The notes beneath the pieces are model-generated. The model had not been told where the DNA came from. It ran no database searches and worked only from the letters and a program-made list of their open reading frames with translations. A stretch of DNA of 64,000 nucleotides from Streptomyces sp. NBC_00457 (GTDB taxonomy: Bacteria; Actinomycetota; Actinomycetes; Streptomycetales; Streptomycetaceae): positions 7,192,001 to 7,256,000 of the forward strand of contig NZ_CP107905.1 in NCBI RefSeq assembly GCF_036014015.1. The letters run 5' to 3'. Positions 1-64,000 of this stretch are shown here, in pieces (positions within the stretch are counted from its first letter, which is position 1; the number at the start of each line of letters is the position of its first letter). Both the position numbers and the translations under genes were made by a program.

Positions 1-648
1 GTCCTGGCCGTGCGGAATCCGTGGCCACCCCGCGATCCCCAGTGACGACGGCTTCACGGCCTCCCAGATGTCGATGTACGGGTGGCCGACCACCAGGGCG
101 TGCTCGCTCGGCACCGATTGCGCGATGCGCCACTCCTTCGTGCCCGGTACCAAGTGGTCGACCAGGACCCCCAGCCGTGCGTCCGGGCCCGGTGCGAATT
201 CGGCCACGATGGATGGGAGGTCGTCGATGCCTTCCAGGTACTCCACGACGACGCCCTCGATGCGGAGGTCGTCGCCCCAGACCTTCTCGACGAGTTCCGC
301 GTCGTGCCGGCCCTCGACGTAGATGCGGCCCGCGCGGGCGACACGCGCGCGGGCGCCGGGGACAGCGACGGAGCCGGATGCGGTACGGGTGGGACGTACG
401 GGACCGGCGGCGGGCTTGACCAAGGTCACCACTCGGCCCTCCAGGAGGAAGCCCCGTGGTTCCAGGGGAAAGACGCGGTGCTTGCCGAAGCGGTCCTCCA
501 GGGTCACCGTGCCCGCCTCGCAGCGGATCACCGCGCCGCAGAAGCCGGTGCCGGGTTCCTCGACGACCAGGCCGGGGTCCGCCGGGACCTCGGGGACGGG
601 CTTGGACTTCTTCCACGGCGGGGTGAGGTCCGAAGAGTACTGGCGCAT
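1..648 (-). CDS. DUF3097 family protein (3' end beyond window)
   Basis: Reading the complement from an ATG at 648, the frame is open for 216 codons to the window edge, so the C-terminus is missing. I recognise the DUF3097 family of actinobacteria from EYLEGIDDLPSIVAEF, then LVDHLVPGTKEWRIA, then VVGHPYIDIWEAVKP. The segment VEGRHDAELVEKVWG resembles the acidic VEG..D motif of Toprim folds. That suggests nucleic-acid binding, but this is inference and no reaction is known to me. The gene starts 34 bases after the stop of the metallo-beta-lactamase gene on the same strand, so the two are probably co-transcribed away from hrcA. The start fits the conserved N-terminus MRQYSSDLTPPWKK. Confidence 0.85.
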   Translation of the reverse strand, partial: MRQYSSDLTPPWKKSKPVPEVPADPGLVVEEPGTGFCGAVIRCEAGTVTLEDRFGKHRVFPLEPRGFLLEGRVVTLVKPAAGPVRPTRTASGSVAVPGARARVARAGRIYVEGRHDAELVEKVWGDDLRIEGVVVEYLEGIDDLPSIVAEFAPGPDARLGVLVDHLVPGTKEWRIAQSVPSEHALVVGHPYIDIWEAVKPSSLGIAGWPRIPHGQD

Positions 649-682
649 TCGGATGACGATAGGAGAAGCCGGAGGGGCGTGG

Positions 683-1408
683 TCACGACACGCCGAATCG
701 GCGGGCGAGCGCGTTCCGCTGCGCGCGGACGAACGCCGCGTCCACCACCGCTCCGTGACCGGGCACATACAGCGCGTCCTCGCCGCCCAGGTCCAGCAGA
801 CGATCAAGTGCCGCGGGCCAGTGGGTCGGTACGGCGTCGGTGCCCGCCTGCGGGTCCCCCGACTCCTCGACCAGATCGCCGCAGAACACGACCTCCGGAT
901 CGCCGGGGACCAGGACCGCGAGGTCGTGGGCGGTGTGGCCAGGACCCACGTTGGCGAGGAGGACCTGCCGGCCGCCGCCCAGGTCGAGGGTCCACTCGCC
1001 GGAGACGTGATGGCGGGGCGGTGTGAGGGACGCCACCGCCTCGTCCGCCGGGCCGGCGTCCAGACCGTGGCGTACCGCGTCCGCGCGCAGCTCCTCGCGC
1101 CCGGTGTGCGAGTACACCGTGTCGATGCCCACAGCGCCGTACAACTCCGTGCCCGCGAACGCCCCCGCCCCGAAGACGTGGTCGAAGTGCGGGTGGGTGA
1201 GCGCGAGATGAGTCACACGGTGGCCGGCGAGCTCCTGCGCCCCCGCACGCACGCGTGCACCCTCCGCGAGGCTCGACCCGGCGTCGATCACCAGGGCCGC
1301 GCCCGCCCCGACGACCAGCCCCACCGTGCAGTCCCAGACCGGCAGCCGGCACCGCCCGACCCCGGCCGCCAGCCGCTCCCACCCCAGCTCTTCCCAAGTC
1401 ACGCTCAT
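683..1408 (-). CDS. MBL-fold metallo-hydrolase
   Basis: A 241-residue cytoplasmic protein of the metallo-beta-lactamase superfamily. [12 protein letters not shown] is the HxHxDH zinc motif, GPGHTAHD carries the next metal histidine, FCGDLVEES the bridging aspartate, and PGHGAVVD the last histidine, so both metal sites look intact. The length suits a single-domain glyoxalase II-like or lactonase-like hydrolase. The substrate cannot be told from sequence. It is divergent from hrcA across 140 bases that hold the CIRCE operator and is followed closely by the DUF3097 gene. Whether HrcA also affects this gene is unknown, because the operator lies outside its own likely promoter. Confidence 0.85.
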
Positions 1409-1437
1409 ACGGCGACGCTAGCCGTACGACCCCGTCC

Positions 1438-1468
1438 TTGCCCCGTGCGCACCCGACCGCCGTACACT
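1438..1468 (+). promoter_or_regulatory. Candidate hrcA promoter
   Basis: TTGCCC (1438-1443) and TACACT (1463-1468) resemble -35 and -10 boxes. The 19-base spacer is longer than ideal. The CIRCE repeat starts 13 bases after the -10 box and therefore covers the expected transcription start, which is the usual repressor geometry. Confidence 0.4.
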
Positions 1469-1481
1469 GGGCCGGGGAACT

Positions 1482-1508
1482 CTGGCACTCGGAAGCGAAG
1501 AGTGCCAG
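1482..1508 (+). promoter_or_regulatory. CIRCE operator (HrcA binding site)
   Basis: CTGGCACTC, nine bases, then GAGTGCCAG: a perfect 9-9-9 inverted repeat matching the CIRCE consensus (TTAGCACTC-N9-GAGTGCTAA), with the outer A/T pairs changed to G/C as expected in a high-GC genome. It lies 40 bases upstream of the hrcA start. HrcA is known to bind CIRCE and repress heat-shock genes, so the hrcA-dnaJ pair is very likely autoregulated. Confidence 0.95.
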
Positions 1509-1548
1509 GCGAGGCGCCGAGAGGACGACTTCTGGAGGTGTGCGCGAG

Positions 1549-2565
1549 ATGCTGAGTGAACGCAGGCTTCAGGTGCTGCGCGCCATCGTCCAGGACTACG
1601 TCGGCACGGAGGAGCCGGTCGGCTCCAAGGCGCTCACCGAGCGGCACAACCTCGGTGTCTCCCCGGCGACCGTGCGCAACGACATGGCGGTCCTGGAGGA
1701 CGAGGGGTTCATCGCCCAGCCGCACACCAGTGCCGGGCGCATCCCCACGGACAAGGGCTACCGCCTCTTCGTCGACAAGCTGGCCGGCGTCAAGCCGATG
1801 AGCGCGCCCGAGCGGCGTGCGATTCAGAACTTCCTCGACGGGGCCGTCGATCTCGACGATGTGGTGGCGCGGACCGTGCGGCTGCTCGCGCAGCTGACCC
1901 GGCAGGTCGCCGTCGTGCAGTACCCCTCGCTCACCCGCTCCACCGTGCGGCACGTGGAACTGCTCTCGCTCGCTCCCGCGCGCGTGATGCTCGTGCTGAT
2001 CACGGACACCGGGCGGGTCGAGCAGCGGATGATCGACTGTCCGGCGCCGTTCGGTGAGGCCTCCCTCGCCGATCTGCGCGCGCGGCTCAACAGCCGGGTC
2101 GCCGGACGCCGGTTCACCGATGTCCCGCTGTTGGTCGAGGACCTGCCCGAGGGCTTCGACCACGAGGACCGCGGCACGGTCTCGACGGTGCTCTCCACAC
2201 TTCTGGAGACCCTCGTCGAGGAGAACGAAGAGCGGCTGATGATCGGCGGCACCGCCAATCTCACCCGCTTCGGGCATGACTTTCCCCTCACGATCCGGCC
2301 GGTGCTCGAGGCACTGGAGGAGCAGGTCGTGCTCCTCAAGTTGCTTGGTGAGGCCGGGGATTCGGGCATGACCGTACGCATCGGTCATGAGAACGCCTAC
2401 GAGGGACTCAACTCCACGTCTGTCGTGTCGGTCGGCTACGGTTCGGGCGGCGAGGCAGTCGCCAAGCTCGGCGTGGTCGGACCGACCCGCATGGATTACC
2501 CAGGAACGATGGGAGCGGTACGCGCAGTGGCACGGTACGTCGGACAGATCCTGGCGGAGTCGTAA
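1549..2565 (+). CDS. hrcA: Heat-inducible transcription repressor HrcA
   Basis: A 338-residue protein of normal HrcA length. The ATG at 1549 is preceded by GGAGG at a good distance and begins [17 protein letters not shown]. The N-terminal winged helix contains [30 protein letters not shown], quoted in two parts as [16 protein letters not shown] and [13 protein letters not shown]. The family's [14 protein letters not shown] box follows and then the GAF-like domain. HrcA is the class I heat-shock repressor that binds CIRCE and needs GroEL for activity. A perfect CIRCE lies just upstream. The stop codon abuts the dnaJ start, so the two genes form a tightly coupled operon. The longer in-frame reading from 1255 has no family similarity and crosses the operator, so it was rejected. 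Confidence 0.97.
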
Positions 2566-3705
2566 GTGGCCACGGACTACTACGCCGTTCTCGGCGTGCG
2601 CCGCGACGCGTCGCAGGAAGAGATCAAGAAGGCCTTCCGGCGGCTCGCACGCGAGCTGCACCCGGACGTCAATCCGGATCCGAAGACCCAGGAGCGGTTC
2701 AAGGAGATCAACGCCGCTTACGAGGTGCTGTCGGACCCGCAGAAGAAGCAGGTCTACGACCTCGGTGGCGACCCGCTGTCCCAGGCCGGCGGCGCCGGTG
2801 GCGCGGGCGGCTTCGGCGCGGGTGGCTTCGGGAACTTCTCGGACATCATGGACGCGTTCTTCGGTACGGCGTCCCAGCGGGGCCCGCGGTCGCGTACGCG
2901 GCGCGGCCAGGACGCGATGATCCGGCTGGACGTCGAGCTGGACGAGGCGGCCTTCGGCACGACCAAGGACCTTCAGGTCGACACGGCGATCGTCTGCTCG
3001 ACCTGCAGCGGCGAGGGGGCCGCGCCGGGGACGAGTGCGCAGACGTGTGACATGTGCCGCGGTCGCGGTGAGGTGTCGCAGGTCACCCGGTCCTTCCTGG
3101 GCCAGGTCATGACGTCCCGGCCCTGCCCCCAGTGCCAGGGCTTCGGCACGGTCGTGCCGACGCCGTGCCCGGAGTGCGCCGGTGACGGCCGGGTCCGCTC
3201 CCGTCGCACCCTCACGGTCAAGATCCCGGCCGGTGTCGACAACGGCACGCGGATCCAGCTCGCGGGCGAGGGTGAGGTGGGGCCCGGTGGCGGTCCCGCC
3301 GGTGACCTGTACGTCGAGATCCACGAGCTGCCGCACGCGCAGTTCCAGCGGCGCGGCGACGACCTGCACTGCACGGTCACGCTGCCGATGACGGCGGCCG
3401 CGCTCGGCACCAAGGTCCCGCTGGAGACGCTGGACGGCCTGGAAGAGGTCGACATCCGCCCGGGCACCCAGTCCGGCCAGTCGATCCCGCTGCACGGCCG
3501 CGGCGTCACCCACCTCCGCGGCGGCGGACGCGGCGACCTCATCGTCCACGTCGAGGTCCAGACCCCCAACAAACTCGACCCCGAACAGGAACGCCTCCTC
3601 CGCGAGCTGGCCAAGCTACGCGGCGAGGAACGGCCTACGGGGCAGTTCCAGCCCGGTCAGCAGGGGCTGTTCTCGAGGCTGAAGGACGCTTTCAACGGGC
3701 GTTAG
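2566..3705 (+). CDS. dnaJ2: Chaperone DnaJ (second copy type, HrcA operon)
   Basis: A 379-residue full-length type I J-protein starting at a GTG that directly follows the hrcA stop. Order of domains: J domain (residues 1-70) with the HPD motif in [10 protein letters not shown]; a Gly/Phe-rich linker (about 75-100); a zinc-binding region (about 144-206) with four CxxCxGxG repeats, [24 protein letters not shown] and CPECAGDG; then the substrate-binding C-terminal domains. It stimulates the DnaK ATPase and delivers unfolded clients. Streptomyces carries one dnaJ with dnaK and another next to hrcA, and this is the latter by context. Translation is probably coupled to hrcA. Confidence 0.96.
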
Positions 3706-3708
3706 CTC

Positions 3709-3731
3709 TGGCATGCCGGTGGCCTATGCCA
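3709..3731 (+). terminator. Weak hairpin after dnaJ2
   Basis: TGGCAT (3709-3714) and ATGCCA (3726-3731) are inverted around an 11-base loop just after the dnaJ2 stop. There is no T-run. It may be a weak transcription end or 3' stabiliser and could be chance. Confidence 0.25.
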
Positions 3732-3781
3732 AGGGGAAGGCCGGATTCGGACTTGTTCGGAGGACGTGACAACATGCCGTC

Positions 3782-4867
3782 ATGTCCTCCGCACTGACCG
3801 ATCTCTTCCCTCATCCGATCGTGCAGGCCCCCATGGCGGGCGGAGTCTCCGTCCCGCATCTCGCTGCGGCCGTGTCCGAGGCCGGCGGGCTCGGGTTTCT
3901 GGCTGCCGGGTACAAGACCGCCGACGGCATGTACCAGGAGATCAAACAGCTGCGGGGCATCACGAGCCGCCCGTTCGGCGTGAACCTGTTCATGCCGCAG
4001 CCGGAGTACGCCGATGCCGCCGCCGTGGACGTCTACGCCCATCAGCTCGCCGGTGAGGCCGCCTGGTACGAGACCGAGCTGGGGGACCCCGACAGCGGCC
4101 GCGACGACGGCTACGACGCCAAGCTCGCCGTCCTGCTCGACAACCCGGTGCCGGTGGTGTCGTTCCATTTCGGCGTGCCCAGCCGGGACGTACTGGACTC
4201 GCTGCGCCGCGTCGGCACCTTCACGCTGGTCACCGCGACCACCGCCGAGGAGGCCCTCGCCGTGCAGCGGGCCGGTGCCGACGGAGTGATCGTGCAGGGC
4301 GTCGAGGCGGGCGGCCATCAGGGCACGCACCGGGACGTCCAGGAGACGGACGGCGGCGGCATCGGCCTGCTGTCGCTGATCGCGCAGGTCCGCGAGACCG
4401 TGTCGCTCCCCCTCGTCGCCGCCGGCGGCCTCATGCGCGGCAGCCAGATCGCCGCCGCCCTCGCCGCGGGCGCCAGTGCGGCCCAGCTCGGCACGGCGTT
4501 CCTCGCCACCCCCGAATCCGGCGCCAACGCCCTGCACAAGCAGGCGCTCACCAACCCCCTGTTCGTCCGTACGGAGTTGACGCGGGCGTTCTCCGGCCGC
4601 CCGGCCCGCGGCCTGGTCAACCGCTTCCTGCGCGAGCACGGCCCGTACGCGCCCGCCGCCTACCCGGAGGTCCACCACCTCACCTCGCCGCTGCGCAAGG
4701 CGGCGGCCAAGGCGGGCGACGCGCAGGGCATGGCGCTGTGGGCGGGACAGGGCCACCGGATGGCCCGCGAACTGCCCGCCGGACAGCTGGTCGAGGTGCT
4801 GGCCGCCGAGATCGCCGCAGCGAAGACAGCGTTGTCGGCCGCTCCCTCCATGGGCGGCGGTGCCTGA
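3782..4867 (+). CDS. Nitronate monooxygenase / 2-nitropropane dioxygenase family
   Basis: A 361-residue FMN-dependent TIM-barrel protein. The N-terminus FPHPIVQAPMAGGVS, the central GADGVIVQGVEAGGHQGTH and LVAAGGLMRGSQIAAALAAG match nitronate monooxygenases, with QG.EAGGH being the phosphate/flavin-binding histidine motif. It probably oxidises alkyl nitronates, though the family also contains enoyl-ACP reductase-like proteins. The stop overlaps the rsmE start by one base, so the two are co-translated. The best Shine-Dalgarno (GGAGG at 3759-3763) is too far from the ATG at 3782 but correctly placed for an out-of-frame ATG at 3774 that would encode only MPSCPPH. The protein start is the one conserved in the family. 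Confidence 0.9.
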   Translation: MSSALTDLFPHPIVQAPMAGGVSVPHLAAAVSEAGGLGFLAAGYKTADGMYQEIKQLRGITSRPFGVNLFMPQPEYADAAAVDVYAHQLAGEAAWYETELGDPDSGRDDGYDAKLAVLLDNPVPVVSFHFGVPSRDVLDSLRRVGTFTLVTATTAEEALAVQRAGADGVIVQGVEAGGHQGTHRDVQETDGGGIGLLSLIAQVRETVSLPLVAAGGLMRGSQIAAALAAGASAAQLGTAFLATPESGANALHKQALTNPLFVRTELTRAFSGRPARGLVNRFLREHGPYAPAAYPEVHHLTSPLRKAAAKAGDAQGMALWAGQGHRMARELPAGQLVEVLAAEIAAAKTALSAAPSMGGGA

Positions 4868-5607
4868 TGACCGCCCCCGTCTTCGTGGTCGAGCACTTCG
4901 ACGCGGACAGCGGCGGGCGGTACGTCCTCGACGGCCCCGAGGGACGGCACGCGGTCTCGGTGAAGCGGCTGCGGCCCGGCGAGGACGTGGTGCTCACCGA
5001 CGGGGCGGGCCGCTGGGCGGAGTGCGTGGTGCTGGACACCGAGGGCAAGGACCGCCTCATCGTCCGGCTGGACCCGGTGGCCGAGCAGCCGCAGCCCGAA
5101 CCCCGCATCACGATCGTCCAGGCCCTCCCCAAGGGCGACCGCGGCGAACTCGCCGTCGAGACGATGACCGAGGTCGGCGTCGACGCGATCGTGCCGTGGG
5201 CCGCCGCCCGCTGCATCACCCAGTGGAAGGGCGAGCGCGGACTGAAGGCGCTGGCCAAGTGGCGGGCCACGGCGCGCGAGGCCGGCAAGCAGTCCCGCCG
5301 GGTGCGTTTCCCCGACGTCGCGGACGCCGCGACCTCCAAGCAGGTCGCGGCACTTCTCGCGAAGGCCGACTTCGCCGCCGTACTGCATGAAAGCGGTACG
5401 GAACCCCTCGCCGGTGCCGAACTGCCCGCCGAGGGTGAGATCGTGCTGGTCGTCGGGCCCGAAGGGGGCGTCTCTCCCGAGGAGTTGAGGCTGTTTGCCG
5501 AGGCCGGTGCGCGGGCGTACCGGCTGGGGCCCAGTGTGCTGCGTACCTCCACCGCCGGTACCGCGGCGGCGGCGCTTCTTCTCGGCCGCACCGGCCGGTG
5601 GTCCTGA
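4867..5607 (+). CDS. rsmE: 16S rRNA (uracil-1498-N3)-methyltransferase
   Basis: A 246-residue SPOUT-family methyltransferase. The N-terminal PUA-like domain includes GRHAVSVKRLRPGEDVVLTDG. The C-terminal knotted SAM-binding region has the hallmark VVGPEGGVSPEE and YRLGPSVLRTSTAGTAA. It methylates U1498 of 16S rRNA in the 30S subunit. The ATG at 4867 shares its A with the TGA of the upstream monooxygenase gene, giving translational coupling. The rsmE position close to dnaJ/hrcA is common in bacteria. A longer frame open from 4738 lies inside the neighbouring gene and was rejected. Confidence 0.95.
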   Translation: MTAPVFVVEHFDADSGGRYVLDGPEGRHAVSVKRLRPGEDVVLTDGAGRWAECVVLDTEGKDRLIVRLDPVAEQPQPEPRITIVQALPKGDRGELAVETMTEVGVDAIVPWAAARCITQWKGERGLKALAKWRATAREAGKQSRRVRFPDVADAATSKQVAALLAKADFAAVLHESGTEPLAGAELPAEGEIVLVVGPEGGVSPEELRLFAEAGARAYRLGPSVLRTSTAGTAAAALLLGRTGRWS

Positions 5608-5623
5608 ACACCCGGGAGTGGTC

Positions 5624-6016
5624 ATGGAACTCGCTCAAGTACGGCTGCTCGTCACCGACTTCGCCGCGTGTTATCGCTTTTACTCCGAGGTTCTCGGGCT
5701 CAAGCCGCAGTCGGGGGCGACGGAGGGGCCGTACGAGAAGTTCAGTCCCGCGACGGGCTCTGCGGGGATTGCGCTGCAGGACCGGGCGATGATGGCGGAG
5801 ATGTTGGGGGAGTTGGGGGATGCGGCGACCGGGCACCGTTCTCTGGTCGTCCTGCGCGTCGATGACCTGGACGCGTACTGCGAGCAGGTCGCCGCGCGCG
5901 GGGCCACGCTGTTGCATGGGCCGACTCATATGGCGGCGCGTATGCGTGTCGCGCATCTCAAGGATCCTGAGGGCAACCTGGTGGAGCTTCAGGAGTGGCT
6001 GCTGCTTCGTACGTGA
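5624..6016 (+). CDS. VOC family protein (glyoxalase/bleomycin-resistance fold)
   Basis: A 130-residue protein with two beta-alpha-beta-beta-beta modules typical of the vicinal oxygen chelate superfamily: MELAQVRLLVTDFAACYRFY at the start and MRVAHLKDPEGNLVELQEW at the end. The latter carries the usual metal/substrate residues (H, and E in LVELQEW). Members include glyoxalases, dioxygenases and antibiotic-binding proteins, and the substrate here cannot be predicted. It begins 16 bases after rsmE and probably belongs to the same transcript. Its stop codon is immediately followed by a copy of the dispersed palindromic repeat, which probably ends the operon. Confidence 0.85.
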   Translation: MELAQVRLLVTDFAACYRFYSEVLGLKPQSGATEGPYEKFSPATGSAGIALQDRAMMAEMLGELGDAATGHRSLVVLRVDDLDAYCEQVAARGATLLHGPTHMAARMRVAHLKDPEGNLVELQEWLLLRT

Positions 6017-6069
6017 CTGCGGGTCGGTGGGGGCTTGTCGCGCAGTTCCCCGCGCCCCTACGGGGCGCT
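6017..6069 (+). repeat. Dispersed palindromic repeat, short form, copy A
   Basis: This copy begins at the base after the VOC stop codon. Its conserved block GGGGGCTTGTCGCGCAGTT precedes a perfect hairpin: GCGCCCC (6052-6058), loop TAC, GGGGCGC (6062-6068). The same layout recurs at 12.4 and 25.4 kb, with related long forms at 31.5, 59.8 and 60.8 kb. The position at a gene end suggests terminator or 3' stabiliser function. Confidence 0.85.
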
Positions 6070-6141
6070 TCGGTCGGGCGGCGCTTGAGTGGCCGTATGC
6101 GCTCTTTCGTGTCTGGCGGGTCAGTGGGAGGCTGCCCTCCC

Positions 6142-6648
6142 ATGGGGGCATTGCGCAGGGTCGTTGCCGTGGTCGGAGTCGTCGGGGTGGTCGTCGGCTG
6201 TGATCCGGCTGGGCTGAGTTCGGCGACGGTGGCGTACACGACCGACCAGACCGTCACCAAGGAGCTGGAGCGGCGGAACGCGAAGGTGAGCTGGCTCAGT
6301 TGTACGGCGTCCTTCGGTGATGGCAACAAGGCCTCCGCGTCGGGGAGTTCGAGCCCGAGCGAGAACGCCGTCGCCGACGTCGACTGCCAGGGCCGTACCG
6401 ACCAGGGGCAGGACATCACCGTCGCCGGCAAGGTGACGCGCGCGGTCAACGGCAAGTGTGTAAGGGGGGACCTCACCGCCAAGATCGACGGCAAGGAGTG
6501 GTTCCACGTCGAGGGGCTCGGCGACTGCGACGCGAAGAGCACCCCGCCGGTCAATGACCCGCAGCAACCCGGGGCCACGGTGACGGTCACCGAGACGAAG
6601 ACCCTGTGGTGCAAGGAGCAGCCAAACTGCTGGCCCGAGGGCAAGTGA
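6142..6648 (+). CDS. Putative lipoprotein, DUF4333-like
   Basis: A 168-residue exported protein. From the ATG at 6142 it begins MGALRRVVAVVGVVGVVVGC, a positively charged n-region, a hydrophobic stretch and a lipobox-like VVGC, so it should be lipid-anchored on the outer face of the membrane. The mature part contains conserved cysteines (LSCTASFGDG, DVDCQGRT, GKCVRGDL, GLGDCDAKS) and a small beta-rich domain like DUF4333. The function is unknown. An in-frame ATG at 6097 would add 15 residues ahead of the signal. Frames starting further upstream run into the palindromic repeat and are not credible starts. Confidence 0.7.
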   Translation: MGALRRVVAVVGVVGVVVGCDPAGLSSATVAYTTDQTVTKELERRNAKVSWLSCTASFGDGNKASASGSSSPSENAVADVDCQGRTDQGQDITVAGKVTRAVNGKCVRGDLTAKIDGKEWFHVEGLGDCDAKSTPPVNDPQQPGATVTVTETKTLWCKEQPNCWPEGK

Positions 6649-6710
6649 GCCGTGGTTCCCGCGGACCGGGCAAGTGATCCAAAGGCCTGTCCAGCGGCGC
6701 CGCGCCTGCA

Positions 6711-6716
6711 TAGGGT
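6711..6716 (+). promoter_or_regulatory. Candidate -10 box for a leaderless Tricorn-like gene
   Basis: TAGGGT ends six bases before the GTG start at 6723 and is preceded, 18 bases upstream, by CTGTCC (6687-6692). I see no Shine-Dalgarno sequence. The geometry suggests a leaderless transcript, which is common in Streptomyces. Confidence 0.35.
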
Positions 6717-6722
6717 GATCGG

Positions 6723-9700
6723 GTGACAGAGCCCGCATCCGCCGCGTATCTCCGCTTCCCGCACCTGCACGGTGACCTGGTCGCCTTCACCGCCGAGGAC
6801 GACGTCTGGCTCGCGCCTCTCGACGGCGGCCGGGCCTGGCGGGTCAGCGCCGACAATGTGCCGGTCACCCTGCCGCGCATCTCGCCCGACGGTACGACGG
6901 TGGCGTGGACCTCCACCCGCGACGGCGCCCCCGAGGTGCACATCGCCCCCATCGACGGCGGTCCCGCCAAGCGCCTGACGCACTGGGGCAGTTCACGCAC
7001 CCAGGTGCGCGGCTGGACCCCCGACGGCCAGGTCCTCGCCATCACGACCTACGGCCAGGCCAACCTCCGCCGCAGCTGGGCCCACGCCGTCCCGCTCGAC
7101 GGCGGACCGTCGACCGTCCTGCCGTACGGCTGGGTCGGCCATGTCGCCTACGGCCCGAGCGCGGTGCTGCTCTCCTCGCCGATGGGGCGGGAGGCGGCGT
7201 GGTGGAAGCGGTACCGGGGCGGTACGGCGGGCAAGTTGTGGATCGACCACGAGGGGGACGGGGAGTTCGTACGGCTGCATGAAGACGTCGACGGCAACAT
7301 CGAGTACCCCGTGTGGGCGGGGGAGCGGATAGCGTTCCTGTCCGACCACGAAGGGGTCGGGGCGCTGTACTCCTCCCTCGGGGACGGTTCGGATCTGCGG
7401 CGGCACACTCCCGTCGACGGCTTCTACGCCCGGCACGCCTCCGGTGACGGCACCCGCGTCGTGTACTCCTGTGCCGGTGAACTCTGGGTCCTGGACGACC
7501 TCGACGGCGCCGAGCCCCGCAAGCTCGACATCCGGCTCGGCGGGCAGCGCACCGACCGGCAGCCGTACCCGGTGAACGCCGCCCGCTGGTTCGGGTCGGC
7601 GTCCCCCGACCACACCGCGCGCGGCAGCGCGGTCGCGGTGCGCGGCGCCGTGCACTGGGTCACCCACCGCTCGGGACCGGCCCGCGCGCTCGCCGCCGAA
7701 CCCGGTGTACGGGCCCGGCTGCCGCGCACGTTCCGCGCGGAGGGCGAGGAGTGGGTGGTGTGGGTGACGGACGCCGAGGGCGACGACGCCCTGGAGTTCG
7801 CGCCGGCGACCGGTCTGACGCCGGGGGCGACTCCGCGTCGGCTCGCCGCCGGACAGCTCGGCCGCGTGCTCGGGCTCGCGATGGCGCCCGACGGCAGCAG
7901 GGCCGCCGTGGCCTCGCACGACGGACGCGTGCTGCTCGTCGAGCGCGAGACGGGCGAGGTGCGCGAGGTCGACCGCAGCGAGGACGGTGACGCCTCCGGC
8001 CTGGTCTTCTCGCCCGACTCGGCATGGCTGGCCTGGTCGCACCCCGGCCCGCGCCCGCTGTGCCATCTCAAACTCGCCAACACCACCGACCTGTCGGTCA
8101 CCGAGGCGACCCCGCTGCGCTTCCAGGACTACGCGCCCGCCTTCACCCTCGACGGCAAACATCTCGCCTTCCTGTCGACGCGCGCCTTCGACCCGGTCTA
8201 CGACGAGCACGTCTTCGACCTGGCCTTCGTCGTCGGTTCCCGCCCGCACCTGATCACGCTGGCCGCGACGACCCCGTCCCCGTTCGGCCCGCAGCGGCAC
8301 GGCCGCCCCTTCGACGCGCCGGACAAGGACGAGACCCCGGACAGCGAGGGCGCCCCGACCACCCGCGTCGACCTGGAGGGACTCGCCGACCGGATCGTGC
8401 CGTTCCCCGTCGAGGCCGCCCGCTACTCCGGGCTGCGCGCCGCGAAGGACGGCGTGCTGTGGCTGCGCCACCCGGTGCGCGGGTCGCTGGGCGCCACCCG
8501 GGCCAACCCGGACGACCCCGACCCCAAGTCGGAGCTGGAGCGGTACGACCTCGTCCAGCGGCGCCTGGAGCATCTCGCGGACGACGCCGACCACTTCCGG
8601 GTCAGCGGCGACGGCAAGCGGGTCCTGCTGCGGACCGACGGCCGGCTCAAGGTCGTCCCCAGCGACCGGCGGGCCGCGAACGACGACGAGAGCGACACCA
8701 ACATCACCGTCGACCTCGGCCGGATCCGCCAGACCGTCGACCCGGCCGCCGAATGGCGGCAGATGTACGAGGAGAACGGCCGCATCATGCGGGACAACTT
8801 CTGGCGTCCCGACCTGGGCGGCACGGACTGGAACGGCGTCCTCGACCGCTACCGCCCCCTCCTCGACCGCGTCGCCACCCACGACGACCTCGTCGACCTC
8901 TTGTGGGAGGTGCACGGCGAGCTGGGGACCTCCCACGCGTACGTCGTGCCGCGCGGCGGCCACGGCAGCGGGGACCGGCAGGGGCTGCTCGGCGCGGACA
9001 TCTCCCGGCACGGGGACGGCAGCTGGCGCATCGACCGGATCCTGCCCTCCGAGACGTCCGACCCGGATGCCCGTGCGCCTTTGGCTGCGCCTGGTGTGGC
9101 TGTGCGCGCAGGCGACGCGATCGTGGCGGTGAACGGCGTCCCGGTCGACCCGGTGACCGGGCCCGGCCCCCTCCTCGTCGGTACGGCGGGCAAGCCGGTC
9201 GAGCTGACGGTGTCGCCCTCCGGCGGCGGCGAGCCCCGGCACGCCGTCGTCGTCCCCGTCGCCGACGAGGAGCCATTGCGCTACCACGCCTGGGTCGCCG
9301 ACCGGCGGGCCTACGTCCATGAACGTTCCGGCGGCCGTCTCGGCTACCTCCACGTCCCCGACATGCAGGCGCCGGGCTGGGCCCAGATCCACCGCGACCT
9401 GCGCGTGGAAGTCGCCAGGGAAGGGCTCGTCGTCGACGTCCGGGAGAACCGGGGCGGCCACACGTCCCAGCTCGTCGTCGAGAAGCTGGCCCGCCGCATC
9501 GTCGGCTGGGCCTCCCCGCGCGGCATGCGGCCGTACAGCTATCCCGAGGACGCCCCCCGCGGTCCCGTCGTCGCCGTCGCCAACGAGTTCTCCGGGTCCG
9601 ACGGGGACATCGTCAACGCGGCGATCAAGGCGCTGGGAATCGGGCCGGTCGTCGGCACGCGTACGTGGGGCGGCGTGATCGGCATCGACAACCGGTACCG

Positions 9701-9920
9701 GCTGGTCGACGGCACGCGCGTCACCCAGCCCAAATACGCGTTCTGGCTGGAGAACTACGGCTGGGGTGTGGAGAACCACGGGGTGGACCCGGACGTGGAA
9801 GTGGTCCAGCGCCCCCAGGACTACGCGGCGGGGAGAGACGTCCAACTGGACGAGGCGGTGAGGCTGGCGCTGGCCGCGCTGGAGGAGACGCCGGCGAAGG
9901 TGCCGCCGAGTCTGCCGTGA
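6723..9920 (+). CDS. Tricorn protease homologue (S41 family)
   Basis: A 1,065-residue protein, the usual length of Tricorn. The N-terminal two thirds form beta-propeller repeats (for example FTAEDDVWLAPLDGGRAWRV and RISPDGTTVAWTSTRDG). A C1 helical region, a PDZ domain (about residues 780-850, VRAGDAIVAVNGVPVDP) and the S41 C2 domain follow. Catalytic residues are visible: Ser737-His738 in GTSHAYV, nucleophile Ser959 in EFSGSDGDIV, and a Glu in WGVENHGVDPD. Tricorn is a large cytosolic oligomer that degrades peptides released by the proteasome, which Streptomyces also has. The gene stands alone. The start is a GTG with no Shine-Dalgarno sequence, and the transcript may be leaderless. Confidence 0.93.
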   Translation: MTEPASAAYLRFPHLHGDLVAFTAEDDVWLAPLDGGRAWRVSADNVPVTLPRISPDGTTVAWTSTRDGAPEVHIAPIDGGPAKRLTHWGSSRTQVRGWTPDGQVLAITTYGQANLRRSWAHAVPLDGGPSTVLPYGWVGHVAYGPSAVLLSSPMGREAAWWKRYRGGTAGKLWIDHEGDGEFVRLHEDVDGNIEYPVWAGERIAFLSDHEGVGALYSSLGDGSDLRRHTPVDGFYARHASGDGTRVVYSCAGELWVLDDLDGAEPRKLDIRLGGQRTDRQPYPVNAARWFGSASPDHTARGSAVAVRGAVHWVTHRSGPARALAAEPGVRARLPRTFRAEGEEWVVWVTDAEGDDALEFAPATGLTPGATPRRLAAGQLGRVLGLAMAPDGSRAAVASHDGRVLLVERETGEVREVDRSEDGDASGLVFSPDSAWLAWSHPGPRPLCHLKLANTTDLSVTEATPLRFQDYAPAFTLDGKHLAFLSTRAFDPVYDEHVFDLAFVVGSRPHLITLAATTPSPFGPQRHGRPFDAPDKDETPDSEGAPTTRVDLEGLADRIVPFPVEAARYSGLRAAKDGVLWLRHPVRGSLGATRANPDDPDPKSELERYDLVQRRLEHLADDADHFRVSGDGKRVLLRTDGRLKVVPSDRRAANDDESDTNITVDLGRIRQTVDPAAEWRQMYEENGRIMRDNFWRPDLGGTDWNGVLDRYRPLLDRVATHDDLVDLLWEVHGELGTSHAYVVPRGGHGSGDRQGLLGADISRHGDGSWRIDRILPSETSDPDARAPLAAPGVAVRAGDAIVAVNGVPVDPVTGPGPLLVGTAGKPVELTVSPSGGGEPRHAVVVPVADEEPLRYHAWVADRRAYVHERSGGRLGYLHVPDMQAPGWAQIHRDLRVEVAREGLVVDVRENRGGHTSQLVVEKLARRIVGWASPRGMRPYSYPEDAPRGPVVAVANEFSGSDGDIVNAAIKALGIGPVVGTRTWGGVIGIDNRYRLVDGTRVTQPKYAFWLENYGWGVENHGVDPDVEVVQRPQDYAAGRDVQLDEAVRLALAALEETPAKVPPSLP

Positions 9921-9971
9921 CCCTGCCGGGGGGCTGGGCGGGGGTGGGTCGCGCAGCCCGGCGCTGACGGG

Positions 9972-10009
9972 GTGCCGCCTGCGCCCACCCGTGCCGCCAC
10001 AGGCGGCAC
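9972..10009 (+). terminator. Hairpin with two alternative stems after the Tricorn-like gene
   Basis: GTGCCGCC (9991-9998), loop ACA, GGCGGCAC (10002-10009) is a perfect 8-bp stem. A third copy of the left arm, GTGCCGCCTG (9972-9981), can pair instead with CAGGCGGCAC (10000-10009) over 10 bp. No T-tract follows. It is probably the transcription end of the protease gene. Confidence 0.5.
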
Positions 10010-10084
10010 GACTGCCCGCAGCTTGGCGCCTCAGGCGACGATACGATGCACCCACATTCGATCAACCCGGCGTCAGGAGGCCGT

Positions 10085-10438
10085 ATGGCTGGGGAACCGC
10101 AGGACGACTGTCTGTTCTGCAAGATCGTCGAGGGGCACATCCCGGCGACGATCGTCCGAGAGACGGAGACGACCGTCGCGTTCCGTGACATCAACCCCCA
10201 GGCACCCGTTCACGTCCTGGTGATCCCCAAGGCCCACTACGCGAACGCCGCCGAACTCGCCACCGAGGCCCCGGAACTCGCCGCGGACGTACTGCGCGAG
10301 ACGAAGGCAGTCGCCGACGAGGACAAGCTGGAGAGCTACCGCATCGTCTTCAACACGGGAGCCGGCGCCGGCCAGACCGTCTTCCACGCGCACGCCCACG
10401 TCATGGGCGGTCGCGGCATGCAGTGGCCGCCCGGATAA
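10085..10438 (+). CDS. HIT family nucleotide-binding protein
   Basis: A 117-residue histidine-triad protein. The ATG at 10085 follows AGGAGG (10075-10080) at four bases and gives the normal N-terminus DDCLFCKIVEGHIPA. The signature HAHAHV (FHAHAHVMGG) is the HxHxH active site that hydrolyses purine phosphoramidates or AMP-lysine-type bonds. CxxC near the start matches the zinc-binding Hint/HinT group. It is followed after six bases by the RNase Z-like gene, so they form an operon. HIT genes commonly sit near dnaJ, rsmE and phoH in actinobacteria. Confidence 0.93.
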   Translation: MAGEPQDDCLFCKIVEGHIPATIVRETETTVAFRDINPQAPVHVLVIPKAHYANAAELATEAPELAADVLRETKAVADEDKLESYRIVFNTGAGAGQTVFHAHAHVMGGRGMQWPPG

Positions 10439-10444
10439 CTCACC

Positions 10445-11350
10445 GTGTCCGTACGTGAATTGGTGGTCCTCGGCACGGCCAGCCAGGTCCCGACCCGGCA
10501 CCGCAACCACAACGGCTATCTGCTCCGCTGGGACGGCGAGGGCATCCTGTTCGACCCGGGCGAGGGCACCCAGCGCCAGATGCTGCGCGCCGGGGCCGCC
10601 GCGCACGACCTGAACCGGATCTGCGTCACCCACTTCCACGGCGATCACTCCCTGGGCCTCGCCGGTGTCATCCAGCGCATCAACCTCGACCAGGTGCCGC
10701 ACGAGATCACCGCCCACTACCCGAAGTCGGGCCAGCGTTTCTTCGACCGGCTGCGGTACGCCACCGCCTACCGGGAGACGGTCCAGATCACCCAGGCACC
10801 CGTGACCGCCGACGGGGCGCTCGCCACCACCCCCGCCTACACCCTGGAAGCCCGCAAGCTCTCCCACCCCGTCGAGTCGTACGGCTACCGTCTCGTCGAG
10901 CCCGACGGGCGGCGGATGCTCCCCGACCGGCTCGCCGCGCACGGCATCAAGGGCCCGGACGTGGGCCGCATCCAGCGCGAGGGCGTTCTCGGCGGCGTCA
11001 CGCTGGAGGACGTCAGCGAGGTCCGGCGCGGACAGCGGTTCGCGTTCGTCATGGACACCCGGCTGTGCGACGGGGCGTACGCCCTCGCCGAGGGCTGCGA
11101 CATGCTCGTCATCGAGTCCACGTTCCTCGACGAGGACGAGCAACTCGCCGTAGAACACGGTCACTTGACGGCCAGTCAGGCGGCACGGGTGGCGAAGGAG
11201 GGGGGCGTACGGCATCTCGTGCTCACCCACTTCAGCCAGCGGTACACCGAGCCCGACGAGTTCGAGCGGCAGGCGCGGGCCGCCGGGTTCGAGGGGGAGC
11301 TGACCGTGGCGCACGATCTGCTGAGGGTGCCGGTTCCGAAACGGCGATAA
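10445..11350 (+). CDS. rnz: Ribonuclease Z-like MBL-fold protein
   Basis: A 301-residue RNase Z-type metallo-beta-lactamase protein starting at GTG 10445. Features: an N-terminal [19 protein letters not shown], the zinc motif [13 protein letters not shown] (HxHxDH), [17 protein letters not shown] for the bridging aspartate, and VLTHFSQRY with the final histidine. The HST/exosite region ([17 protein letters not shown]) follows the tRNase Z pattern. The expected job is endonucleolytic removal of tRNA 3' trailers. It belongs to an operon with the HIT gene. Confidence 0.9.
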
Positions 11351-11358
11351 AACGCCCG

Positions 11359-11364
11359 TACGAT
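11359..11364 (+). promoter_or_regulatory. Candidate -10 box for a leaderless deaminase gene
   Basis: TACGAT ends six bases before the ATG at 11371, and no Shine-Dalgarno sequence is visible. The only -35-like element is TTCCGA (11334-11339), at a long 19-base spacing. The arrangement suggests a leaderless transcript that starts within the end of the RNase Z operon. Confidence 0.35.
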
Positions 11365-11370
11365 ATTTCG

Positions 11371-12363
11371 ATGCCCCTCCCCACAGCAGAACTGCACCTC
11401 CATATCGAAGGCACACTCGAGCCCGAGCTGGCCTTCGAGCTCGCCGCGCGCAACGGCGTCGAGCTGCCGTACGCCGACACGGACCAGCTCCGCAAGGCGT
11501 ACCAGTTTGAGGACCTCCAGTCCTTTCTGAACCTGTACTACGAGCTCATGGCCGTTCTGCGGACCGAGCGGGACTTCGAAGATCTCGCCGACGCCTACCT
11601 CGCGCGTGCCGCCTCGCAGGGTGTGCGGCACGCGGAGATCTTCTTCGACCCGCAGGCGCACATCGCGCGGGGCGTGGGCATGGGCACGGTCGTCGAGGGG
11701 CTGTGGCGGGCGCTGGGCAGCAGCGAGCGGAACCATGGCATCTCCACGCAGCTGATCATGTGCTTCCTGCGCGACGATTCCGCCGAGTCGGCGATGGCGA
11801 CGCTGGAGGCCGCGAAGCCGTATCTCGACCGCATCGTGGGGATCGGGCTGGACTCCGCCGAGGTCGGGCATCCGCCGGTGAAGTTCCGCGAGGTGTATGA
11901 GGCGGCGGCGGAGCTGGGGCTGCGGCGCGTCGCGCATGCGGGGGAGGAGGGACCGCCGGAGTACATCACCGAGGCGCTGGACGTGCTGGGCGTCGAGCGG
12001 ATCGACCATGGGCTGCGGTGTATGGAGGACCCGGTCCTCGTCGAGCGGCTGGTGCGGGAGCGTGTGCCGCTGACTTTGTGCCCGCTCTCCAATGTCCGGT
12101 TGCGTGCGGTGGGTGTTCTTGCCGAGCATCCGTTGCCGGCGATGCTTGATGCGGGGCTGTTGTGCACGGTGAACTCTGACGATCCGGCTTACTTCGGCGG
12201 GTACGTCGGGGACAACTTCGATGCGGTGCGGTTGGCGCTGGGGCTTGGGGAGGATCGGTTGCGGGAGTTGGCGCGTAACTCGTTTCTCGCGGCGTTTCTG
12301 GAGCACGATGAGGAGCGGCGGGCGGGGTATCTCGCGGAGGTCGCGGCGTACGAGTTCGGTTGA
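11371..12363 (+). CDS. Adenine deaminase-like protein (adenosine deaminase superfamily)
   Basis: A 330-residue zinc amidohydrolase of the A_deaminase family. Zinc/catalytic motifs: ELHLHIEGTLEPE, HAGEEGPPEYI, ERIDHGLRCMED and TVNSDDPAYFGGYVGDNF. The start, HIEGTLEPELAFELAARN, the EIFFDPQAHIARG segment and the SDDPAYFGGYV ending closely resemble the bacterial and fungal adenine deaminase branch (Aah1-type) more than classical adenosine deaminase, which usually has NTDDP and lacks the YFGGY run. I therefore infer adenine to hypoxanthine plus ammonia, in purine salvage. General annotation would say adenosine deaminase. A palindromic repeat follows the stop. Confidence 0.85.
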   Translation: MPLPTAELHLHIEGTLEPELAFELAARNGVELPYADTDQLRKAYQFEDLQSFLNLYYELMAVLRTERDFEDLADAYLARAASQGVRHAEIFFDPQAHIARGVGMGTVVEGLWRALGSSERNHGISTQLIMCFLRDDSAESAMATLEAAKPYLDRIVGIGLDSAEVGHPPVKFREVYEAAAELGLRRVAHAGEEGPPEYITEALDVLGVERIDHGLRCMEDPVLVERLVRERVPLTLCPLSNVRLRAVGVLAEHPLPAMLDAGLLCTVNSDDPAYFGGYVGDNFDAVRLALGLGEDRLRELARNSFLAAFLEHDEERRAGYLAEVAAYEFG

Positions 12364-12380
12364 GCGGGGTGGTTTGTCGC

Positions 12381-12434
12381 CTGCGGGCCGGTGGGGGCTG
12401 GTCGCGCAGTTCCCCGCGCCCCTGAAGGGGCGCT
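12381..12434 (+). repeat. Dispersed palindromic repeat, short form, copy B
   Basis: It contains the block GGGGGCTGGTCGCGCAGTT and the hairpin GCGCCCC (12416-12422), loop TGAA, GGGGCGC (12427-12433). It lies between the deaminase stop and the glucarate dehydratase-like start and may end the deaminase transcript. Confidence 0.85.
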
Positions 12435-12470
12435 GTAGTCCTGCTGATTCGACTTCGTAGGAGCCTCTCT

Positions 12471-13811
12471 GTGGACCTCTCCATTACCGACGTGCGCCTT
12501 ACCCCTGTCCTCGTTGCCGATCCGCCTCTGCTGAATACCCAGGGTGTCCATCAGCCGTACACGCCCCGGTTGATCGTCGAGGTCGTGACCGATGACGGGG
12601 TCGTGGGGGTCGGTGAGACGTACGGCGACACCAAGTACCTGGAGCTGGCGCGGCCCTTCGCCGCGAAGCTGATCGGGCGTCAAGTCTCCGATCTGAACGA
12701 GCTGTTCACGGTCGCCGACGAGGTTGCCGTCGATCAGTCGCGGGTTTCCGGTCAGGTCGACGTGGGTGGGCTGCGTGGTGTTCAGACCGCGGACAAGTTG
12801 CGGTTGTCCGTCGTCTCCGGGTTCGAGGTGGCCTGCCTGGACGCGCTCGGCAAGGCGGTCGGGCTGCCGGTGCATGCGTTGCTCGGCGGCAAGGTGCGGG
12901 ACGCGGTGGAGTACAGCGCGTACCTGTTCTACAGGTGGGCCGATCATCCGGAGGGTGTGGCCTGTGAGAAGGACGACTGGGGTGCCGCCGTCGATCCGGC
13001 CGGGGTGGTCGCGCAGGCGCGGGTGTTCAAGGAGCGGTACGGGTTCACGTCCTTCAAGCTCAAGGGGGGTGTCTTTCCGCCGGAGGAGGAGATCGCCGCC
13101 GTACGGGCGCTGGCGGAGGCGTTTCCCGGGCATCCGCTGCGTCTTGACCCCAACGGGGCCTGGTCCGTGGCTACTTCGCTGACCGTGGCGGAGGAGGTGG
13201 GGGACGTCCTGGAGTATCTGGAGGATCCCACGCTGGGTACGTCCGCGATGGCCGAGGTCGCCGCCGGATTGAAAGGGGCGGCGCGAAGCGCCTCGGACAA
13301 GGGCGGTGGTGGGCGACGGGCGGGCGTGCCGCTCGCCACCAACATGTGCGTGACGACGTTCGGTGAGATCAAGGAGGCGTTCGCGAAGGATGCCGTGCAG
13401 GTCGTCCTCTCCGATCACCATTACTGGGGCGGGCTGCGGAACACGCAGCAACTCGCCGCGATCTGCCGGACGTTCGGCGTCGGGGTGTCCATGCACTCCA
13501 ACACCCACCTGGGGATCAGCCTCGCCGCGATGACACACGTGGCCTCGACGGTCCCGGGCCTCCACCACGCCTGCGACTCCCACTACCCCTGGCAGTCGGA
13601 GGACGTGCTCACCGAGCGGCTGACTTTCGAGGGCGGCAAGGTGGCCGTCCGTGACGCCCCCGGCCTCGGAGTCGAGCTCGACCGCGACAAGCTGCGGTTC
13701 CTGCACCAGCGGTGGCTGGATGACGACGGCGCGCTGCGGGAGCGCGACGACGCGGCCGCCATGCGCATCGCCGACCCGGGCTGGGTCACCCCGGCGGTCC
13801 CTCGCTGGTAA
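12471..13811 (+). CDS. Glucarate dehydratase-like enolase superfamily protein
   Basis: A 446-residue member of the mandelate racemase/enolase superfamily beginning at GTG 12471. The capping domain is followed by a TIM barrel with FKLKGG (the KxK base), RLDPNGAW and LEDPT (metal ligands) and later VSMHSNTHLGIS (catalytic His and Asn). The pattern HYWGG..NTQQL and the DSHYPWQ segment fit glucarate dehydratase. That enzyme converts D-glucarate to 5-keto-4-deoxyglucarate in sugar-acid catabolism. Between MAEVAAG and GVPLATNM lies an extra low-complexity stretch of roughly 15-18 residues (codons about 13267-13326) that the family normally lacks. It may be a surface loop or may impair activity. Confidence 0.82.
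   Translation: MDLSITDVRLTPVLVADPPLLNTQGVHQPYTPRLIVEVVTDDGVVGVGETYGDTKYLELARPFAAKLIGRQVSDLNELFTVADEVAVDQSRVSGQVDVGGLRGVQTADKLRLSVVSGFEVACLDALGKAVGLPVHALLGGKVRDAVEYSAYLFYRWADHPEGVACEKDDWGAAVDPAGVVAQARVFKERYGFTSFKLKGGVFPPEEEIAAVRALAEAFPGHPLRLDPNGAWSVATSLTVAEEVGDVLEYLEDPTLGTSAMAEVAAGLKGAARSASDKGGGGRRAGVPLATNMCVTTFGEIKEAFAKDAVQVVLSDHHYWGGLRNTQQLAAICRTFGVGVSMHSNTHLGISLAAMTHVASTVPGLHHACDSHYPWQSEDVLTERLTFEGGKVAVRDAPGLGVELDRDKLRFLHQRWLDDDGALRERDDAAAMRIADPGWVTPAVPRW
13267..13326 (+). repeat. Palindrome-containing in-frame insertion in the glucarate dehydratase-like gene
   Basis: The insertion carries the inverted repeat GGCGC, GAA, GCGCC (13280-13292) followed by a Gly/Arg-rich run (DKGGGGRRAG). It interrupts the family-conserved passage from the fourth barrel segment to PLATNMCV. 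It reads in frame and looks like a short GC-rich palindromic element rather than native barrel sequence. Confidence 0.45.
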
Positions 13812-14034
13812 GCGTGCCGCCGGTGCGGGGCGGGGGACGAAATGACCGGATCCGTACGCGGCCGGCGAAGGCTCCCACGGTCACGGCGTCCGAGGTGACG
13901 CGGGGTGCCGTCCGCGCCGTACGGCCGGGACCTGCGGCGGGTCTGCGCGGGGCGGTGGCTGACGGTGAGCGACGGCGCGGTGTCAGTGGTGTGAGGCACA
14001 CTGGCCTGATCCGCACCATGCCAGGGAGCTCACC

Positions 14035-15147
14035 GTGATCGTGTTCAACGGAGAGGGACACCGCTGCCAGGCCCAGGTCGACCCCCTGGGGCCCCTGCGC
14101 AGGTCAGACGACCCGCCCTGGGACGTGTACCTCACCGGCACCGTCTTCCTCGACATCATCTTCACCGGCCTCGACTCGGCGCCCGTGCGGGGCACCGAGT
14201 CGTGGGCCAGCGGGATGGGCTCCAGCCCCGGCGGCGTCGCCAACATGGCGACCGCGCTGGCCCGGCTGGGCCTGAGGACGTCCCTGGCCGCGGCCTTCGG
14301 TGACGACCACTACGGCGAGTACTGCTGGGACGCCCTGGCGCACGGCGAGGGCATCGACCTCTCCCTGGCACGCACCGTGCCCGGCTGGCACTCGCCGGTC
14401 ACCGTCTCCATGGCGTACGAGGGCGAGCGCACGATGGTCTCCCACGGCCACGAGCCGCCGCCGGAGGAGCCCGCGCCGGACTGTCCGCCCCGCGCGCGTG
14501 CCGCGATCGCCTCGCTCACCCCGGGCAGACCCGCCCACTGGGTCGCCCAGGCCGCGGGCAAGGGCGCCCGGATCTTCGCCGACGTCGGGTGGGACGACAC
14601 CGGTGCCTGGGATCTGGCGGGGCTGACCGATCTCAAGTACTGCGAGGCGTTCCTGCCGAACGCCGAGGAGGCCATGCGCTACACCGGCGCCACCTGCCCG
14701 CGCGCCGCCGCCCACGCCCTCACCGAGCATGTGCCGGTCGCCGTCGTCACCCTCGGCAAGGAGGGCGCGTACGCCGTGGACCGGCGTACCGGCGAGACCG
14801 CGGAGGTGCCCGCGATCGCCGTGGAGGCCCTCGATCCGACCGGCGCCGGGGACGTCTTCGTGGCCGGCTTCGTCACCGGCACCCTGGCCGGCTGGCCCCT
14901 CGCCGACCGCCTCGCCTTCGCCGGCCTCACCGCCGCCCTCTCCGTCCAGGAATTCGGCGGCTCCCTCTCGGCCCCCGGCTGGGCCGAGATCGCCACGTGG
15001 TGGCGCGAGGTGCAGTCCCTGGAGGGACAGGACCAGGCGGCGCTCCAGCGGTACGCGTTCCTTCAGTCCCTGGTCCCGGAGGCATCGACCCGCCCTTGGC
15101 CCCTGGCCCGCGCGGTCCCGACGATCGGCTTCCGAAGGTCTGCCTGA
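14035..15147 (+). CDS. PfkB-family carbohydrate kinase
   Basis: A 370-residue ribokinase-fold sugar kinase. The GTG at 14035 follows AGGGAG at a good distance. The N-terminal signature is SSPGGVANMATALARLG, and the C-terminal PfkB signature is DPTGAGDVFVAGFVTG, with Asp of GAGD as catalytic base. An extra N-terminal 35 residues (MIVFNGEGHRCQAQ) precede the first strand YLTGTVFLDIIFTGL. The sugar substrate is unknown. It converges with era, separated by 23 bases that contain a tandem duplication of the gene end. The 223 bases upstream hold no gene. Confidence 0.88.
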   Translation: MIVFNGEGHRCQAQVDPLGPLRRSDDPPWDVYLTGTVFLDIIFTGLDSAPVRGTESWASGMGSSPGGVANMATALARLGLRTSLAAAFGDDHYGEYCWDALAHGEGIDLSLARTVPGWHSPVTVSMAYEGERTMVSHGHEPPPEEPAPDCPPRARAAIASLTPGRPAHWVAQAAGKGARIFADVGWDDTGAWDLAGLTDLKYCEAFLPNAEEAMRYTGATCPRAAAHALTEHVPVAVVTLGKEGAYAVDRRTGETAEVPAIAVEALDPTGAGDVFVAGFVTGTLAGWPLADRLAFAGLTAALSVQEFGGSLSAPGWAEIATWWREVQSLEGQDQAALQRYAFLQSLVPEASTRPWPLARAVPTIGFRRSA

Positions 15148-15173
15148 AAGCTCATGGTCTGCCTGAAAGCTCA
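15137..15173 (+). repeat. Tandem duplication spanning two convergent stop codons
   Basis: An 18-base unit, GGTCTGCCTGAAAGCTCA, occurs at 15137-15154 and again at 15156-15173. The first copy contains the PfkB stop (TGA 15145-15147) and the second ends on the era stop (complement of 15171-15173). It is a recent-looking tandem duplication at a convergent gene junction. Confidence 0.85.
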
Positions 15174-16130
15174 GAAGCCGAGCTTGCGCAGCTGCTTCGG
15201 ATCGCGCTGCCAGTCCTTCGCCACCTTCACATGCAGGTCCAGGTAGACCGGGGTACCGAGCAGCGCCTCGATCTGTTTGCGGCTCTTGATGCCGACTTCC
15301 TTCAGGCGCTTGCCCTTGGGGCCGATGATGATGCCCTTCTGGCTGGGGCGCTCGATGTAGACGAAGGCGTGGATGTCGAGGAGGGGCTTGTCGGCGGGGC
15401 GGTCCTCGCGGGGGAGCATCTCCTCGACGACGACCGCGATGGAGTGCGGGAGTTCGTCGCGGACGCCCTCCAGCGCGGCCTCGCGGATCAGTTCCGCGAT
15501 CATGACCTGCTCGGGCTCGTCGGTGAGGTCACCCTCGGGGTAGAGGGCGGGGCCCTCCGGCAGGAGCGGGACGAGCAGGTCGGCCAGCAGGTCCACCTGC
15601 TGGTCCTTGACCGCGGACACCGGCACGATCTCCGCCCACTCGAAGCCGAGCTCCTTGCCGAGCTGGTCGATCGCGATCAGCTGCTCGGCGAGGGTCTTGG
15701 AGTCGACGAGGTCCGTCTTCGTGACGATGGCGACCTTCGGGGTCTTCTTGATCCCGGCCAGCTCCTTGGCGATGAAGCGGTCACCGGGGCCGAGCTTCTC
15801 GTTCGCCGGCAGACAGAAGCCGATCACGTCGACCTCGGCCCAGGTGGTGCGTACGACGTCGTTGAGCCGCTGGCCGAGCAGCGTGCGCGGCTTGTGCAGC
15901 CCAGGGGTGTCGACCAGGATCAGCTGGGCGTCCTCCCGGTGCACGATGCCCCTTACCGTGTGCCGCGTGGTCTGCGGCTGGTTCGCGGTGATCGCGACCT
16001 TCTGGCCGACCAGAGCGTTCGTAAGGGTGGACTTGCCCGCATTCGGGCGGCCCACGAAGCAGGCGAAGCCGGCGCGATGGGTGGCCTCGGACGGCTCGGA
16101 TGACTTGATACGCACGCTCATGGCGCCCAT
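15171..16130 (-). CDS. era: GTPase Era
   Basis: A 319-residue ribosome-assembly GTPase. G1 is GRPNAGKST, the switch includes QPQTTRH, G3 is DTPGLHKP and G4 is TKTD. A C-terminal KH domain with QKGIIIGPKGKRLKEVG follows. Era binds the 3' end of 16S rRNA and helps mature the 30S subunit. The first ATG (16130) gives MGAMSVRIK, and MSVRIK at 16121 is equally possible. In many bacteria era directly follows phoH, ybeY and a cytidine deaminase gene. Here those genes are present 3.6 kb upstream on the same strand but separated by the WxL and P-II genes. Confidence 0.96.
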   Translation of the reverse strand: MGAMSVRIKSSEPSEATHRAGFACFVGRPNAGKSTLTNALVGQKVAITANQPQTTRHTVRGIVHREDAQLILVDTPGLHKPRTLLGQRLNDVVRTTWAEVDVIGFCLPANEKLGPGDRFIAKELAGIKKTPKVAIVTKTDLVDSKTLAEQLIAIDQLGKELGFEWAEIVPVSAVKDQQVDLLADLLVPLLPEGPALYPEGDLTDEPEQVMIAELIREAALEGVRDELPHSIAVVVEEMLPREDRPADKPLLDIHAFVYIERPSQKGIIIGPKGKRLKEVGIKSRKQIEALLGTPVYLDLHVKVAKDWQRDPKQLRKLGF

Positions 16131-16139
16131 TCTCCCTGA

Positions 16140-17535
<1,396 letters not shown>

Positions 17536-17590
17536 GGGTGCGGACCCCCACGTGGATGAGGTGAACGGGCGGGTGCGGACGCCCGTACGG

Positions 17591-18910
17591 TCAGCTGAGC
17601 GTGAGGGTGAGCACTCCGGCGTACGAGCCCGGAGGCGTGAACGCCGGTACGTCCAGGGAGAGCCCGGCGTCGACGGTGAACTCACCGCCGGTGAGCGTGC
17701 CGTTGGCCGTGGACGCCAGGGTCGCGCCCGAACTGCCGACCACGCCGGACGAACCGGTCTGGCACGTGCTCGGGCTGCCCGCCTTGGTGGCGCAGGCGGG
17801 GGTCCACTTCAGCTTCCCGGCGTCGATCTTGGCGCCGGGCCCGGTGAAGTCGGTGACCTTGCCGGTGAGGGACCATCCTGCGGGCCCGCCCCGGAAGTCC
17901 TCGACGGTGACGGTCTGCAGCGAGCCCGTCGACGCCCCGCCCTCGCCGAAGTCCACCGCCGACAGCCGTACGGAGTCCCCGGCCTGGGACATGGACAGCG
18001 TCCCCGCCTTCACGGTCGTCGTCAGCTTCTGGCTTCCGTCGGGCACGGGTGTGTCGTCATTGACGACGTACGCGGCGGGCCCGGCCCCCTTCTCCGCGCT
18101 CCACGTACTCCCCTCGTACGCCACCACACCGGTCGTGGTCTTGTCGTTGACGACGAGCGAGCCGCTGAAGGAGCCGTTCGCTCCGGTGGTGACGGTGGCC
18201 GTGTCCGCTGTTTGGGTCGAGCCGGACCGCCCGGCCAGCGTGACGGTCGCCCCCGGCGTGAAGTCGCTGCCGCTGACGGTGACGCTGTCACCCGGGTTGC
18301 CGGAGGCCGAACTCAGCGAGATGGCACGGTTGTTGGTGGGGTTGCCGTCCGTCGCGGTGATGGTCTCGGAGACCGGCGCGGGCGGGGTGATCACCGTGCA
18401 GGGCGTGTCCAGTTCGAGGATGTAGCTGGTGTGGATGTTGTAGTCGCCGGGCGAGAGCGTGATCGACCCCGGCGCGGTGACTCTGAAGGTGCCGGTCATG
18501 GAGAACGACGGGAAGGGGCCGTTGCCCGGCACCGGGTCGTTCTTCTTCGGCCCGGCGACGGTCACGTCACCGGTCTGTGCTCCGCCGAGGGTGACTTTGC
18601 CGGTGGGCGTCATGATGTCGGCCGGCAGGGCGATGGCGGTGGGGTTGTTGGCGGCGGGCTTGACGACCGTGTATGTGACGGTGACGGTGTCGCCGACCTT
18701 CGGACTGGCGTTGTCCACCGCGACACTGGCCGTGGTGGTGCCGTCGATCGGCGGGATGCCCGCGATGTCGGGCGGTATGCAGTGCGTGGCGAAGTCCACG
18801 TTCGTGGGCGCGGCGCCGGCCGGACAGGCCAGTGCGCCACCCCCGGTGACCGCGAGCGCGGTCACCCCGAGCAGCGATGACCAGCGGCGTCTTCGGGCTC
18901 TCGTAGCCAT
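17591..18910 (-). CDS. Secreted WxL-domain-like surface protein
   Basis: A 439-residue secreted protein. ATG 18910 follows AGGAGG and begins a twin-arginine-like or Sec signal (MATRARRRRWSSLLGVTALA). Two Ig-like beta domains follow, the second in SGNPGDSVTVSGSDFTPGAT. The C-terminal 170 residues resemble the WxL domain: LSMSQAGDSVRLSAVDFG, then GPAGWSLTGKVTDFTGPG with Trp346-Ser-Leu as the WxL motif, ending SYAGVLTLTLS. WxL domains are known to bind peptidoglycan non-covalently in Firmicutes. With the DUF916 protein downstream and the small secreted protein upstream, it forms a three-gene surface cluster. Confidence 0.8.
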   Translation of the reverse strand: MATRARRRRWSSLLGVTALAVTGGGALACPAGAAPTNVDFATHCIPPDIAGIPPIDGTTTASVAVDNASPKVGDTVTVTYTVVKPAANNPTAIALPADIMTPTGKVTLGGAQTGDVTVAGPKKNDPVPGNGPFPSFSMTGTFRVTAPGSITLSPGDYNIHTSYILELDTPCTVITPPAPVSETITATDGNPTNNRAISLSSASGNPGDSVTVSGSDFTPGATVTLAGRSGSTQTADTATVTTGANGSFSGSLVVNDKTTTGVVAYEGSTWSAEKGAGPAAYVVNDDTPVPDGSQKLTTTVKAGTLSMSQAGDSVRLSAVDFGEGGASTGSLQTVTVEDFRGGPAGWSLTGKVTDFTGPGAKIDAGKLKWTPACATKAGSPSTCQTGSSGVVGSSGATLASTANGTLTGGEFTVDAGLSLDVPAFTPPGSYAGVLTLTLS

Positions 18911-19034
18911 GGGTGCCCCCTCCTGAGCGATGGCTGAGGACGCGGGCGCGGCTGCTGAACTCCCGCGCCCGCTGGGGGCATTGATGTGGGGATCGCGTGA
19001 GAAGTCAATGGAGATGCCGAAAAGGACTGATGGA

Positions 19035-19069
19035 TCGTCAGTTCCTGTATGTCCTAAGGGAACTGACGA
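19035..19069 (-). terminator. Inverted repeat between two surface-protein genes
   Basis: TCGTCAGTTCC (19035-19045) and GGAACTGACGA (19059-19069) are perfectly inverted (11 bp) around 13 bases, in the gap between the small secreted protein and the WxL protein. It could be a terminator, processing hairpin or operator. No T-run follows. Confidence 0.4.
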
Positions 19070-19091
19070 CCCACCAGCTACTGCTGCCCGG

Positions 19092-19562
19092 TCAGTCGAA
19101 CACGAACGGACCCGGTGACTGCGGTCCCGACGCCGTGCAGGTGATGGTGATGCCGAGGACCGTCATCCGCAGCGATCCGCCGAACGCCTCCAGGCTGTCG
19201 CCGGAGGCCACGGTCCCGGGGAGCGGACCGACCTGGACATCGTCGCCGGCCGCCATGGCCGGGTTCTCCGTGGCCGTGAAGGTGGTGGTGCCGCCGCTCG
19301 CCTTCACGAGGGTGAGGGTGGACTGGATCGAGTCCTCACCCAGTGCGATCGGCGCGGTGATGGCGGAGGAGGTGACGGTCATCGTCGCCGCGGTGCCGTC
19401 CTGGGTGGCCGTGATGGTGGCCTCGCCGCCGCCGAAGCTGCCGCAGTCGGCAGTGATCGTCGCCGACCCGGGGGCTACGGCGAGAGCGGCCGGTGCGAAG
19501 GCCAGGCCGGTGACCGCGAGGGCCCCGACCGTCAGTGCCGCACCCGTTGCTATGCGTTTCAT
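19092..19562 (-). CDS. Small secreted hypothetical protein (WxL cluster)
   Basis: A 156-residue exported protein. ATG 19562 is preceded by GGGAG and gives a Sec signal MKRIATGAALTVGALAVTGL with cleavage probably after PAALA. The mature 120 residues are beta-rich with two cysteines (ITADCGSFGGG and ITITCTASG) that could form one disulfide. It reads like a single-domain Ig-type or beta-sandwich surface protein, and I do not recognise a named family. It is first in the three-gene cluster with the WxL and DUF916 proteins, all on the complement strand. Confidence 0.7.
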   Translation of the reverse strand: MKRIATGAALTVGALAVTGLAFAPAALAVAPGSATITADCGSFGGGEATITATQDGTAATMTVTSSAITAPIALGEDSIQSTLTLVKASGGTTTFTATENPAMAAGDDVQVGPLPGTVASGDSLEAFGGSLRMTVLGITITCTASGPQSPGPFVFD

Positions 19563-19756
19563 GGGGAATCCGGCTCCCTTCCCTGTCTGGGAATTGCCAT
19601 GTGGGGATGGATTGGGAGAGCCCGGCGGAGCCGTCGGCGCGCGCGGTGCGGGACGCCCGGTGGGGGGTGGGGGGATGAATCTGACGGTCCGTCGGAACTA
19701 CCGGACCCATTGATGCGTCTGGGACGCGGGTCGGCAAGGCTGAATTCCGGACGACT

Positions 19757-19776
19757 CTGAAAAGGGCGGTTTTCAG
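19757..19776 (-). terminator. Hairpin overlapping the stop of the deaminase-like gene
   Basis: CTGAAAA, six bases, TTTTCAG (19757-19776) forms a 7-bp stem that includes the stop codon of the cytidine deaminase-like gene. The run of T is in the stem. It is a plausible weak terminator separating the phoH block from the surface-protein cluster. Confidence 0.4.
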
Positions 19777-20126
19777 CCTGCCGGCACGGTCATCCGTACC
19801 GTGCCGTCGGGCCCTGCCACCAGCACCGGCGTCTGAGGACCGCCCAGATCCGCGACCGCCGCCCGGTCCTCGGCCGACGCCGACTCCGCCTCCGTGACCA
19901 CGGCCGCCGCCTCCAGCGACGTCGCCCCGGACGCCACCGCCATCGCCACGGCCGTCCGCAACGCGCTCAGCTTCAGGGAGTCGAGGGCAACGGTCCCGGC
20001 GACATACGTACGCCCGGTGTCGTCCCGTACGGCCGCCCCCTCGGGCACACCGTTGCGGGCCCGCGCGGAACGGGCCAGGGTGACGATCTTGCGGTCTTCG
20101 GGGTCGAGCGCGCTGCTGTCGGTCAT
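19773..20126 (-). CDS. Cytidine deaminase-fold protein lacking zinc ligands
   Basis: A 117-residue protein in the place where actinobacteria and Firmicutes carry cdd, after the CNNM gene and ahead of era. The sequence YVAGTVALDSLKLSALRTAV aligns with the cytidine deaminase segment that normally reads N-V-E-N followed by C-A-E. Here the Cys-Ala-Glu zinc/catalytic motif is replaced by S-A-L, and no PCxxC follows. Zinc hydrolysis therefore looks impossible, although databases commonly call such proteins cytidine deaminase. A ligand-binding or structural role is more likely. It is 45 bases downstream of the YjbR gene. Confidence 0.75.
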   Translation of the reverse strand: MTDSSALDPEDRKIVTLARSARARNGVPEGAAVRDDTGRTYVAGTVALDSLKLSALRTAVAMAVASGATSLEAAAVVTEAESASAEDRAAVADLGGPQTPVLVAGPDGTVRMTVPAG

Positions 20127-20142
20127 GCCCTGAGCATACGAA

Positions 20143-20185
20143 GTGGCTGTCAGGGCCGGTCGAGGTGGCTGTCAGGACCGGTCGA
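20143..20185 (+). repeat. Tandem duplication at the end of the YjbR gene
   Basis: A 21-base unit beginning GTGGCTGTCAGG occurs at 20143-20163 and 20165-20185 with one mismatch. The second copy contains the stop codon of the YjbR-family gene (complement of 20172-20174), so the first is a non-coding duplicate of the gene's 3' end. Confidence 0.8.
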
Positions 20186-20531
20186 GCCGGAGGCGTTCGG
20201 CGCGCGGAAGCCCGGCGACGACGAGGTCGTACGAGTCCTCGATGAGCTCGCGGACCAGGCGGTCCGGGAGGTCGCCGTCGACCGTGACCGTGTTCCAGTG
20301 GCGCTTGTTCATGTGGTAGCCGGGGATGATCAGGCCCTCGTACTCGCCGCGGAGCCGGATGGCGTCCTCCGGGTCGCACTTGAGGTTGACGGTGAGCGGG
20401 CGGGAGTCCAGCCAGCTCAGGGCGAACATCTTGCCCAGGACCTTGAAGACCGAGATGTCCGGGGCGAAGGGGAAGTCCTCCACCGCCGCGTTGAAGGACA
20501 GACAGAAGCCGCGCAGCTCCTCGGGGCTCAC
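20172..20531 (-). CDS. MmcQ/YjbR family protein
   Basis: A 119-residue protein of the YjbR (CyaY-like fold) family. It begins [20 protein letters not shown] and contains the family's FKVLGKMFAL, LKCDPEDAIRLR and NKRHWNTVTVDGDLPD. The family is often called a DNA-binding protein, but no molecular role is well established. Its ATG overlaps the stop of the CNNM gene by four bases, so it is translationally coupled to it. Confidence 0.88.
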   Translation of the reverse strand: MSPEELRGFCLSFNAAVEDFPFAPDISVFKVLGKMFALSWLDSRPLTVNLKCDPEDAIRLRGEYEGLIIPGYHMNKRHWNTVTVDGDLPDRLVRELIEDSYDLVVAGLPRAERLRLDRS

Positions 20532-21826
20532 TCCTCTTCCTCGCCTTCCTTCGAGGCGCCCACCGGCTCCGCCAGCACGGTCACGATCTTGTTCCGGCGT
20601 CCCGCGGCGGCCTCCGCGGTCAGCCGCAGCTCACGGCCGTCGGGGAGTTCGACGACGGACGACGCCCCGGCGATGGGGACGCGGCCCAGCGCCTTCGCCA
20701 GCAGGCCGCCGACGGTCTCCACGTCCTCGTCGTCGTACGCCTCCAGGCCGTACAGGTCGCCGAGGTCGCCGATGTCGAGGCGGGCGGTGACGCGGTAGCG
20801 GTCCTCGCCCAGCTCCTCGACGGGCGGGAGCTCGCGGTCGTACTCGTCGGTGATCTCACCGACGATCTCCTCGAGGATGTCCTCGATGGTGACGATGCCG
20901 GCCGTGCCGCCGTACTCGTCGATGACGACGGCGACGTGGTTGCGGTCCTGCTGCATCTCGCGGAGCAGATCGCCGGCGTTCTTGGTGTCGGGCACGAAGG
21001 CGGCGGGCCGCATGGCCGTGGAGACCAGCTCGGACTCGGCGTCCCGGCTGATGTGCGTCTTGCGGGCCAGGTCCTTCAGATACACGATCCCGACGACGTC
21101 GTCCTCGCTCTCGCCGGTCACCGGGATCCGCGAGAACCCGGAGCGCAGCGCCAGCGTCAGGGCCTGCCGGATGGTCTTGTAGCGCTCGATGACGACCAGG
21201 TCGGTGCGCGGGACCATGACCTCCCGTACGAGCGTGTCGCCCAGCTCGAAGACGGAGTGCACCATGCGGCGCTCCTCGTCCTCGATCAGGGACTCCTTCT
21301 CGGCGAGGTCGACCAGCGCGCGCAGTTCCGCCTCGGAGGCGAAGGGGCCGCGGCGGAAGCCCTTGCCGGGGGTGAGCGCGTTGCCGATGAGGATCAGCAG
21401 GGGCGGGATCGGGCCCATCACCCGGGCCAGCGGCAGCAGGACGTACGCCGCCGCCGTCGCGGTGTTCAGCGGGTGCTGGCGGCCGATGGTGCGCGGGGAG
21501 ACGCCGACGGCGACATACGACACCAGGACCATGACGCCGATCGCGGCGAGCAGGGCCCGGGTGGTGCCCTCGATCTCGTTCAGACAGGCGTACGTCACCA
21601 TTGCCGCGGCGGCCATCTCGCAGGCCACGCGCACCAGCAGCGCGACATTGAGATAGCGGGTCGGGTCGGCGGCGACCTGGGCGAGCTTCTCGCTGCCGCG
21701 GCGGCCGGACTTGACGGCCTCCTCGGCGCGGAAGCTGGAGACACGGGCGATACCGGCCTCCGCGCACGCGGCGAGCCAGGCGACGACGACCAGGGCGACG
21801 GCGCCGGAGATCAGCGGGAGGCTCAT
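20528..21826 (-). CDS. CNNM/CorC-type hemolysin family membrane protein
   Basis: A 432-residue protein with an N-terminal DUF21 membrane domain (about residues 1-190, including [20 protein letters not shown]). A pair of CBS domains follows, with [15 protein letters not shown] and [20 protein letters not shown], and then a C-terminal CorC_HlyC transporter-associated domain. The family binds Mg-ATP through the CBS pair and exports or regulates magnesium. It overlaps both ybeY upstream and the YjbR gene downstream by four bases, making a coupled operon. Confidence 0.92.
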
Positions 21827-22320
21827 GACACGGTCGGGGCCGGGGACGGGCCGGTGAGGCCCTTCTCCGCCCGCCAGCCGTCCACGATCGCCGCCTGGAG
21901 CCCGAACATCTCGGCCTTCTCGTCCGCTTCCTCGTGGTCGTAGCCCAGCAGGTGCAGCACTCCATGGACGGTCAGGAGCTGGAGCTCCTCGTCCATGGAG
22001 TGCTGCGTCTCGGCTTCCTTGCCCTGCGTCTCGGCGACCTCAGGGCACAGCACGATGTCGCCGAGCAGGCCCTGCGGCGGCTCGTCCTCGTCCTTCGCCG
22101 GCGGACGCAGCTCGTCCATCGGGAAGGACATGACGTCCGTCGGGCCCGGCAGGTCCATCCACTGGATGTGCAGCTGCTCCATGGCATTGGCGTCCACGAC
22201 GATCACCGAGAGCTCGGAGAGCGGGTGGATGCGCATCCGCGCGAGCGCGTAGCGGGCGATGTCGAGGATCGCCTGCTCGTCGACCTCGGTTCCGGACTCG
22301 TTGTTGACGTCGATCGACAT
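21823..22320 (-). CDS. ybeY: Endoribonuclease YbeY
   Basis: A 165-residue UPF0054 zinc-dependent rRNA maturation nuclease. The ATG at 22320 gives the usual [10 protein letters not shown] start. The zinc motif is [13 protein letters not shown] (HxxxHxxGxDH), and the conserved LNxxWM segment appears as [18 protein letters not shown]. YbeY takes part in 16S rRNA 3' end maturation and ribosome quality control, and its genetic neighbours phoH and era are functional partners. It begins 13 bases after phoH and overlaps the CNNM gene. Confidence 0.96.
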
Positions 22321-22333
22321 GGTGCTGCTCGGT

Positions 22334-23404
22334 CTACTTCCCCTTGTGCCCGGACCTGTTCCGGCCGCCCTTGTGGGTGCCGTTCTGGGTGCCGTGCTGG
22401 TTGTCGTACTCCTCGTACGCGTCGACGATACGGCCGACGAGCTTGTGCCGAACGACATCGTGGGACGAGAGCCGGGAGAAGTGGACGTCCGGGACGCCGT
22501 CCAGGATGTCCTGGACCTGGCGCAGACCTGACTTGGTGCCGTCCGGGAGGTCGACCTGCGTGATGTCACCCGTGATCACGATCTTCGATTCGAAGCCGAG
22601 GCGGGTGAGGAACATCTTCATCTGCTCGGGGCTCGTGTTCTGGGCCTCGTCCAGGATGATGAACGCGTCGTTGAGCGTGCGACCGCGCATGTACGCCAGC
22701 GGCGCGACCTCGATCGTGCCCGCCGCCATGAGCCGCGGGATGGAGTCGGGGTCGAGCATGTCGTGCAGCGCGTCGTACAGCGGGCGCAGATACGGGTCGA
22801 TCTTCTCGTAGAGCGTGCCCGGCAGGAAGCCGAGACGCTCGCCCGCCTCGACCGCGGGCCTGGTCAGGATGATGCGGGTGACCTGCTTGGACTGCAGGGC
22901 CTGCACCGCCTTGGCCATGGCGAGATAGGTCTTGCCGGTACCGGCGGGGCCGATGCCGAAGACGATCGTGTGCTTGTCGATCGCGTCGACGTACCGCTTC
23001 TGGTTGAGGGTCTTGGGGCGGATCGTGCGGCCGCGGGAGGAGAGGATGTTCTGCGTGAGGACTTCGGCGGGGGTCTCCTCGCCGTCGCTCTCGCCGTTCT
23101 CACTCGCCCGGAGCATGGCGATCGAGCGTTCCACTGCGTCCTCCGTCATCGGCTGTCCGGTGCGGAGCACCAGCATCATCTCGTCGAACAGGCGCTGGAT
23201 GAGGGCGACTTCTGCGGTGTCGCCGACCGCGCTGATCTCATTGCCCCGGACGTGGATGTCGGCCGCCGGGAAGGCCTTCTCGATCACGCGCAGGAGGGCG
23301 TCGCCGGACCCCAGGACGGTGACCATGGGGTGCTGGGCGGGGACGGTGAACTCTGCTCGTGACTGCCCCTGCGCAGGGGTGTGAGCTGTGGGTGTCTGAG
23401 TCAT
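22334..23404 (-). CDS. phoH: PhoH-like ATPase
   Basis: A 356-residue PhoH/PhoL protein. The Walker A motif is [13 protein letters not shown], followed by [17 protein letters not shown] and Walker [19 protein letters not shown]. An N-terminal KH-like region precedes (residues about 30-110). The C-terminal tail is Asn/His/Lys-rich. I chose the ATG at 23404 ([10 protein letters not shown]). An in-frame GTG at 23455 would add 17 residues with no clear ribosome site. PhoH proteins are RNA-linked ATPases or helicases. The gene heads the phoH-ybeY-CNNM-yjbR block. Confidence 0.93.
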
Positions 23405-23538
23405 GGGCCGGCTCTGTAGGCCTGCACGTCCTCCTCCATACGACTCGCCTGCCACAAGGGCGGCCTGGCGATTTCAAGGGTACGCCGGGAGACTGACATC
23501 GCCGTAGGTCTTTTCATCGGCCCGGCTCCTGGCCCGGC

Positions 23539-24387
23539 TCAGGGCTTGCTCACCGACATGTTCTGCAGGCCCAGCACACGCAGCAGCTGGAGGCGTTCGT
23601 AGGCCTCCGTGCCCGGGCGGGCGGTGTGGATGACCAGGAGCTGGTGGTGTTCGTGGCTGAGCAGGACCTCGCAGTCGAGGTCCAGCAGGCCGACCAGAGG
23701 GTGCAGGAAGCGTTTGGTCGCCCGGTGGCGCAGTGACACCTCGTGTTCGTCCCACAGCCGCGCGAACTCCTCGCTCGACGAACGGAGCTCGGCGACCAGC
23801 GCGGCGGGTTCCGGGTCGTCGGGACGGGCGGCGGCCACCGCACGCAGATTGGCCACATGGGCGCGTGCGTGCTCGGCCCGGTCCTCCTCCGGGAACAGGG
23901 TGCACGCCTGAGGGTCCAGGAAGTAGAGCCGGAGGAGGTTGCGCTCGCCCGGGGGGCGGGACATCACATCGCGGGTCAGCGCCCGCGCCATGGAGTTCTG
24001 GGCCAGCACCTCGCCACAGTCGGTCACCACCTGCGCCGGTGTGTCATGCAGCCGGTCCAGGATCAGCATCAGACCGGGCGCGACGTGCGCCGACGCCGTC
24101 TCGCGGCGCGGTGGCTCCTCGTCGGCCAGGTGGAACAGATGGTCGCGTTCGTCGGCGGTGAGACGCAGGGCACGGGCCAGCGCCGCCAGCATCTGCCGGG
24201 ACGGGCGGGGACCGCGGGACTGCTCCAGGCGCGTGTAGTAGTCCACCGACATGCCTGCCAGCTGCGCCACCTCCTCGCGCCGCAGACCGGCCGTACGGCG
24301 CCGGGCGCCCGGCGCAAGGCCCACGTCCGACGGGCTCAGGCGGGCGCGGCTCCGGCGCAGGAAGTCCGCGAGTTCGGCTCGGTTCAC
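23539..24387 (-). CDS. XRE-family regulator with MmyB-like C-terminal domain
   Basis: A 282-residue transcription regulator beginning at GTG 24387. The N-terminal helix-turn-helix (residues about 10-75) reads LRREEVAQLAGMSVDYYTRL. The C-terminal MmyB-like ligand-sensing domain includes VVTDCGEVLAQNSMARAL and NLLRLYFLDPQACTLFPE. Such regulators typically control an adjacent divergent oxidoreductase gene in Streptomyces. Here the divergent SDR/epimerase gene starts 132 bases away. The longer open frame to 25218 runs antisense through that gene and is not real. Confidence 0.92.
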   Translation of the reverse strand: MNRAELADFLRRSRARLSPSDVGLAPGARRRTAGLRREEVAQLAGMSVDYYTRLEQSRGPRPSRQMLAALARALRLTADERDHLFHLADEEPPRRETASAHVAPGLMLILDRLHDTPAQVVTDCGEVLAQNSMARALTRDVMSRPPGERNLLRLYFLDPQACTLFPEEDRAEHARAHVANLRAVAAARPDDPEPAALVAELRSSSEEFARLWDEHEVSLRHRATKRFLHPLVGLLDLDCEVLLSHEHHQLLVIHTARPGTEAYERLQLLRVLGLQNMSVSKP

Positions 24388-24420
24388 GCGTCCAGCCTGC
24401 GGCACGCCGCCCGCCGTATC

Positions 24421-24440
24421 CAGGGACTGTCGATCCCCTG
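24421..24440 (+). promoter_or_regulatory. Candidate operator in XRE/SDR divergent region
   Basis: CAGGG, ten bases, CCCTG forms an inverted repeat roughly midway between the two divergent starts. It is a reasonable site for autoregulation by the XRE protein, inferred only from position and symmetry. Confidence 0.3.
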
Positions 24441-24519
24441 ATCGGCGGGTCTCTCCCGGCCGGCGTCGCACCGTCCGAGGGTGGTGGCAGTAGAGCATCC
24501 GGTTCGTGAGGAGCAGATC

Positions 24520-25374
24520 ATGTTGACACTGGTGACGGGTACGACGGGGCAGGTCGGTCGGCGCTTCGTGCCGCGGCTGCTGGCGCAGGCGCGGCCGGGC
24601 GAGCGGGTGCGGGTGCTGGTGCGTGACGCGGCGCGGGGCGAGCCCTTCGCCGAGCTGGGCGCCGAGGTCGTGGTCGGCGACCTGCGGGACGCCGAGGTGC
24701 TCGGCAAGGCGGTCGCCGGGGTCGACGCGGTCGTCAACGTCGCGGCGTCCTTCCGCGGGGTGCCGGACGAGGAGGCGCGGGCGGTCAACCGGGACGCGGC
24801 CGTCGAGCTGGGTCGCGCCGCACAGGCGGCCGGTGTGCAGAGGTTCGTGCAGGTCAGCACCGGGCTGGTGTACGGCGTCGGACGGGGGCGCCCGCTCACC
24901 GAGGACGACGAGAGCCGGCCCGGCGGGTCGATGTGGGGCGCCTACCCCGAGTCCAAGGCGCAGGCCGAGCGGGAGCTGCTCGCGCTGGAGGGTCTGGACG
25001 TGCGCGTCGGCCGGCTTCCCTTCGTCTACGGGGAGGGCGATCCGCATCTGGCCCAGTCCCTGATGTGGGCGAGCGGCTGGGCGGCGACCCAGCGGTTGCA
25101 CATGGGCCATCATGCGGACGTTGCCCAAGGGCTGCTGCGGATTCTGTACGCGCCGGGGATTGCGGGCCGTGTCTACAACATCGCCGACGATGCGGTGGTC
25201 ACGGCGGTTGAGTTGCACCAGCTGAACGGGGTGGAGGTTCCTGAGGAGCTGTATACGCGCAGCGATCCTGACCCGTGGCTCGTGATCATGTCCACTGAAC
25301 GGATCCGCCGGGAGCTTGGGTATCGGCCGTTGTTTCCGAGTGTTTATGCGGCTCGGGAGGCTGGGGCGCTCTAA
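24520..25374 (+). CDS. NAD(P)-dependent epimerase/dehydratase (extended SDR)
   Basis: A 284-residue Rossmann protein. ATG 24520 follows GAGGAG at a good distance. The N-terminal dinucleotide motif is LVTGTTGQVGRRF (TGxxGxxG), and the active-site pair is YPESK (YxxxK) with a Ser/Thr in QVSTGLVYG. The C-terminal LNGVEVPEELYTRSDPDPW is not a known signature. It probably oxidises, reduces or epimerises a nucleotide-sugar or small ketone. Divergence from the MmyB-like regulator suggests specific induction. Confidence 0.88.
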   Translation: MLTLVTGTTGQVGRRFVPRLLAQARPGERVRVLVRDAARGEPFAELGAEVVVGDLRDAEVLGKAVAGVDAVVNVAASFRGVPDEEARAVNRDAAVELGRAAQAAGVQRFVQVSTGLVYGVGRGRPLTEDDESRPGGSMWGAYPESKAQAERELLALEGLDVRVGRLPFVYGEGDPHLAQSLMWASGWAATQRLHMGHHADVAQGLLRILYAPGIAGRVYNIADDAVVTAVELHQLNGVEVPEELYTRSDPDPWLVIMSTERIRRELGYRPLFPSVYAAREAGAL

Positions 25375-25400
25375 GGGGGTGCCGCGATGGGTGGTGGGCG

Positions 25401-25455
25401 GCTGCGGGGCTGTTGTGGCTGGTCGCGCAGTTCCCCGCGCCCCTTTCGGGGCGCT
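25401..25455 (+). repeat. Dispersed palindromic repeat, short form, copy C
   Basis: It contains the block GTGGCTGGTCGCGCAGTT and the hairpin GCGCCCC (25437-25443), loop TTTC, GGGGCGC (25448-25454). It lies between the convergent SDR and MFS genes and reaches the MFS stop codon, so it is well placed to act as a bidirectional terminator. Confidence 0.85.
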
Positions 25456-26697
25456 CTAGTCCACGCCTTTGATACGTCCCACCAACACCGCCCCCGCCAA
25501 CCCCACCCCCGCCGCCACCGCGTACAGCACCCGGTAGCCGCCCAGGTGCGTCACGATCGGGGCGGCGAGGGCGGGGGCCGCGACCTGGGGTAAGGCGTTG
25601 GCCACGTTGATGACGCCGAGGTCCTTGCCCCGGTCCTGCGCCTCTGGCAGGACGTCCGTCATCAGGGCGAAGTCGACCGACATGAAGACCCCGAGGCCCA
25701 CGCCCAGCAGGGCCGCGACGACGATTGCGCTCGGCCAGGTCTGCCAGGCGGCCAGGAGGGCCGTGGCCGCGGCCATCAGTACGCCGGACCAGCGCACGAA
25801 GGGCTTGCGGCGGCCCACGCGGTCCGACCAGGCGCCGCCGACCACGACCGTGGCCAGCAGGGTCACGCTGTTCACGGCGGTGAGGATCAGGACGCCGGAC
25901 TCGGGGTCGTCGTGGTGCAGGCGGTCCCGCAGGTAGTAGAGGAGGTAGAGGATCACCAGGGCGTTGCTGAGGTTGATCAGGAAGCGGGTCAGCCAGGCCC
26001 AGCCGAAGTCCGGGTAGCGGCGCGGGCTCAGCCAGAAGCCCTTGAGGAAGGCCTTCGGGGACCAGGGCGGCCGGTCCGTGACCGCCAGCCTGAGATCCCC
26101 GTATCGCAGGACGTACGGCAGCACACCCGCCAGCGTGAAAAGCGCGCACGCCGCGTACCCCGCCGCGATCCCGCCCGCCGCCGTCGCCAGTCCCGTCCCG
26201 ACCACCGCGCCCAGGATCTGCGCCGCGCCCAACCACCCGCCCACCGAACCCCGTTGCAGCCGCGGCACCCGGTCCGGCACCGCTGCCGTGACCGCCGCGA
26301 AGGCCGCGTTCAGGGTCAGCTGGACCAGGCACCAGCCCACCGCCATCGTCCACAGCCCGCCCGCGCCCGCGAGCAGCAGCAACGACAGCGCACCGCCCGC
26401 CGCTCCGGCCACGATCCACGGCGTACGGCGACCCCAAGGGGCCGTGGTCCGGTCCGACAGCGCGCCGAAGAACGGGTTGGCCGCCAGCGACACCACCGCG
26501 CCCACGCCCGTCACCCACGCCAGCAGCGTCTCCTTCGACATGCCCGTGCCGGGCGCGAAGTCCTCCGCCTGCCGGGCCAGCAGGATCTGCAGCGGGCCGT
26601 ACCAGCCCACCCAGATCGCCACGTTGGCCAGCGACAGGGCCGACATCCAGCCCCGGCCGACCCGCTCGACGGGCTCCGCGAGGGCGATCCCGCTCAT
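25456..26697 (-). CDS. MFS transporter (sugar/glycoside type)
   Basis: A 413-residue protein with about twelve hydrophobic segments. MFS motifs are seen as GALSDRTTAPWGRRTPWI between the second and third helices and WSDRVGRRKPFVRW in the second half. The overall pattern, with APWGRRTPWI, resembles glycoside-cation symporter or disaccharide transporters. It overlaps the upstream GH1 glycosidase gene by four bases, which supports uptake of the glycosides that enzyme cleaves. The stop lies at the edge of a palindromic repeat. Confidence 0.88.
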   Translation of the reverse strand: MSGIALAEPVERVGRGWMSALSLANVAIWVGWYGPLQILLARQAEDFAPGTGMSKETLLAWVTGVGAVVSLAANPFFGALSDRTTAPWGRRTPWIVAGAAGGALSLLLLAGAGGLWTMAVGWCLVQLTLNAAFAAVTAAVPDRVPRLQRGSVGGWLGAAQILGAVVGTGLATAAGGIAAGYAACALFTLAGVLPYVLRYGDLRLAVTDRPPWSPKAFLKGFWLSPRRYPDFGWAWLTRFLINLSNALVILYLLYYLRDRLHHDDPESGVLILTAVNSVTLLATVVVGGAWSDRVGRRKPFVRWSGVLMAAATALLAAWQTWPSAIVVAALLGVGLGVFMSVDFALMTDVLPEAQDRGKDLGVINVANALPQVAAPALAAPIVTHLGGYRVLYAVAAGVGLAGAVLVGRIKGVD

Positions 26698-27998
26698 CTC
26701 TGGGCCCGCAGCACATCCCGGAACCAGGCGTACGACGCCTTCGGGGTCCTGGCGAGCGTCTTGAAATCCACGTGCACCAGCCCGAAGCGCCGCGCGTATC
26801 CCTCAGCCCACTCGAAGTTGTCCAGGAGCGACCACACGAAGTAGCCGCGTACGTCCACGCCCGCCTCCACCGCCCGGTGCAGCGCGCGCACATGAGCGTC
26901 CAGGTAGGCGATCCGGTCTTGGTCGTCGATGCCCTCGTACGAGCAGCCGTTCTCGGTGATGACGACGGGCGGGAGCCGGTCGCCGTAGCGCTCGTGGAAG
27001 CCGGTGAGCAGCTCGGTCAGACCCTCCGGGACCACCGGCCAGCCGAAGTCGGTCACCGGGACGCCGTCGATTTCGTGGACGGAGAAGGGGAGTTCGGCCG
27101 GGATCGTCAGCCCGCCGAACTCGATGTCGGTGCCATGCGGGGCGCCCACGCGGGTCGGCGCGTAGTAGTTGACGCCGTAGAAGTCCAGCGGCTCACCGAT
27201 GATCTTGAGGTCGGCGGGGACGTCCCCTGGCATCAAGTCCGCGATTCCCTCGGGGTATTCGCCGCGCAGGACGGGGTCGGCGAAGAGGCGGTTGAGCAGC
27301 AGGTCGTAGAAGTCGGCCGCCTCCAGGTCCGCCTGTTCGCGGGAGGCCGGCCAGGTCGGGCCGTGCGAGTTGGCGATGCCGATGTCGGTGGCGCCACAGG
27401 CGCGCAGGGCCTGTACGGCCAGGCCGTGAGCCAGGAGTTGGTGGTGGGCGGCGGGCAGCGCGTCGAACATCAGCTGCTTGCCCGGCGCGTGGGCGCCGAG
27501 CGCGTGGCCGAACAGGGTGTGCTCGGCGGGCTCGTTGAGGGTGATCCACTTCGAGACGCGGTCGCCCAGGCGGTCGGCCACCGTCGACACGTACTCCGCG
27601 AAGTGTGCGGCCGTGTCCCGCTTCAGCCAGTCGAGGGACACCGGCAGGTCCCAGTGGAAGAGGGTGGGGACGGGACGTACGCCCGCCGCGCACAGCTCGT
27701 CGACCAGACGGTCGTAGAAGTCCAGTCCGCCGTCGGACCGGACCCGCGGCCAGGAGATCGAGAAGCGGTACGCGTCCACGCCCAGCTCGGCCAGGAGCGC
27801 CACGTCCTCGCGGTAGCGGTGGTAGTGGTCGCAGGCCACCGCCGCCGTCGAGCCGTCCTTCACCCGCCCCGGCTCGGCCGTGAAGGCGTCCCAGACGGAG
27901 GGTTGGCGTCGGTCGGCCGCGCCCTCGATCTGGTGGGCGGACGTCGAGACGCCCCACAGGAAGCCGGAGGGGAACCGGGGTATCGGATCAGTCGCCAT
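26694..27998 (-). CDS. GH1 beta-glucosidase/beta-glycosidase
   Basis: A 434-residue family 1 glycoside hydrolase without a signal peptide, so cytoplasmic. The N-terminal signature is FLWGVSTSAHQIEGA. The acid/base Glu156 lies in TLNEPAEH and the nucleophile Glu349 in VITENGCSYEG. GH1 retaining enzymes hydrolyse cellobiose and other beta-glycosides. Coupling to the MFS gene (ATGA overlap) points to import followed by internal hydrolysis. I chose the ATG at 27998 (MATDPIPRFP). An ATG at 28010 adds four residues. Confidence 0.93.
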   Translation of the reverse strand: MATDPIPRFPSGFLWGVSTSAHQIEGAADRRQPSVWDAFTAEPGRVKDGSTAAVACDHYHRYREDVALLAELGVDAYRFSISWPRVRSDGGLDFYDRLVDELCAAGVRPVPTLFHWDLPVSLDWLKRDTAAHFAEYVSTVADRLGDRVSKWITLNEPAEHTLFGHALGAHAPGKQLMFDALPAAHHQLLAHGLAVQALRACGATDIGIANSHGPTWPASREQADLEAADFYDLLLNRLFADPVLRGEYPEGIADLMPGDVPADLKIIGEPLDFYGVNYYAPTRVGAPHGTDIEFGGLTIPAELPFSVHEIDGVPVTDFGWPVVPEGLTELLTGFHERYGDRLPPVVITENGCSYEGIDDQDRIAYLDAHVRALHRAVEAGVDVRGYFVWSLLDNFEWAEGYARRFGLVHVDFKTLARTPKASYAWFRDVLRAQR

Positions 27999-28056
27999 GC
28001 GCCGGATCATCCGTACCGCCGGTAACGGAAGTCAACGGGCAGGCGTGAACAAGCAG

Positions 28057-28323
28057 TTACGCGCCTTCCTTCAGGACGCGTGAGATCAGTTTCCGCTGCT
28101 CGTCCGTGAGCCGGGGATCCGAGCAGTACACCGTCTTGCCGTCCACGGTGAGCTGGTAGCTGAAGCCGTCCGGAACCCCGACGGGGGGCACGCCCCGGCC
28201 GGACGCGACCGCGCTCTCGGCCAGGGAGTGCCACTCCTGGGCATCGGGCCGCCCCGAGGTCTCCACCTCGGCGTGCCGCTCGATGCCCGCGAATCCGCCT
28301 GTGCGTCGCACCTGAATACGCAT
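28057..28323 (-). CDS. Emfourin-type protealysin inhibitor
   Basis: An 88-residue protein beginning MRIQVRRTGGFAGIERHAEV and containing FSYQLTVDGKTVYCSDPRLT. It matches the emfourin family of inhibitors of protealysin-like M4 metalloproteases. It has no signal peptide. The gene follows the M4 peptidase by 20 bases on the same strand, the arrangement seen in protealysin operons. It probably keeps the peptidase inactive in the cytoplasm or during export. Confidence 0.88.
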   Translation of the reverse strand: MRIQVRRTGGFAGIERHAEVETSGRPDAQEWHSLAESAVASGRGVPPVGVPDGFSYQLTVDGKTVYCSDPRLTDEQRKLISRVLKEGA

Positions 28324-28343
28324 GGATCCTGTCTAGTACGGAA

Positions 28344-31489
<3,146 letters not shown>

Positions 31490-31528
31490 CGGTTCGCGTC
31501 GCGTGGGTGCCGCGATAGGTCGTTGAGC

Positions 31529-31612
31529 GGCTGACTCGCCGTCGTGGCTTGTCGCGCCCACGCGGCGGAGCCGGAAATTGATACAGCCCCGCGCCCCTTT
31601 AGGGCGTTGTCG
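31529..31612 (+). repeat. Dispersed palindromic repeat, long form, copy E
   Basis: It reads GTCGTGGCTTGTCGCG, then the long-form insert CCCACGCGGCGGAGCCG and ATTGATACAGCC, then CCGCGCCCCTTTAGGGCG with a damaged second arm. It is in the opposite orientation to the near-identical long copies at 59.8 and 60.8 kb. It lies 39 bases after the leuA stop. Confidence 0.8.
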
Positions 31613-31627
31613 CGGCCCGGCGTTCAC

Positions 31628-31662
31628 AGGTCCCGTCCGCCGTATCTCGGCGGACGGGACCT
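31628..31662 (+). terminator. Strong intrinsic terminator after leuA
   Basis: AGGTCCCGTCCGCCG (31628-31642) and CGGCGGACGGGACCT (31648-31662) form a perfect 15-bp stem with loop TATCT, followed by CGTTTT. This is the best-formed intrinsic terminator with a T-tract in the window. Confidence 0.85.
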
Positions 31663-31787
31663 CGTTTTCCGGCCAATCCCTGTGCAGGTCACGGGTGGGT
31701 CTCGTCCGGGGTGCTGACTCTGGCTCGACAATGTGGCTAACATCACGCGAGCGCGGCGATGTTGCCGTGGGGTTACGGAGGTGCGAC

Positions 31788-32483
31788 GTGCTGCCAGGAC
31801 GGGGACGAGACGGCCGTGCTGCCAGGCGTGCGCGCATTCTGGGCACCCGTACCTCGTGGAGTGCCGTCGGGGACGGCGAGTTCTTCTGTCCGGGGTGCGG
31901 GGGAGACCGGAATTATCAGCGGCTGACCGGGCGTCGCCGGTTCACGATGCTGGGTGTGCCCGTGCTGCCGAGGGGCGAGTCGGGGCCGGTCGTGGAGTGT
32001 GCGGCCTGCCAGCGGCACTTCGGCACGGACGTGCTGGATCACCCGACGACCACGCGGTTCTCCGCGATGCTCCGCGACGCCGTGCACACCGTCGCCCTCG
32101 CGGTCCTCGCCGCGGGCGGCACCTGCAGTCGTACGTCGCTGGAGGCGGCGGCGACCGAGGTGCGTGCCGCCGGGTTCGACGACTGCACGGAGGACCAGCT
32201 GAACGCTCTCGTGGAGGCGCTGGCCGCGGACACCGGCCGGGTCTACGGGGAGCCGTGCGGGGCGGGTCTGGCCATAGAACTGCACGAGGCCCTCGACCCG
32301 CTGGCCCCGCACCTCGCCGCGCCGGGCCGGGAGTCGATCCTGCTGCAGGGCGCGCGGATCGCCCTTGCGGACGGGCCGTACACCCCGGCCGAGCGGGATG
32401 TGCTCAGCACGGTGGGGGCGGCGCTCACGATCTGCGGGGACGATGTGAGCCGGTTGCTGGCGGCGGCGCGTACGCCGTCGTAG
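31788..32483 (+). CDS. TerB-like (tellurite-resistance family) protein
   Basis: A 231-residue cytoplasmic protein. I chose the GTG at 31788 because GGAGG lies six bases ahead. An N-terminal zinc-ribbon-like section has CPGCGG (33 residues in) and ECAACQRHFG. The C-terminal half is the helical TerB domain, with GARIALADGPYTPAERDVL typical of the metal-binding helix. The function is unclear: TerB proteins are tied to stress and membrane processes, not only tellurite. The gene habitually sits downstream of leuA in Streptomyces, but the terminator between them implies separate transcription. Confidence 0.85.
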   Translation: MLPGRGRDGRAARRARILGTRTSWSAVGDGEFFCPGCGGDRNYQRLTGRRRFTMLGVPVLPRGESGPVVECAACQRHFGTDVLDHPTTTRFSAMLRDAVHTVALAVLAAGGTCSRTSLEAAATEVRAAGFDDCTEDQLNALVEALAADTGRVYGEPCGAGLAIELHEALDPLAPHLAAPGRESILLQGARIALADGPYTPAERDVLSTVGAALTICGDDVSRLLAAARTPS

Positions 32484-32486
32484 CCG

Positions 32487-32502
32487 TACTCCCCGGGGAG
32501 TA
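32487..32502 (+). promoter_or_regulatory. Perfect 16-bp palindrome after the TerB gene
   Basis: TACTCCCCGGGGAGTA is a perfect palindrome beginning four bases after the TerB stop and 124 bases ahead of the MMPL start. With no loop it is a poor RNA hairpin but a good dimeric operator candidate for the MMPL exporter. No regulator gene of the usual type is adjacent. Confidence 0.4.
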
Positions 32503-32626
32503 ACGCGGCCCACGTGACGCCCCTGGCAGTACCCCTCAACTCGCCCTCACGCGCGACGAATCGCCCTCCTCCCGCCGGGAGTCTGGAGAACGACCCAGAC
32601 ACCCCGACCGGAGGGAGGCCCGTCAT

Positions 32627-34714
32627 ATGGGGGCCGCAAAGACATCCGTACGGCGGCGACGTGCCGTGCCCTGGCTGGTGCTCGGGCTGTGGATCGCCGT
32701 ACTGGCGTTCGCCTCGCCGTTCGCCGCGAAACTCGCCGATGTCCAGCGTGACCGTGCCGTCGACTATCTGCCGGCCAGTGCCGACTCCACCCAGGCCGCC
32801 AAGATCGAGGAGCGGCTGCCCGGTGGTGAGGCCACCGAAATGGTCGTCGTCTACCACCGCGACGGCGGACTGACCGCCGCCGACAAGGCCACCGCCGCCG
32901 GCCAGATCGACCGGATCGCCGGCGCGCACACCCTGACCGACGAACCGGCCGGAGTGCCGTCCAAGGACGGCACCACCCTGATCTACCCGGTGGCCAGCAC
33001 CGAGCCCGGCGCGGACGAGAAGGCCCGGGAGAAGATGGTCCTCGACGTACGGGACATCGCGCAGGGCGGCGACGGGCTGAGCGTCGACGTCGGCGGTCCG
33101 GAGGCGCTCGACACGGACTCCTCCGAGGTCTACGACTCGCTCGACGGACCGCTGCTCTACACCGCCCTCGCGGTCGTCGCGCTGCTGCTGATCCTCATCT
33201 ACCGCAGCCCGTTCCTGTGGCTGCTGCCGCTCCTCGTCGCCGGTTTGGCCGACTATCTGTCGATGGGCCTCGCCTACGGGCTCAACCGGTGGTTCGGGAC
33301 GCCCGTGTCCGGCCAGAGTTCCGGGATCATGACGATCCTCGTGATCGGCGCGGGGACCGACTACGCGTTGCTGCTCGTCGCCCGGTACCGGGAGGAACTG
33401 CGGCGCATCGAGCGGCCGTACGACGCCATGGTGGCCGCCCTGCGCGGCTGCGGGCCCGCCGTGCTCGCCTCCTCGGGCACCGTCGCCGCCGGACTGCTGT
33501 GCCTGCTCGCCGCCGACCTCAACTCCAGCCGGGGCATGGGACCGCTCGGCGCCCTCGGCGTGCTGTGCGCTCTGGTGGCCATGCTGACCCTGCTGCCCGC
33601 GCTGCTGGTGCTGCTGGGCCGGCGGGTGTTCTGGCCGCTGGTGCCGCGCTACGGCAGTACACCCAAGGTCCGCCGGTCGCTGTTCTCCGCGATGGGCAGT
33701 TCCGCCGGGCGACGCCCGCTGACCGTGCTCGCCGGTGGCGCCGTCCTGCTCGGGGCGCTCGCGCTGGGCACACTGAACCTGCCCGGCACCATCAAGCAGG
33801 AGGACTCCTTCACCAACAAGCCCGAAGCCGTGGCGGCCATGGAGACCCTGGCCAAGGCCTACCCTGAGCAGGGCACGCAACCCATCAGCGTCATCGCGCC
33901 CACCGACCGCGCCGACGCCGCCCTGGCCGACATCCGCGACACGGCCGGCGTGGAGAGCGCCGAACGTGATCGCAGCGGCGACGGCTGGACCGAGATCTCC
34001 GTACTCGCCGCCGCCCCGCCGGAGTCCCCGGGCGAGACCCGCACCATCAAGGATCTGCGCGACCGGCTCGACGGCTCCTACGTCGGCGGAGTGAGCGCCG
34101 AGCAGATCGACCTGAAGGCCACCAATGCGAGCGACACGAAGGTCGTCGTGCCGCTCGTCCTCGCCTCCGTACTGCTGATCCTGATCGCGCTGCTGCGCAG
34201 CCTGGTCGCCCCGTTGCTGCTGGTGGCCGCCGTGGTCGCGGTGTGGGGCGCGGCGCTCGGCATCGGCGGGCTGGTCTTCGGGCCGGTGTTCGGCTTCGAG
34301 GGCACCGACCCCGGACTCGGGCTGCTGTCCTTCGTGTTCCTCGTCGCCCTCGGCGTCGACTACGGCATCTTCCTGATGCACCGGATGCGGGAGGAGGCGT
34401 TGAAGGGCGCCGAGCCCGTGGCGGCCGCCCTCACCGCGCTGCGGACGACGGGCGGGGTCATCGCCTCCGCGGGACTGGTCCTCGCGGCCACCTTCGCGGT
34501 GCTCATCAACATGCCGCTCGTCCAACTCGTCGAGCTGGGCTTCGTCATCGCGGTGGGCGTCCTGCTCGACACCTTCCTCGTCCGCACCTACCTGGTCACC
34601 AGCGCGAGCGTCGCGCTGCGTCGCAAGGTGTGGTGGCCGGGCCGCCTCTCCCGCGAGCCCGAACCGCCCATGCCGCCGAAGGAACCCGAGCTGGTGACCG
34701 TGTCCGCCCACTGA
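32627..34714 (+). CDS. MMPL family (RND-type) exporter
   Basis: A 695-residue membrane protein, with ATG 32627 after GGAGGGAGG. There are two homologous halves, each with one N-terminal helix, a periplasm-equivalent loop domain and five helices. First half: LLYTALAVVALLLILIYRSP and ILVIGAGTDYALLLVARYRE. Second half: VFLVALGVDYGIFLMHRMRE. GTDY and GVDY are the proton-relay aspartates. MMPL proteins export lipids, pigments or hydrophobic drugs using the proton gradient. A two-component pair follows after a terminator and may regulate it. The substrate is unknown. Confidence 0.92.
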   Translation: MGAAKTSVRRRRAVPWLVLGLWIAVLAFASPFAAKLADVQRDRAVDYLPASADSTQAAKIEERLPGGEATEMVVVYHRDGGLTAADKATAAGQIDRIAGAHTLTDEPAGVPSKDGTTLIYPVASTEPGADEKAREKMVLDVRDIAQGGDGLSVDVGGPEALDTDSSEVYDSLDGPLLYTALAVVALLLILIYRSPFLWLLPLLVAGLADYLSMGLAYGLNRWFGTPVSGQSSGIMTILVIGAGTDYALLLVARYREELRRIERPYDAMVAALRGCGPAVLASSGTVAAGLLCLLAADLNSSRGMGPLGALGVLCALVAMLTLLPALLVLLGRRVFWPLVPRYGSTPKVRRSLFSAMGSSAGRRPLTVLAGGAVLLGALALGTLNLPGTIKQEDSFTNKPEAVAAMETLAKAYPEQGTQPISVIAPTDRADAALADIRDTAGVESAERDRSGDGWTEISVLAAAPPESPGETRTIKDLRDRLDGSYVGGVSAEQIDLKATNASDTKVVVPLVLASVLLILIALLRSLVAPLLLVAAVVAVWGAALGIGGLVFGPVFGFEGTDPGLGLLSFVFLVALGVDYGIFLMHRMREEALKGAEPVAAALTALRTTGGVIASAGLVLAATFAVLINMPLVQLVELGFVIAVGVLLDTFLVRTYLVTSASVALRRKVWWPGRLSREPEPPMPPKEPELVTVSAH

Positions 34715-34721
34715 CCCGAAA

Positions 34722-34748
34722 GGCGCCCCTCCCTCCCGGAGGGGCGCC
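34722..34748 (+). terminator. Terminator hairpin between MMPL and kinase genes
   Basis: GGCGCCCCTCC (34722-34732) and GGAGGGGCGCC (34738-34748) form a perfect 11-bp stem with loop CTCCC. No T-run follows, as is common in Streptomyces. It separates the exporter from the histidine kinase gene. Confidence 0.7.
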
Positions 34749-34769
34749 CTCCGCACGGAAGATGACCCT

Positions 34770-35984
34770 GTGCAGACATCCACCACCACGGCATCTCCCC
34801 GCCTCGGCGAGCGGGTCATGGCGGCGATCAACCGCGACCCCCGCACCGCCCCGCACGGCATGCGCAACGACGCGCTGCTGGCCGGGGCGCTCGCCGTCGT
34901 CTCCACGGCCCTCGCCCTGCTCGTCGACGACGGGCTGCGGCCCGACGCGCTCGGCTGGAGTCTGCTGCTCGCCGCGCATGTGCCGCTCGTGTGGCGGCGC
35001 CGCCACCCCGTGCCGGTGCTGCTCGTGGCGCTGGCCTGCATCGCTCCGTACCACGCCCTCGACAACAACCACACCGCGCCCATCCCGGCGACCATGGTGG
35101 TGCTGTACACGATCGCGGCGACCGGCACGGTGCGCCGTACGCTGCTCACCGGCACCACGGTCCTCGGCGTGACGCTGATCATGAACGCCCTCACCAACCC
35201 CGACGGGGTGGTGGAGCTCCTGCGGATCTCCGGCTGGGTCGTCGCCGTCCTCTTCATCGGCATCGACGTCCGCTACTACCGCCAGTACGTCGCCGCCATC
35301 GTCGAACGCGCCGAACGCGCCGAACGCACCCGCGAGGAGGAAGCCCGCCGCCGCGTCGCCGAGGAGCGCCTCCGGATCGCCCGGGACCTGCACGACCTGC
35401 TCGCGCACAGCATCACCCTCATCGGCGTGCAGACCTCCGTCGCCGCGCACGTCCTCGCCGCCGACCCCGAGCGCCTGGACCGGGAGACGGTCGCCAAGGC
35501 CCTCGACGACATCGCCGAGACCTGCCGGACGGCGCGCGGCGAGCTGCGTACGACGCTGGAGGTGCTGCGGGAGCACGGCTCGCCCGACGCGCGCGGCCCG
35601 CTGCCCGGCCTCGACGGGCTGCCCGACCTGGTGGAGGCCGCCCGGCTCGCGGGCGCGAAGGTCCAGCAGACGGTGGCGATACGGCACGCCCCGCCCGCCG
35701 TCGGCGCCGCCGCCTACCGCATCGTCCAGGAGGCGCTCACCAACGCCGTACGGCATGCGGGACCCGAACCGGCCGTCGCCGTCGACCTGCACGAGAAGGA
35801 CGGCGCCCTGCACCTCGCCGTCACCGACGACGGCACCGGCCCCACCCCCGGGAAGTCACCGGGCTTCGGGCTCGTCGGAATGCGCGAGCGCGCCCGCAGC
35901 GTGGGCGGCACACTCGACGCCGGGCCGCGCGACCGGGGCGGCTTCCAGGTGACCGCCGTACTTCCGCTGGGAGGAGCCACGTGA
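34770..35984 (+). CDS. Two-component sensor histidine kinase (HisKA_3/NarL type)
   Basis: A 404-residue kinase. Starting at GTG 34770, a membrane region of four to six helices spans about residues 28-150 (LLAGALAVVSTALALLV, VVLYTIAATGTV, LRISGWVVAVLFIGIDV). A coiled segment AERAERTREEEARRR and the HisKA_3 box RIARDLHDLLAHSITLIGVQ follow, with His208 the phosphorylation site. The ATPase has QEALTNAVRHAG (N box) and GFGLVGMRERARSVGG (G box). The stimulus is unknown, and there is almost no extracytoplasmic loop, suggesting an intramembrane sensor. Its stop overlaps the response regulator start by four bases. Confidence 0.93.
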   Translation: MQTSTTTASPRLGERVMAAINRDPRTAPHGMRNDALLAGALAVVSTALALLVDDGLRPDALGWSLLLAAHVPLVWRRRHPVPVLLVALACIAPYHALDNNHTAPIPATMVVLYTIAATGTVRRTLLTGTTVLGVTLIMNALTNPDGVVELLRISGWVVAVLFIGIDVRYYRQYVAAIVERAERAERTREEEARRRVAEERLRIARDLHDLLAHSITLIGVQTSVAAHVLAADPERLDRETVAKALDDIAETCRTARGELRTTLEVLREHGSPDARGPLPGLDGLPDLVEAARLAGAKVQQTVAIRHAPPAVGAAAYRIVQEALTNAVRHAGPEPAVAVDLHEKDGALHLAVTDDGTGPTPGKSPGFGLVGMRERARSVGGTLDAGPRDRGGFQVTAVLPLGGAT

Positions 35985-36646
35985 CCATCCGCGTCCTGCT
36001 CGCCGACGACCAGACCCTCGTCAGGGCCGCGTTCGCCATGCTCGTCGAGTCCGCGCCGGACATGGAGGTCGTGGGACAGGCCGCGACCGGCCGCGAGGCA
36101 CTGGAACTGGCCCGCACCGAACGCGCCGACCTGGTGGTGATGGACATCCGCATGCCCGACCTGGACGGCATCGAGGCGACACGGCAGATCGCCGCCGAGG
36201 AGGACCTGGCCGGCGTCAAGGTCCTCGTCCTCACCACCTACGACACCGACGAGCACATCATCGAGGCGCTGCGGGCCGGCGCCTCCGGGTTCCTCGTGAA
36301 GGACACCCGTCCGGCCGAACTGCTCGACGCGATCCGCACGGTGGCGGCAGGGGAGGCGCTGCTGTCGCCGGGGCCGACGGCACGGCTGATCGAGCGACTT
36401 CTGCGCAGCCCTTCGGCTCCACCGGCGGCGGGCGGGCCCGAATGCCTGTCCGAACGGGAGCGCGAGGTGCTCACCCTGGTGGCGCGCGGGCTCAACAACA
36501 CCGAGATCTCCGAGGCATTGGGGCTGAGCCCGCTGACGGCGAAGACGCACGTCAGCCGCATCATGGGGAAGCTGGGGGCGAGGGACCGGGCGCAATTGGT
36601 CATCGTGGCGTACGAGTCGGGGATGGTCACACCGGGGACCATGTGA
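35981..36646 (+). CDS. LuxR/NarL-family response regulator
   Basis: A 221-residue regulator from GTG 35981. The receiver domain has LLADDQTLVR, phospho-acceptor Asp55 in VVMDIRMPDLDG, Thr in VLVLTTYDTDE and Lys in GFLVKDTRP. A C-terminal LuxR helix-turn-helix follows: LSEREREVLTLVARGLNNTE, then LSPLTAKTHVSRIMGKLGA. It pairs with the overlapping kinase. Likely targets are the nearby MMPL exporter or its own operon, by inference only. Confidence 0.94.
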   Translation: MTIRVLLADDQTLVRAAFAMLVESAPDMEVVGQAATGREALELARTERADLVVMDIRMPDLDGIEATRQIAAEEDLAGVKVLVLTTYDTDEHIIEALRAGASGFLVKDTRPAELLDAIRTVAAGEALLSPGPTARLIERLLRSPSAPPAAGGPECLSEREREVLTLVARGLNNTEISEALGLSPLTAKTHVSRIMGKLGARDRAQLVIVAYESGMVTPGTM

Positions 36647-36679
36647 CGGACCGCATCCGACGATCCGTCAGGGAGAGGG

Positions 36680-37858
36680 ATGAGACTCCTGATCCGCACC
36701 CTCCTCGTCACCGCCGTACTCCTCAGTCCCCTGGCCGCTCCCACGGCCACCGCCTCGGCAGCCGCCTGCACCACCTCACTGCCGTACGTCTCCGGAAAGG
36801 GCGGCTACGACACCTACCGCATCCCCGCCACCGTCAGGACCGGTGAGGGCACGATCCTCGCCTTCGCCGAGGGCCGGCGCGACGGCGCCGGCGACACCGG
36901 CAACATCGATGTCGTCCTGCGCCGCTCCGGCGACGGCGGCTGCACCTGGGGCCCGCTCCAGGTCGTCGCGGCCGGCGGCGGGAACACCCGGGGCAACCCG
37001 GCACCCGTGTACGACCCGCGCGCCCAGGCGGTCATCCTGCTCACCTCCTACAACAGCGGCGATGTGACGGAAAGTCAGATCATGCGCGGCGAGGTCACGC
37101 CCCAGCAGAGCCGCCGGGTCTTCGTGCAGCGCAGCTGGGACGACGGCCGCACCTTCACGTCCCCACGCGACATCACCACCCGCGTCAAGCCGAGGAACTG
37201 GCGCTGGTACGCGACCGGCCCCGGCCACGCCGTCGCCCTGACCCGCGGCCCGCACGCCGGACGCCTGGTGGTCCCCGCCAACCACTCCACCGCCCCGCCC
37301 GCCGGCTCCGCCGACACCGGCCAGGAGCCCAAGTACTACGGCGGCCACGCCCTCTACAGCGACAACGGCGGCCAGACCTGGAACCTGGGCTTCGTCGACG
37401 CCACCTACAACGGCTACAACAACGCCAACGAATCCACCGCCACCCAACTCACCGACGGCCGCCTCTACTTCAACTCCCGCGACCACAACGGCACGAGCCC
37501 CGGCAACCGGCTCGACAGCTATTCGAGCAGCGGCGCGCGGAAACTGGACCGCCCCTACCGGGTGCAGCCCACCCTCAACGACGTGCCCGTCGTGGAGGCC
37601 AGCGTCCTCCAGGTCCAGTCGGGCCCCCTCCTGTTTTCAGGCCCGTCCGTGCCCACCGCCCGGCGGTCCATGGCGATCTGGCGCAGCAAGGACGCCGGAA
37701 AGACATTCAAGAAGGTCCGCACCCTGGACGGCCGCCGGGCCGCCTACTCCGACCTGGTCCAGGTGAACCGGAACACGGTCGGGATCCTGTACGAGACGGG
37801 GGCGAGCGGGACGTACGAGACGATCGAGTTCCGCCGGCTTCCGGTCAGCGGGCTCTAG
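36680..37858 (+). CDS. Secreted exo-alpha-sialidase (GH33-like)
   Basis: A 392-residue secreted beta-propeller enzyme. ATG 36680 follows GGGAGAGGG. The signal peptide is MRLLIRTLLVTAVLLSPLAA with probable cleavage after TASA. The sialidase F/YRIP motif appears as YRIPATVRT. Four Asp-box repeats (S/T-x-D-x-G-x-T-W/F) are visible: SGDGGCTW, SWDDGRTF, SDNGGQTW and SKDAGKTF. The catalytic region includes ILAFAEGRRDG and NESTATQLTDGRLYFNSRD. It should release terminal sialic acids or related sugars outside the cell. It stands alone between the regulatory pair and the secretion locus. Confidence 0.9.
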   Translation: MRLLIRTLLVTAVLLSPLAAPTATASAAACTTSLPYVSGKGGYDTYRIPATVRTGEGTILAFAEGRRDGAGDTGNIDVVLRRSGDGGCTWGPLQVVAAGGGNTRGNPAPVYDPRAQAVILLTSYNSGDVTESQIMRGEVTPQQSRRVFVQRSWDDGRTFTSPRDITTRVKPRNWRWYATGPGHAVALTRGPHAGRLVVPANHSTAPPAGSADTGQEPKYYGGHALYSDNGGQTWNLGFVDATYNGYNNANESTATQLTDGRLYFNSRDHNGTSPGNRLDSYSSSGARKLDRPYRVQPTLNDVPVVEASVLQVQSGPLLFSGPSVPTARRSMAIWRSKDAGKTFKKVRTLDGRRAAYSDLVQVNRNTVGILYETGASGTYETIEFRRLPVSGL

Positions 37859-37887
37859 ACGACCGAAGGGCGCGGCATACCTTCCCG

Positions 37888-37919
37888 ATTGGGCAACTTG
37901 CCTGTTCCCGTTGCCCATT
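37888..37919 (+). promoter_or_regulatory. Inverted repeat upstream of the sigma factor gene
   Basis: ATTGGGCAAC (37888-37897) and GTTGCCCATT (37910-37919) are inverted around 12 bases with one mismatch. A third ATTGGGCAA occurs at 37972-37980. The element follows the sialidase stop by 29 bases and may terminate that gene or regulate the next one. Confidence 0.45.
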
Positions 37920-37926
37920 GGAAAGA

Positions 37927-38027
37927 GAACTCTGAGCTATATCTGAGGTGACTCTGCTGTCTTTTGTCGTTATTGGGCAAAAGCTGACACAGGAAAAATC
38001 CGCAGGATGTCAATAGCCTCAGAGTTC
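37927..38027 (+). promoter_or_regulatory. Nested inverted repeats in the 5' region of the ECF sigma gene
   Basis: GAACTCTGAG (37927-37936) is perfectly complementary to CTCAGAGTTC (38018-38027). Inside, CTTTTG (37961-37966) pairs with CAAAAG (37978-37983). The stretch is clearly less GC-rich than its surroundings and ends 66 bases before the sigma factor ATG. A folded leader or regulator-binding region is likely. Confidence 0.45.
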
Positions 38028-38093
38028 CACCACGGCCCCAGTGGGCCCGGTGCCCCCATGTCGCCCCACAGAGTGCGTCGTTGGAGCAAAACC

Positions 38094-38603
38094 ATGTCTC
38101 ACGCTCAATTACCCGGCTCTCCCCCAACCGCTGAGCGCTACCGGGCTCGCCTGCTCCGCCACGCGTACCGGCTCACCTCCGGAGACCGGCACCGTGCCGA
38201 GGACATCGTGCAGGAGACGATGTTGCGGGCCTGGCTGGCAGCCGCCGACCTCGACCGTTACGACGAGGACCGCCGGATCGCCTGGCTCTACCGCGTCGCC
38301 CGCAATCTGGCGGTCGATGCCCGCCGACGCGACCGGGCCGTCCCGGTCGGCGTGATCCCGGACGACATGGTGCACCGGCCGGACAGCGCAGGCGACCTGG
38401 CCGACAGCGTCGCCGACCGTCAGATCGTCCGGCTGGCCCTGGCGGGACTGTCGCCCGAGCATCGCGAGGTGCTGTTCCACATCCACGTGCGCGACCACAC
38501 CCGGGCGCAGGCCGCGCGGACCATCGGGGTCCCGCAGGGCACCGTCAAGTCGCGCAACCACTATGCCCTGTTGGCGCTACGAGACCAGATCCAGGCGGCA
38601 TGA
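38094..38603 (+). CDS. ECF-type sigma-70 family sigma factor
   Basis: A 169-residue sigma factor. ATG 38094 follows GGAG at eight bases, and in-frame upstream starts would add sequence without family similarity. Region 2 spans about residues 20-85 with RAEDIVQETMLRAWLAAADL and AWLYRVARNLAVDARRR. Region 4 is VRLALAGLSPEHREVLFHIH and AARTIGVPQGTVKSRNHYAL. The gene overlaps the following membrane protein gene by four bases and stands at the head of the secretion locus, so it is the likely dedicated regulator of these genes. No classical anti-sigma (zinc-motif) protein is adjacent. The membrane protein behind it may substitute. Confidence 0.92.
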   Translation: MSHAQLPGSPPTAERYRARLLRHAYRLTSGDRHRAEDIVQETMLRAWLAAADLDRYDEDRRIAWLYRVARNLAVDARRRDRAVPVGVIPDDMVHRPDSAGDLADSVADRQIVRLALAGLSPEHREVLFHIHVRDHTRAQAARTIGVPQGTVKSRNHYALLALRDQIQAA

Positions 38604-39823
38604 GGAACACCGACCCCTTCGTCTTCTTCCGGCAGCACAGCGACACCATCTACCGGGTGCTCGGCATCATGGGGGCGCTGCTGCTGGTCTACCTGCTACT
38701 GCGCGTGTGGGCGATGCGCTGGGGCGGCTGGCGCGCGGCCTGGGCGCGGCTGCGCCGTGAAGTGGCCGTCACGCGGTACGCGTTCACCGCGCCCGTGCGG
38801 GCCTGGTACCGCCACCGGAGCAGTCTGCGGCTGCTCGTACGGCAGTTGGGCGCCCCCGCGACCTGGCGGGACGCGGAACGAGCCCTGGCCGCGGCCCGGT
38901 CGGCCGCCGCGCCGGCCCGGCCGTACGCCGCGCTGGTGGCCTCCGACTCGGTCGCCGTGCTCCTCGCCGGGACCGACCTCCCGCGGCCCGACCCCGACGG
39001 GGCGTGGTGGACGGAGCCGGACCAGCCGGAGCGATGGCTCGTGGCCCGCGCGGACCTGCCCTCCGTGACACCGGAGGCGGCCGACGTCCGCCCGATCATC
39101 GTCGCCGTCGGTGAGGCGGACCGGTCGGTGGCCTTCCTCGACCTGGCCGTCGGCCCGCCCGTGCTCTCCGTCACCGGGCACGACCGGGCGGCCACGGCCC
39201 TGGTCCAGGTGGTCGCCGCGCAGCTCGACGTACGGCTGCCGAGCCCGCTGGTCGTCGTCGCCGAGGGTGTGCACCGGGACTACGCGGGCCCCCCGGTGCG
39301 GTCCGCGTACCGGACCGCCCGGGAGACTCCGCCCCGGCTGGGTATCGCGCCCGTGCTGATCGCGGCTGAACTGCCGGACCCGCTGCCGCCGGAGTTCGCC
39401 GCGCCGCCCGGGGACGACCCCACAGTCCGGGCCGTGGTCCTGGGCCCCGGCCGGGCCTACGTCCGCTCGCTGCTGACCGACCGGCACGGCAGGGTGGCCG
39501 TCGCCGGGACCCCGCTGCTGGCCCGCTGCGGCCCGCTGGGCCGCGCCGTGGCCAAGGTGCTGCCCTCGATCCCGCCCGTCCTGCCGCCCGCCCCGTCCGC
39601 CGAAGCCTCGACCGGACTCTCCGGCCGCCACGCGCGCGACCTGTTCGAAGAAGAAGACCAAGGCGCGGTGGAGGCGCCGAAGGTGTCCCGCAGCACGCCC
39701 GACGAGTCCGCCACCTCCCTGCACACGACCGGCGAGGCCCCACTCCCCGCCGCCTCCCGCACGGCAGCCCCCCGCCCGAAACCCACCACCCCGGCCCCCG
39801 GCACCACGTCCACGCACAGCTGA
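38600..39823 (+). CDS. Membrane-anchored hypothetical protein of the T7SS locus
   Basis: A 407-residue protein. One clear membrane segment is near the N-terminus (YRVLGIMGALLLVYLLLRVW, residues about 18-38), followed by a basic juxtamembrane helix. A domain of about 200 residues (SVAVLLAGTDLPRPDPDG through PVLSVTGHDRAATALVQVVA) suggests an alpha/beta fold related to the inactive ATPase-like domains of secretion accessory proteins. A Pro/Ser/Thr-rich tail follows. I do not recognise a named family. It is coupled to the sigma gene by ATGA overlap and precedes the EccC ATPase gene. It could be an anti-sigma factor or a structural partner of EccC, both by inference. The end of the gene is part of a tandem repeat. 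Confidence 0.75.
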   Translation: MRNTDPFVFFRQHSDTIYRVLGIMGALLLVYLLLRVWAMRWGGWRAAWARLRREVAVTRYAFTAPVRAWYRHRSSLRLLVRQLGAPATWRDAERALAAARSAAAPARPYAALVASDSVAVLLAGTDLPRPDPDGAWWTEPDQPERWLVARADLPSVTPEAADVRPIIVAVGEADRSVAFLDLAVGPPVLSVTGHDRAATALVQVVAAQLDVRLPSPLVVVAEGVHRDYAGPPVRSAYRTARETPPRLGIAPVLIAAELPDPLPPEFAAPPGDDPTVRAVVLGPGRAYVRSLLTDRHGRVAVAGTPLLARCGPLGRAVAKVLPSIPPVLPPAPSAEASTGLSGRHARDLFEEEDQGAVEAPKVSRSTPDESATSLHTTGEAPLPAASRTAAPRPKPTTPAPGTTSTHS

Positions 39824-39965
39824 CCCCGCCACCCGCTCGGCCGGCCCCCGCCCGGAGCCGGCCCCGGCCCCGGCATCTCGTCCACGCACAGTTGACCCCG
39901 TCCGCTCTGCCGGCCTCCGCCCGGAGCCGGCCCCCCGGCACCACGTCCACGCAAGCTGACCCCTC
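39796..39965 (+). repeat. Three imperfect tandem repeats across a gene end
   Basis: A unit of roughly 65-70 bases recurs three times. Each ends in a variant of CCACGTCCACGCACAGCTGA (39807-39826, a changed copy near 39869-39897, and one near 39945-39961). The segment GCCCGGAGCCGGCCCC occurs in the second and third. The first copy holds the stop codon of the membrane protein gene, and the rest fills the 162-base gap to the eccC start. Confidence 0.65.
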
Positions 39966-39985
39966 GCGCACCGGTTGGACCCACG

Positions 39986-42900
39986 TTGAACCTCATCCTC
40001 ACCACCGCCGACCCGGCCGGGCGCCGGGTGGACCATCTGTTGGATCTGCCCGAGGGCGCCACGGTCGGCGACCTCGGTGCCGCTCTGGAGGCCGGGCCGC
40101 TGTATCTGGGCGACCGGCTGCTCGGCCCCGATCTGCCCATCGGTGCCAGCGGCATCCGTGAGGGGGTCGTGGTCGGCCTGGGCGCCCCCGTGCCGGCCCG
40201 CACCGCCGCCCGCGCCTGGGAACCGCCGTCCTGTGACCCGGAGTTGGTGGAGATCCGGCATGTGAGCGGGCCCGGTGCCGGGCGGTCCTGGCGGCTGGGG
40301 CCCGGCAGTCACGAAGCCGGCACGGACCGGGGCTGCGCCCTGCGGCTGGACGGCGGGGGCGCGCCCGAGCAGGGCGTGTGGATCACCGTGGGCACGGACG
40401 GCACGGTGACCTACCGGCTGCCCGGCGACGCCGACCAGGACCGCTGCGGGCTGCGCAGCCTGACCCCGCCGCCGCCCGTCGACCCGGAGACCGGGACCCC
40501 GCTGACCGCCGAGGAACCGGCGGGCCCGCAGGACGGCGGCCCCGGCGGGCACACCCCGCAGCCCGCCCGGCCCGGCCCGGACGGTCTGCCGCAACAGCCC
40601 CCGCCACCCCCGGTCGGCTGGCTTCCGCCGCCGGACGACGGCTCGCAGGCCTGGCCCGCCTACGCCGACCTGTCGCTCGGTGACCATCTGCTGCGGCTGA
40701 GCCCGCTGTTCGACCCGGACGCGGCCGTGAACCCCTCGGCCGACGGCCTGGCCATCGAGTACAACCGGCCGCCGCGCATCGCCCCGCACCTGGACAGCGA
40801 GCAGATCCGGATGCAGGGTCCGCCCGGCGAACGCGGCTCACGGCCGTTCCCTGTGCTGATGATGCTGATGCCGCTGGTCATGGGTCTCGTCCTGATGAGC
40901 CTGTTCCGCTCCTTCTACTTCATCATCTTCATCTTCTTCACGCCGATGATGGCGGTCAGCAACTGGATCATGGGCCGCCGTACCGGGCGCAAGCAGCAGG
41001 AGGAGGCGCTGCGCATCTACCGGCTGCGCCGCGCCTCCCTGGAGCTGGAGATGCGCGACGCGACCGTGGCGGAACGGCAGTTGCGCAACATCACCTTCCC
41101 CGACCCGGCCACCGTCCTGCTCACCGCCACCGGCCCCGGCAGCCTGCTGTGGCAGCGCCGCCGCCGCGACCCCGACCACCTCACCCTGAGGCTCGGCACG
41201 GTCACCCGCCCGTCCCTCAAGCGCATCGACGACCAGGCCCGCGAGTCCAACCACCGCCAGGTGCACTGGCGCCTGGCCGACGTGCCGTTCGGCGTCGAAC
41301 TGGCCGACTTCGGCGTCGTGGGCCTGTCCGGTGCCGGCGAGACCCCTCGTACGGTGGCCTGCTGGGCCGTCGCGCAGGCCGCGGTCCTGCACAGTCCCCG
41401 GGACCTGCGGATCGTCGTCCTCACCGACGACGCGCACGCGGACGCCTGGAACTGGGTGCGCTGGCTGCCACACCTGCGGCCCGACCGCCGCGGCTCGGTC
41501 ATCGCGCTCGGCAACGACCCGGAGAGCACGGCCCACCGCGTCAGCGAACTGATCGCCGACATCCAGGCGAGGACGTCCGCCGCCGGCTCCGCGCTGGGCC
41601 ACACCCTGCTGCGCGAACCGGATGTGCTGGTCGTCCTCGACGGTGCCCGTCGGCTGCGGGACGTGCCCGGCGTCGTCCAGCTGCTGACCGGGGGACCCGG
41701 TGTGCGGATCTTCAGTCTGTGCGTGGACGAACGCGAACGGCTGCTGCCCGAGGAGTGCACCGCCGTCATCACGACGGAGGGCAACCGGCTGACCGTACGG
41801 GCGTCCGGGGTGCCCTCCGTGGAGGACATCCGGGCCGACCTGGTCGGCGCCGACTGGTGCGAGGAGGTCGCCCGCGCTCTCGCGCCCGTGCGGGACGTCA
41901 CGGTCGACAGCGACTCCGGGCTGCCCTCCGACGTACGACTGCTGCCGCTGCTCGGCCAGGAACCGCCCGACCCGGCCGCGATAGTGGCGAGCTGGGCCCG
42001 TCGGCCCGCCTCCACCGCGTTCACGCTCGGCGCCGGATACGAGGGCGAGCTCCGCCTCGACCTGGTCAGGGACGGGCCGCACGGGCTGATCGGCGGCACC
42101 ACCGGCTCCGGCAAGTCCGAGCTGCTGCAGACCATGATCGCCTCACTGGCCGCCGTCAACCGGCCCGACGAACTGGCCTTCGTACTGGTCGACTACAAGG
42201 GCGGCAGCGCCTTCCGCGAGTGCGCCGAACTCCCGCACACCCTCGGCATGATCACCGACCTGGACGGTCATCTGGTGCAGCGGGCCCTGGCCTCGCTCGA
42301 CGCCGAACTGCGCCGCCGCGAACGCGTGCTGGCCGACGTCGAGGCCAAGGACCATCCCGAGTACCGGGCCAAACGGGCCCGCGACCCGAAGCTGCCCGCG
42401 CTGCCCCGCCTGCTCCTGGTCATCGACGAATTCGCCACCCTCGTACGGGAGTTGCCCGAGTTCGTGCCGGGCCTGATCAGCCTCGCCCAGCGCGGCCGCT
42501 CGCTCGGCCTGCACCTCGTCCTGGCCACCCAGCGGCCCGGTGGCTCGGTCAGCAACGAGATCAAGGCCAACACCAACCTCCGGATCGCCCTGCGGGTGAC
42601 CGACCGCTCCGAGAGCCAGGACATCATCAACGCCCCGGAAGCGGCCAGCATCTCGCCCTCCACCCCGGGCCGTGCCCTCATCCGGCGCGGCGCCGGCGCC
42701 CCCACCCCGTTCCAGACGGCCTGGGTCGGCGCCGAGCGCGCCGGCGCCGCCACGCCCGAATCGGTGACGCCCTCCCGTCCGGTCCGAGGGGTCGAGCTGA
42801 CCTGGAACCGGCTGGGCCGCCCCGCCGACCTGGCCGCGGAGGACGAGCACGAAACCTTCGAGTACCGCACCGGCGGCGAGGAACCCGTCACCGACCTGAG

Positions 42901-44557
42901 CGCCCTGGTCGAGGCCGTCGGCCGGGCCGCCGAACTCCTCGACGACTACAAGCCGCAGCGCAGCCCCTGGCTGCCCCCGCTGGCCGAGACCGTCCCCATG
43001 GAATCCCTGCCGCCCTGCCCGCCGCCCGAACCCGGTGGGCTGCCGCTGGTGCCGTACGCCCTCATGGACGTCCCGCAGCTCCAGCAACAACGGCTCGGCA
43101 CGATCGACTTCGCGAGCTTCGGCCACCTCTACGTCATCGGCTCGCCCCGCTCCGGGCGCACCCAGGTCCTACGGACCGTCGCGGGCTCCGCCGCCCTCGT
43201 CATCCCCAGCTCCGACCTGCACATCTACGGCATCGACGCAGCCGGCGGCGGTCTCGCCGCCCTGGAGTCCCTGCCGCACTGCGGAGCGGTCGTCTCGCGG
43301 CACGACACGGAACGCCTGGAGCGGCTGATCTCCCGCCTGACCGCGGAGTTGACGGCCCGTCAGCGTCTGATCTCGCAGCACGGCGCCCCCGGCATCGGCG
43401 AACTGCGCGCCAAACTCCCCAAAGACCGCCGTCCGGCCCGACTGCTGCTGCTCATCGACGGCTGGGACGCGCTCAGCGCGATGCTCGACGACTACGACGG
43501 CGGTCGGCTGTACTCCGAGGTCGTACGGCTGCTGAGGGAGGGCGCTGCGGCCGGCATCCACGTCATCGCCACCTCCGAGCGCATCCTGCTGGGCGGCCGC
43601 CTCGCCGCCCACAACGACAGCCGGTTCCTGCTCAAGCAGGCCGACCTCAGCGACTACAACATCGCCGGCATGGGCCGTGGCAAGGTTCCCGCGCACATCC
43701 CGCCCGGCCGCGGCTGGCACGCCCCCAGCGGCGTCGAGGCCCAGATCGCCCTGCTGCCCGCCGAGGACGGCGCCGACCAGGGCGAGGCGCTGGCCGAGAT
43801 CGGCCGTCGCACCACCGCGCGCGACTCCGCGATCCCGGTCGTCCGCCGTCCCTTCCGCATCGAGGAACTCCCTTCCCTGATCGGCTTCCAGGAGGCGGTG
43901 GACCGCGTCCCGGAGTCCCGGCGCCGTCCGCTGTGGGCCCTGGTGGGCATCGGCGGCGACACCGCCGAGCCCCTCGGCTTCGACTTCGCGGCCGGCGGCG
44001 GCTCCTTCGTGGTCGCCGGGCCCCCGCGCTCGGGACGTAGCACGACGCTCGCCTCCATGTGCGTGTCCCTGCTGATGGGCGGCACGGCACTCGTCGTCCT
44101 GGCGCCGCGCGACTCGCAGCTGCGGCAGCTCGCCGCGCACGATCTCGCCCAGGTCATCACCGACCACGACCCCTCGGCGGACGCGGTCACCCAGGCCCTG
44201 CGCGCGGTCTCCGGGAAGCCGGTGGTCGTCGTCGTGGACGACGCGGACCTGCTCCTGGCGTGCGGGGCCGACAAGGTGCTCCGGCAGGTCGCCACTTCGG
44301 GGCGCGACCGACAGCAGGGCCTGCTGCTCGCCGGACTGCCCGAGTCGATGAGTTCCCTCGGCTGGGTCGGTATGGCCCGCCGTTCGCGGCGCGGCATCCT
44401 GCTCGGGCCGAAGTCGATCGGGGAGGGCGACCTCATCGGGGTGCGGATCTCCTCCGAGCAGGTCCGCACACCGCTGGCCCCCGGCCGCGGCTGGACGGCG
44501 AGCGAGGCGGGCGCCCCGATCGCGGTCCAGGTGCCGCTCACGGTGCTGGACGGCTGA
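39986..44557 (+). CDS. eccC: Type VII secretion ATPase EccC/EssC-like
   Basis: A 1,523-residue FtsK/SpoIIIE-family motor beginning at a TTG (MNLILTTADPAGRRVDHLLD). Order: an N-terminal ubiquitin-like/FHA-like region (1-140), as in EssC; a Pro-rich linker; two membrane helices (about 289-330, LMPLVMGLVLMSLFRSFYFI and FIFFTPMMAVSNWIMG); a DUF domain; then three ATPase domains. D1 has a full Walker A GTTGSGKSE (about residues 702-710) and Walker B LLLVIDEFA. D2 (GSPRSGRTQ, about 1053) and D3 (GPPRSGRST, about 1345) replace the Walker lysine by arginine. EccC selects Esx-type substrates and drives export. No eccB, eccD, eccE or mycosin gene lies nearby. The gene converges with the esx-like genes across a strong terminator. 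Confidence 0.93.
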   Translation: MNLILTTADPAGRRVDHLLDLPEGATVGDLGAALEAGPLYLGDRLLGPDLPIGASGIREGVVVGLGAPVPARTAARAWEPPSCDPELVEIRHVSGPGAGRSWRLGPGSHEAGTDRGCALRLDGGGAPEQGVWITVGTDGTVTYRLPGDADQDRCGLRSLTPPPPVDPETGTPLTAEEPAGPQDGGPGGHTPQPARPGPDGLPQQPPPPPVGWLPPPDDGSQAWPAYADLSLGDHLLRLSPLFDPDAAVNPSADGLAIEYNRPPRIAPHLDSEQIRMQGPPGERGSRPFPVLMMLMPLVMGLVLMSLFRSFYFIIFIFFTPMMAVSNWIMGRRTGRKQQEEALRIYRLRRASLELEMRDATVAERQLRNITFPDPATVLLTATGPGSLLWQRRRRDPDHLTLRLGTVTRPSLKRIDDQARESNHRQVHWRLADVPFGVELADFGVVGLSGAGETPRTVACWAVAQAAVLHSPRDLRIVVLTDDAHADAWNWVRWLPHLRPDRRGSVIALGNDPESTAHRVSELIADIQARTSAAGSALGHTLLREPDVLVVLDGARRLRDVPGVVQLLTGGPGVRIFSLCVDERERLLPEECTAVITTEGNRLTVRASGVPSVEDIRADLVGADWCEEVARALAPVRDVTVDSDSGLPSDVRLLPLLGQEPPDPAAIVASWARRPASTAFTLGAGYEGELRLDLVRDGPHGLIGGTTGSGKSELLQTMIASLAAVNRPDELAFVLVDYKGGSAFRECAELPHTLGMITDLDGHLVQRALASLDAELRRRERVLADVEAKDHPEYRAKRARDPKLPALPRLLLVIDEFATLVRELPEFVPGLISLAQRGRSLGLHLVLATQRPGGSVSNEIKANTNLRIALRVTDRSESQDIINAPEAASISPSTPGRALIRRGAGAPTPFQTAWVGAERAGAATPESVTPSRPVRGVELTWNRLGRPADLAAEDEHETFEYRTGGEEPVTDLSALVEAVGRAAELLDDYKPQRSPWLPPLAETVPMESLPPCPPPEPGGLPLVPYALMDVPQLQQQRLGTIDFASFGHLYVIGSPRSGRTQVLRTVAGSAALVIPSSDLHIYGIDAAGGGLAALESLPHCGAVVSRHDTERLERLISRLTAELTARQRLISQHGAPGIGELRAKLPKDRRPARLLLLIDGWDALSAMLDDYDGGRLYSEVVRLLREGAAAGIHVIATSERILLGGRLAAHNDSRFLLKQADLSDYNIAGMGRGKVPAHIPPGRGWHAPSGVEAQIALLPAEDGADQGEALAEIGRRTTARDSAIPVVRRPFRIEELPSLIGFQEAVDRVPESRRRPLWALVGIGGDTAEPLGFDFAAGGGSFVVAGPPRSGRSTTLASMCVSLLMGGTALVVLAPRDSQLRQLAAHDLAQVITDHDPSADAVTQALRAVSGKPVVVVVDDADLLLACGADKVLRQVATSGRDRQQGLLLAGLPESMSSLGWVGMARRSRRGILLGPKSIGEGDLIGVRISSEQVRTPLAPGRGWTASEAGAPIAVQVPLTVLDG

Positions 44558-44581
44558 GAAGGCAGTACAAAAAGGCAGTAC

Positions 44582-44625
44582 AGAAGGGGGGTGGGGCCGC
44601 CGGACAGCGGCCCCACCCCCCTTCT
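44582..44625. terminator. Bidirectional terminator between eccC and esx-like genes
   Basis: AGAAGGGGGGTGGGGCCGC (44582-44600) and its exact complement (44607-44625) form a perfect 19-bp stem with loop CGGACA. It lies between two convergent stop codons (44557 and 44632). Just upstream, GGCAGTACA is repeated twice. Confidence 0.85.
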
Positions 44626-44631
44626 ACCGGT

Positions 44632-44961
44632 TCAGGCGTTCGACTCGCTCTGGGCCTTGATGACCTCGTTGGCGATGTCCTGGTCGGACTGGGCGATCGA
44701 CTCGCCGATGTCCTGGAAGCTCTTGCCGTACTCCCCGATGTTGCTGGCCGAGGACTTCATCTGCTTGCTGAAGGCGTCGTACGCGTCCTTGAGCGCGGGG
44801 CTGGCCTTCTCGAAGACCAGGCCGTCCTGGAGCAGACCGCTCACCGTGGTCTCCAGGTCGGTCAGTTCGTTGGAGATGTCCGTGAGCTTGTTGCCCATGG
44901 CCGTGGCGGCCCGGGCGATCTCGTCGTAATCGAAAAGGACATCGGGACTTCCTGCTGCCAT
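44632..44961 (-). CDS. Esx/WXG100-like small protein, first copy
   Basis: A 109-residue helical protein with no signal peptide, the size and helix-turn-helix pattern of WXG100 secretion substrates. ATG 44961 follows AGGAGA. It lacks a W-x-G at the turn and instead has EKASPALKDAYDAF. A sibling encoded immediately upstream shares SPAL...Y..F and a C-terminal D-x-D-I-A-x-x-V (SDQDIANEV). Esx proteins are exported as dimers by EccC-type ATPases, and these two may form a heterodimer. Order on this strand: the 312-residue protein, sibling, then this gene. Confidence 0.8.
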   Translation of the reverse strand: MAAGSPDVLFDYDEIARAATAMGNKLTDISNELTDLETTVSGLLQDGLVFEKASPALKDAYDAFSKQMKSSASNIGEYGKSFQDIGESIAQSDQDIANEVIKAQSESNA

Positions 44962-44994
44962 CGTGATCTCCTGAGGGGTGTCCGACTGCTCGGG

Positions 44995-45306
44995 CTACTG
45001 ACCGCTGCTGTTGACCTTCTCGGCGATGTCGTGGTCCATCCCCTTCACCGACTCCATGATCTTGCGGAACTGCTCCGCGTACCCCTTGATGCTGTCGGTG
45101 GCCTCCTTCAGCGAGGTGGTGAACTTCTCGTACTGGACCTGGAGGGCGGGGCTGGACTCGGTGAGGATCAGGGCCGTGTCCAGGAGGGTGTCCACTTCCA
45201 GCTTGGCCTCGTCCATGCGCGGGACCAGGGTCTGGTCGACGCTCGTGTCCAGCAGGCCGGCGACACGTTCGATCTCGGCGTAGGAGAGGCTGATGTTGGC
45301 TGCCAT
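44995..45306 (-). CDS. Esx/WXG100-like small protein, second copy
   Basis: A 103-residue helical protein starting at ATG 45306 (MAANISLSYAEIERVAGLLD). It has no W-x-G. The turn region reads TESSPALQVQYEKF, parallel to the downstream neighbour's EKASPALKDAYDAF, and the C-terminus MDHDIAEKV parallels SDQDIANEV. The pairing and the adjacent EccC suggest a secreted heterodimer. It lies 33 bases upstream of its sibling and 23 bases downstream of the 312-residue protein gene. A longer frame open to 45780 overlaps the neighbour and has no support. Confidence 0.78.
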   Translation of the reverse strand: MAANISLSYAEIERVAGLLDTSVDQTLVPRMDEAKLEVDTLLDTALILTESSPALQVQYEKFTTSLKEATDSIKGYAEQFRKIMESVKGMDHDIAEKVNSSGQ

Positions 45307-45329
45307 GGGGAGGGGTCCTTTCCCGGTCT

Positions 45330-46268
45330 CTACTCTTCGTCGTCTTCGGGGGTCACCCATTCCGCGTCCGGGCCGGAGCGGGTGGAGACGGTGACCTTGC
45401 CGTCCTGATCGGTGCTCGTCATGGTTCCCGAGCCGTCGTCGCTGATCGCGAAGACGCTGGTGGTCTTCGAACCGTCCGCGTAGGTGGTGACCATGGTGTA
45501 GTCGCGGGCGTCGAAGGCGTCCTTGGTGCCGTTGCCCTCCGGATCGATGATCTTCGGGGCGGAGTCGTACGTGGTGACCGACGTGTAGGACTGGCCGTCG
45601 GGGGTGGTGATCGTCGACGTCTCCTTCATGACGTCGTGCTGGTCGTTCAGCTCGACCTTGACCTCGACCGTCCCGTGCTCGTCCTCGTAGGTGTACTCGG
45701 TCGGCGGGTCGGCGGAGGGCTTCTCCGGCGCGGGGCCCGGCGGATCGGGGGCGTCCTCGTCGTTCTGCCAGGTCTCGCACCAGGACGGGGCGCCGTCCGC
45801 CCGGCAGACCTCACCGATGTCGGCGTCCGGGTGCTGGTCGAAGTACTCGCCGGCGCCGATCTTGTCGAGGTAGGCGTCCCAGGCGGTCTTGTCCTCCTGC
45901 CAGGCCTCGTAAGCCGCCGTGTCGTTCTTCCATTCGTCGAGGCCGATGCTGGAGCCCATCAGCCCCGCCGCGCTGGAGAGTTGGGCGTCGGCGTCGAAGA
46001 AGGTGTTGGCGACGGAGCTGAAGACGTCGGCCAGTTGGCCGAGCCCGTCCTTGGCCTGCTTCGTACGGGAGCTGGAGCGGCGGTAGAAGAGGTTGAACGC
46101 GGAGGAGAGACCGGAGTCGCCGAAGACCGCCCGGCGCTCGCTGGAGGTGTCCTCGCCCACCTCCTTGAACGCCCCGGTCGCGCCGCCCGAGTCGGCCTGG
46201 TCGGCCAGGTCGTGCATCTTCTTCTGGACCGTGTGCAGGGCCGAGTAGTCGATGGAGAAGTCCGCCAC
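45330..46268 (-). CDS. T7SS substrate-like protein with helical N-terminus
   Basis: A 312-residue protein beginning at GTG 46268 with AGGAGG upstream. Residues 1-105 are helical and Esx-like (MADFSIDYSALHTVQKKMHD, then KDGLGQLADVFSSVANTF). The middle is Trp-rich and acidic (DEWKNDTAAYEAWQEDKTAW) with two cysteines (EVCRADGAPSWCETW). A Pro-rich linker leads to a C-terminal beta-rich repeat domain (TYEDEHGTVEVKVELNDQHD, SVTTYDSAPKIIDPEG, MVTTYADGSKTTSVFAISDD) and an acidic tail. No enzymatic motif is recognised. It is probably exported by the locus. It is divergent from the 2,930-residue protein gene across a long inverted repeat. The frame open to 46700 crosses that repeat and is rejected. Confidence 0.75.
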   Translation of the reverse strand: MADFSIDYSALHTVQKKMHDLADQADSGGATGAFKEVGEDTSSERRAVFGDSGLSSAFNLFYRRSSSRTKQAKDGLGQLADVFSSVANTFFDADAQLSSAAGLMGSSIGLDEWKNDTAAYEAWQEDKTAWDAYLDKIGAGEYFDQHPDADIGEVCRADGAPSWCETWQNDEDAPDPPGPAPEKPSADPPTEYTYEDEHGTVEVKVELNDQHDVMKETSTITTPDGQSYTSVTTYDSAPKIIDPEGNGTKDAFDARDYTMVTTYADGSKTTSVFAISDDGSGTMTSTDQDGKVTVSTRSGPDAEWVTPEDDEE

Positions 46269-46310
46269 CCGTCGTACCTCCTGGTGTCCCGTCCGCCTCT
46301 TCCGCCCCCT

Positions 46311-46389
46311 CCACGCACCAGGACCCCGGAAAGGTTCAACAGACACTGTTTTCCCGTGCGTTGAACCATCTCGGGGTCCCGGTGCGTGG
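46311..46389. promoter_or_regulatory. Long inverted repeat in the divergent T7SS promoter region
   Basis: The left arm (46311-46340) and right arm (46360-46389) are inverted around 19 bases. Matching blocks are CCACGCACC/GGTGCGTGG, GGACCCCG/CGGGGTCC and GGTTCAAC/GTTGAACC, at least 25 of 30 pairs. It is centred between the two divergent starts (46268 and 46480), so each gene has the same sequence at a similar distance. That suggests symmetric promoters or operators bound by one regulator, perhaps using the locus sigma factor. Confidence 0.8.
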
Positions 46390-46479
46390 ACGGGACAGAC
46401 GACGGCCCGTACGTACGTCCCAACGTCACGTCCGGGTGCGTCCCGACGCACGTCCCGCAAGCAGAAGGAGGCGCCCCCG

Positions 46480-49400
46480 ATGGCTCGTCCCGCCGACTGG
46501 AGCGCGCTCGGCCTCGGCAGTGACCCCACCCCGGGCGACGCCGCCCGGATCGACGAGATCATCACCTCGCAGGGCGAACTGGTCACTCTGGCGGACACCA
46601 TCGACACCGGACTGACGGAGATCAAGAACACCACGGACGGGGCCTTCGTCGGCGAGACGGCGGACGCGCTGCGCAAGGTGATCGACGGCGATCTGCGCAA
46701 CTACGTCTCCACGTTCCGGCAGGCCCACCAGGACGCCCAGGCCGCGCTGCGGACCTACGTCGGTGTGATGCGCGCCCAGCAGGAGCGGGCCGACGCCGCC
46801 CTGACCGCGGCGGCCGGGCTGGCCGAGGACGACGACGAGGGACGCGAGGGCCACAAGTCCACCGCCGAGGACGCGGGGAGCATCCTGTCGGACGCCGCCG
46901 AGACGGCGGCGTCCGCGCTGACCACGGCGGCGGAGAGCATCGCCTCGCCGATCGACGAGTGCGAGGAGTTCTGGAAGGCGCTGGGCTGGCTGGCGCTGAT
47001 CCTCATCATCCCCGCGATCATCGTCGGCGGTCCGCTGGCCCTGTTCGCCATCGGGCTCAACGTGGCGCTGCTGATCAAGACGGCGGTGGACTTCTCCCAG
47101 GGCAAGGCGAGCGTCACCGAACTGGTGCTCTCCATCCTGGGCGTCATCGCGCCCACCACCAAGGGCATCAACGTCGGCGCGGTGTTCAAGGGGCTGAAGG
47201 GGGCCGGTGTCTCCGCCTTCCAGGGCGGCAAGACCCTGTTCCTGGGCGGGCCCAACGCGTTCGGGCTGCTCGGCCGGCTGACCCTCGGCATCGACGACAC
47301 CTTCCGGGCCACCGGAGTCTGGCTGAACGGTCTGCGTGGCATCAACGGGATGAAGTTCACGCCCGGTCTGGCCTTCATGCCGGGACTCAAGGGCTTCACC
47401 CTGGGCGGGGTCGGCCTCGGCAAGGGCTTCTCAGTCCTCCCGGCGGCCACCGAGCTGACCGTCATCAACCTGCTGGGCGCGAAGAGCTTCTTCGCGGTGC
47501 GCAGCGTGATCAGCGGCCTGGGTGGCATCGGGAGGCTGGGCAGTTCGCTGGGCCACTCGATGCTGAACGGCGTGCGCGGGCTCAACGGGCTGCGGTTCTT
47601 CCTGCCGGTCGCCGCCGACGAGATGGGCAACGGCCTGCTCTTCGCGCTCAGGATCGGCGTCATCGACCGGGGTGTCTTCGGCATGTACCGGTACGGGGCC
47701 TTCGCCGGGGGCCAGTTCCTCGGCGCGTCCAGCAAGATCAGCGGGGCCGCGGCGTCGGGGCTCACGCTGCTGCGGCCCGGGGCCGACCTGGGCGGACTGT
47801 CGCACGTCAACCTGACCGGCTTCACTCCCACCCCGGCCGGCGGACTCGGCTCGGGGCTGACGAAGCTGCCGCCGCTGGACCTGTCGCCCTCGATCGGCAA
47901 CGTCAACCTCACCGGCGGACTGAGCGGGCTCGGCGGGTCCTTCAACGCGCCCGTCCCCGCCATCGGCGCCCGCATCACCGACCTGCCGGCCGTTTCCGGA
48001 CTCAGCGGTGTGCACATTCCCCCACTGGGCGGGCTCGGCGGCGTCAACGTGCCCCAGCTGAGCGGGCTCGGCAACATGAACATGCCGCAGCTGGGCCAGA
48101 TCAGCCAGGTCGGGGCGGTCGGCACGGGCGCCTTCCGGGGCGCCGACATCGCGGTGGGGGACATCGCGGCGGTCGGCGCCGCCCGGATCGACGTACCGAG
48201 TCTCAGTTCGGTGGCGTCCGGTCCGACCGCGGTGCGGGTGGACATGCCCTCGGTGGACGCGCGGGTCACCGACATCCCCTCGGCGCACGGCGTCGGTTCC
48301 GTGCAGACACCGTCCGTCGGCCAGGTCGACGTCCCGGCCGTCGCCCAGGTCAACGTGCCCACGACGGGCCTCGGGCAGGTCAACGTGCCCACGGTGACCA
48401 TGGGAGCCTCGCCGGACGTCGCCGCGGTGGGCGCGCACCAGGTCAACGTGCCGAGCCCCGGGGCGCTGGCGAACGGCCCCACGACGACGCGGCTGGACGC
48501 CCCGGGGATGGCCGCCCGGATCACCGACATCCCCTCGGTCAACGGCGTCGGCTCGACCCTGGGCCGGGTCGACGTCCCGTCGGTCGGCACCATGAACGCA
48601 CCGTCCGTCGGCCGCGTGGACGTCCCGTCGGTCACGAGCGTGAACGTGAACCTGTCGACGGTGGGGCGGGTGGATGTGCCGGCGGCGGGTGGTGTGGGTG
48701 TGGCGCCGGTGGGTCGGGTGGATGTGCCGGCGGCGGGTGGTGTGGGTGTGGCGCCGGTGGGGCGGGTGGATGTGCCGGCGGCGGGTGGTGTGGGTGTGGC
48801 GCCGGTGGGGCGGGTGGATGTGCCGGCGGCGGGTGGTGTGGGTGTGGCGCCGGTGGGTCGGGTGGATGTGCCGGCCGCGGGTGGTGTGGGTGTGGCGCCG
48901 GTGGGGCGGGTGGACGTCGCGGCCACGGGAACTGCGAACGTGTCGTCCGTGGGGCGCGTTGACGTACCGGCCGCCGGGAGCGTCAACGTGCCGTCCGTGG
49001 GCCGCGTCGACCTCCCCGTCACCGGCAACGCGGGCGGACCGACAGGGGTCGCGTCGGACGTCCCGGCCGGGGCCGCCCACGTCGACGCACCGCCCGCATC
49101 CGCTCTCGGTCGGGTGGACGTACCCGTCAGCGGTACGCCCGCGGTGAACCCGGCGCCGGCGAACGCGCTGACCGCGCCCCCGGCACCGGGCGGGGTCCAG
49201 CACACCCCCACGGGCGGGCTCGACGGCAGCCCGGCCTCGCACGTACCACCGCCCGGCACCGGGGGACCGGCCAAGAACGGCGGCCTGGGCCTGCCCGGCA
49301 ACGACAGCCTCCTCGCCGACCTGCCCCAGCTCGGCCGCGTCGACCTGGCCGCGTTCCGTGACCAGCACCGCACCATCCGCGTCTTCATGCAGAACGACCA

Positions 49401-52400
49401 GGCGCTGGACCTCCAGCACACCTTCACCAACATCCCCGGGCTGCCCCACGTCCGGGTCGAAGTCACCCCGACGGCCACCCAGCCGCGGGTCGATCCCCCC
49501 ACTCCGGGAGTCCGGGCGACCTACGAGACACCGCAGGGCGGAGGCAACCAGTTCCTGCGGGTGGAGCAGGACCTAGGCGACGGCTCGGTCCGCCGGACCG
49601 ACTACCACCTGAGCGCCGCCCTGAACCACCAGCAGATCGGCACCCAGGTCGTCCGCGGCATCGAGCTCCAGACCCTCCCCAGTCAGGCCCCGCCGCCGCA
49701 CATCACCACGGCCGGACCCTCCGGAACCAACACCGCACCCGCCCACGCCGTCAACGTGCCCGGCCTGAACGGCGTCCGCGTCGACATCACGCCCGGCTCC
49801 CGGCCGAACATCGTCAACCCGAACGGCGTCCAGGGACTGCGCGCGGAACAGACCGGCCAGGGCAACGTCGTCCGTATCGAGCACGTCAACGGCGGCGAGA
49901 CCCGCCACTGGGACTTCGACGTGGACACCCACGGCACCCGTCTGGTCGGCGCCGAGCACCAGATCACCCTGCGGGGCGGCCACTTCGGCGGTACGACGGT
50001 CGGCATCGACGTACTGCCGGGCGGCACAGGCGCGATACGGCACCTCGACGCGGCCGGGGCAGTCCAGCCGGGCGGCATCACGCATGTCGGCGGCGAGTAC
50101 CGTGTCCCCGGGCCGGGCAACCGTACGGTCGTCTACGACGCGAACTTCGCGCACGCGTATGACGAACTCGCGTTGAGCGGTGGCGCGTTGAACGGCGGGG
50201 TGCTGCGGATCGATGCCAACGGCACGGTCGGCGTGGTCGGTCGTCCCGGCGTGAACGTCACGGTCCTGCCGGGCAACGGTGGTTTCCATGTGGGTGAGGC
50301 GAACGGCAACTGGCTGCGGGTGTATGGGGCCGACGGCGGTTATGTGCACCGGGTTCTGCCGGTGCCGGGCGGCAACATGGTCCGTTTCCCGGAGGGGACG
50401 CGTGCTACTCATGATCTGATCGACGCGGGCGGCACCCCGGTGCCGGGTGCCCGAGTGGAGCCGCAAACGACCGGTTTCCGGATCGAGAACGGTGTCGGTC
50501 AGCCGCACCTCGTGGTCAACGACCTGGGCGTTCAGACACACACGGCCCGCCCCCTGAACGGCGGCGCTGCAAACGGCGAGTTCGTCCACACGCCCGTCGC
50601 GGGCCAGCCCGGCGGGATCATCCGTACCGACGCGGCGGGGGCACCCCAGGGCGGCATCACCCACGTCGGCGGCGAGTACCGCGTCCCCGGGCCGGGCAAC
50701 CGCACGGTCGTCTACGACGCCAACTTCACGCACGCGTACGACGAACTCCCGCTGACCGGTGGCGCGTTGAACGGCGGGGTGCTGCGCATCGACCCCAACG
50801 GCACGGTCGGCGTGACCGGTCAGCCCGGCGTCAACGTCACGGTCCTGCCGGGCAACGGTGGTTTCCATGTGGGTGAGGCGAACGGCAACTGGCTGCGGGT
50901 GTATGGGGCCGACGGCGGTTATGTGCACCGGGTTCTGCCGGTGCCGGGCGGCAACATGGTCCGTTCGCCGGAGGGGACCCGTGCGACTCACGATCTGATC
51001 GACGCGGGCGGCAACCCGGTGCCGGTTGCCCGGGTGGAGACACAACCGGTCGGCTTCCGTATCGAGAACGGCCCCAACCAGCCGCACCTCGTGGTCAACG
51101 ACCTGGGTGTTCAGACACACACGGCCCGCCCCCTGAACGGCGGCGCTGCGAACGGCGAGTTCGTCCACACGCCCGTCGCGGGCCGGCCCGGCGGCATCAT
51201 CCGCACGGACGTGGCCGGGGCACCCCAGCCGGGCGGCATCACCCACGTCGGCGGTGAGTACCGCGTCCCTGGCGCCAACAACCGCACGGTCACCTACGAC
51301 GCCAACTACCAGCACATGTACGACGAACTCCCGCTGAACGGGGGCGCGTTGAACGGCGGAGTGCTACGCATCGACCCCGCCGGCACGGTCCGTCTGAACG
51401 GTCACCCGACCGCCACCGCCGTCCCCCAGCCGGGCGACGGCAACGGCTTCCGCGTCCTCCGCGGCAACGACCATGTCGCCGTGGACGTCAGGGGCAACCA
51501 CACCGCCGATGTCCGGGAGCTGTCCGGCGGCACCGCCCCGCACGCGAACGGCGAGTTCGTCCACACGCCGGTCAACGGACCGGCCGTGCTCAAGCAGGGC
51601 GACGGCTCCGCCATCCCGAACTCCCATGTCACCGTCCGCGCCGACGGCAGTTTCCTCGTCGAACAGCCGACCGCCCTCCGCGTCCACGGGGCGGCGGACG
51701 GCCGCGTCGACATCGACACCGTCCGGCTCCAGGACGCGGCCGGTGTGCCGGTCGGCCAGAACGTCCGCGTCCACCCCGGCGGGGCCCTGGAGCTGGTGGA
51801 CAACAACCTGGCCGAGATACCGAACATCAAGGTCACCGCGCGGCCCGGCGGCGGACACCGGGTGGAGCAGGCGGACGGCGGCTTCCGGCTCTACGGCAAC
51901 AACGGCAGGCTCGACCACTCGGTGACCGACACCGGCCAGGGCGGCGTCTTCCGCGTGGACGACGGGAACGGCACGCACCTGTACGACACCGTCCGGCTCG
52001 GCGACGGCATCGGCACCCGGTTCCTGCGCACCGACCTGAACCAGCTCCGCGTCCTGGACGCCCACCTGACCCCGACACCCGGCAACGTCACCCGCGAGCC
52101 GAACGGCCAGTACCGGGTCGACGGCGTCGGCGCCTCGCACCAGGGCGAGTTCAAGCGGTACGACGCCGACGGCCGGCTCGACTTCCAGCGGATCAACGTC
52201 ATCCACCAGGGCCGGATCAAGCCCGACCAGCACATCGAGGTGACCTACCCGAACCCGAACGCGGCCCCGGCCGGCGCCAAGCCGACCTGGCAGCGGATCC
52301 ACCTGGACGCGGCCGGCAACCCGGTGCCACCGGCCGGGAACCGGCCCTGGTACGACGGCGGGACGGTCGACCTCAAGGGCATCGACCACGGCCGGGTCCG

Positions 52401-55272
52401 GCTGCTCGGCCACTCCGGCACCGAGGTGTTCGAGCGCCGCCCGCTGCCGTTCGGCAACGGCGGCTCCATCGACGCCTTCCACTCCGCCGCCGGGGTCGGC
52501 GCGTTCGGCCGCTTCAACCAGCGCGGTGTGTGGACCGAGTTCGACGGGGCCGGCGCGGCGGTCCGCTACGGCACCCGGCACTGGGGCGAGAGCGGCCGCA
52601 GCTACTTCGACGTCACCACGGTCCGGGGCGTCGACACCCGCGTCCGCCATTTCCAGCAGAACCCGGACGGCGGCCATGTGCTGGCGAGCCTGGACCGTTC
52701 GGTCTGGACGCAGAGCGCGGGCCGCGGCACCTGGCACCGCTTCGACGCGGACTACAACCACCTCGCGGAGGGTGCCAGGAAGTGGGGTCCGGGTCGGGGC
52801 TGGACGGACACCATGGCCCACCCGAAGACCGGCGTGGACACCGTGGTCCACGAGAAGTTCGGCCGCTTCACCCCGAGTCCGCACGACGTACGCCGCTACT
52901 TCCAGGTGGAGATGGGCGCGGACGGCATCCCCAAGCGGGACTGGATGTCCCACTCGCCGCACGGCAAGGAGAACGGCCGTGGCGTGACGCTGAGCAACGG
53001 CGACTTCCTGGAGACCCGCCGGATCGCCGAGCAGCGCCCGCCGTTCTTCGCACGCTGGGCGATGAGCGGGGACTATCGGGCCACCAGCCTGGCCGACGCG
53101 AGTTGGCTGCGCTTCGACGGCAAGTACCAGATCCACGAGTGGAAGCTCACGCCCGCGTCCGGCGGACTGCCGGAGCGCGGTGTGCGGTTCGTCAGCATGA
53201 GCGGTGTCACGACGGACATCGCGAGGAACGGACAGGTCGTCCGGGTGACCGGCAAGACGCCGAGCGGCAACGAACTCACCGTCGGCGACGTCCCGCTGCC
53301 GAACGGTGTCAACCGGCAGGCCAACTACCTGCCCTGGTCCGAGGGCGCGGGCAAGCTCGACGGCCACCGCACGTACGTGGCCGCCGACTTCCACGTGCCG
53401 CCGGGCCACCAGCGAGGCGACATCCTCTTCCAGGACCGCTTCACCCCCAACCGGGCCGACGGCGACTGGTACTCGCCCGACCCGAACAAGCAGTGGGAGG
53501 TCGCCCGCACCGGCCTCAAGGACGGCACGGTGATCGAGTACCGGCCCGCCCCCGCCGTCCGCCCGGACGGCCAGGCCGGCAACGGCGACATCGCCTTCCG
53601 GCAGAACATCCACGCGGGCACCGGCGACTGGACGAAGTACGACCCGCACGGCATGGTCGTCGGCCGCAAGGACACCTGGCCCGACCCGGCCGGCGGCGGC
53701 AACAACACCATCACGATCACCGCCACGGGCCCGGCGGGCGCCAAGACCCTGGAATGGCACGGCCCGAACGGCACCCACGGCATCCGGCAGACGCAGCACC
53801 AGCGGGGCATGGAGACCTGGGCCTGGGACAAGGAGTCGTTCCAGGACTTCGACGGGGGAAGGCTGATCCGCGAGCACCGGCTGCTCGGGGACGGCACCAC
53901 CGTCGACGCCTGGCGTGTCAGCCGCGACCCGAACACCGGCGCCGAGACCTGGCAGTGGAACAAGATCGACCGGCACGGCAACGTCATGGACTTCGGCGGC
54001 GGCGCCCCGCACCGGGTGCGGAACTGGATCGACTCGAACGGCAACGTGCTCCCCGGCTGGCGGCCCGACGCCCGCTGGCAGGACCAGGTGGCCACTCCGG
54101 ACCCGAACAACCCGGCCACCATCAACACCGTGACCGTGCAGGAGATCCCGGCCCGCCCGGCCACCGGACCGATCCACAGCTGGGCCACCGACGCGCCGTT
54201 CCGGGTGCGCGAGTACGTGCCGGACGTCGGCGGCACCTTCAACTCCAACGTGTGGAAGGAGTTCGACAACGGGATCGACATCCGCCGCAAGACCGATCTC
54301 GGCGACGGCACCTTCCTGGAGAGCGAGGAGTGGCACAAGCAGTGGCGGCGCTACGGCGGCCCGACCGGCACGACACTCCTGGAGCAGCGCGCCATCTCCG
54401 GATACATCTGGAGCAGCGACACCTTCGGCCGGACCACGCTCATCGGCCGTGAGACCAACTTCATCGGCGCGCTGGGCGAGTACCGCGGCTTCAGCCGGAT
54501 GTGGCGCGAGCCCAACCGCTGGGACTTCGGCCGCAGCGTCGGCGGCGAGTCCGTGTACACCCCGTTCGCCGGGAAGGCCGCCCAGATGCTGGCCGTCGAG
54601 ATGGGCCAGGAGTGGCTGCTCGACTTCAGCATGAACCTGGTCGTCTACGGCATCGTCGCGGCCGCCACCGGCAGCGAGTTCGGCTGGAACGACGTCGCCA
54701 AGGCGGCCTTCGGCGCGACCGTCAGCGCGGGCGTCAAGGGCACCCTCTCGGCCGGCCACCTCGCCACCTTCCGGGGCGGTCCCTGGAAGACCGGCCTCGG
54801 CCAGATGGACATGGGCCAGCCCTACTCCCGGCGCCCCAACGACGACAGCTGGCAGAGCGAGTTCGCGGGCAACGAGAAGGTCACCCGCTGGCGCGCGGGC
54901 ACGTACGACTTCGGCCTCGGCATCTTCGGCGGTGCCCTCTCCGGCTTCATCGGCGGCAGCGCGAGCGCGGCGATCTTCGGCGTGAAGGACAAGGACGGCA
55001 ACACCGTCCACCTCTACGGCACCGACGCGCTGCTGGTGGGCGCGGCCGGCGCGGCGGCCGGCGTGATCGGCGGCGTCACCACCGGCCTCGCCAAGACGAT
55101 CATCACCCAGAACATCGCCGGCCGCTGGTACCACCGCCAGGGCTTCTTCGACATCTTCGTGGCGGCGGGCATGGGCAAGCTGGCCGACAAGATCTTCGCC
55201 AACATGTACTTGACGGGCGCGATCCGCGACTCGGTCGTCGGGGACGTCTCAAACAGCGGGGGCGGCGCATGA
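46480..55272 (+). CDS. Giant 2,930-residue T7SS-linked repeat protein
   Basis: ATG 46480 follows GGAGG at eight bases. Residues 1-130 are a T7SS signal-type helical domain (PADWSALGLGSDPTPGD, then a long helical hairpin). Hydrophobic helices follow at about 165-205 (WLALILIIPAIIVGGPLALF). Residues about 230-560 are Gly/Leu-rich. Residues about 560-890 repeat V-D-V-P or V-N-V-P motifs, including five near-identical 16-residue units (728-807). After a Pro-rich linker, 193-194-residue beta-rich units begin at about 1203, 1396 and 1590. A long region of Tyr/Trp/Asp-rich repeats leads to a Gly/Ala-rich helical end (about 2700-2910, GALSGFIGGSASAAIFG, GAAGAAAGVIGGVTTG). I see no nuclease, protease or peptidoglycan-hydrolase motif. 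It may be a surface fibre or polymorphic-toxin-like effector. Its stop overlaps the next gene by four bases. Confidence 0.85.
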   Translation: MARPADWSALGLGSDPTPGDAARIDEIITSQGELVTLADTIDTGLTEIKNTTDGAFVGETADALRKVIDGDLRNYVSTFRQAHQDAQAALRTYVGVMRAQQERADAALTAAAGLAEDDDEGREGHKSTAEDAGSILSDAAETAASALTTAAESIASPIDECEEFWKALGWLALILIIPAIIVGGPLALFAIGLNVALLIKTAVDFSQGKASVTELVLSILGVIAPTTKGINVGAVFKGLKGAGVSAFQGGKTLFLGGPNAFGLLGRLTLGIDDTFRATGVWLNGLRGINGMKFTPGLAFMPGLKGFTLGGVGLGKGFSVLPAATELTVINLLGAKSFFAVRSVISGLGGIGRLGSSLGHSMLNGVRGLNGLRFFLPVAADEMGNGLLFALRIGVIDRGVFGMYRYGAFAGGQFLGASSKISGAAASGLTLLRPGADLGGLSHVNLTGFTPTPAGGLGSGLTKLPPLDLSPSIGNVNLTGGLSGLGGSFNAPVPAIGARITDLPAVSGLSGVHIPPLGGLGGVNVPQLSGLGNMNMPQLGQISQVGAVGTGAFRGADIAVGDIAAVGAARIDVPSLSSVASGPTAVRVDMPSVDARVTDIPSAHGVGSVQTPSVGQVDVPAVAQVNVPTTGLGQVNVPTVTMGASPDVAAVGAHQVNVPSPGALANGPTTTRLDAPGMAARITDIPSVNGVGSTLGRVDVPSVGTMNAPSVGRVDVPSVTSVNVNLSTVGRVDVPAAGGVGVAPVGRVDVPAAGGVGVAPVGRVDVPAAGGVGVAPVGRVDVPAAGGVGVAPVGRVDVPAAGGVGVAPVGRVDVAATGTANVSSVGRVDVPAAGSVNVPSVGRVDLPVTGNAGGPTGVASDVPAGAAHVDAPPASALGRVDVPVSGTPAVNPAPANALTAPPAPGGVQHTPTGGLDGSPASHVPPPGTGGPAKNGGLGLPGNDSLLADLPQLGRVDLAAFRDQHRTIRVFMQNDQALDLQHTFTNIPGLPHVRVEVTPTATQPRVDPPTPGVRATYETPQGGGNQFLRVEQDLGDGSVRRTDYHLSAALNHQQIGTQVVRGIELQTLPSQAPPPHITTAGPSGTNTAPAHAVNVPGLNGVRVDITPGSRPNIVNPNGVQGLRAEQTGQGNVVRIEHVNGGETRHWDFDVDTHGTRLVGAEHQITLRGGHFGGTTVGIDVLPGGTGAIRHLDAAGAVQPGGITHVGGEYRVPGPGNRTVVYDANFAHAYDELALSGGALNGGVLRIDANGTVGVVGRPGVNVTVLPGNGGFHVGEANGNWLRVYGADGGYVHRVLPVPGGNMVRFPEGTRATHDLIDAGGTPVPGARVEPQTTGFRIENGVGQPHLVVNDLGVQTHTARPLNGGAANGEFVHTPVAGQPGGIIRTDAAGAPQGGITHVGGEYRVPGPGNRTVVYDANFTHAYDELPLTGGALNGGVLRIDPNGTVGVTGQPGVNVTVLPGNGGFHVGEANGNWLRVYGADGGYVHRVLPVPGGNMVRSPEGTRATHDLIDAGGNPVPVARVETQPVGFRIENGPNQPHLVVNDLGVQTHTARPLNGGAANGEFVHTPVAGRPGGIIRTDVAGAPQPGGITHVGGEYRVPGANNRTVTYDANYQHMYDELPLNGGALNGGVLRIDPAGTVRLNGHPTATAVPQPGDGNGFRVLRGNDHVAVDVRGNHTADVRELSGGTAPHANGEFVHTPVNGPAVLKQGDGSAIPNSHVTVRADGSFLVEQPTALRVHGAADGRVDIDTVRLQDAAGVPVGQNVRVHPGGALELVDNNLAEIPNIKVTARPGGGHRVEQADGGFRLYGNNGRLDHSVTDTGQGGVFRVDDGNGTHLYDTVRLGDGIGTRFLRTDLNQLRVLDAHLTPTPGNVTREPNGQYRVDGVGASHQGEFKRYDADGRLDFQRINVIHQGRIKPDQHIEVTYPNPNAAPAGAKPTWQRIHLDAAGNPVPPAGNRPWYDGGTVDLKGIDHGRVRLLGHSGTEVFERRPLPFGNGGSIDAFHSAAGVGAFGRFNQRGVWTEFDGAGAAVRYGTRHWGESGRSYFDVTTVRGVDTRVRHFQQNPDGGHVLASLDRSVWTQSAGRGTWHRFDADYNHLAEGARKWGPGRGWTDTMAHPKTGVDTVVHEKFGRFTPSPHDVRRYFQVEMGADGIPKRDWMSHSPHGKENGRGVTLSNGDFLETRRIAEQRPPFFARWAMSGDYRATSLADASWLRFDGKYQIHEWKLTPASGGLPERGVRFVSMSGVTTDIARNGQVVRVTGKTPSGNELTVGDVPLPNGVNRQANYLPWSEGAGKLDGHRTYVAADFHVPPGHQRGDILFQDRFTPNRADGDWYSPDPNKQWEVARTGLKDGTVIEYRPAPAVRPDGQAGNGDIAFRQNIHAGTGDWTKYDPHGMVVGRKDTWPDPAGGGNNTITITATGPAGAKTLEWHGPNGTHGIRQTQHQRGMETWAWDKESFQDFDGGRLIREHRLLGDGTTVDAWRVSRDPNTGAETWQWNKIDRHGNVMDFGGGAPHRVRNWIDSNGNVLPGWRPDARWQDQVATPDPNNPATINTVTVQEIPARPATGPIHSWATDAPFRVREYVPDVGGTFNSNVWKEFDNGIDIRRKTDLGDGTFLESEEWHKQWRRYGGPTGTTLLEQRAISGYIWSSDTFGRTTLIGRETNFIGALGEYRGFSRMWREPNRWDFGRSVGGESVYTPFAGKAAQMLAVEMGQEWLLDFSMNLVVYGIVAAATGSEFGWNDVAKAAFGATVSAGVKGTLSAGHLATFRGGPWKTGLGQMDMGQPYSRRPNDDSWQSEFAGNEKVTRWRAGTYDFGLGIFGGALSGFIGGSASAAIFGVKDKDGNTVHLYGTDALLVGAAGAAAGVIGGVTTGLAKTIITQNIAGRWYHRQGFFDIFVAAGMGKLADKIFANMYLTGAIRDSVVGDVSNSGGGA
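48661..48948 (+). repeat. 48-base tandem array inside the giant gene
   Basis: Units start at 48661, 48709, 48757, 48805 and 48853, each 48 bases (16 codons, VGRVDVPAAGGVGVAP). They differ only at a GGG/GGT glycine and a GCG/GCC alanine codon. A degenerate sixth unit starts at 48901 and more distant ones at 48949 and 48997. Codon choice in the array (GGT, GTG) differs from flanking units (GGC, GTC), indicating recent expansion or homogenisation. Confidence 0.95.
50086..51300 (+). repeat. About 580-base tandem repeats inside the giant gene
   Basis: Units begin at 50086, 50665 and 51247 with the residues VGGEYRVPG. The first two are about 193-194 residues long and share runs such as NGNWLRVYGADGGYVHR and HLVVNDLGVQTHTARPLNG, nearly identical even at DNA level (compare 50281-50400 with 50860-50980). 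The third diverges after about 50 residues. Confidence 0.9.
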
Positions 55273-57878
55273 CGGACCGGACCATCAGGGTCGCGCCCAA
55301 GGGCCGGGGCACGCACCGCAGCATCGCCTCGGCGCTCGCCGCCGCGCCCGCGGGCGCGGTCGTCACCGTCGCGCCCGGCGAGTACGAGGAGACCCTGCGG
55401 CTCGACCGGCGTGTCACGCTGGAGCCGGAGTACGGCCCCGGCTCGGTCGTCCTGCGGGCCCCCGCGGGCATCGCCCTCACCGTCACCGCCCCGGAGTGCC
55501 TGCTGACCGGCCTGGTGCTGCGCGGCGCCGACCCCGTGGAGGCGCTGATCCGGGTCGAGGACGCCGCCGGGCTCAGCCTGGAGGACTGCCGGCTCGGCCA
55601 CGGCCGCATCGAGGTGCTCGGCTCCCCGGACGGCTCCGGAGCCGTCGCCAACGCCGCCCTGGACCTGGACAGCGACCTCGCCGCCGAGCTGGCGGACCCG
55701 CTGGGAGGCGGAGTCCTGGTGCTGCGCGGGACCCGGCTCAGCGGCGCCCAGCACACCGCGCTGCACCTCGCCGGGGACGCACGCGCCCGCGTCGAGGACA
55801 CGGTGATCGAGTCGGTCGACGGCATCGGCGCCGTACTGTCCGGCACGGCCGTGCTGCTCGCCGAGCGGCTGCGGATCCAGGCGAACTCCGGATCCGCGGT
55901 GCGGGTGCGCGGCGGTTCACGGCTGCTGGTGCGCGACGCGCGCCTGGTGGGCGCCGGACGCAACGGCGTCCTCGTCCAGGACACCGCCGAGGCGCTGCTG
56001 GACGGGTGCCGGATCGAGGGCGTGGCCCGCTCCGGTGTCCAGGTCTCGCACGAGGCCCGGGCCGAGCTGACCGACTGCCGGATCACCGGGGCGGGCGGCC
56101 ACGGCCTGGAGGCCGGCGACGCGTCCCGGCTGACGGTACGCGGCTGCCATGTGCTGGACCCGGCGGGCCACGGACTGCTCGCGGCCGGGGGTACGACGGT
56201 GACGCTGACCGACTCGCTGTTCGCCCGCACCGGCGGCTCGGCCCTGCACCTGGACGAGCGGGCGGTCGCGGTGGTGACCGGCTGCCGGGTGTCCGGCAGC
56301 GGGGAGCACGCCCTGGTGGCCGCCGGGACCACGCAGGCCGAGGTCACCCGGACCACGCTGGCCGGGGCGCGGGCGTGCGGAGCGCAGGTGGACGGCGAGG
56401 CACAGGTGGTGCTGGCCGCCGTACGCGTGGAGGACGGCGAGACGGGCGTACGGGTGCGCTCCGGCCGTCAGTCGCAGCTCCTGGACTGCTCGGTGACCGG
56501 CCAGCGGCGGGGCGGTGTCGAGCTGGCGGCCGACGCGGTCGCCGTGCTGCGCGGCACCCGGATCGCCGAGGTGGGCGGCGCGGGCGTGACCGTCGACACC
56601 GGGGCCCGGCTGGTCATGGAGGGCGGCTCAGTCTCCGGGTCGGGGGCCGGCGGCCTGGTCCTGGGGCGGAAGGCACAGGCCGAGGTGCGGGGCGTACGGA
56701 TCGAGGGCACCGGCAAGAACGGCATCCTCGTCGGCGAGGAGTCCGGCGGCACCTTCGACCACTGCGATGTGTCGGCCACCGCGTTCCCCGCGCTGCACAT
56801 GGCCCGGGGCGCCACCCCGCGATTCCGGGGCTGCCGGGTCTTCGACTGCGGTCACGACGCGCAACTCGCCGAGGGCGCCGAGCCGGAGTTCGAGGACTGC
56901 GCCGCGATCCGGGTCGGCACGGCCCTGCTCCCGACGCTCTCGGACCTGCCGACGGCCCCCGCCACACCCCGCACACCCGCGGGAACCCCGGCCACCCCCG
57001 CCGGGCCGGCGACCGGCACCCCCGGCCTGGCCCAGCACGGCGAGCCCGAACCCGAGCCGGAGACCCTGGAGGACCTGCTCGCCGAGCTGAACGAACTCGT
57101 CGGCCTGGACGGCGTCAAACGCGACGTCGGCGGCATGGTCAAGCTGATGCAGACCGTACGGCTGCGCGAGCAGGCGGGCCTGCCCGCCCCGCCGCTCAGC
57201 CGCCACCTGGTCTTCGCCGGCAACCCCGGCACCGGCAAGACGACCGTCGCCCGCCTCTACGGCCGCCTCCTCAAGGCCCTCGGCCTGCTCGCCCGCGGCC
57301 ACCTGGTCGAGGTCGACCGCAGCGCCCTCGTCGGCGAGTACGTCGGCCACACCGGCCCGAAGACCACCGAGGCCTTCCACCGCGCCCGGGGCGGCGTCCT
57401 CTTCATCGACGAGGCGTACGCCCTGGTCCCGGCCGGGTCCGCGAACGACTTCGGCGGCGAGGCGATCGCCACCCTGGTCAAGCTGATGGAGGACCACCGG
57501 GACGAGGTCGTCGTCATCGCCGCCGGATACCCGGACGACATGGACCGCTTCATCGGCTCCAACCCCGGCCTGTCCTCCCGCTTCACCCGCAGCCTGGTCT
57601 TCGCCGACTACTCCACGGCCGAACTGGTCAGCATCGTCGAGCACCACGCCCAGCGCCACCGGTACGAACTCAGCACGGCCGCCCGCAAGGCGCTGGCCGA
57701 GCACGTCGAACTGATCCCGCGCAACGACCGGTTCGGCAACGGCCGCACGGCCCGCCAGCTCTTCCAGACCATGACGGAACGCCAGGCCATGCGGGTCGCC
57801 GAGCTGACCGCGCCCGAGGCGGCACAACTCGTACTGCTGGACGAGCAGGACCTGCCCCAACCCACCACACCCGCCTGA
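55269..57878 (+). CDS. Beta-helix / EccA-type AAA+ ATPase fusion
   Basis: An 869-residue protein. ATG 55269 overlaps the giant gene's stop by four bases. Residues about 1-560 form a right-handed parallel beta-helix: APKGRGTHRSIASALAAAPA (the pectin-lyase-like N-cap) and many 22-24-residue turns such as ARAELTDCRITGAGGHGLEA. A Pro/Thr linker follows, then a CbxX/CfqX AAA+ domain (about 595-860) with Walker A FAGNPGTGKTTVARL (near residue 650), Walker B LFIDEAYALVP and sensor/arginine-finger regions. In mycobacterial ESX loci EccA has a TPR N-terminus and this AAA+ module, and here the TPR is replaced by a beta-helix. It may act as a chaperone or unfoldase for the adjacent giant protein. Confidence 0.9.
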   Translation: MTDRTIRVAPKGRGTHRSIASALAAAPAGAVVTVAPGEYEETLRLDRRVTLEPEYGPGSVVLRAPAGIALTVTAPECLLTGLVLRGADPVEALIRVEDAAGLSLEDCRLGHGRIEVLGSPDGSGAVANAALDLDSDLAAELADPLGGGVLVLRGTRLSGAQHTALHLAGDARARVEDTVIESVDGIGAVLSGTAVLLAERLRIQANSGSAVRVRGGSRLLVRDARLVGAGRNGVLVQDTAEALLDGCRIEGVARSGVQVSHEARAELTDCRITGAGGHGLEAGDASRLTVRGCHVLDPAGHGLLAAGGTTVTLTDSLFARTGGSALHLDERAVAVVTGCRVSGSGEHALVAAGTTQAEVTRTTLAGARACGAQVDGEAQVVLAAVRVEDGETGVRVRSGRQSQLLDCSVTGQRRGGVELAADAVAVLRGTRIAEVGGAGVTVDTGARLVMEGGSVSGSGAGGLVLGRKAQAEVRGVRIEGTGKNGILVGEESGGTFDHCDVSATAFPALHMARGATPRFRGCRVFDCGHDAQLAEGAEPEFEDCAAIRVGTALLPTLSDLPTAPATPRTPAGTPATPAGPATGTPGLAQHGEPEPEPETLEDLLAELNELVGLDGVKRDVGGMVKLMQTVRLREQAGLPAPPLSRHLVFAGNPGTGKTTVARLYGRLLKALGLLARGHLVEVDRSALVGEYVGHTGPKTTEAFHRARGGVLFIDEAYALVPAGSANDFGGEAIATLVKLMEDHRDEVVVIAAGYPDDMDRFIGSNPGLSSRFTRSLVFADYSTAELVSIVEHHAQRHRYELSTAARKALAEHVELIPRNDRFGNGRTARQLFQTMTERQAMRVAELTAPEAAQLVLLDEQDLPQPTTPA

Positions 57879-57931
57879 CCGACCCCCGTCCGTCCCACGG
57901 CCCCCGATCCCGACCACCCGGAGCAACCCCC

Positions 57932-58768
57932 ATGCCCCCGAAGCCCTCGAAATCCCCGCAGCGCTTCTCGGAGACCTTCGCCGGCCGACCCGCCCGCTCG
58001 CCCCGCGGTCTCGCGCCCGGGCGACGGGTCTGGATCAGCCTGGGCTGGGCCGGTGCCGTGGCCGCCGTCTGCGCCCTCGCCATCCCGCTGGTAGGCAGCG
58101 GGGCCCCTGCCTCGGACAACGGCACCGAGGTGACCGCGGCGAGCGGCAACTCGGCCACGTCGCCCGCTCCGTCGCCCACGCCCTCCCCCGAGTCCCCGCG
58201 CCCCTCCAGGACCCCGGCGAAGACCACGAAGGAGACCGGGATCCCGGACCTCGCTCAGGCCCCGAACCACCCGGGCACCGTAGCCACCGTCACGGCCACC
58301 GCGAGTAGCAAGCCACCCACCGCCAAGCAGAAGCCCGCCCCCGAGACCAGGCGCACCCCCGAATCCACCACCCCCGCCCAGGACTTCTCCCGCCCCGTCG
58401 GCCAGATCTCCGGCCACTACGACGGTTTCGTCGGCAAGTGCGTCCAACTCGTCGGCAGCGCCCTCCAGTTGTACGGCTGCGACGGCGGCTCCGACCAACA
58501 GTGGCAGTTCGCCGCCGACGGCACCCTCCGGAAGGACGGCCGCTGTCTCTCCCTGGCCGGCCGCTCCACCAGCGACGGCACCCGGGTCGTCATGGCCTCC
58601 TGCGACTCGACCACGGTCACCCAGTGGCGCTACAGCGCCGCCTACGACATCGTCAACGTCGCCGCCGACAAGTGCCTCGACGTCGCCAACGCCGCCACCA
58701 CCGACGGCTCTCCGCTCCAGATCGCCTGGTGCTCGGGCAACGCGGCCCAGAAGTGGACGGTCCCCTGA
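57932..58768 (+). CDS. Membrane-anchored ricin-type lectin protein
   Basis: A 278-residue protein, with ATG 57932 after GGAG at eight bases. N-terminal module (residues 1-60): MPPKPSKSPQRFSETFAGRP, a basic segment, then one membrane helix (WISLGWAGAVAAVCALAIPL). A Ser/Pro/Thr-rich stalk spans about 65-150. The C-terminal 130 residues form a ricin-type beta-trefoil (CBM13) with QxW repeats: GSDQQWQF, VTQWRYS and AAQKWTVP, and three Cys pairs (KCVQLVGS, KCLDVANA). It should display a sugar-binding head outside the membrane. Its N-terminal module is almost the same as that of the next gene. Confidence 0.87.
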   Translation: MPPKPSKSPQRFSETFAGRPARSPRGLAPGRRVWISLGWAGAVAAVCALAIPLVGSGAPASDNGTEVTAASGNSATSPAPSPTPSPESPRPSRTPAKTTKETGIPDLAQAPNHPGTVATVTATASSKPPTAKQKPAPETRRTPESTTPAQDFSRPVGQISGHYDGFVGKCVQLVGSALQLYGCDGGSDQQWQFAADGTLRKDGRCLSLAGRSTSDGTRVVMASCDSTTVTQWRYSAAYDIVNVAADKCLDVANAATTDGSPLQIAWCSGNAAQKWTVP

Positions 58769-58838
58769 GCGGGTCCGGCGCAGGCCGTACCAGAAGACGA
58801 CGCCCGACTCACCGTCCACGATTCCCGGAGTAACCCTG

Positions 58839-59768
58839 ATGCCCACACCGACACCGAAGCCCTCGAAGTCACCGAACGGCTTCTCGGACACCTTCGCCCG
58901 CAAACCCGCCCGTTCCCCCCGTGGTCTCGTGCCCGGGCGTCGGGTCTGGCTCAGCCTGGGCTGGGGCGGTGCCCTGACGGCCGTCCTCGCCGTCGGCATC
59001 CCGCTCCTCGGGAGTGACGTCTTCACCTCGGACGACAGCGACAAAGTGGTCACCGCGGAGACCGTCCCCACCTCACCCGCTCCCTCGCGCACCCCTTCGC
59101 CCACACCCACGCCGATGCCCACCAGAACCAAGTCCACCCCCACCGCCAAGGCCGTGGTCCCGCCCGCTCCGCCCGTCGTGACACCGGAGACCTCGTCCGC
59201 GGCACCGGTCGCGTCGCCGCCGGCCGCCGGTACGGGGTCCGGGGGCGACGTGACGAAGGAGGCGGCCAAGCCCCGGGTGAGGACCGCCGCGGTCGCCGTG
59301 CAGGAGCTGGCCACACGGAATCCGGGCCGGCACATCTGCTACCGGGCCTATGTGGAGAACCTCGGCTGGCAGGCCGCGGTGTGCGACGGCGCCACCGCCG
59401 GCACGGTGGGCCAGGGCAGGCCGATCAAGGCACTGAACATCGCCGTGTCCGGCACCAACGGCACAGCCGCCACCGCATTCGTCCACAACCCCGACTCGAC
59501 CGACGGCAAGGGGCACTACCCCACAGGGTGGAAGGGCGCGGTCGACGGCATCGACAACTACATCGGCAGCAGCAAGAACAGCGCCCCGGACATGCTCGGT
59601 TTCGCCATCAACGTCGGCGGAAGCACGAGCGTCATCTGCCAGACCTCGAACGTCCACAAGGAGGGCTGGCACGGCATGGGCTGCGACGAACCCGGCGGCG
59701 AGAACCTGATCTTCGGCGGAACCCTCAACAACGACTTGTGGCTGGAAGCAGTCAAATTCACGGTGTGA
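58839..59768 (+). CDS. Membrane-anchored ChW-repeat-like protein
   Basis: A 309-residue protein, with ATG 58839 after CGGAG. The N-terminal module PKPSKSPNGFSDTFARKPAR, then SPRGLVPGRRVWLSLGWGGA, is a paralogue of the previous gene's, including the membrane helix. A Thr/Pro-rich stalk follows. The C-terminal 170 residues contain clostridial hydrophobic-with-conserved-Trp type repeats: ICYRAYVENLGWQAAVCDGA with TVGQGRPIKALNIAVSG, then HYPTGWKGAVDG, then TSNVHKEGWHGMGCDEPGGE ending LWLEAVKF. ChW repeats occur in extracellular binding proteins. The two neighbours therefore carry different heads on one anchor. A palindromic repeat follows the stop by three bases. Confidence 0.82.
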   Translation: MPTPTPKPSKSPNGFSDTFARKPARSPRGLVPGRRVWLSLGWGGALTAVLAVGIPLLGSDVFTSDDSDKVVTAETVPTSPAPSRTPSPTPTPMPTRTKSTPTAKAVVPPAPPVVTPETSSAAPVASPPAAGTGSGGDVTKEAAKPRVRTAAVAVQELATRNPGRHICYRAYVENLGWQAAVCDGATAGTVGQGRPIKALNIAVSGTNGTAATAFVHNPDSTDGKGHYPTGWKGAVDGIDNYIGSSKNSAPDMLGFAINVGGSTSVICQTSNVHKEGWHGMGCDEPGGENLIFGGTLNNDLWLEAVKFTV

Positions 59769-59771
59769 GAA

Positions 59772-59831
59772 GCGCCCCGAAGGGGCGCGGGGCTGTATCG
59801 ATATGCGGCTCCGCCGCGTGGGCGCGACCAG
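59772..59831 (-). repeat. Dispersed palindromic repeat, long form, copy F
   Basis: Hairpin GCGCCCC (59772-59778), loop GAA, GGGGCGC (59782-59788). Then GGGGCTGTATCGATATGCGG and a second hairpin GCGGC, TCC, GCCGC (59805-59817), ending GCGCGACCAG. It is 59 of 60 bases identical to the copy at 60805-60864 and in the same orientation. It separates two convergent genes and may end both transcripts. Confidence 0.9.
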
Positions 59832-59837
59832 CAAAGC

Positions 59838-60773
59838 TCAAAGCAACCCCGCCGCAGCAAGATGCTTCCCCACCCGCTCCACCTCGTCCTCCGCCAACGG
59901 CACCTGCGGCTCCGCCGTCGCCCCACAAGCGATGACCCCCCGCAAATGCAGCGCCGCCTTGAACGCACCGAGCGCCGACGAGCCACCACCCATCCGCGCC
60001 GGATCGCCGACGCCCACCATGCCGAACAGTCCGCACAGCCGCTCCTGTTCGGCACGGGCCCGGTCCCAGTCGCCCGCGCGGCAGAGCCGGTAGAGGCGGA
60101 CGTAGCCGTGCGGGTCGACGTTGGCGAGGCCGGGCACCGCCCCGTCCGCGCCCAGCGCGAGCGCCGCGTCGACGATCACCTCGGAGCCGGTCAGCACGCT
60201 GAAGCCGGTGAGTCCGGGATGGGTGCGGGCGCCGGTCACGACGGTGCGGAAGCCGCCCAGGTCGCCGCTGGAGTCCTTCAGCCCGGCCAGCACGCCGTCG
60301 GCGGCGAGTTCCAGGACCAGGTCGGCGGGGAGTTTGGTGTGGACGGCCATCGGGAGGTCGTACGCCACGACGGGTACGGGGGAGGCGGCGGCGATCCGGC
60401 GGTAGTGGCGGGCGATCTCCGCGCGGTGGGTGCGCGTGTAGAAGGGCGCCGTCACGACGACCGCGTCCGCGCCCTCCTGCGTCACCGCCGCCACATGGTC
60501 CAGCACCCGCGGTGTCGTCATGTCGATCGCGCCGGCCAACAGCGGCAGCCGCCCGCCCAGATGCGCCGCCACCGCCTTCACGACCAGCCCGCGCTGCCCG
60601 TCCGTCAGAAACGCGGCCTCCGAGGACGACCCGAGCACGAACAGCCCGTCCACCCCGCCGTCGATGAGATGGTCGACCAGCCTGAGCAGCGAGTCCACGT
60701 CCACCTCGCCGTCCGGCGTCAGGGGCGTGCAGACGGGCGGGACCACTCCGGACAGCGGGGTGGGGAGTTTCAT
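59838..60773 (-). CDS. DapA/NanA-family aldolase
   Basis: A 311-residue TIM-barrel class I aldolase. ATG 60773 gives MKLPTPLSGVVPPVCTPLTP. Schiff-base Lys166 lies in LAGLKDSSGDLGG and the catalytic Tyr in VVAYDLPMAVHTK. The substrate loop GTTGE of DapA is replaced by GSSSEAAF, which argues against true dihydrodipicolinate synthase. It fits the wider family of 2-keto acid aldolases (N-acetylneuraminate lyase, keto-deoxy-sugar acid aldolases). It is transcribed in the direction of the upstream ABC transporter genes but separated from them by a palindromic repeat. Copies of that repeat lie directly on both sides of the gene. Confidence 0.85.
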   Translation of the reverse strand: MKLPTPLSGVVPPVCTPLTPDGEVDVDSLLRLVDHLIDGGVDGLFVLGSSSEAAFLTDGQRGLVVKAVAAHLGGRLPLLAGAIDMTTPRVLDHVAAVTQEGADAVVVTAPFYTRTHRAEIARHYRRIAAASPVPVVAYDLPMAVHTKLPADLVLELAADGVLAGLKDSSGDLGGFRTVVTGARTHPGLTGFSVLTGSEVIVDAALALGADGAVPGLANVDPHGYVRLYRLCRAGDWDRARAEQERLCGLFGMVGVGDPARMGGGSSALGAFKAALHLRGVIACGATAEPQVPLAEDEVERVGKHLAAAGLL

Positions 60774-60804
60774 GTCGGCTCCTGGTGCTCTTCCGGTGTC
60801 GGCA

Positions 60805-60864
60805 GCGCCCCGAAGGGGCGCGGGGCTGTATCGATTTGCGGCTCCGCCGCGTGGGCGCGACCAG
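60805..60864 (-). repeat. Dispersed palindromic repeat, long form, copy G
   Basis: Same structure as the copy at 59772-59831 with a single base difference (TCGATT for TCGATA). Hairpin GCGCCCC (60805-60811), loop GAA, GGGGCGC (60815-60821). It lies between the ABC ATPase stop (60920) and the aldolase start (60773), on the 5' side of the aldolase gene. Confidence 0.9.
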
Positions 60865-60919
60865 CCACGACGGCCCCGCAGACGATCGACGGCCAATTGC
60901 CGCACTTCCCGCGGAGCGC

Positions 60920-61915
60920 TTAGCCCACGAGGTCGCGGGTCGGTCGGCCCTCCTCCACTGGATGGTGACACCGGAAGCGGTGCACAGGAGTGGACGCAAC
61001 GGAAAATTCGGGCATCGTGTCGGCGCACTGACCGTCCGCCTTCCAGCAGCGGGTCCGGAAGGGGCACCCGCTCGGCGGGTGGGTCGCCGACGGCACCGGT
61101 CCGACCAGCGGGATCGGTTCGATCGGGTGCAGCAGCCCGGGGGTCGCCGAGAACAGGGCACGGGTGTACGGGTGCCGGGAACCCTCCGTCACCCGCTCGG
61201 CCGGTGCCTCCTCCACGATCCGGCCCAGGTACATCGTGATCACCCGATCGCTCATCCGCCGTACCGTCTGGATGTCGTGCGAGACGAAGACCAGGGCGAG
61301 ACCCAGGCGCTCCTTCAGGTCGAGCAGCAGATTCAGAATCTGGGCGCGCACCGAGACGTCGAGGGCGCTGGTCGGTTCGTCCGCGATCACGAGATCGGGG
61401 TCGAGCGCGAGGGCCCGGGCGATGGCGACGCGTTGCCGCTGGCCGCCGGAGAGCTGGCCGGGGAGCGCGTCGGTCAGCGCCTTCGGCAGGCCGACCAGGG
61501 ACATCAACTCCCGTACCCGGGCGTCCCGTTCCTTCGCTGTGCCCTGCCGGTGCACATCCATCGGGTCGCGCAGGATCTGCCGGACCGTCAGGCGCCGGTT
61601 CAGCGCGGTGGACGGGTCCTGGAAGATCATGCCGGTGTGCCGGCCGACCGTCGCCCGGCGTTCGGCGGGCGCCATGCTCCACAGGTCACGGCCCCGGAAG
61701 GACACCGTGCCGGACGTCGGCCGCTGCACGCCGACCAGCACCTTCGCCAGCGTCGACTTGCCGCACCCGGACTCGCCGACGACGCCGACCGTCTCGCCGG
61801 GCGCGATGGCGAGATCGGCGCCGGTCAGGGCGTACACCCGGTCCCGGGTGAACAGGCCGCCGCTGCGGGCCTTGTGGACGACATGCGTGTCGGACAGCTC
61901 GACGAGCGCGCTCAC
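60920..61915 (-). CDS. Dipeptide/oligopeptide ABC transporter ATPase (DppF/OppF type)
   Basis: A 331-residue ABC ATPase. The GTG at 61915 overlaps the upstream gene's stop by four bases. Walker A is GVVGESGCGKSTLAK, signature LSGGQRQRVAIARAL, Walker B DLVIADEPTSALDV, and the H-loop is VFVSHDIQT. The C-terminal oligopeptide/dipeptide domain has CPFRTRC and further cysteines like the 4Fe-4S or zinc motif of DppD/DppF. It powers import together with the fused permease-ATPase. A binding protein and DppB should lie beyond the window end. Confidence 0.92.
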   Translation of the reverse strand: MSALVELSDTHVVHKARSGGLFTRDRVYALTGADLAIAPGETVGVVGESGCGKSTLAKVLVGVQRPTSGTVSFRGRDLWSMAPAERRATVGRHTGMIFQDPSTALNRRLTVRQILRDPMDVHRQGTAKERDARVRELMSLVGLPKALTDALPGQLSGGQRQRVAIARALALDPDLVIADEPTSALDVSVRAQILNLLLDLKERLGLALVFVSHDIQTVRRMSDRVITMYLGRIVEEAPAERVTEGSRHPYTRALFSATPGLLHPIEPIPLVGPVPSATHPPSGCPFRTRCWKADGQCADTMPEFSVASTPVHRFRCHHPVEEGRPTRDLVG

Positions 61916-64000
61916 TGGGCGACCTCCACGTCCATCAGGTCGACGGCCGGATGGTGGCAGGCCGCCGTATGCGTGCGGGTACCCGCCAGCACGGGAGCAG
62001 TCGTACGGCAGACCTCGCTCGCCCGCGGACACCGGTCGGCGAACCGGCAGCCCGCCGGGAAGTCCGCGGGGGACGGCACGACCCCCTTGACCTGCGTCAT
62101 CCGCTCGGCCGCGCTCTCCAGGGACAGCACGCTGCCGAGCAGCCCGCGCGTGTAGTGGTGGGCCGGCGCCTCCACCAGATCGGCGGTCACGCCCGTCTCC
62201 ACGATCTGCCCGCCGTACATCACCACCACCCGGTCGGTGATGTCGGCGATCAGCGCGAGGTCGTGCGAGACGAGGATCAGCGCGAACCCCAGCTCCTCGC
62301 GCAGCCGGAGCAGCAGCTCCATGATCTGCGCCTGTACGGTCACGTCGAGCGCGGTCGTCGGTTCGTCGGCGACGATCAGCTTCGGGTCGCGGGACAGCGC
62401 CATGGCGATCAGGACGCGCTGACGCTGGCCGCCGGAGAGTTCGTGCGGATAGCTGCGCAGGGTGCGGTCGGGGTCGAGGCCGACCATCGTCAGCAGTTCA
62501 TGCGGGCTACGGCGCCCTCCGCGTCGTACGACCTGCTTGAGCTGCGCGCGGATCGTCATCGCCGGGTTCAGGGACGACAGCGCGTCCTGGTAGATCATCG
62601 CCATCTCGTGGCCGAGCAGCTTGCGGCGCACGCGCATCGGCTCGGCGAGCAAGTCGCGCTGGTGGAAGCGGACTTGGCCCCGCACCCGGGCCCCCTTCGG
62701 CTCCAGGCCCATCACCGTCAGCGCGGTCAGCGACTTGCCGCAGCCCGACTCGCCCACCAGGCCGAGGACTTCACCGGGCTGCACCTCGAAGCTGATCCCG
62801 TCGACGATGTCCACGCCCTGGTGCCGGGCCGCGAAGCCGATGGCCAGGTTCTCCACGGCCAGCACCGGCTGAGCGCCGCCGGGCAGTGGCCGGGCCCGTG
62901 CCCGCAGCCGCGCCGCCGCCTCGGTCAGCCCCGGCAGCTGCACGATCTCCCCGCTGCCCGGCTCCGGCGCCTCCAGCCGGTCGTCCTCGTCGCGGACCTC
63001 GACCTCCCGCGCCGACGGTGCCGCCCACGCGTCGGAGACGCCCTCGGAGAGGATGTTCAGCGACAGCACGGTCACCAGCATCAGCAGCCCGGGGAAGACG
63101 GTCGCCCACCAGCCGCCGGTCAGCACCATGTTCTTGCCGTCCGCGATGACACTGCCCCAGGACGGGTCCGGCGGCCGGACGCCCGCGCCGATGAAGGACA
63201 GCGACGCCTCGAAGACGATGGCCTCGGCGACCTGGACGGTGCAGAACACCAGCACGGGCGCGGCGCAGTTGATGGCCACGTGCCGCCAGACGATGTGCGG
63301 GGTGCGGGCGCCGATCACCCGCTCGGCCGTCACATAGTCCTCCCCGTACTGATCGAGGACATTGGCCCGTACGACCCGTGCCACGGGCGGCGTGAACAGG
63401 AACGCGATCGCGCAGATGAGGACCGTGATGCCGCCGCCGAACACGGCGACCAGGACGGCGGCCAGCGCGATCCCCGGGAACGCCATCACCACGTCCAGGC
63501 AGCGCATCAGCGTCTCGTCGACGGCCTTGCGGGAGGTCGCCGCGATCGCGCCGACGAGCGCGCCCACGACGAGCGCGAGCCCGGTCGCGCCGAGCCCGAT
63601 GGCGAGGGACCAGCGGGCGCCGTACATCAGCCGGCTCATGATGTCCCGGCCGAGGCTGTCCTGACCCATCCAGTGCTCGGCGGACGGATGACCGGTGCCG
63701 TCGACGGGCGGCTGCTGGTCGAGCGGGTCGTCCGGCGCGAGCAGCGGGGCGAACAGCGCCACCAGGACCACGACGGCCAGGAAGCAGACGGAGATCTTCG
63801 ACAGCAGCGGCAGCCGGCGCCAGCCGCGCAGCCGGATGCCGGGCCGGGCTGGGGCGTGTGGCGAAAGTCCCGTCGTCCGCCCGGAGGGCGGGCCTGGCGG
63901 CGTCTGGTGCGTGCTCTCGGCGTGCCGGGCGGAAGCCCTCGTACTGGACGTACTTGGGCTTTCGCCCGGTGCGGCGAGTGGGGGTCCCCCCGGCCGGAGG
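61912..64000 (-). CDS. Fused DppC-type permease and DppD-type ATPase (5' end beyond window)
   Basis: The frame is open on the complement from the window edge to 61912. The first part is a BPD_transp_1 permease with an N-terminal helix (KISVCFLAVVVLVALFAPLL), four to five more helices and the EAA loop (AERVIGARTPHIVWRHVAIN). A linker (VRDEDDRLEAPEPGSGEIVQ) leads to a complete ABC ATPase: GLVGESGCGKSLTAL, LSGGQRQRVLIAMAL, KLIVADEPTTALDV and ILVSHDLAL, with a Cys-containing tail. DppC and DppD are normally separate proteins. No ATG, GTG or TTG occurs in frame between 63772 and 64000, so the start lies outside or the N-terminal Pro/Ser-rich part is an unusual extension over a palindromic repeat. 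Confidence 0.88.
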   Translation of the reverse strand, partial: LRPGGPPLAAPGESPSTSSTRASARHAESTHQTPPGPPSGRTTGLSPHAPARPGIRLRGWRRLPLLSKISVCFLAVVVLVALFAPLLAPDDPLDQQPPVDGTGHPSAEHWMGQDSLGRDIMSRLMYGARWSLAIGLGATGLALVVGALVGAIAATSRKAVDETLMRCLDVVMAFPGIALAAVLVAVFGGGITVLICAIAFLFTPPVARVVRANVLDQYGEDYVTAERVIGARTPHIVWRHVAINCAAPVLVFCTVQVAEAIVFEASLSFIGAGVRPPDPSWGSVIADGKNMVLTGGWWATVFPGLLMLVTVLSLNILSEGVSDAWAAPSAREVEVRDEDDRLEAPEPGSGEIVQLPGLTEAAARLRARARPLPGGAQPVLAVENLAIGFAARHQGVDIVDGISFEVQPGEVLGLVGESGCGKSLTALTVMGLEPKGARVRGQVRFHQRDLLAEPMRVRRKLLGHEMAMIYQDALSSLNPAMTIRAQLKQVVRRGGRRSPHELLTMVGLDPDRTLRSYPHELSGGQRQRVLIAMALSRDPKLIVADEPTTALDVTVQAQIMELLLRLREELGFALILVSHDLALIADITDRVVVMYGGQIVETGVTADLVEAPAHHYTRGLLGSVLSLESAAERMTQVKGVVPSPADFPAGCRFADRCPRASEVCRTTAPVLAGTRTHTAACHHPAVDLMDVEVAQ
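63855..64000 (-). repeat. GC-rich multi-hairpin element at the window end
   Basis: The segment contains hairpins CCGCCC, GGA, GGGCGG (63879-63893); GGGC, TTTC, GCCC (63957-63968); and GGGGGTCCCCC (63980-63990). It is unlike permease coding sequence, and I recognise a similar element repeated in other Streptomyces genomes from memory. It overlaps the in-frame N-terminal extension of the fused permease gene and continues past the window. Confidence 0.5.

What the first reader, a model, noticed from the sequence alone, without database searches (positions are those of the whole stretch)
38094..59768. A self-contained, unusual type VII secretion locus
One region encodes an ECF sigma factor, a membrane protein, an EccC/EssC-type motor, three Esx-like or substrate-like proteins, a 2,930-residue repeat protein with a T7SS signal domain, a beta-helix-AAA+ fusion and two anchored binding proteins. 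EccB, EccD, EccE, EsaA/EssA/EssB and mycosin genes are absent. Either EccC here borrows a pore from a separate ESX locus, or this is a reduced system dedicated to building a surface structure from the giant protein. The gene set and tight coupling (several four-base overlaps) suggest one functional unit.
Basis: partly seen in the sequence, partly recalled or inferred. Interest (0 to 1): 0.78.

Follow-up and report, generated by a model that had tools for sequence, protein, structure and literature searches.

The report
Stand-alone secretion system for giant proteins
A conserved gene cluster of Streptomyces and its relatives looks like a separate, so far unclassified kind of type VII secretion system devoted to one giant modular protein, which in some relatives carries an actin-attacking domain, suggesting a tool used against other cells rather than a building block of the cell surface.

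Summary
In detail: sigma factor, membrane protein, EccC/EssC-type motor, three Esx-like genes, a 2,930-aa protein, a beta-helix-AAA+ protein and two binding proteins, without EccB/D/E, mycosin or EssB. A full ESX core-gene set lies 4 Mb away in the same genome. The order recurs in Streptomyces, Embleya, Kitasatospora, Kribbella, Planotetraspora and Sphaerisporangium: 31 of 44 loci reach the giant gene; the other 13 run off their contigs. Of 41 genomes with the locus, the same six lack EccB and EccD (and EccE), so it can exist without an ESX pore. The motor has an N-terminal ubiquitin-like domain. The membrane protein resembles a free-standing EccC 'DUF' pseudo-ATPase (suggestive fold match, no sequence proof). 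The giant has conserved ends and a variable middle; in five Kribbella genomes the middle holds an actin cross-linking domain, in one Actinacidiphila three metallopeptidase-type HExxH signatures. A mirrored promoter-like pair lies between esx and giant genes in the window and some relatives. Best reading: an unclassified T7SS subtype with a giant modular effector. Secretion, pore and target are inferred; the window's own giant has no recognised cargo.

The parts
38094..38603 (+). ECF-type sigma factor (ORF opens at 38007)
   Evidence: Sigma70_r2 and r4 Pfam matches; homologue upstream of the membrane gene in 43 of 44 related loci, the exception L037 starting inside the membrane gene
38600..39823 (+). 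407-aa membrane protein: N-terminal TM helix, long stalk helix, degenerate FtsK/EccC-DUF-like domain without Walker A
39986..44557 (+). EccC/EssC-type motor: ubiquitin-like domain (1-67), FHA-like region (about 85-155, not confirmed), two TM helices, DUF, three FtsK-type ATPase domains
   Evidence: FtsK_SpoIIIE 180.6 bits; TIGR03928 529 bits, cut-off 778; PDB sequence matches to T. curvata EccC, YukB and EccC5
39986..40186 (+). ubiquitin-like N-terminal domain of the motor
   Evidence: weak sequence matches to ubiquitin-like proteins; model; fold matches
44632..44961 (-). Esx/Lap-like small helical protein 1 (109 aa)
   Evidence: WXG100 25.2 bits, below cut-off; TIGR03930 and TIGR04197 weak
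44995..45306 (-). Esx/Lap-like small helical protein 2 (103 aa)
   Evidence: NF035934 18 bits, cut-off 100; kept in place in many relatives
45330..46268 (-). 312-aa Esx3, partner- or substrate-like, GTG start, no known domain
   Evidence: homologue in 31 of 31 loci that reach the giant gene
46311..46338 (-). promoter-like element TGAACC-N15-TGCGTGG facing the esx genes
   Evidence: 2 matches in the window, 0.01 expected; facing esx3 in 16 of 31 loci with a looser pattern
46362..46389 (+). mirror promoter-like element facing the giant gene
   Evidence: facing the giant in 13 of 31 loci
46480..55272 (+). 2,930-aa giant protein: T7SS_signal-like N-terminus, hydrophobic hairpin, variable middle, conserved C-terminal part with hydrophobic glycine-rich end
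   Evidence: PF21725 below cut-off in the window, 25 of 29 relatives match at E <= 0.01; conservation profile; tail alignment
55269..57878 (+). right-handed beta-helix fused to a SpoVK/CbbX/EccA-type AAA+ ATPase (869 aa)
   Evidence: Beta_helix 152 bits, AAA 62.9; SpoVK 258, CbbX 233, EccA 226 bits, all below cut-offs; found behind the giant in 21 of 21 loci
57932..58768 (+). RicinB-type lectin with one hydrophobic stretch near its N-terminus
   Evidence: RicinB_lectin_2 79 bits
58839..59768 (+). ChW-domain protein with one hydrophobic stretch near its N-terminus
   Evidence: ChW 45.8 bits

Best explanation
The cluster encodes a stand-alone type VII secretion subtype, separate from ESX, dedicated to one giant modular effector. 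Proposed mechanism: the ECF sigma factor fires a mirrored promoter pair and so makes the Esx-like partners and the giant together. The Esx-like proteins hold the giant's helical N-terminal signal domain and bring it to the EccC-type motor, which carries its own ubiquitin-like domain in place of a separate EsaB/YukD or the one in EccD. The 407-aa membrane protein, shaped like EccC's membrane-proximal DUF domain, assembles with the motor in place of EccB/D/E or EssB. The beta-helix-AAA+ protein remodels the giant for export, as EccA is thought to do in ESX (recalled). The lectin and ChW proteins grip a surface. The giant presents or delivers the cargo in its variable middle; its hydrophobic glycine-rich C-terminus may enter a membrane. 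Shown here: gene content, conservation, existence in genomes without EccB/D/E, domain architecture and cargo variation. Inferred: secretion itself, how the complex is built, sigma targets, promoter function, delivery and target.
For: Order g2-eccC / esx(-) / giant in 31 of 44 loci, the other 13 ended by their contigs; AAA+ gene behind the giant in 21 of 21. The same 6 of 41 genomes lack EccB and EccD; EccE in 0 of those six and 11 of 12 others tested, 8 of them above cut-off; EssB in 0 of 7. Cluster-type motors form one group, 33 rows, support 98/97, apart from the canonical EccC (long branches). Ub-like N-terminus. Fold of the membrane protein. T7SS_signal in 25 of 29 relatives. Modular giant: residues 1-300 aligned in 0.88-0.90 of 80 homologues, 701-800 in 0.05, 1901-2800 in 0.98-0.99. 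Actin cross-linking domain in 5 of 38 Kribbella-genus genomes, each time in frame with the giant's N-terminus and next to genes of this locus type. Three HExxH signatures with M6 and M57 scores above cut-off in an Actinacidiphila giant. Mirrored promoter-like motif.
Confidence: 0.6

Rival explanations
1. The motor borrows the membrane pore (EccB/D/E) of the ESX locus elsewhere in the genome and only supplies substrate choice.
For: A full ESX core-gene set is in the same genome, and 35 of 41 locus-bearing genomes have EccB.
Against: Six genomes lack EccB, EccD and EccE, two of them with a whole locus; the motor is in a group apart from the canonical EccC.
Confidence: 0.12
2. The giant is a structural surface protein or fibre built by a reduced secretion system.
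For: Long repeat-rich regions and a 48-bp repeat array in the gene, lectin and ChW neighbours; no recognised cargo domain in the window's own giant nor in 7 of 12 others scanned.
Against: Relatives carry an actin cross-linking domain or metallopeptidase-type signatures in the variable middle between conserved ends.
Confidence: 0.2
3. The giant is an antibacterial polymorphic toxin like LXG or Rhs toxins of other T7SS.
For: The same type of N-terminal domain occurs on many ORFs of about 1,500 aa in some of these genomes; one homologue is named RHS.
Against: The C-terminus is conserved, not swapped, and in the window there is no room for an immunity gene between giant and AAA+ gene (4-bp overlap); the one certain cargo domain acts on actin (recalled for that family).
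Confidence: 0.15
4. Not a secretion system: the FtsK-like motor and membrane protein serve another process and the giant is a cytoplasmic or otherwise exported protein.
For: No secretion has been shown, and the best fold rows of the membrane protein are FtsK.
Against: The motor's best PDB sequence matches are T7SS motors; Esx-like genes and a T7SS_signal-like protein recur in the same place.
Confidence: 0.08

Closest known systems
T7SSb (Ess/Yuk) of Bacillota
   Same: EssC-type motor layout (extra N-terminal region before two TM helices, three ATPase domains); small Esx/Lap-like partners next to a large candidate substrate
   Different: EssB/YukC in 0 of 7 genomes tested; EssC model score below cut-off, and not discriminating: the canonical EccC of the same genome scores 544 against 530 bits on it; ubiquitin-like part fused to the motor instead of a separate EsaB/YukD
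T7SSa (ESX) of Actinomycetota
   Same: EccC-type motor with DUF and three ATPase domains; a neighbour with an EccA-like AAA+ part; Esx-like genes
   Different: No EccB, EccD, EccE or mycosin in the cluster; motor in a group apart from the canonical EccC; N-terminal beta-helix on the AAA+ protein (TPR in EccA is recalled); found in genomes without EccB/D/E
T7SSc-T7SSj variants (Garrett, Higginson and Palmer 2024, PMC11217815)
   Same: Variants that share the motor, WXG100 and usually a ubiquitin-like protein; T7SSd is the only one of them reported from Actinomycetota (abstract)
   Different: T7SSd has a kinase (TsdD), TsdH and TsdI and no ubiquitin-like protein; here no kinase, a ubiquitin-like domain fused to the motor, a pseudo-ATPase-like membrane protein and a giant substrate. 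The main text has no occurrence of 'Streptomyces'
Mobile motor-plus-WXG versions of T7SS noted by Zhang et al. 2012 (PMC3482391, passages only)
   Same: T7SS-like sets reduced to an FtsK/HerA-type ATPase and WXG proteins
   Different: Noted in other lineages (such as proteobacteria and planctomycetes) with solo WXG domains; no giant substrate or membrane partner described in the passages seen
MARTX toxins (works-like comparison, recalled)
   Same: Conserved ends with a changeable middle that can hold an actin cross-linking domain
   Different: T7SS_signal-like N-terminus; Pfam found no RTX repeats or cysteine protease domain in P0153

Membership tests
EccC/EssC motor family | FtsK/SpoIIIE ATPase domains with two N-terminal TM helices and DUF | tested here: met
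   FtsK_SpoIIIE 180.6 bits, 3 stretches; TM-DUF region profile matches YukB, EccC3 and EccC5; three P-loop-like motifs, two of them with GR in place of GK
T7SSa (ESX) | EccB, EccD, EccE and mycosin encoded with the motor | tested here: not met
   None among the cluster genes; no EccB/EccD/EccE match in the 44 related stretches; EccB, EccD and EccE absent genome-wide in six holders. Mycosin was not searched genome-wide; mycosin-query matches in L016 and L069
T7SSb | EssB/YukC pseudokinase | tested here: not met
   PF10140 in 0 of 7 genomes given, control B. subtilis positive
T7SSb | EssC model at its curated cut-off | tested here: not met
   TIGR03928 529 bits, cut-off 778
T7SSd (Actinomycetota) | Ser/Thr kinase TsdD | tested here: not met
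   No kinase family among Pfam matches of the ten cluster genes
T7SSd (Actinomycetota) | TsdH and TsdI | not tested
   No model or sequence for these was searched
WXG100 | WXG100 profile at curated cut-off and W-x-G motif | tested here: not met
   Esx1 25.2 bits, cut-off 27.3; no WXG100 match listed for Esx2; no W-x-G in either (sequences)
PF21725 T7SS_signal | Profile score at curated cut-off | tested here: inconclusive
   19.9-23 bits, cut-off 27, in the window; 25 of 29 aligned N-termini match at E <= 0.01
EccA | TIGR03922 equivalog score | tested here: not met
   226 bits, cut-off 467; matched only over the AAA part
EccC DUF / FtsK fold (407-aa protein) | Shared fold | tested here: inconclusive
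MARTX | RTX repeats and cysteine protease domain | tested here: not met
   Pfam on P0153 at E <= 0.01 found only ACD and T7SS_signal
Ubiquitin-like fold (motor residues 1-67) | Beta-grasp fold | tested here: met

The most novel reading that the evidence does not exclude
A new T7SS subtype of Actinomycetota whose inner-membrane machine is just a ubiquitin-fused EccC plus a pseudo-ATPase copy of EccC's DUF domain, and which delivers giant effectors with exchangeable middles into eukaryotic cells such as amoebae or fungi: a Gram-positive functional counterpart of MARTX toxins.
Probability: 0.35. Interest if true: 0.9.

Novelty: new variant of a known kind. Interest (0 to 1): 0.77.

Why it matters
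Which proteins form the type VII channel is unsettled (recalled), and the subtypes in Garrett et al. 2024 mostly add partner proteins of their own to the shared motor. A conserved cluster that persists where EccB, EccD, EccE and EssB are not found, with the ubiquitin-like part fused to the motor and one pseudo-ATPase-like partner, would give a small machine on which to test what the core really needs. A giant substrate with an actin cross-linking domain in some relatives would connect these actinobacteria to attack on, or defence against, eukaryotic cells through type VII secretion; three searches of the held papers listed nothing on such a link (listings only).

Tried and rejected
Profile-profile comparison of the 407-aa protein with six parts of the motor was not significant (best probability about 4), so the link rests on fold only. 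A PDB sequence search with its profile found nothing relevant. Some UniProt names call distant homologues 'EccE', but for three of these (P0070, P0078, P0085) no NCBIfam family, EccE included, was listed at E <= 0.1, so I do not call it EccE. I first took the higher EssC score of the motor as a sign of EssC kinship and dropped that: the canonical EccC of the same genome scores as high on the EssC model (544 against 530 bits).

The class survey reported 37 of 393 genomes (four candidates scored per genome), but 31 of these score 46 bits or less; I count the 6 above 100 bits and dropped the 31. Pfam scans of further giants mostly found no cargo domain. A tRNA-Asn call beside the cluster suggested a tRNA-borne island, but it lies inside a sialidase-like gene, and in 26 related loci scanned no tRNA-Asn was found. 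The N-terminal domain of the giant matched no solved structure convincingly by sequence. The FHA-like region of the motor was not confirmed: the fold rows were filled by the ubiquitin-like part.
Full report
What is there. The window is G000:C1:7192001-7256000 of a 10.8 Mb single-contig genome. Genes and domains of the cluster were confirmed: ECF sigma factor, 407-aa membrane protein, 1,523-aa EccC/EssC-type motor, three minus-strand Esx-like genes, a 2,930-aa giant, a beta-helix-AAA+ fusion, and RicinB-lectin and ChW proteins with one N-terminal hydrophobic stretch each (by sequence). Two four-base overlaps exist (38600-38603, 55269-55272). The esx genes face away from the giant gene, so this is not one operon.

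Conservation. Searching with an alignment of 23 sequences of the 407-aa family gave 44 loci. In 31 of 44 the order g2, eccC, minus-strand esx genes, giant was present; the other 13 end at their contigs before the giant. The sigma gene was found in 43 of 44, the exception being a locus that begins inside g2. Following the giant downstream in 21 loci, the beta-helix-AAA+ gene was found in 21 of 21 (cut by the stretch's end in one), and the conserved C-terminal domain of the giant in 20 of 21. In more distant loci, such as those of Kribbella and Sphaerisporangium, a lectin-type protein lies upstream of the sigma gene instead. In an even class survey the 407-aa protein scored above 100 bits in 6 of 393 genomes, so the cluster is patchy.

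Is it tied to ESX? The window's genome has EccD, mycosin, EccB and EccE above curated cut-offs at 3.24-3.30 Mb, with a canonical EccC. Among the 41 genomes behind the 44 loci, EccB was found in 35 and EccD in 35 (34 above cut-off). The same six lacked both: S. alkaliphilus, ST2-7A, YIM 98790, SID13031 and two Planotetraspora. EccE was tested in 18 of the 42 genomes at hand (these 41 and the window's own): 0 of the six, 11 of the 12 others, 8 of those above cut-off. EssB was in 0 of 7 genomes given (the six and the window's own). Two of the six (Planotetraspora thailandica and SID13031) hold the full locus on one contig. These are genomes for which the tool gave no completeness, but three models agreeing on the same six argues against chance gaps. 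Hence the cluster does not seem to need a T7SSa pore, at least there. Other EccC-like loci exist in several of these genomes, so a contribution from those is open.

The giant. Residues 1-300 align in 0.88-0.90 of 80 homologues, 701-800 in 0.05, and 1901-2800 in 0.98-0.99. The homologues, some of them partial, were collected with residues 2640-2915, so conservation there is by construction, but not at the N-terminus or at 1901-2640. PF21725 T7SS_signal matches 25 of 29 N-termini at E <= 0.01, the window's own below cut-off. In Kribbella P0153 an actin cross-linking domain (280 bits) sits at 1705-2051, between the conserved ends. A search of 38 genomes of the genus of Kribbella sp. ALI-6-A found the domain in 5, all in open frames of 3,060-5,246 aa. 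In all 5 it is in frame, without a stop, with the giant's N-terminus; four of these lie in contiguous sigma-g2-eccC-esx-giant loci, and the fifth follows the esx genes at a contig start and continues into the conserved C-terminus and the beta-helix-AAA+ gene. An Actinacidiphila giant of 6,288 aa has HExxH signatures at 2600, 3533 and 4458, with whole-protein scores above cut-off for M6 (35.1, cut-off 22) and M57 (26.8, cut-off 21), though no single stretch passes E 0.01 by itself. In all, 12 relatives or pieces were scanned: 2 with a domain above cut-off, 3 with weak matches, 7 without any effector-like match; the window's own giant has none. No immunity gene separates giant and AAA+ gene in the window. 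This is why I prefer an effector to a fibre.

Regulation. TGAACC-N13-22-TGCGTGG occurs twice in the 64-kb window (0.01 expected), as a mirror pair between esx3 and the giant. With a looser pattern, 13 of 31 loci have it facing the giant and 16 of 31 facing esx3; 14 of 31 have neither. It resembles ECF promoters (recalled), suggesting that the locus's own sigma factor drives both sides; not shown. One match of the strict pattern lies elsewhere, in L047.

What is known. Garrett et al. 2024 (PMC11217815; abstract, methods, the sections on identification, T7SSd/e, T7SSg, T7SSh/i and the discussion read, passages of others) define T7SSc-j beside T7SSa and b; T7SSd is the only one of the new types they report from Actinomycetota and has a kinase and no ubiquitin-like protein. 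The main text has no occurrence of 'Streptomyces'; its supplements were not read. Zhang et al. 2012 (PMC3482391, passages only) noted T7SS-delivered polymorphic toxins in actinobacteria and mobile motor-WXG systems elsewhere. Searches joining the actin cross-linking domain with type VII secretion or Kribbella, MARTX with type VII secretion and Actinobacteria, EssC with Streptomyces and EccC with Streptomyces listed no paper whose title or abstract start describes this cluster; only listings were seen.

Verdict. A real, conserved, patchy gene cluster that fits an unclassified T7SS subtype with a giant modular substrate. Existence without EccB/D/E, cargo variation and the ubiquitin-like fusion are the strong points; secretion, assembly and target remain to be shown.

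Noticed in passing
L077 6492-11817, L080 6981-12667, L079 7966-13551, L083 7111-12067: In four genomes another EccC-like motor with a small Esx-like gene sits beside what look like Tad pilus genes (by eye), recalling T7SSg/T7SSh of Bacillota (PMC11217815) but in Actinomycetota.
   Followed up: partly
L078 869-11381, L081 2041-11949: Smaller cousins of the cluster: a sigma factor gene, a 600-850 aa protein (like the giant's N-terminus at least in L078), an Esx-like gene and an EccC-like motor, without a match to the 407-aa protein.
   Followed up: partly
G000:C1:3243409-3290394: In the window's genome almost 50 kb lie between eccC and the esx/eccB genes of the ESX locus, including a 1,728-aa protein that looks like a T7SS substrate.
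   Followed up: no
window 36680-37858: A sialidase-like gene (BNR_2, 124 bits) lies directly upstream of the sigma gene; an ARAGORN tRNA-Asn call at 37363-37456 lies inside it and is probably false.
   Followed up: partly
G010, G011, G016, G017, G018, G021: These genomes have 16-26 matches to the giant's N-terminal domain, many in open frames of about 1,500 aa: probably a family of T7SS-type toxins.
   Followed up: no
P0153 residues about 1180-1290: A stretch that looks by eye like an ADP-ribosyltransferase precedes the actin cross-linking domain (recalled motif; no Pfam match).
   Followed up: no
L076 and L085 (G015:C233): The giant's open frame in Streptomyces sp. A108 is 8,574 aa, the longest seen here.
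   Followed up: no
window 48659-48914: A 48-bp tandem repeat (5.3 copies, 97% matches) in the giant gene.
   Followed up: no
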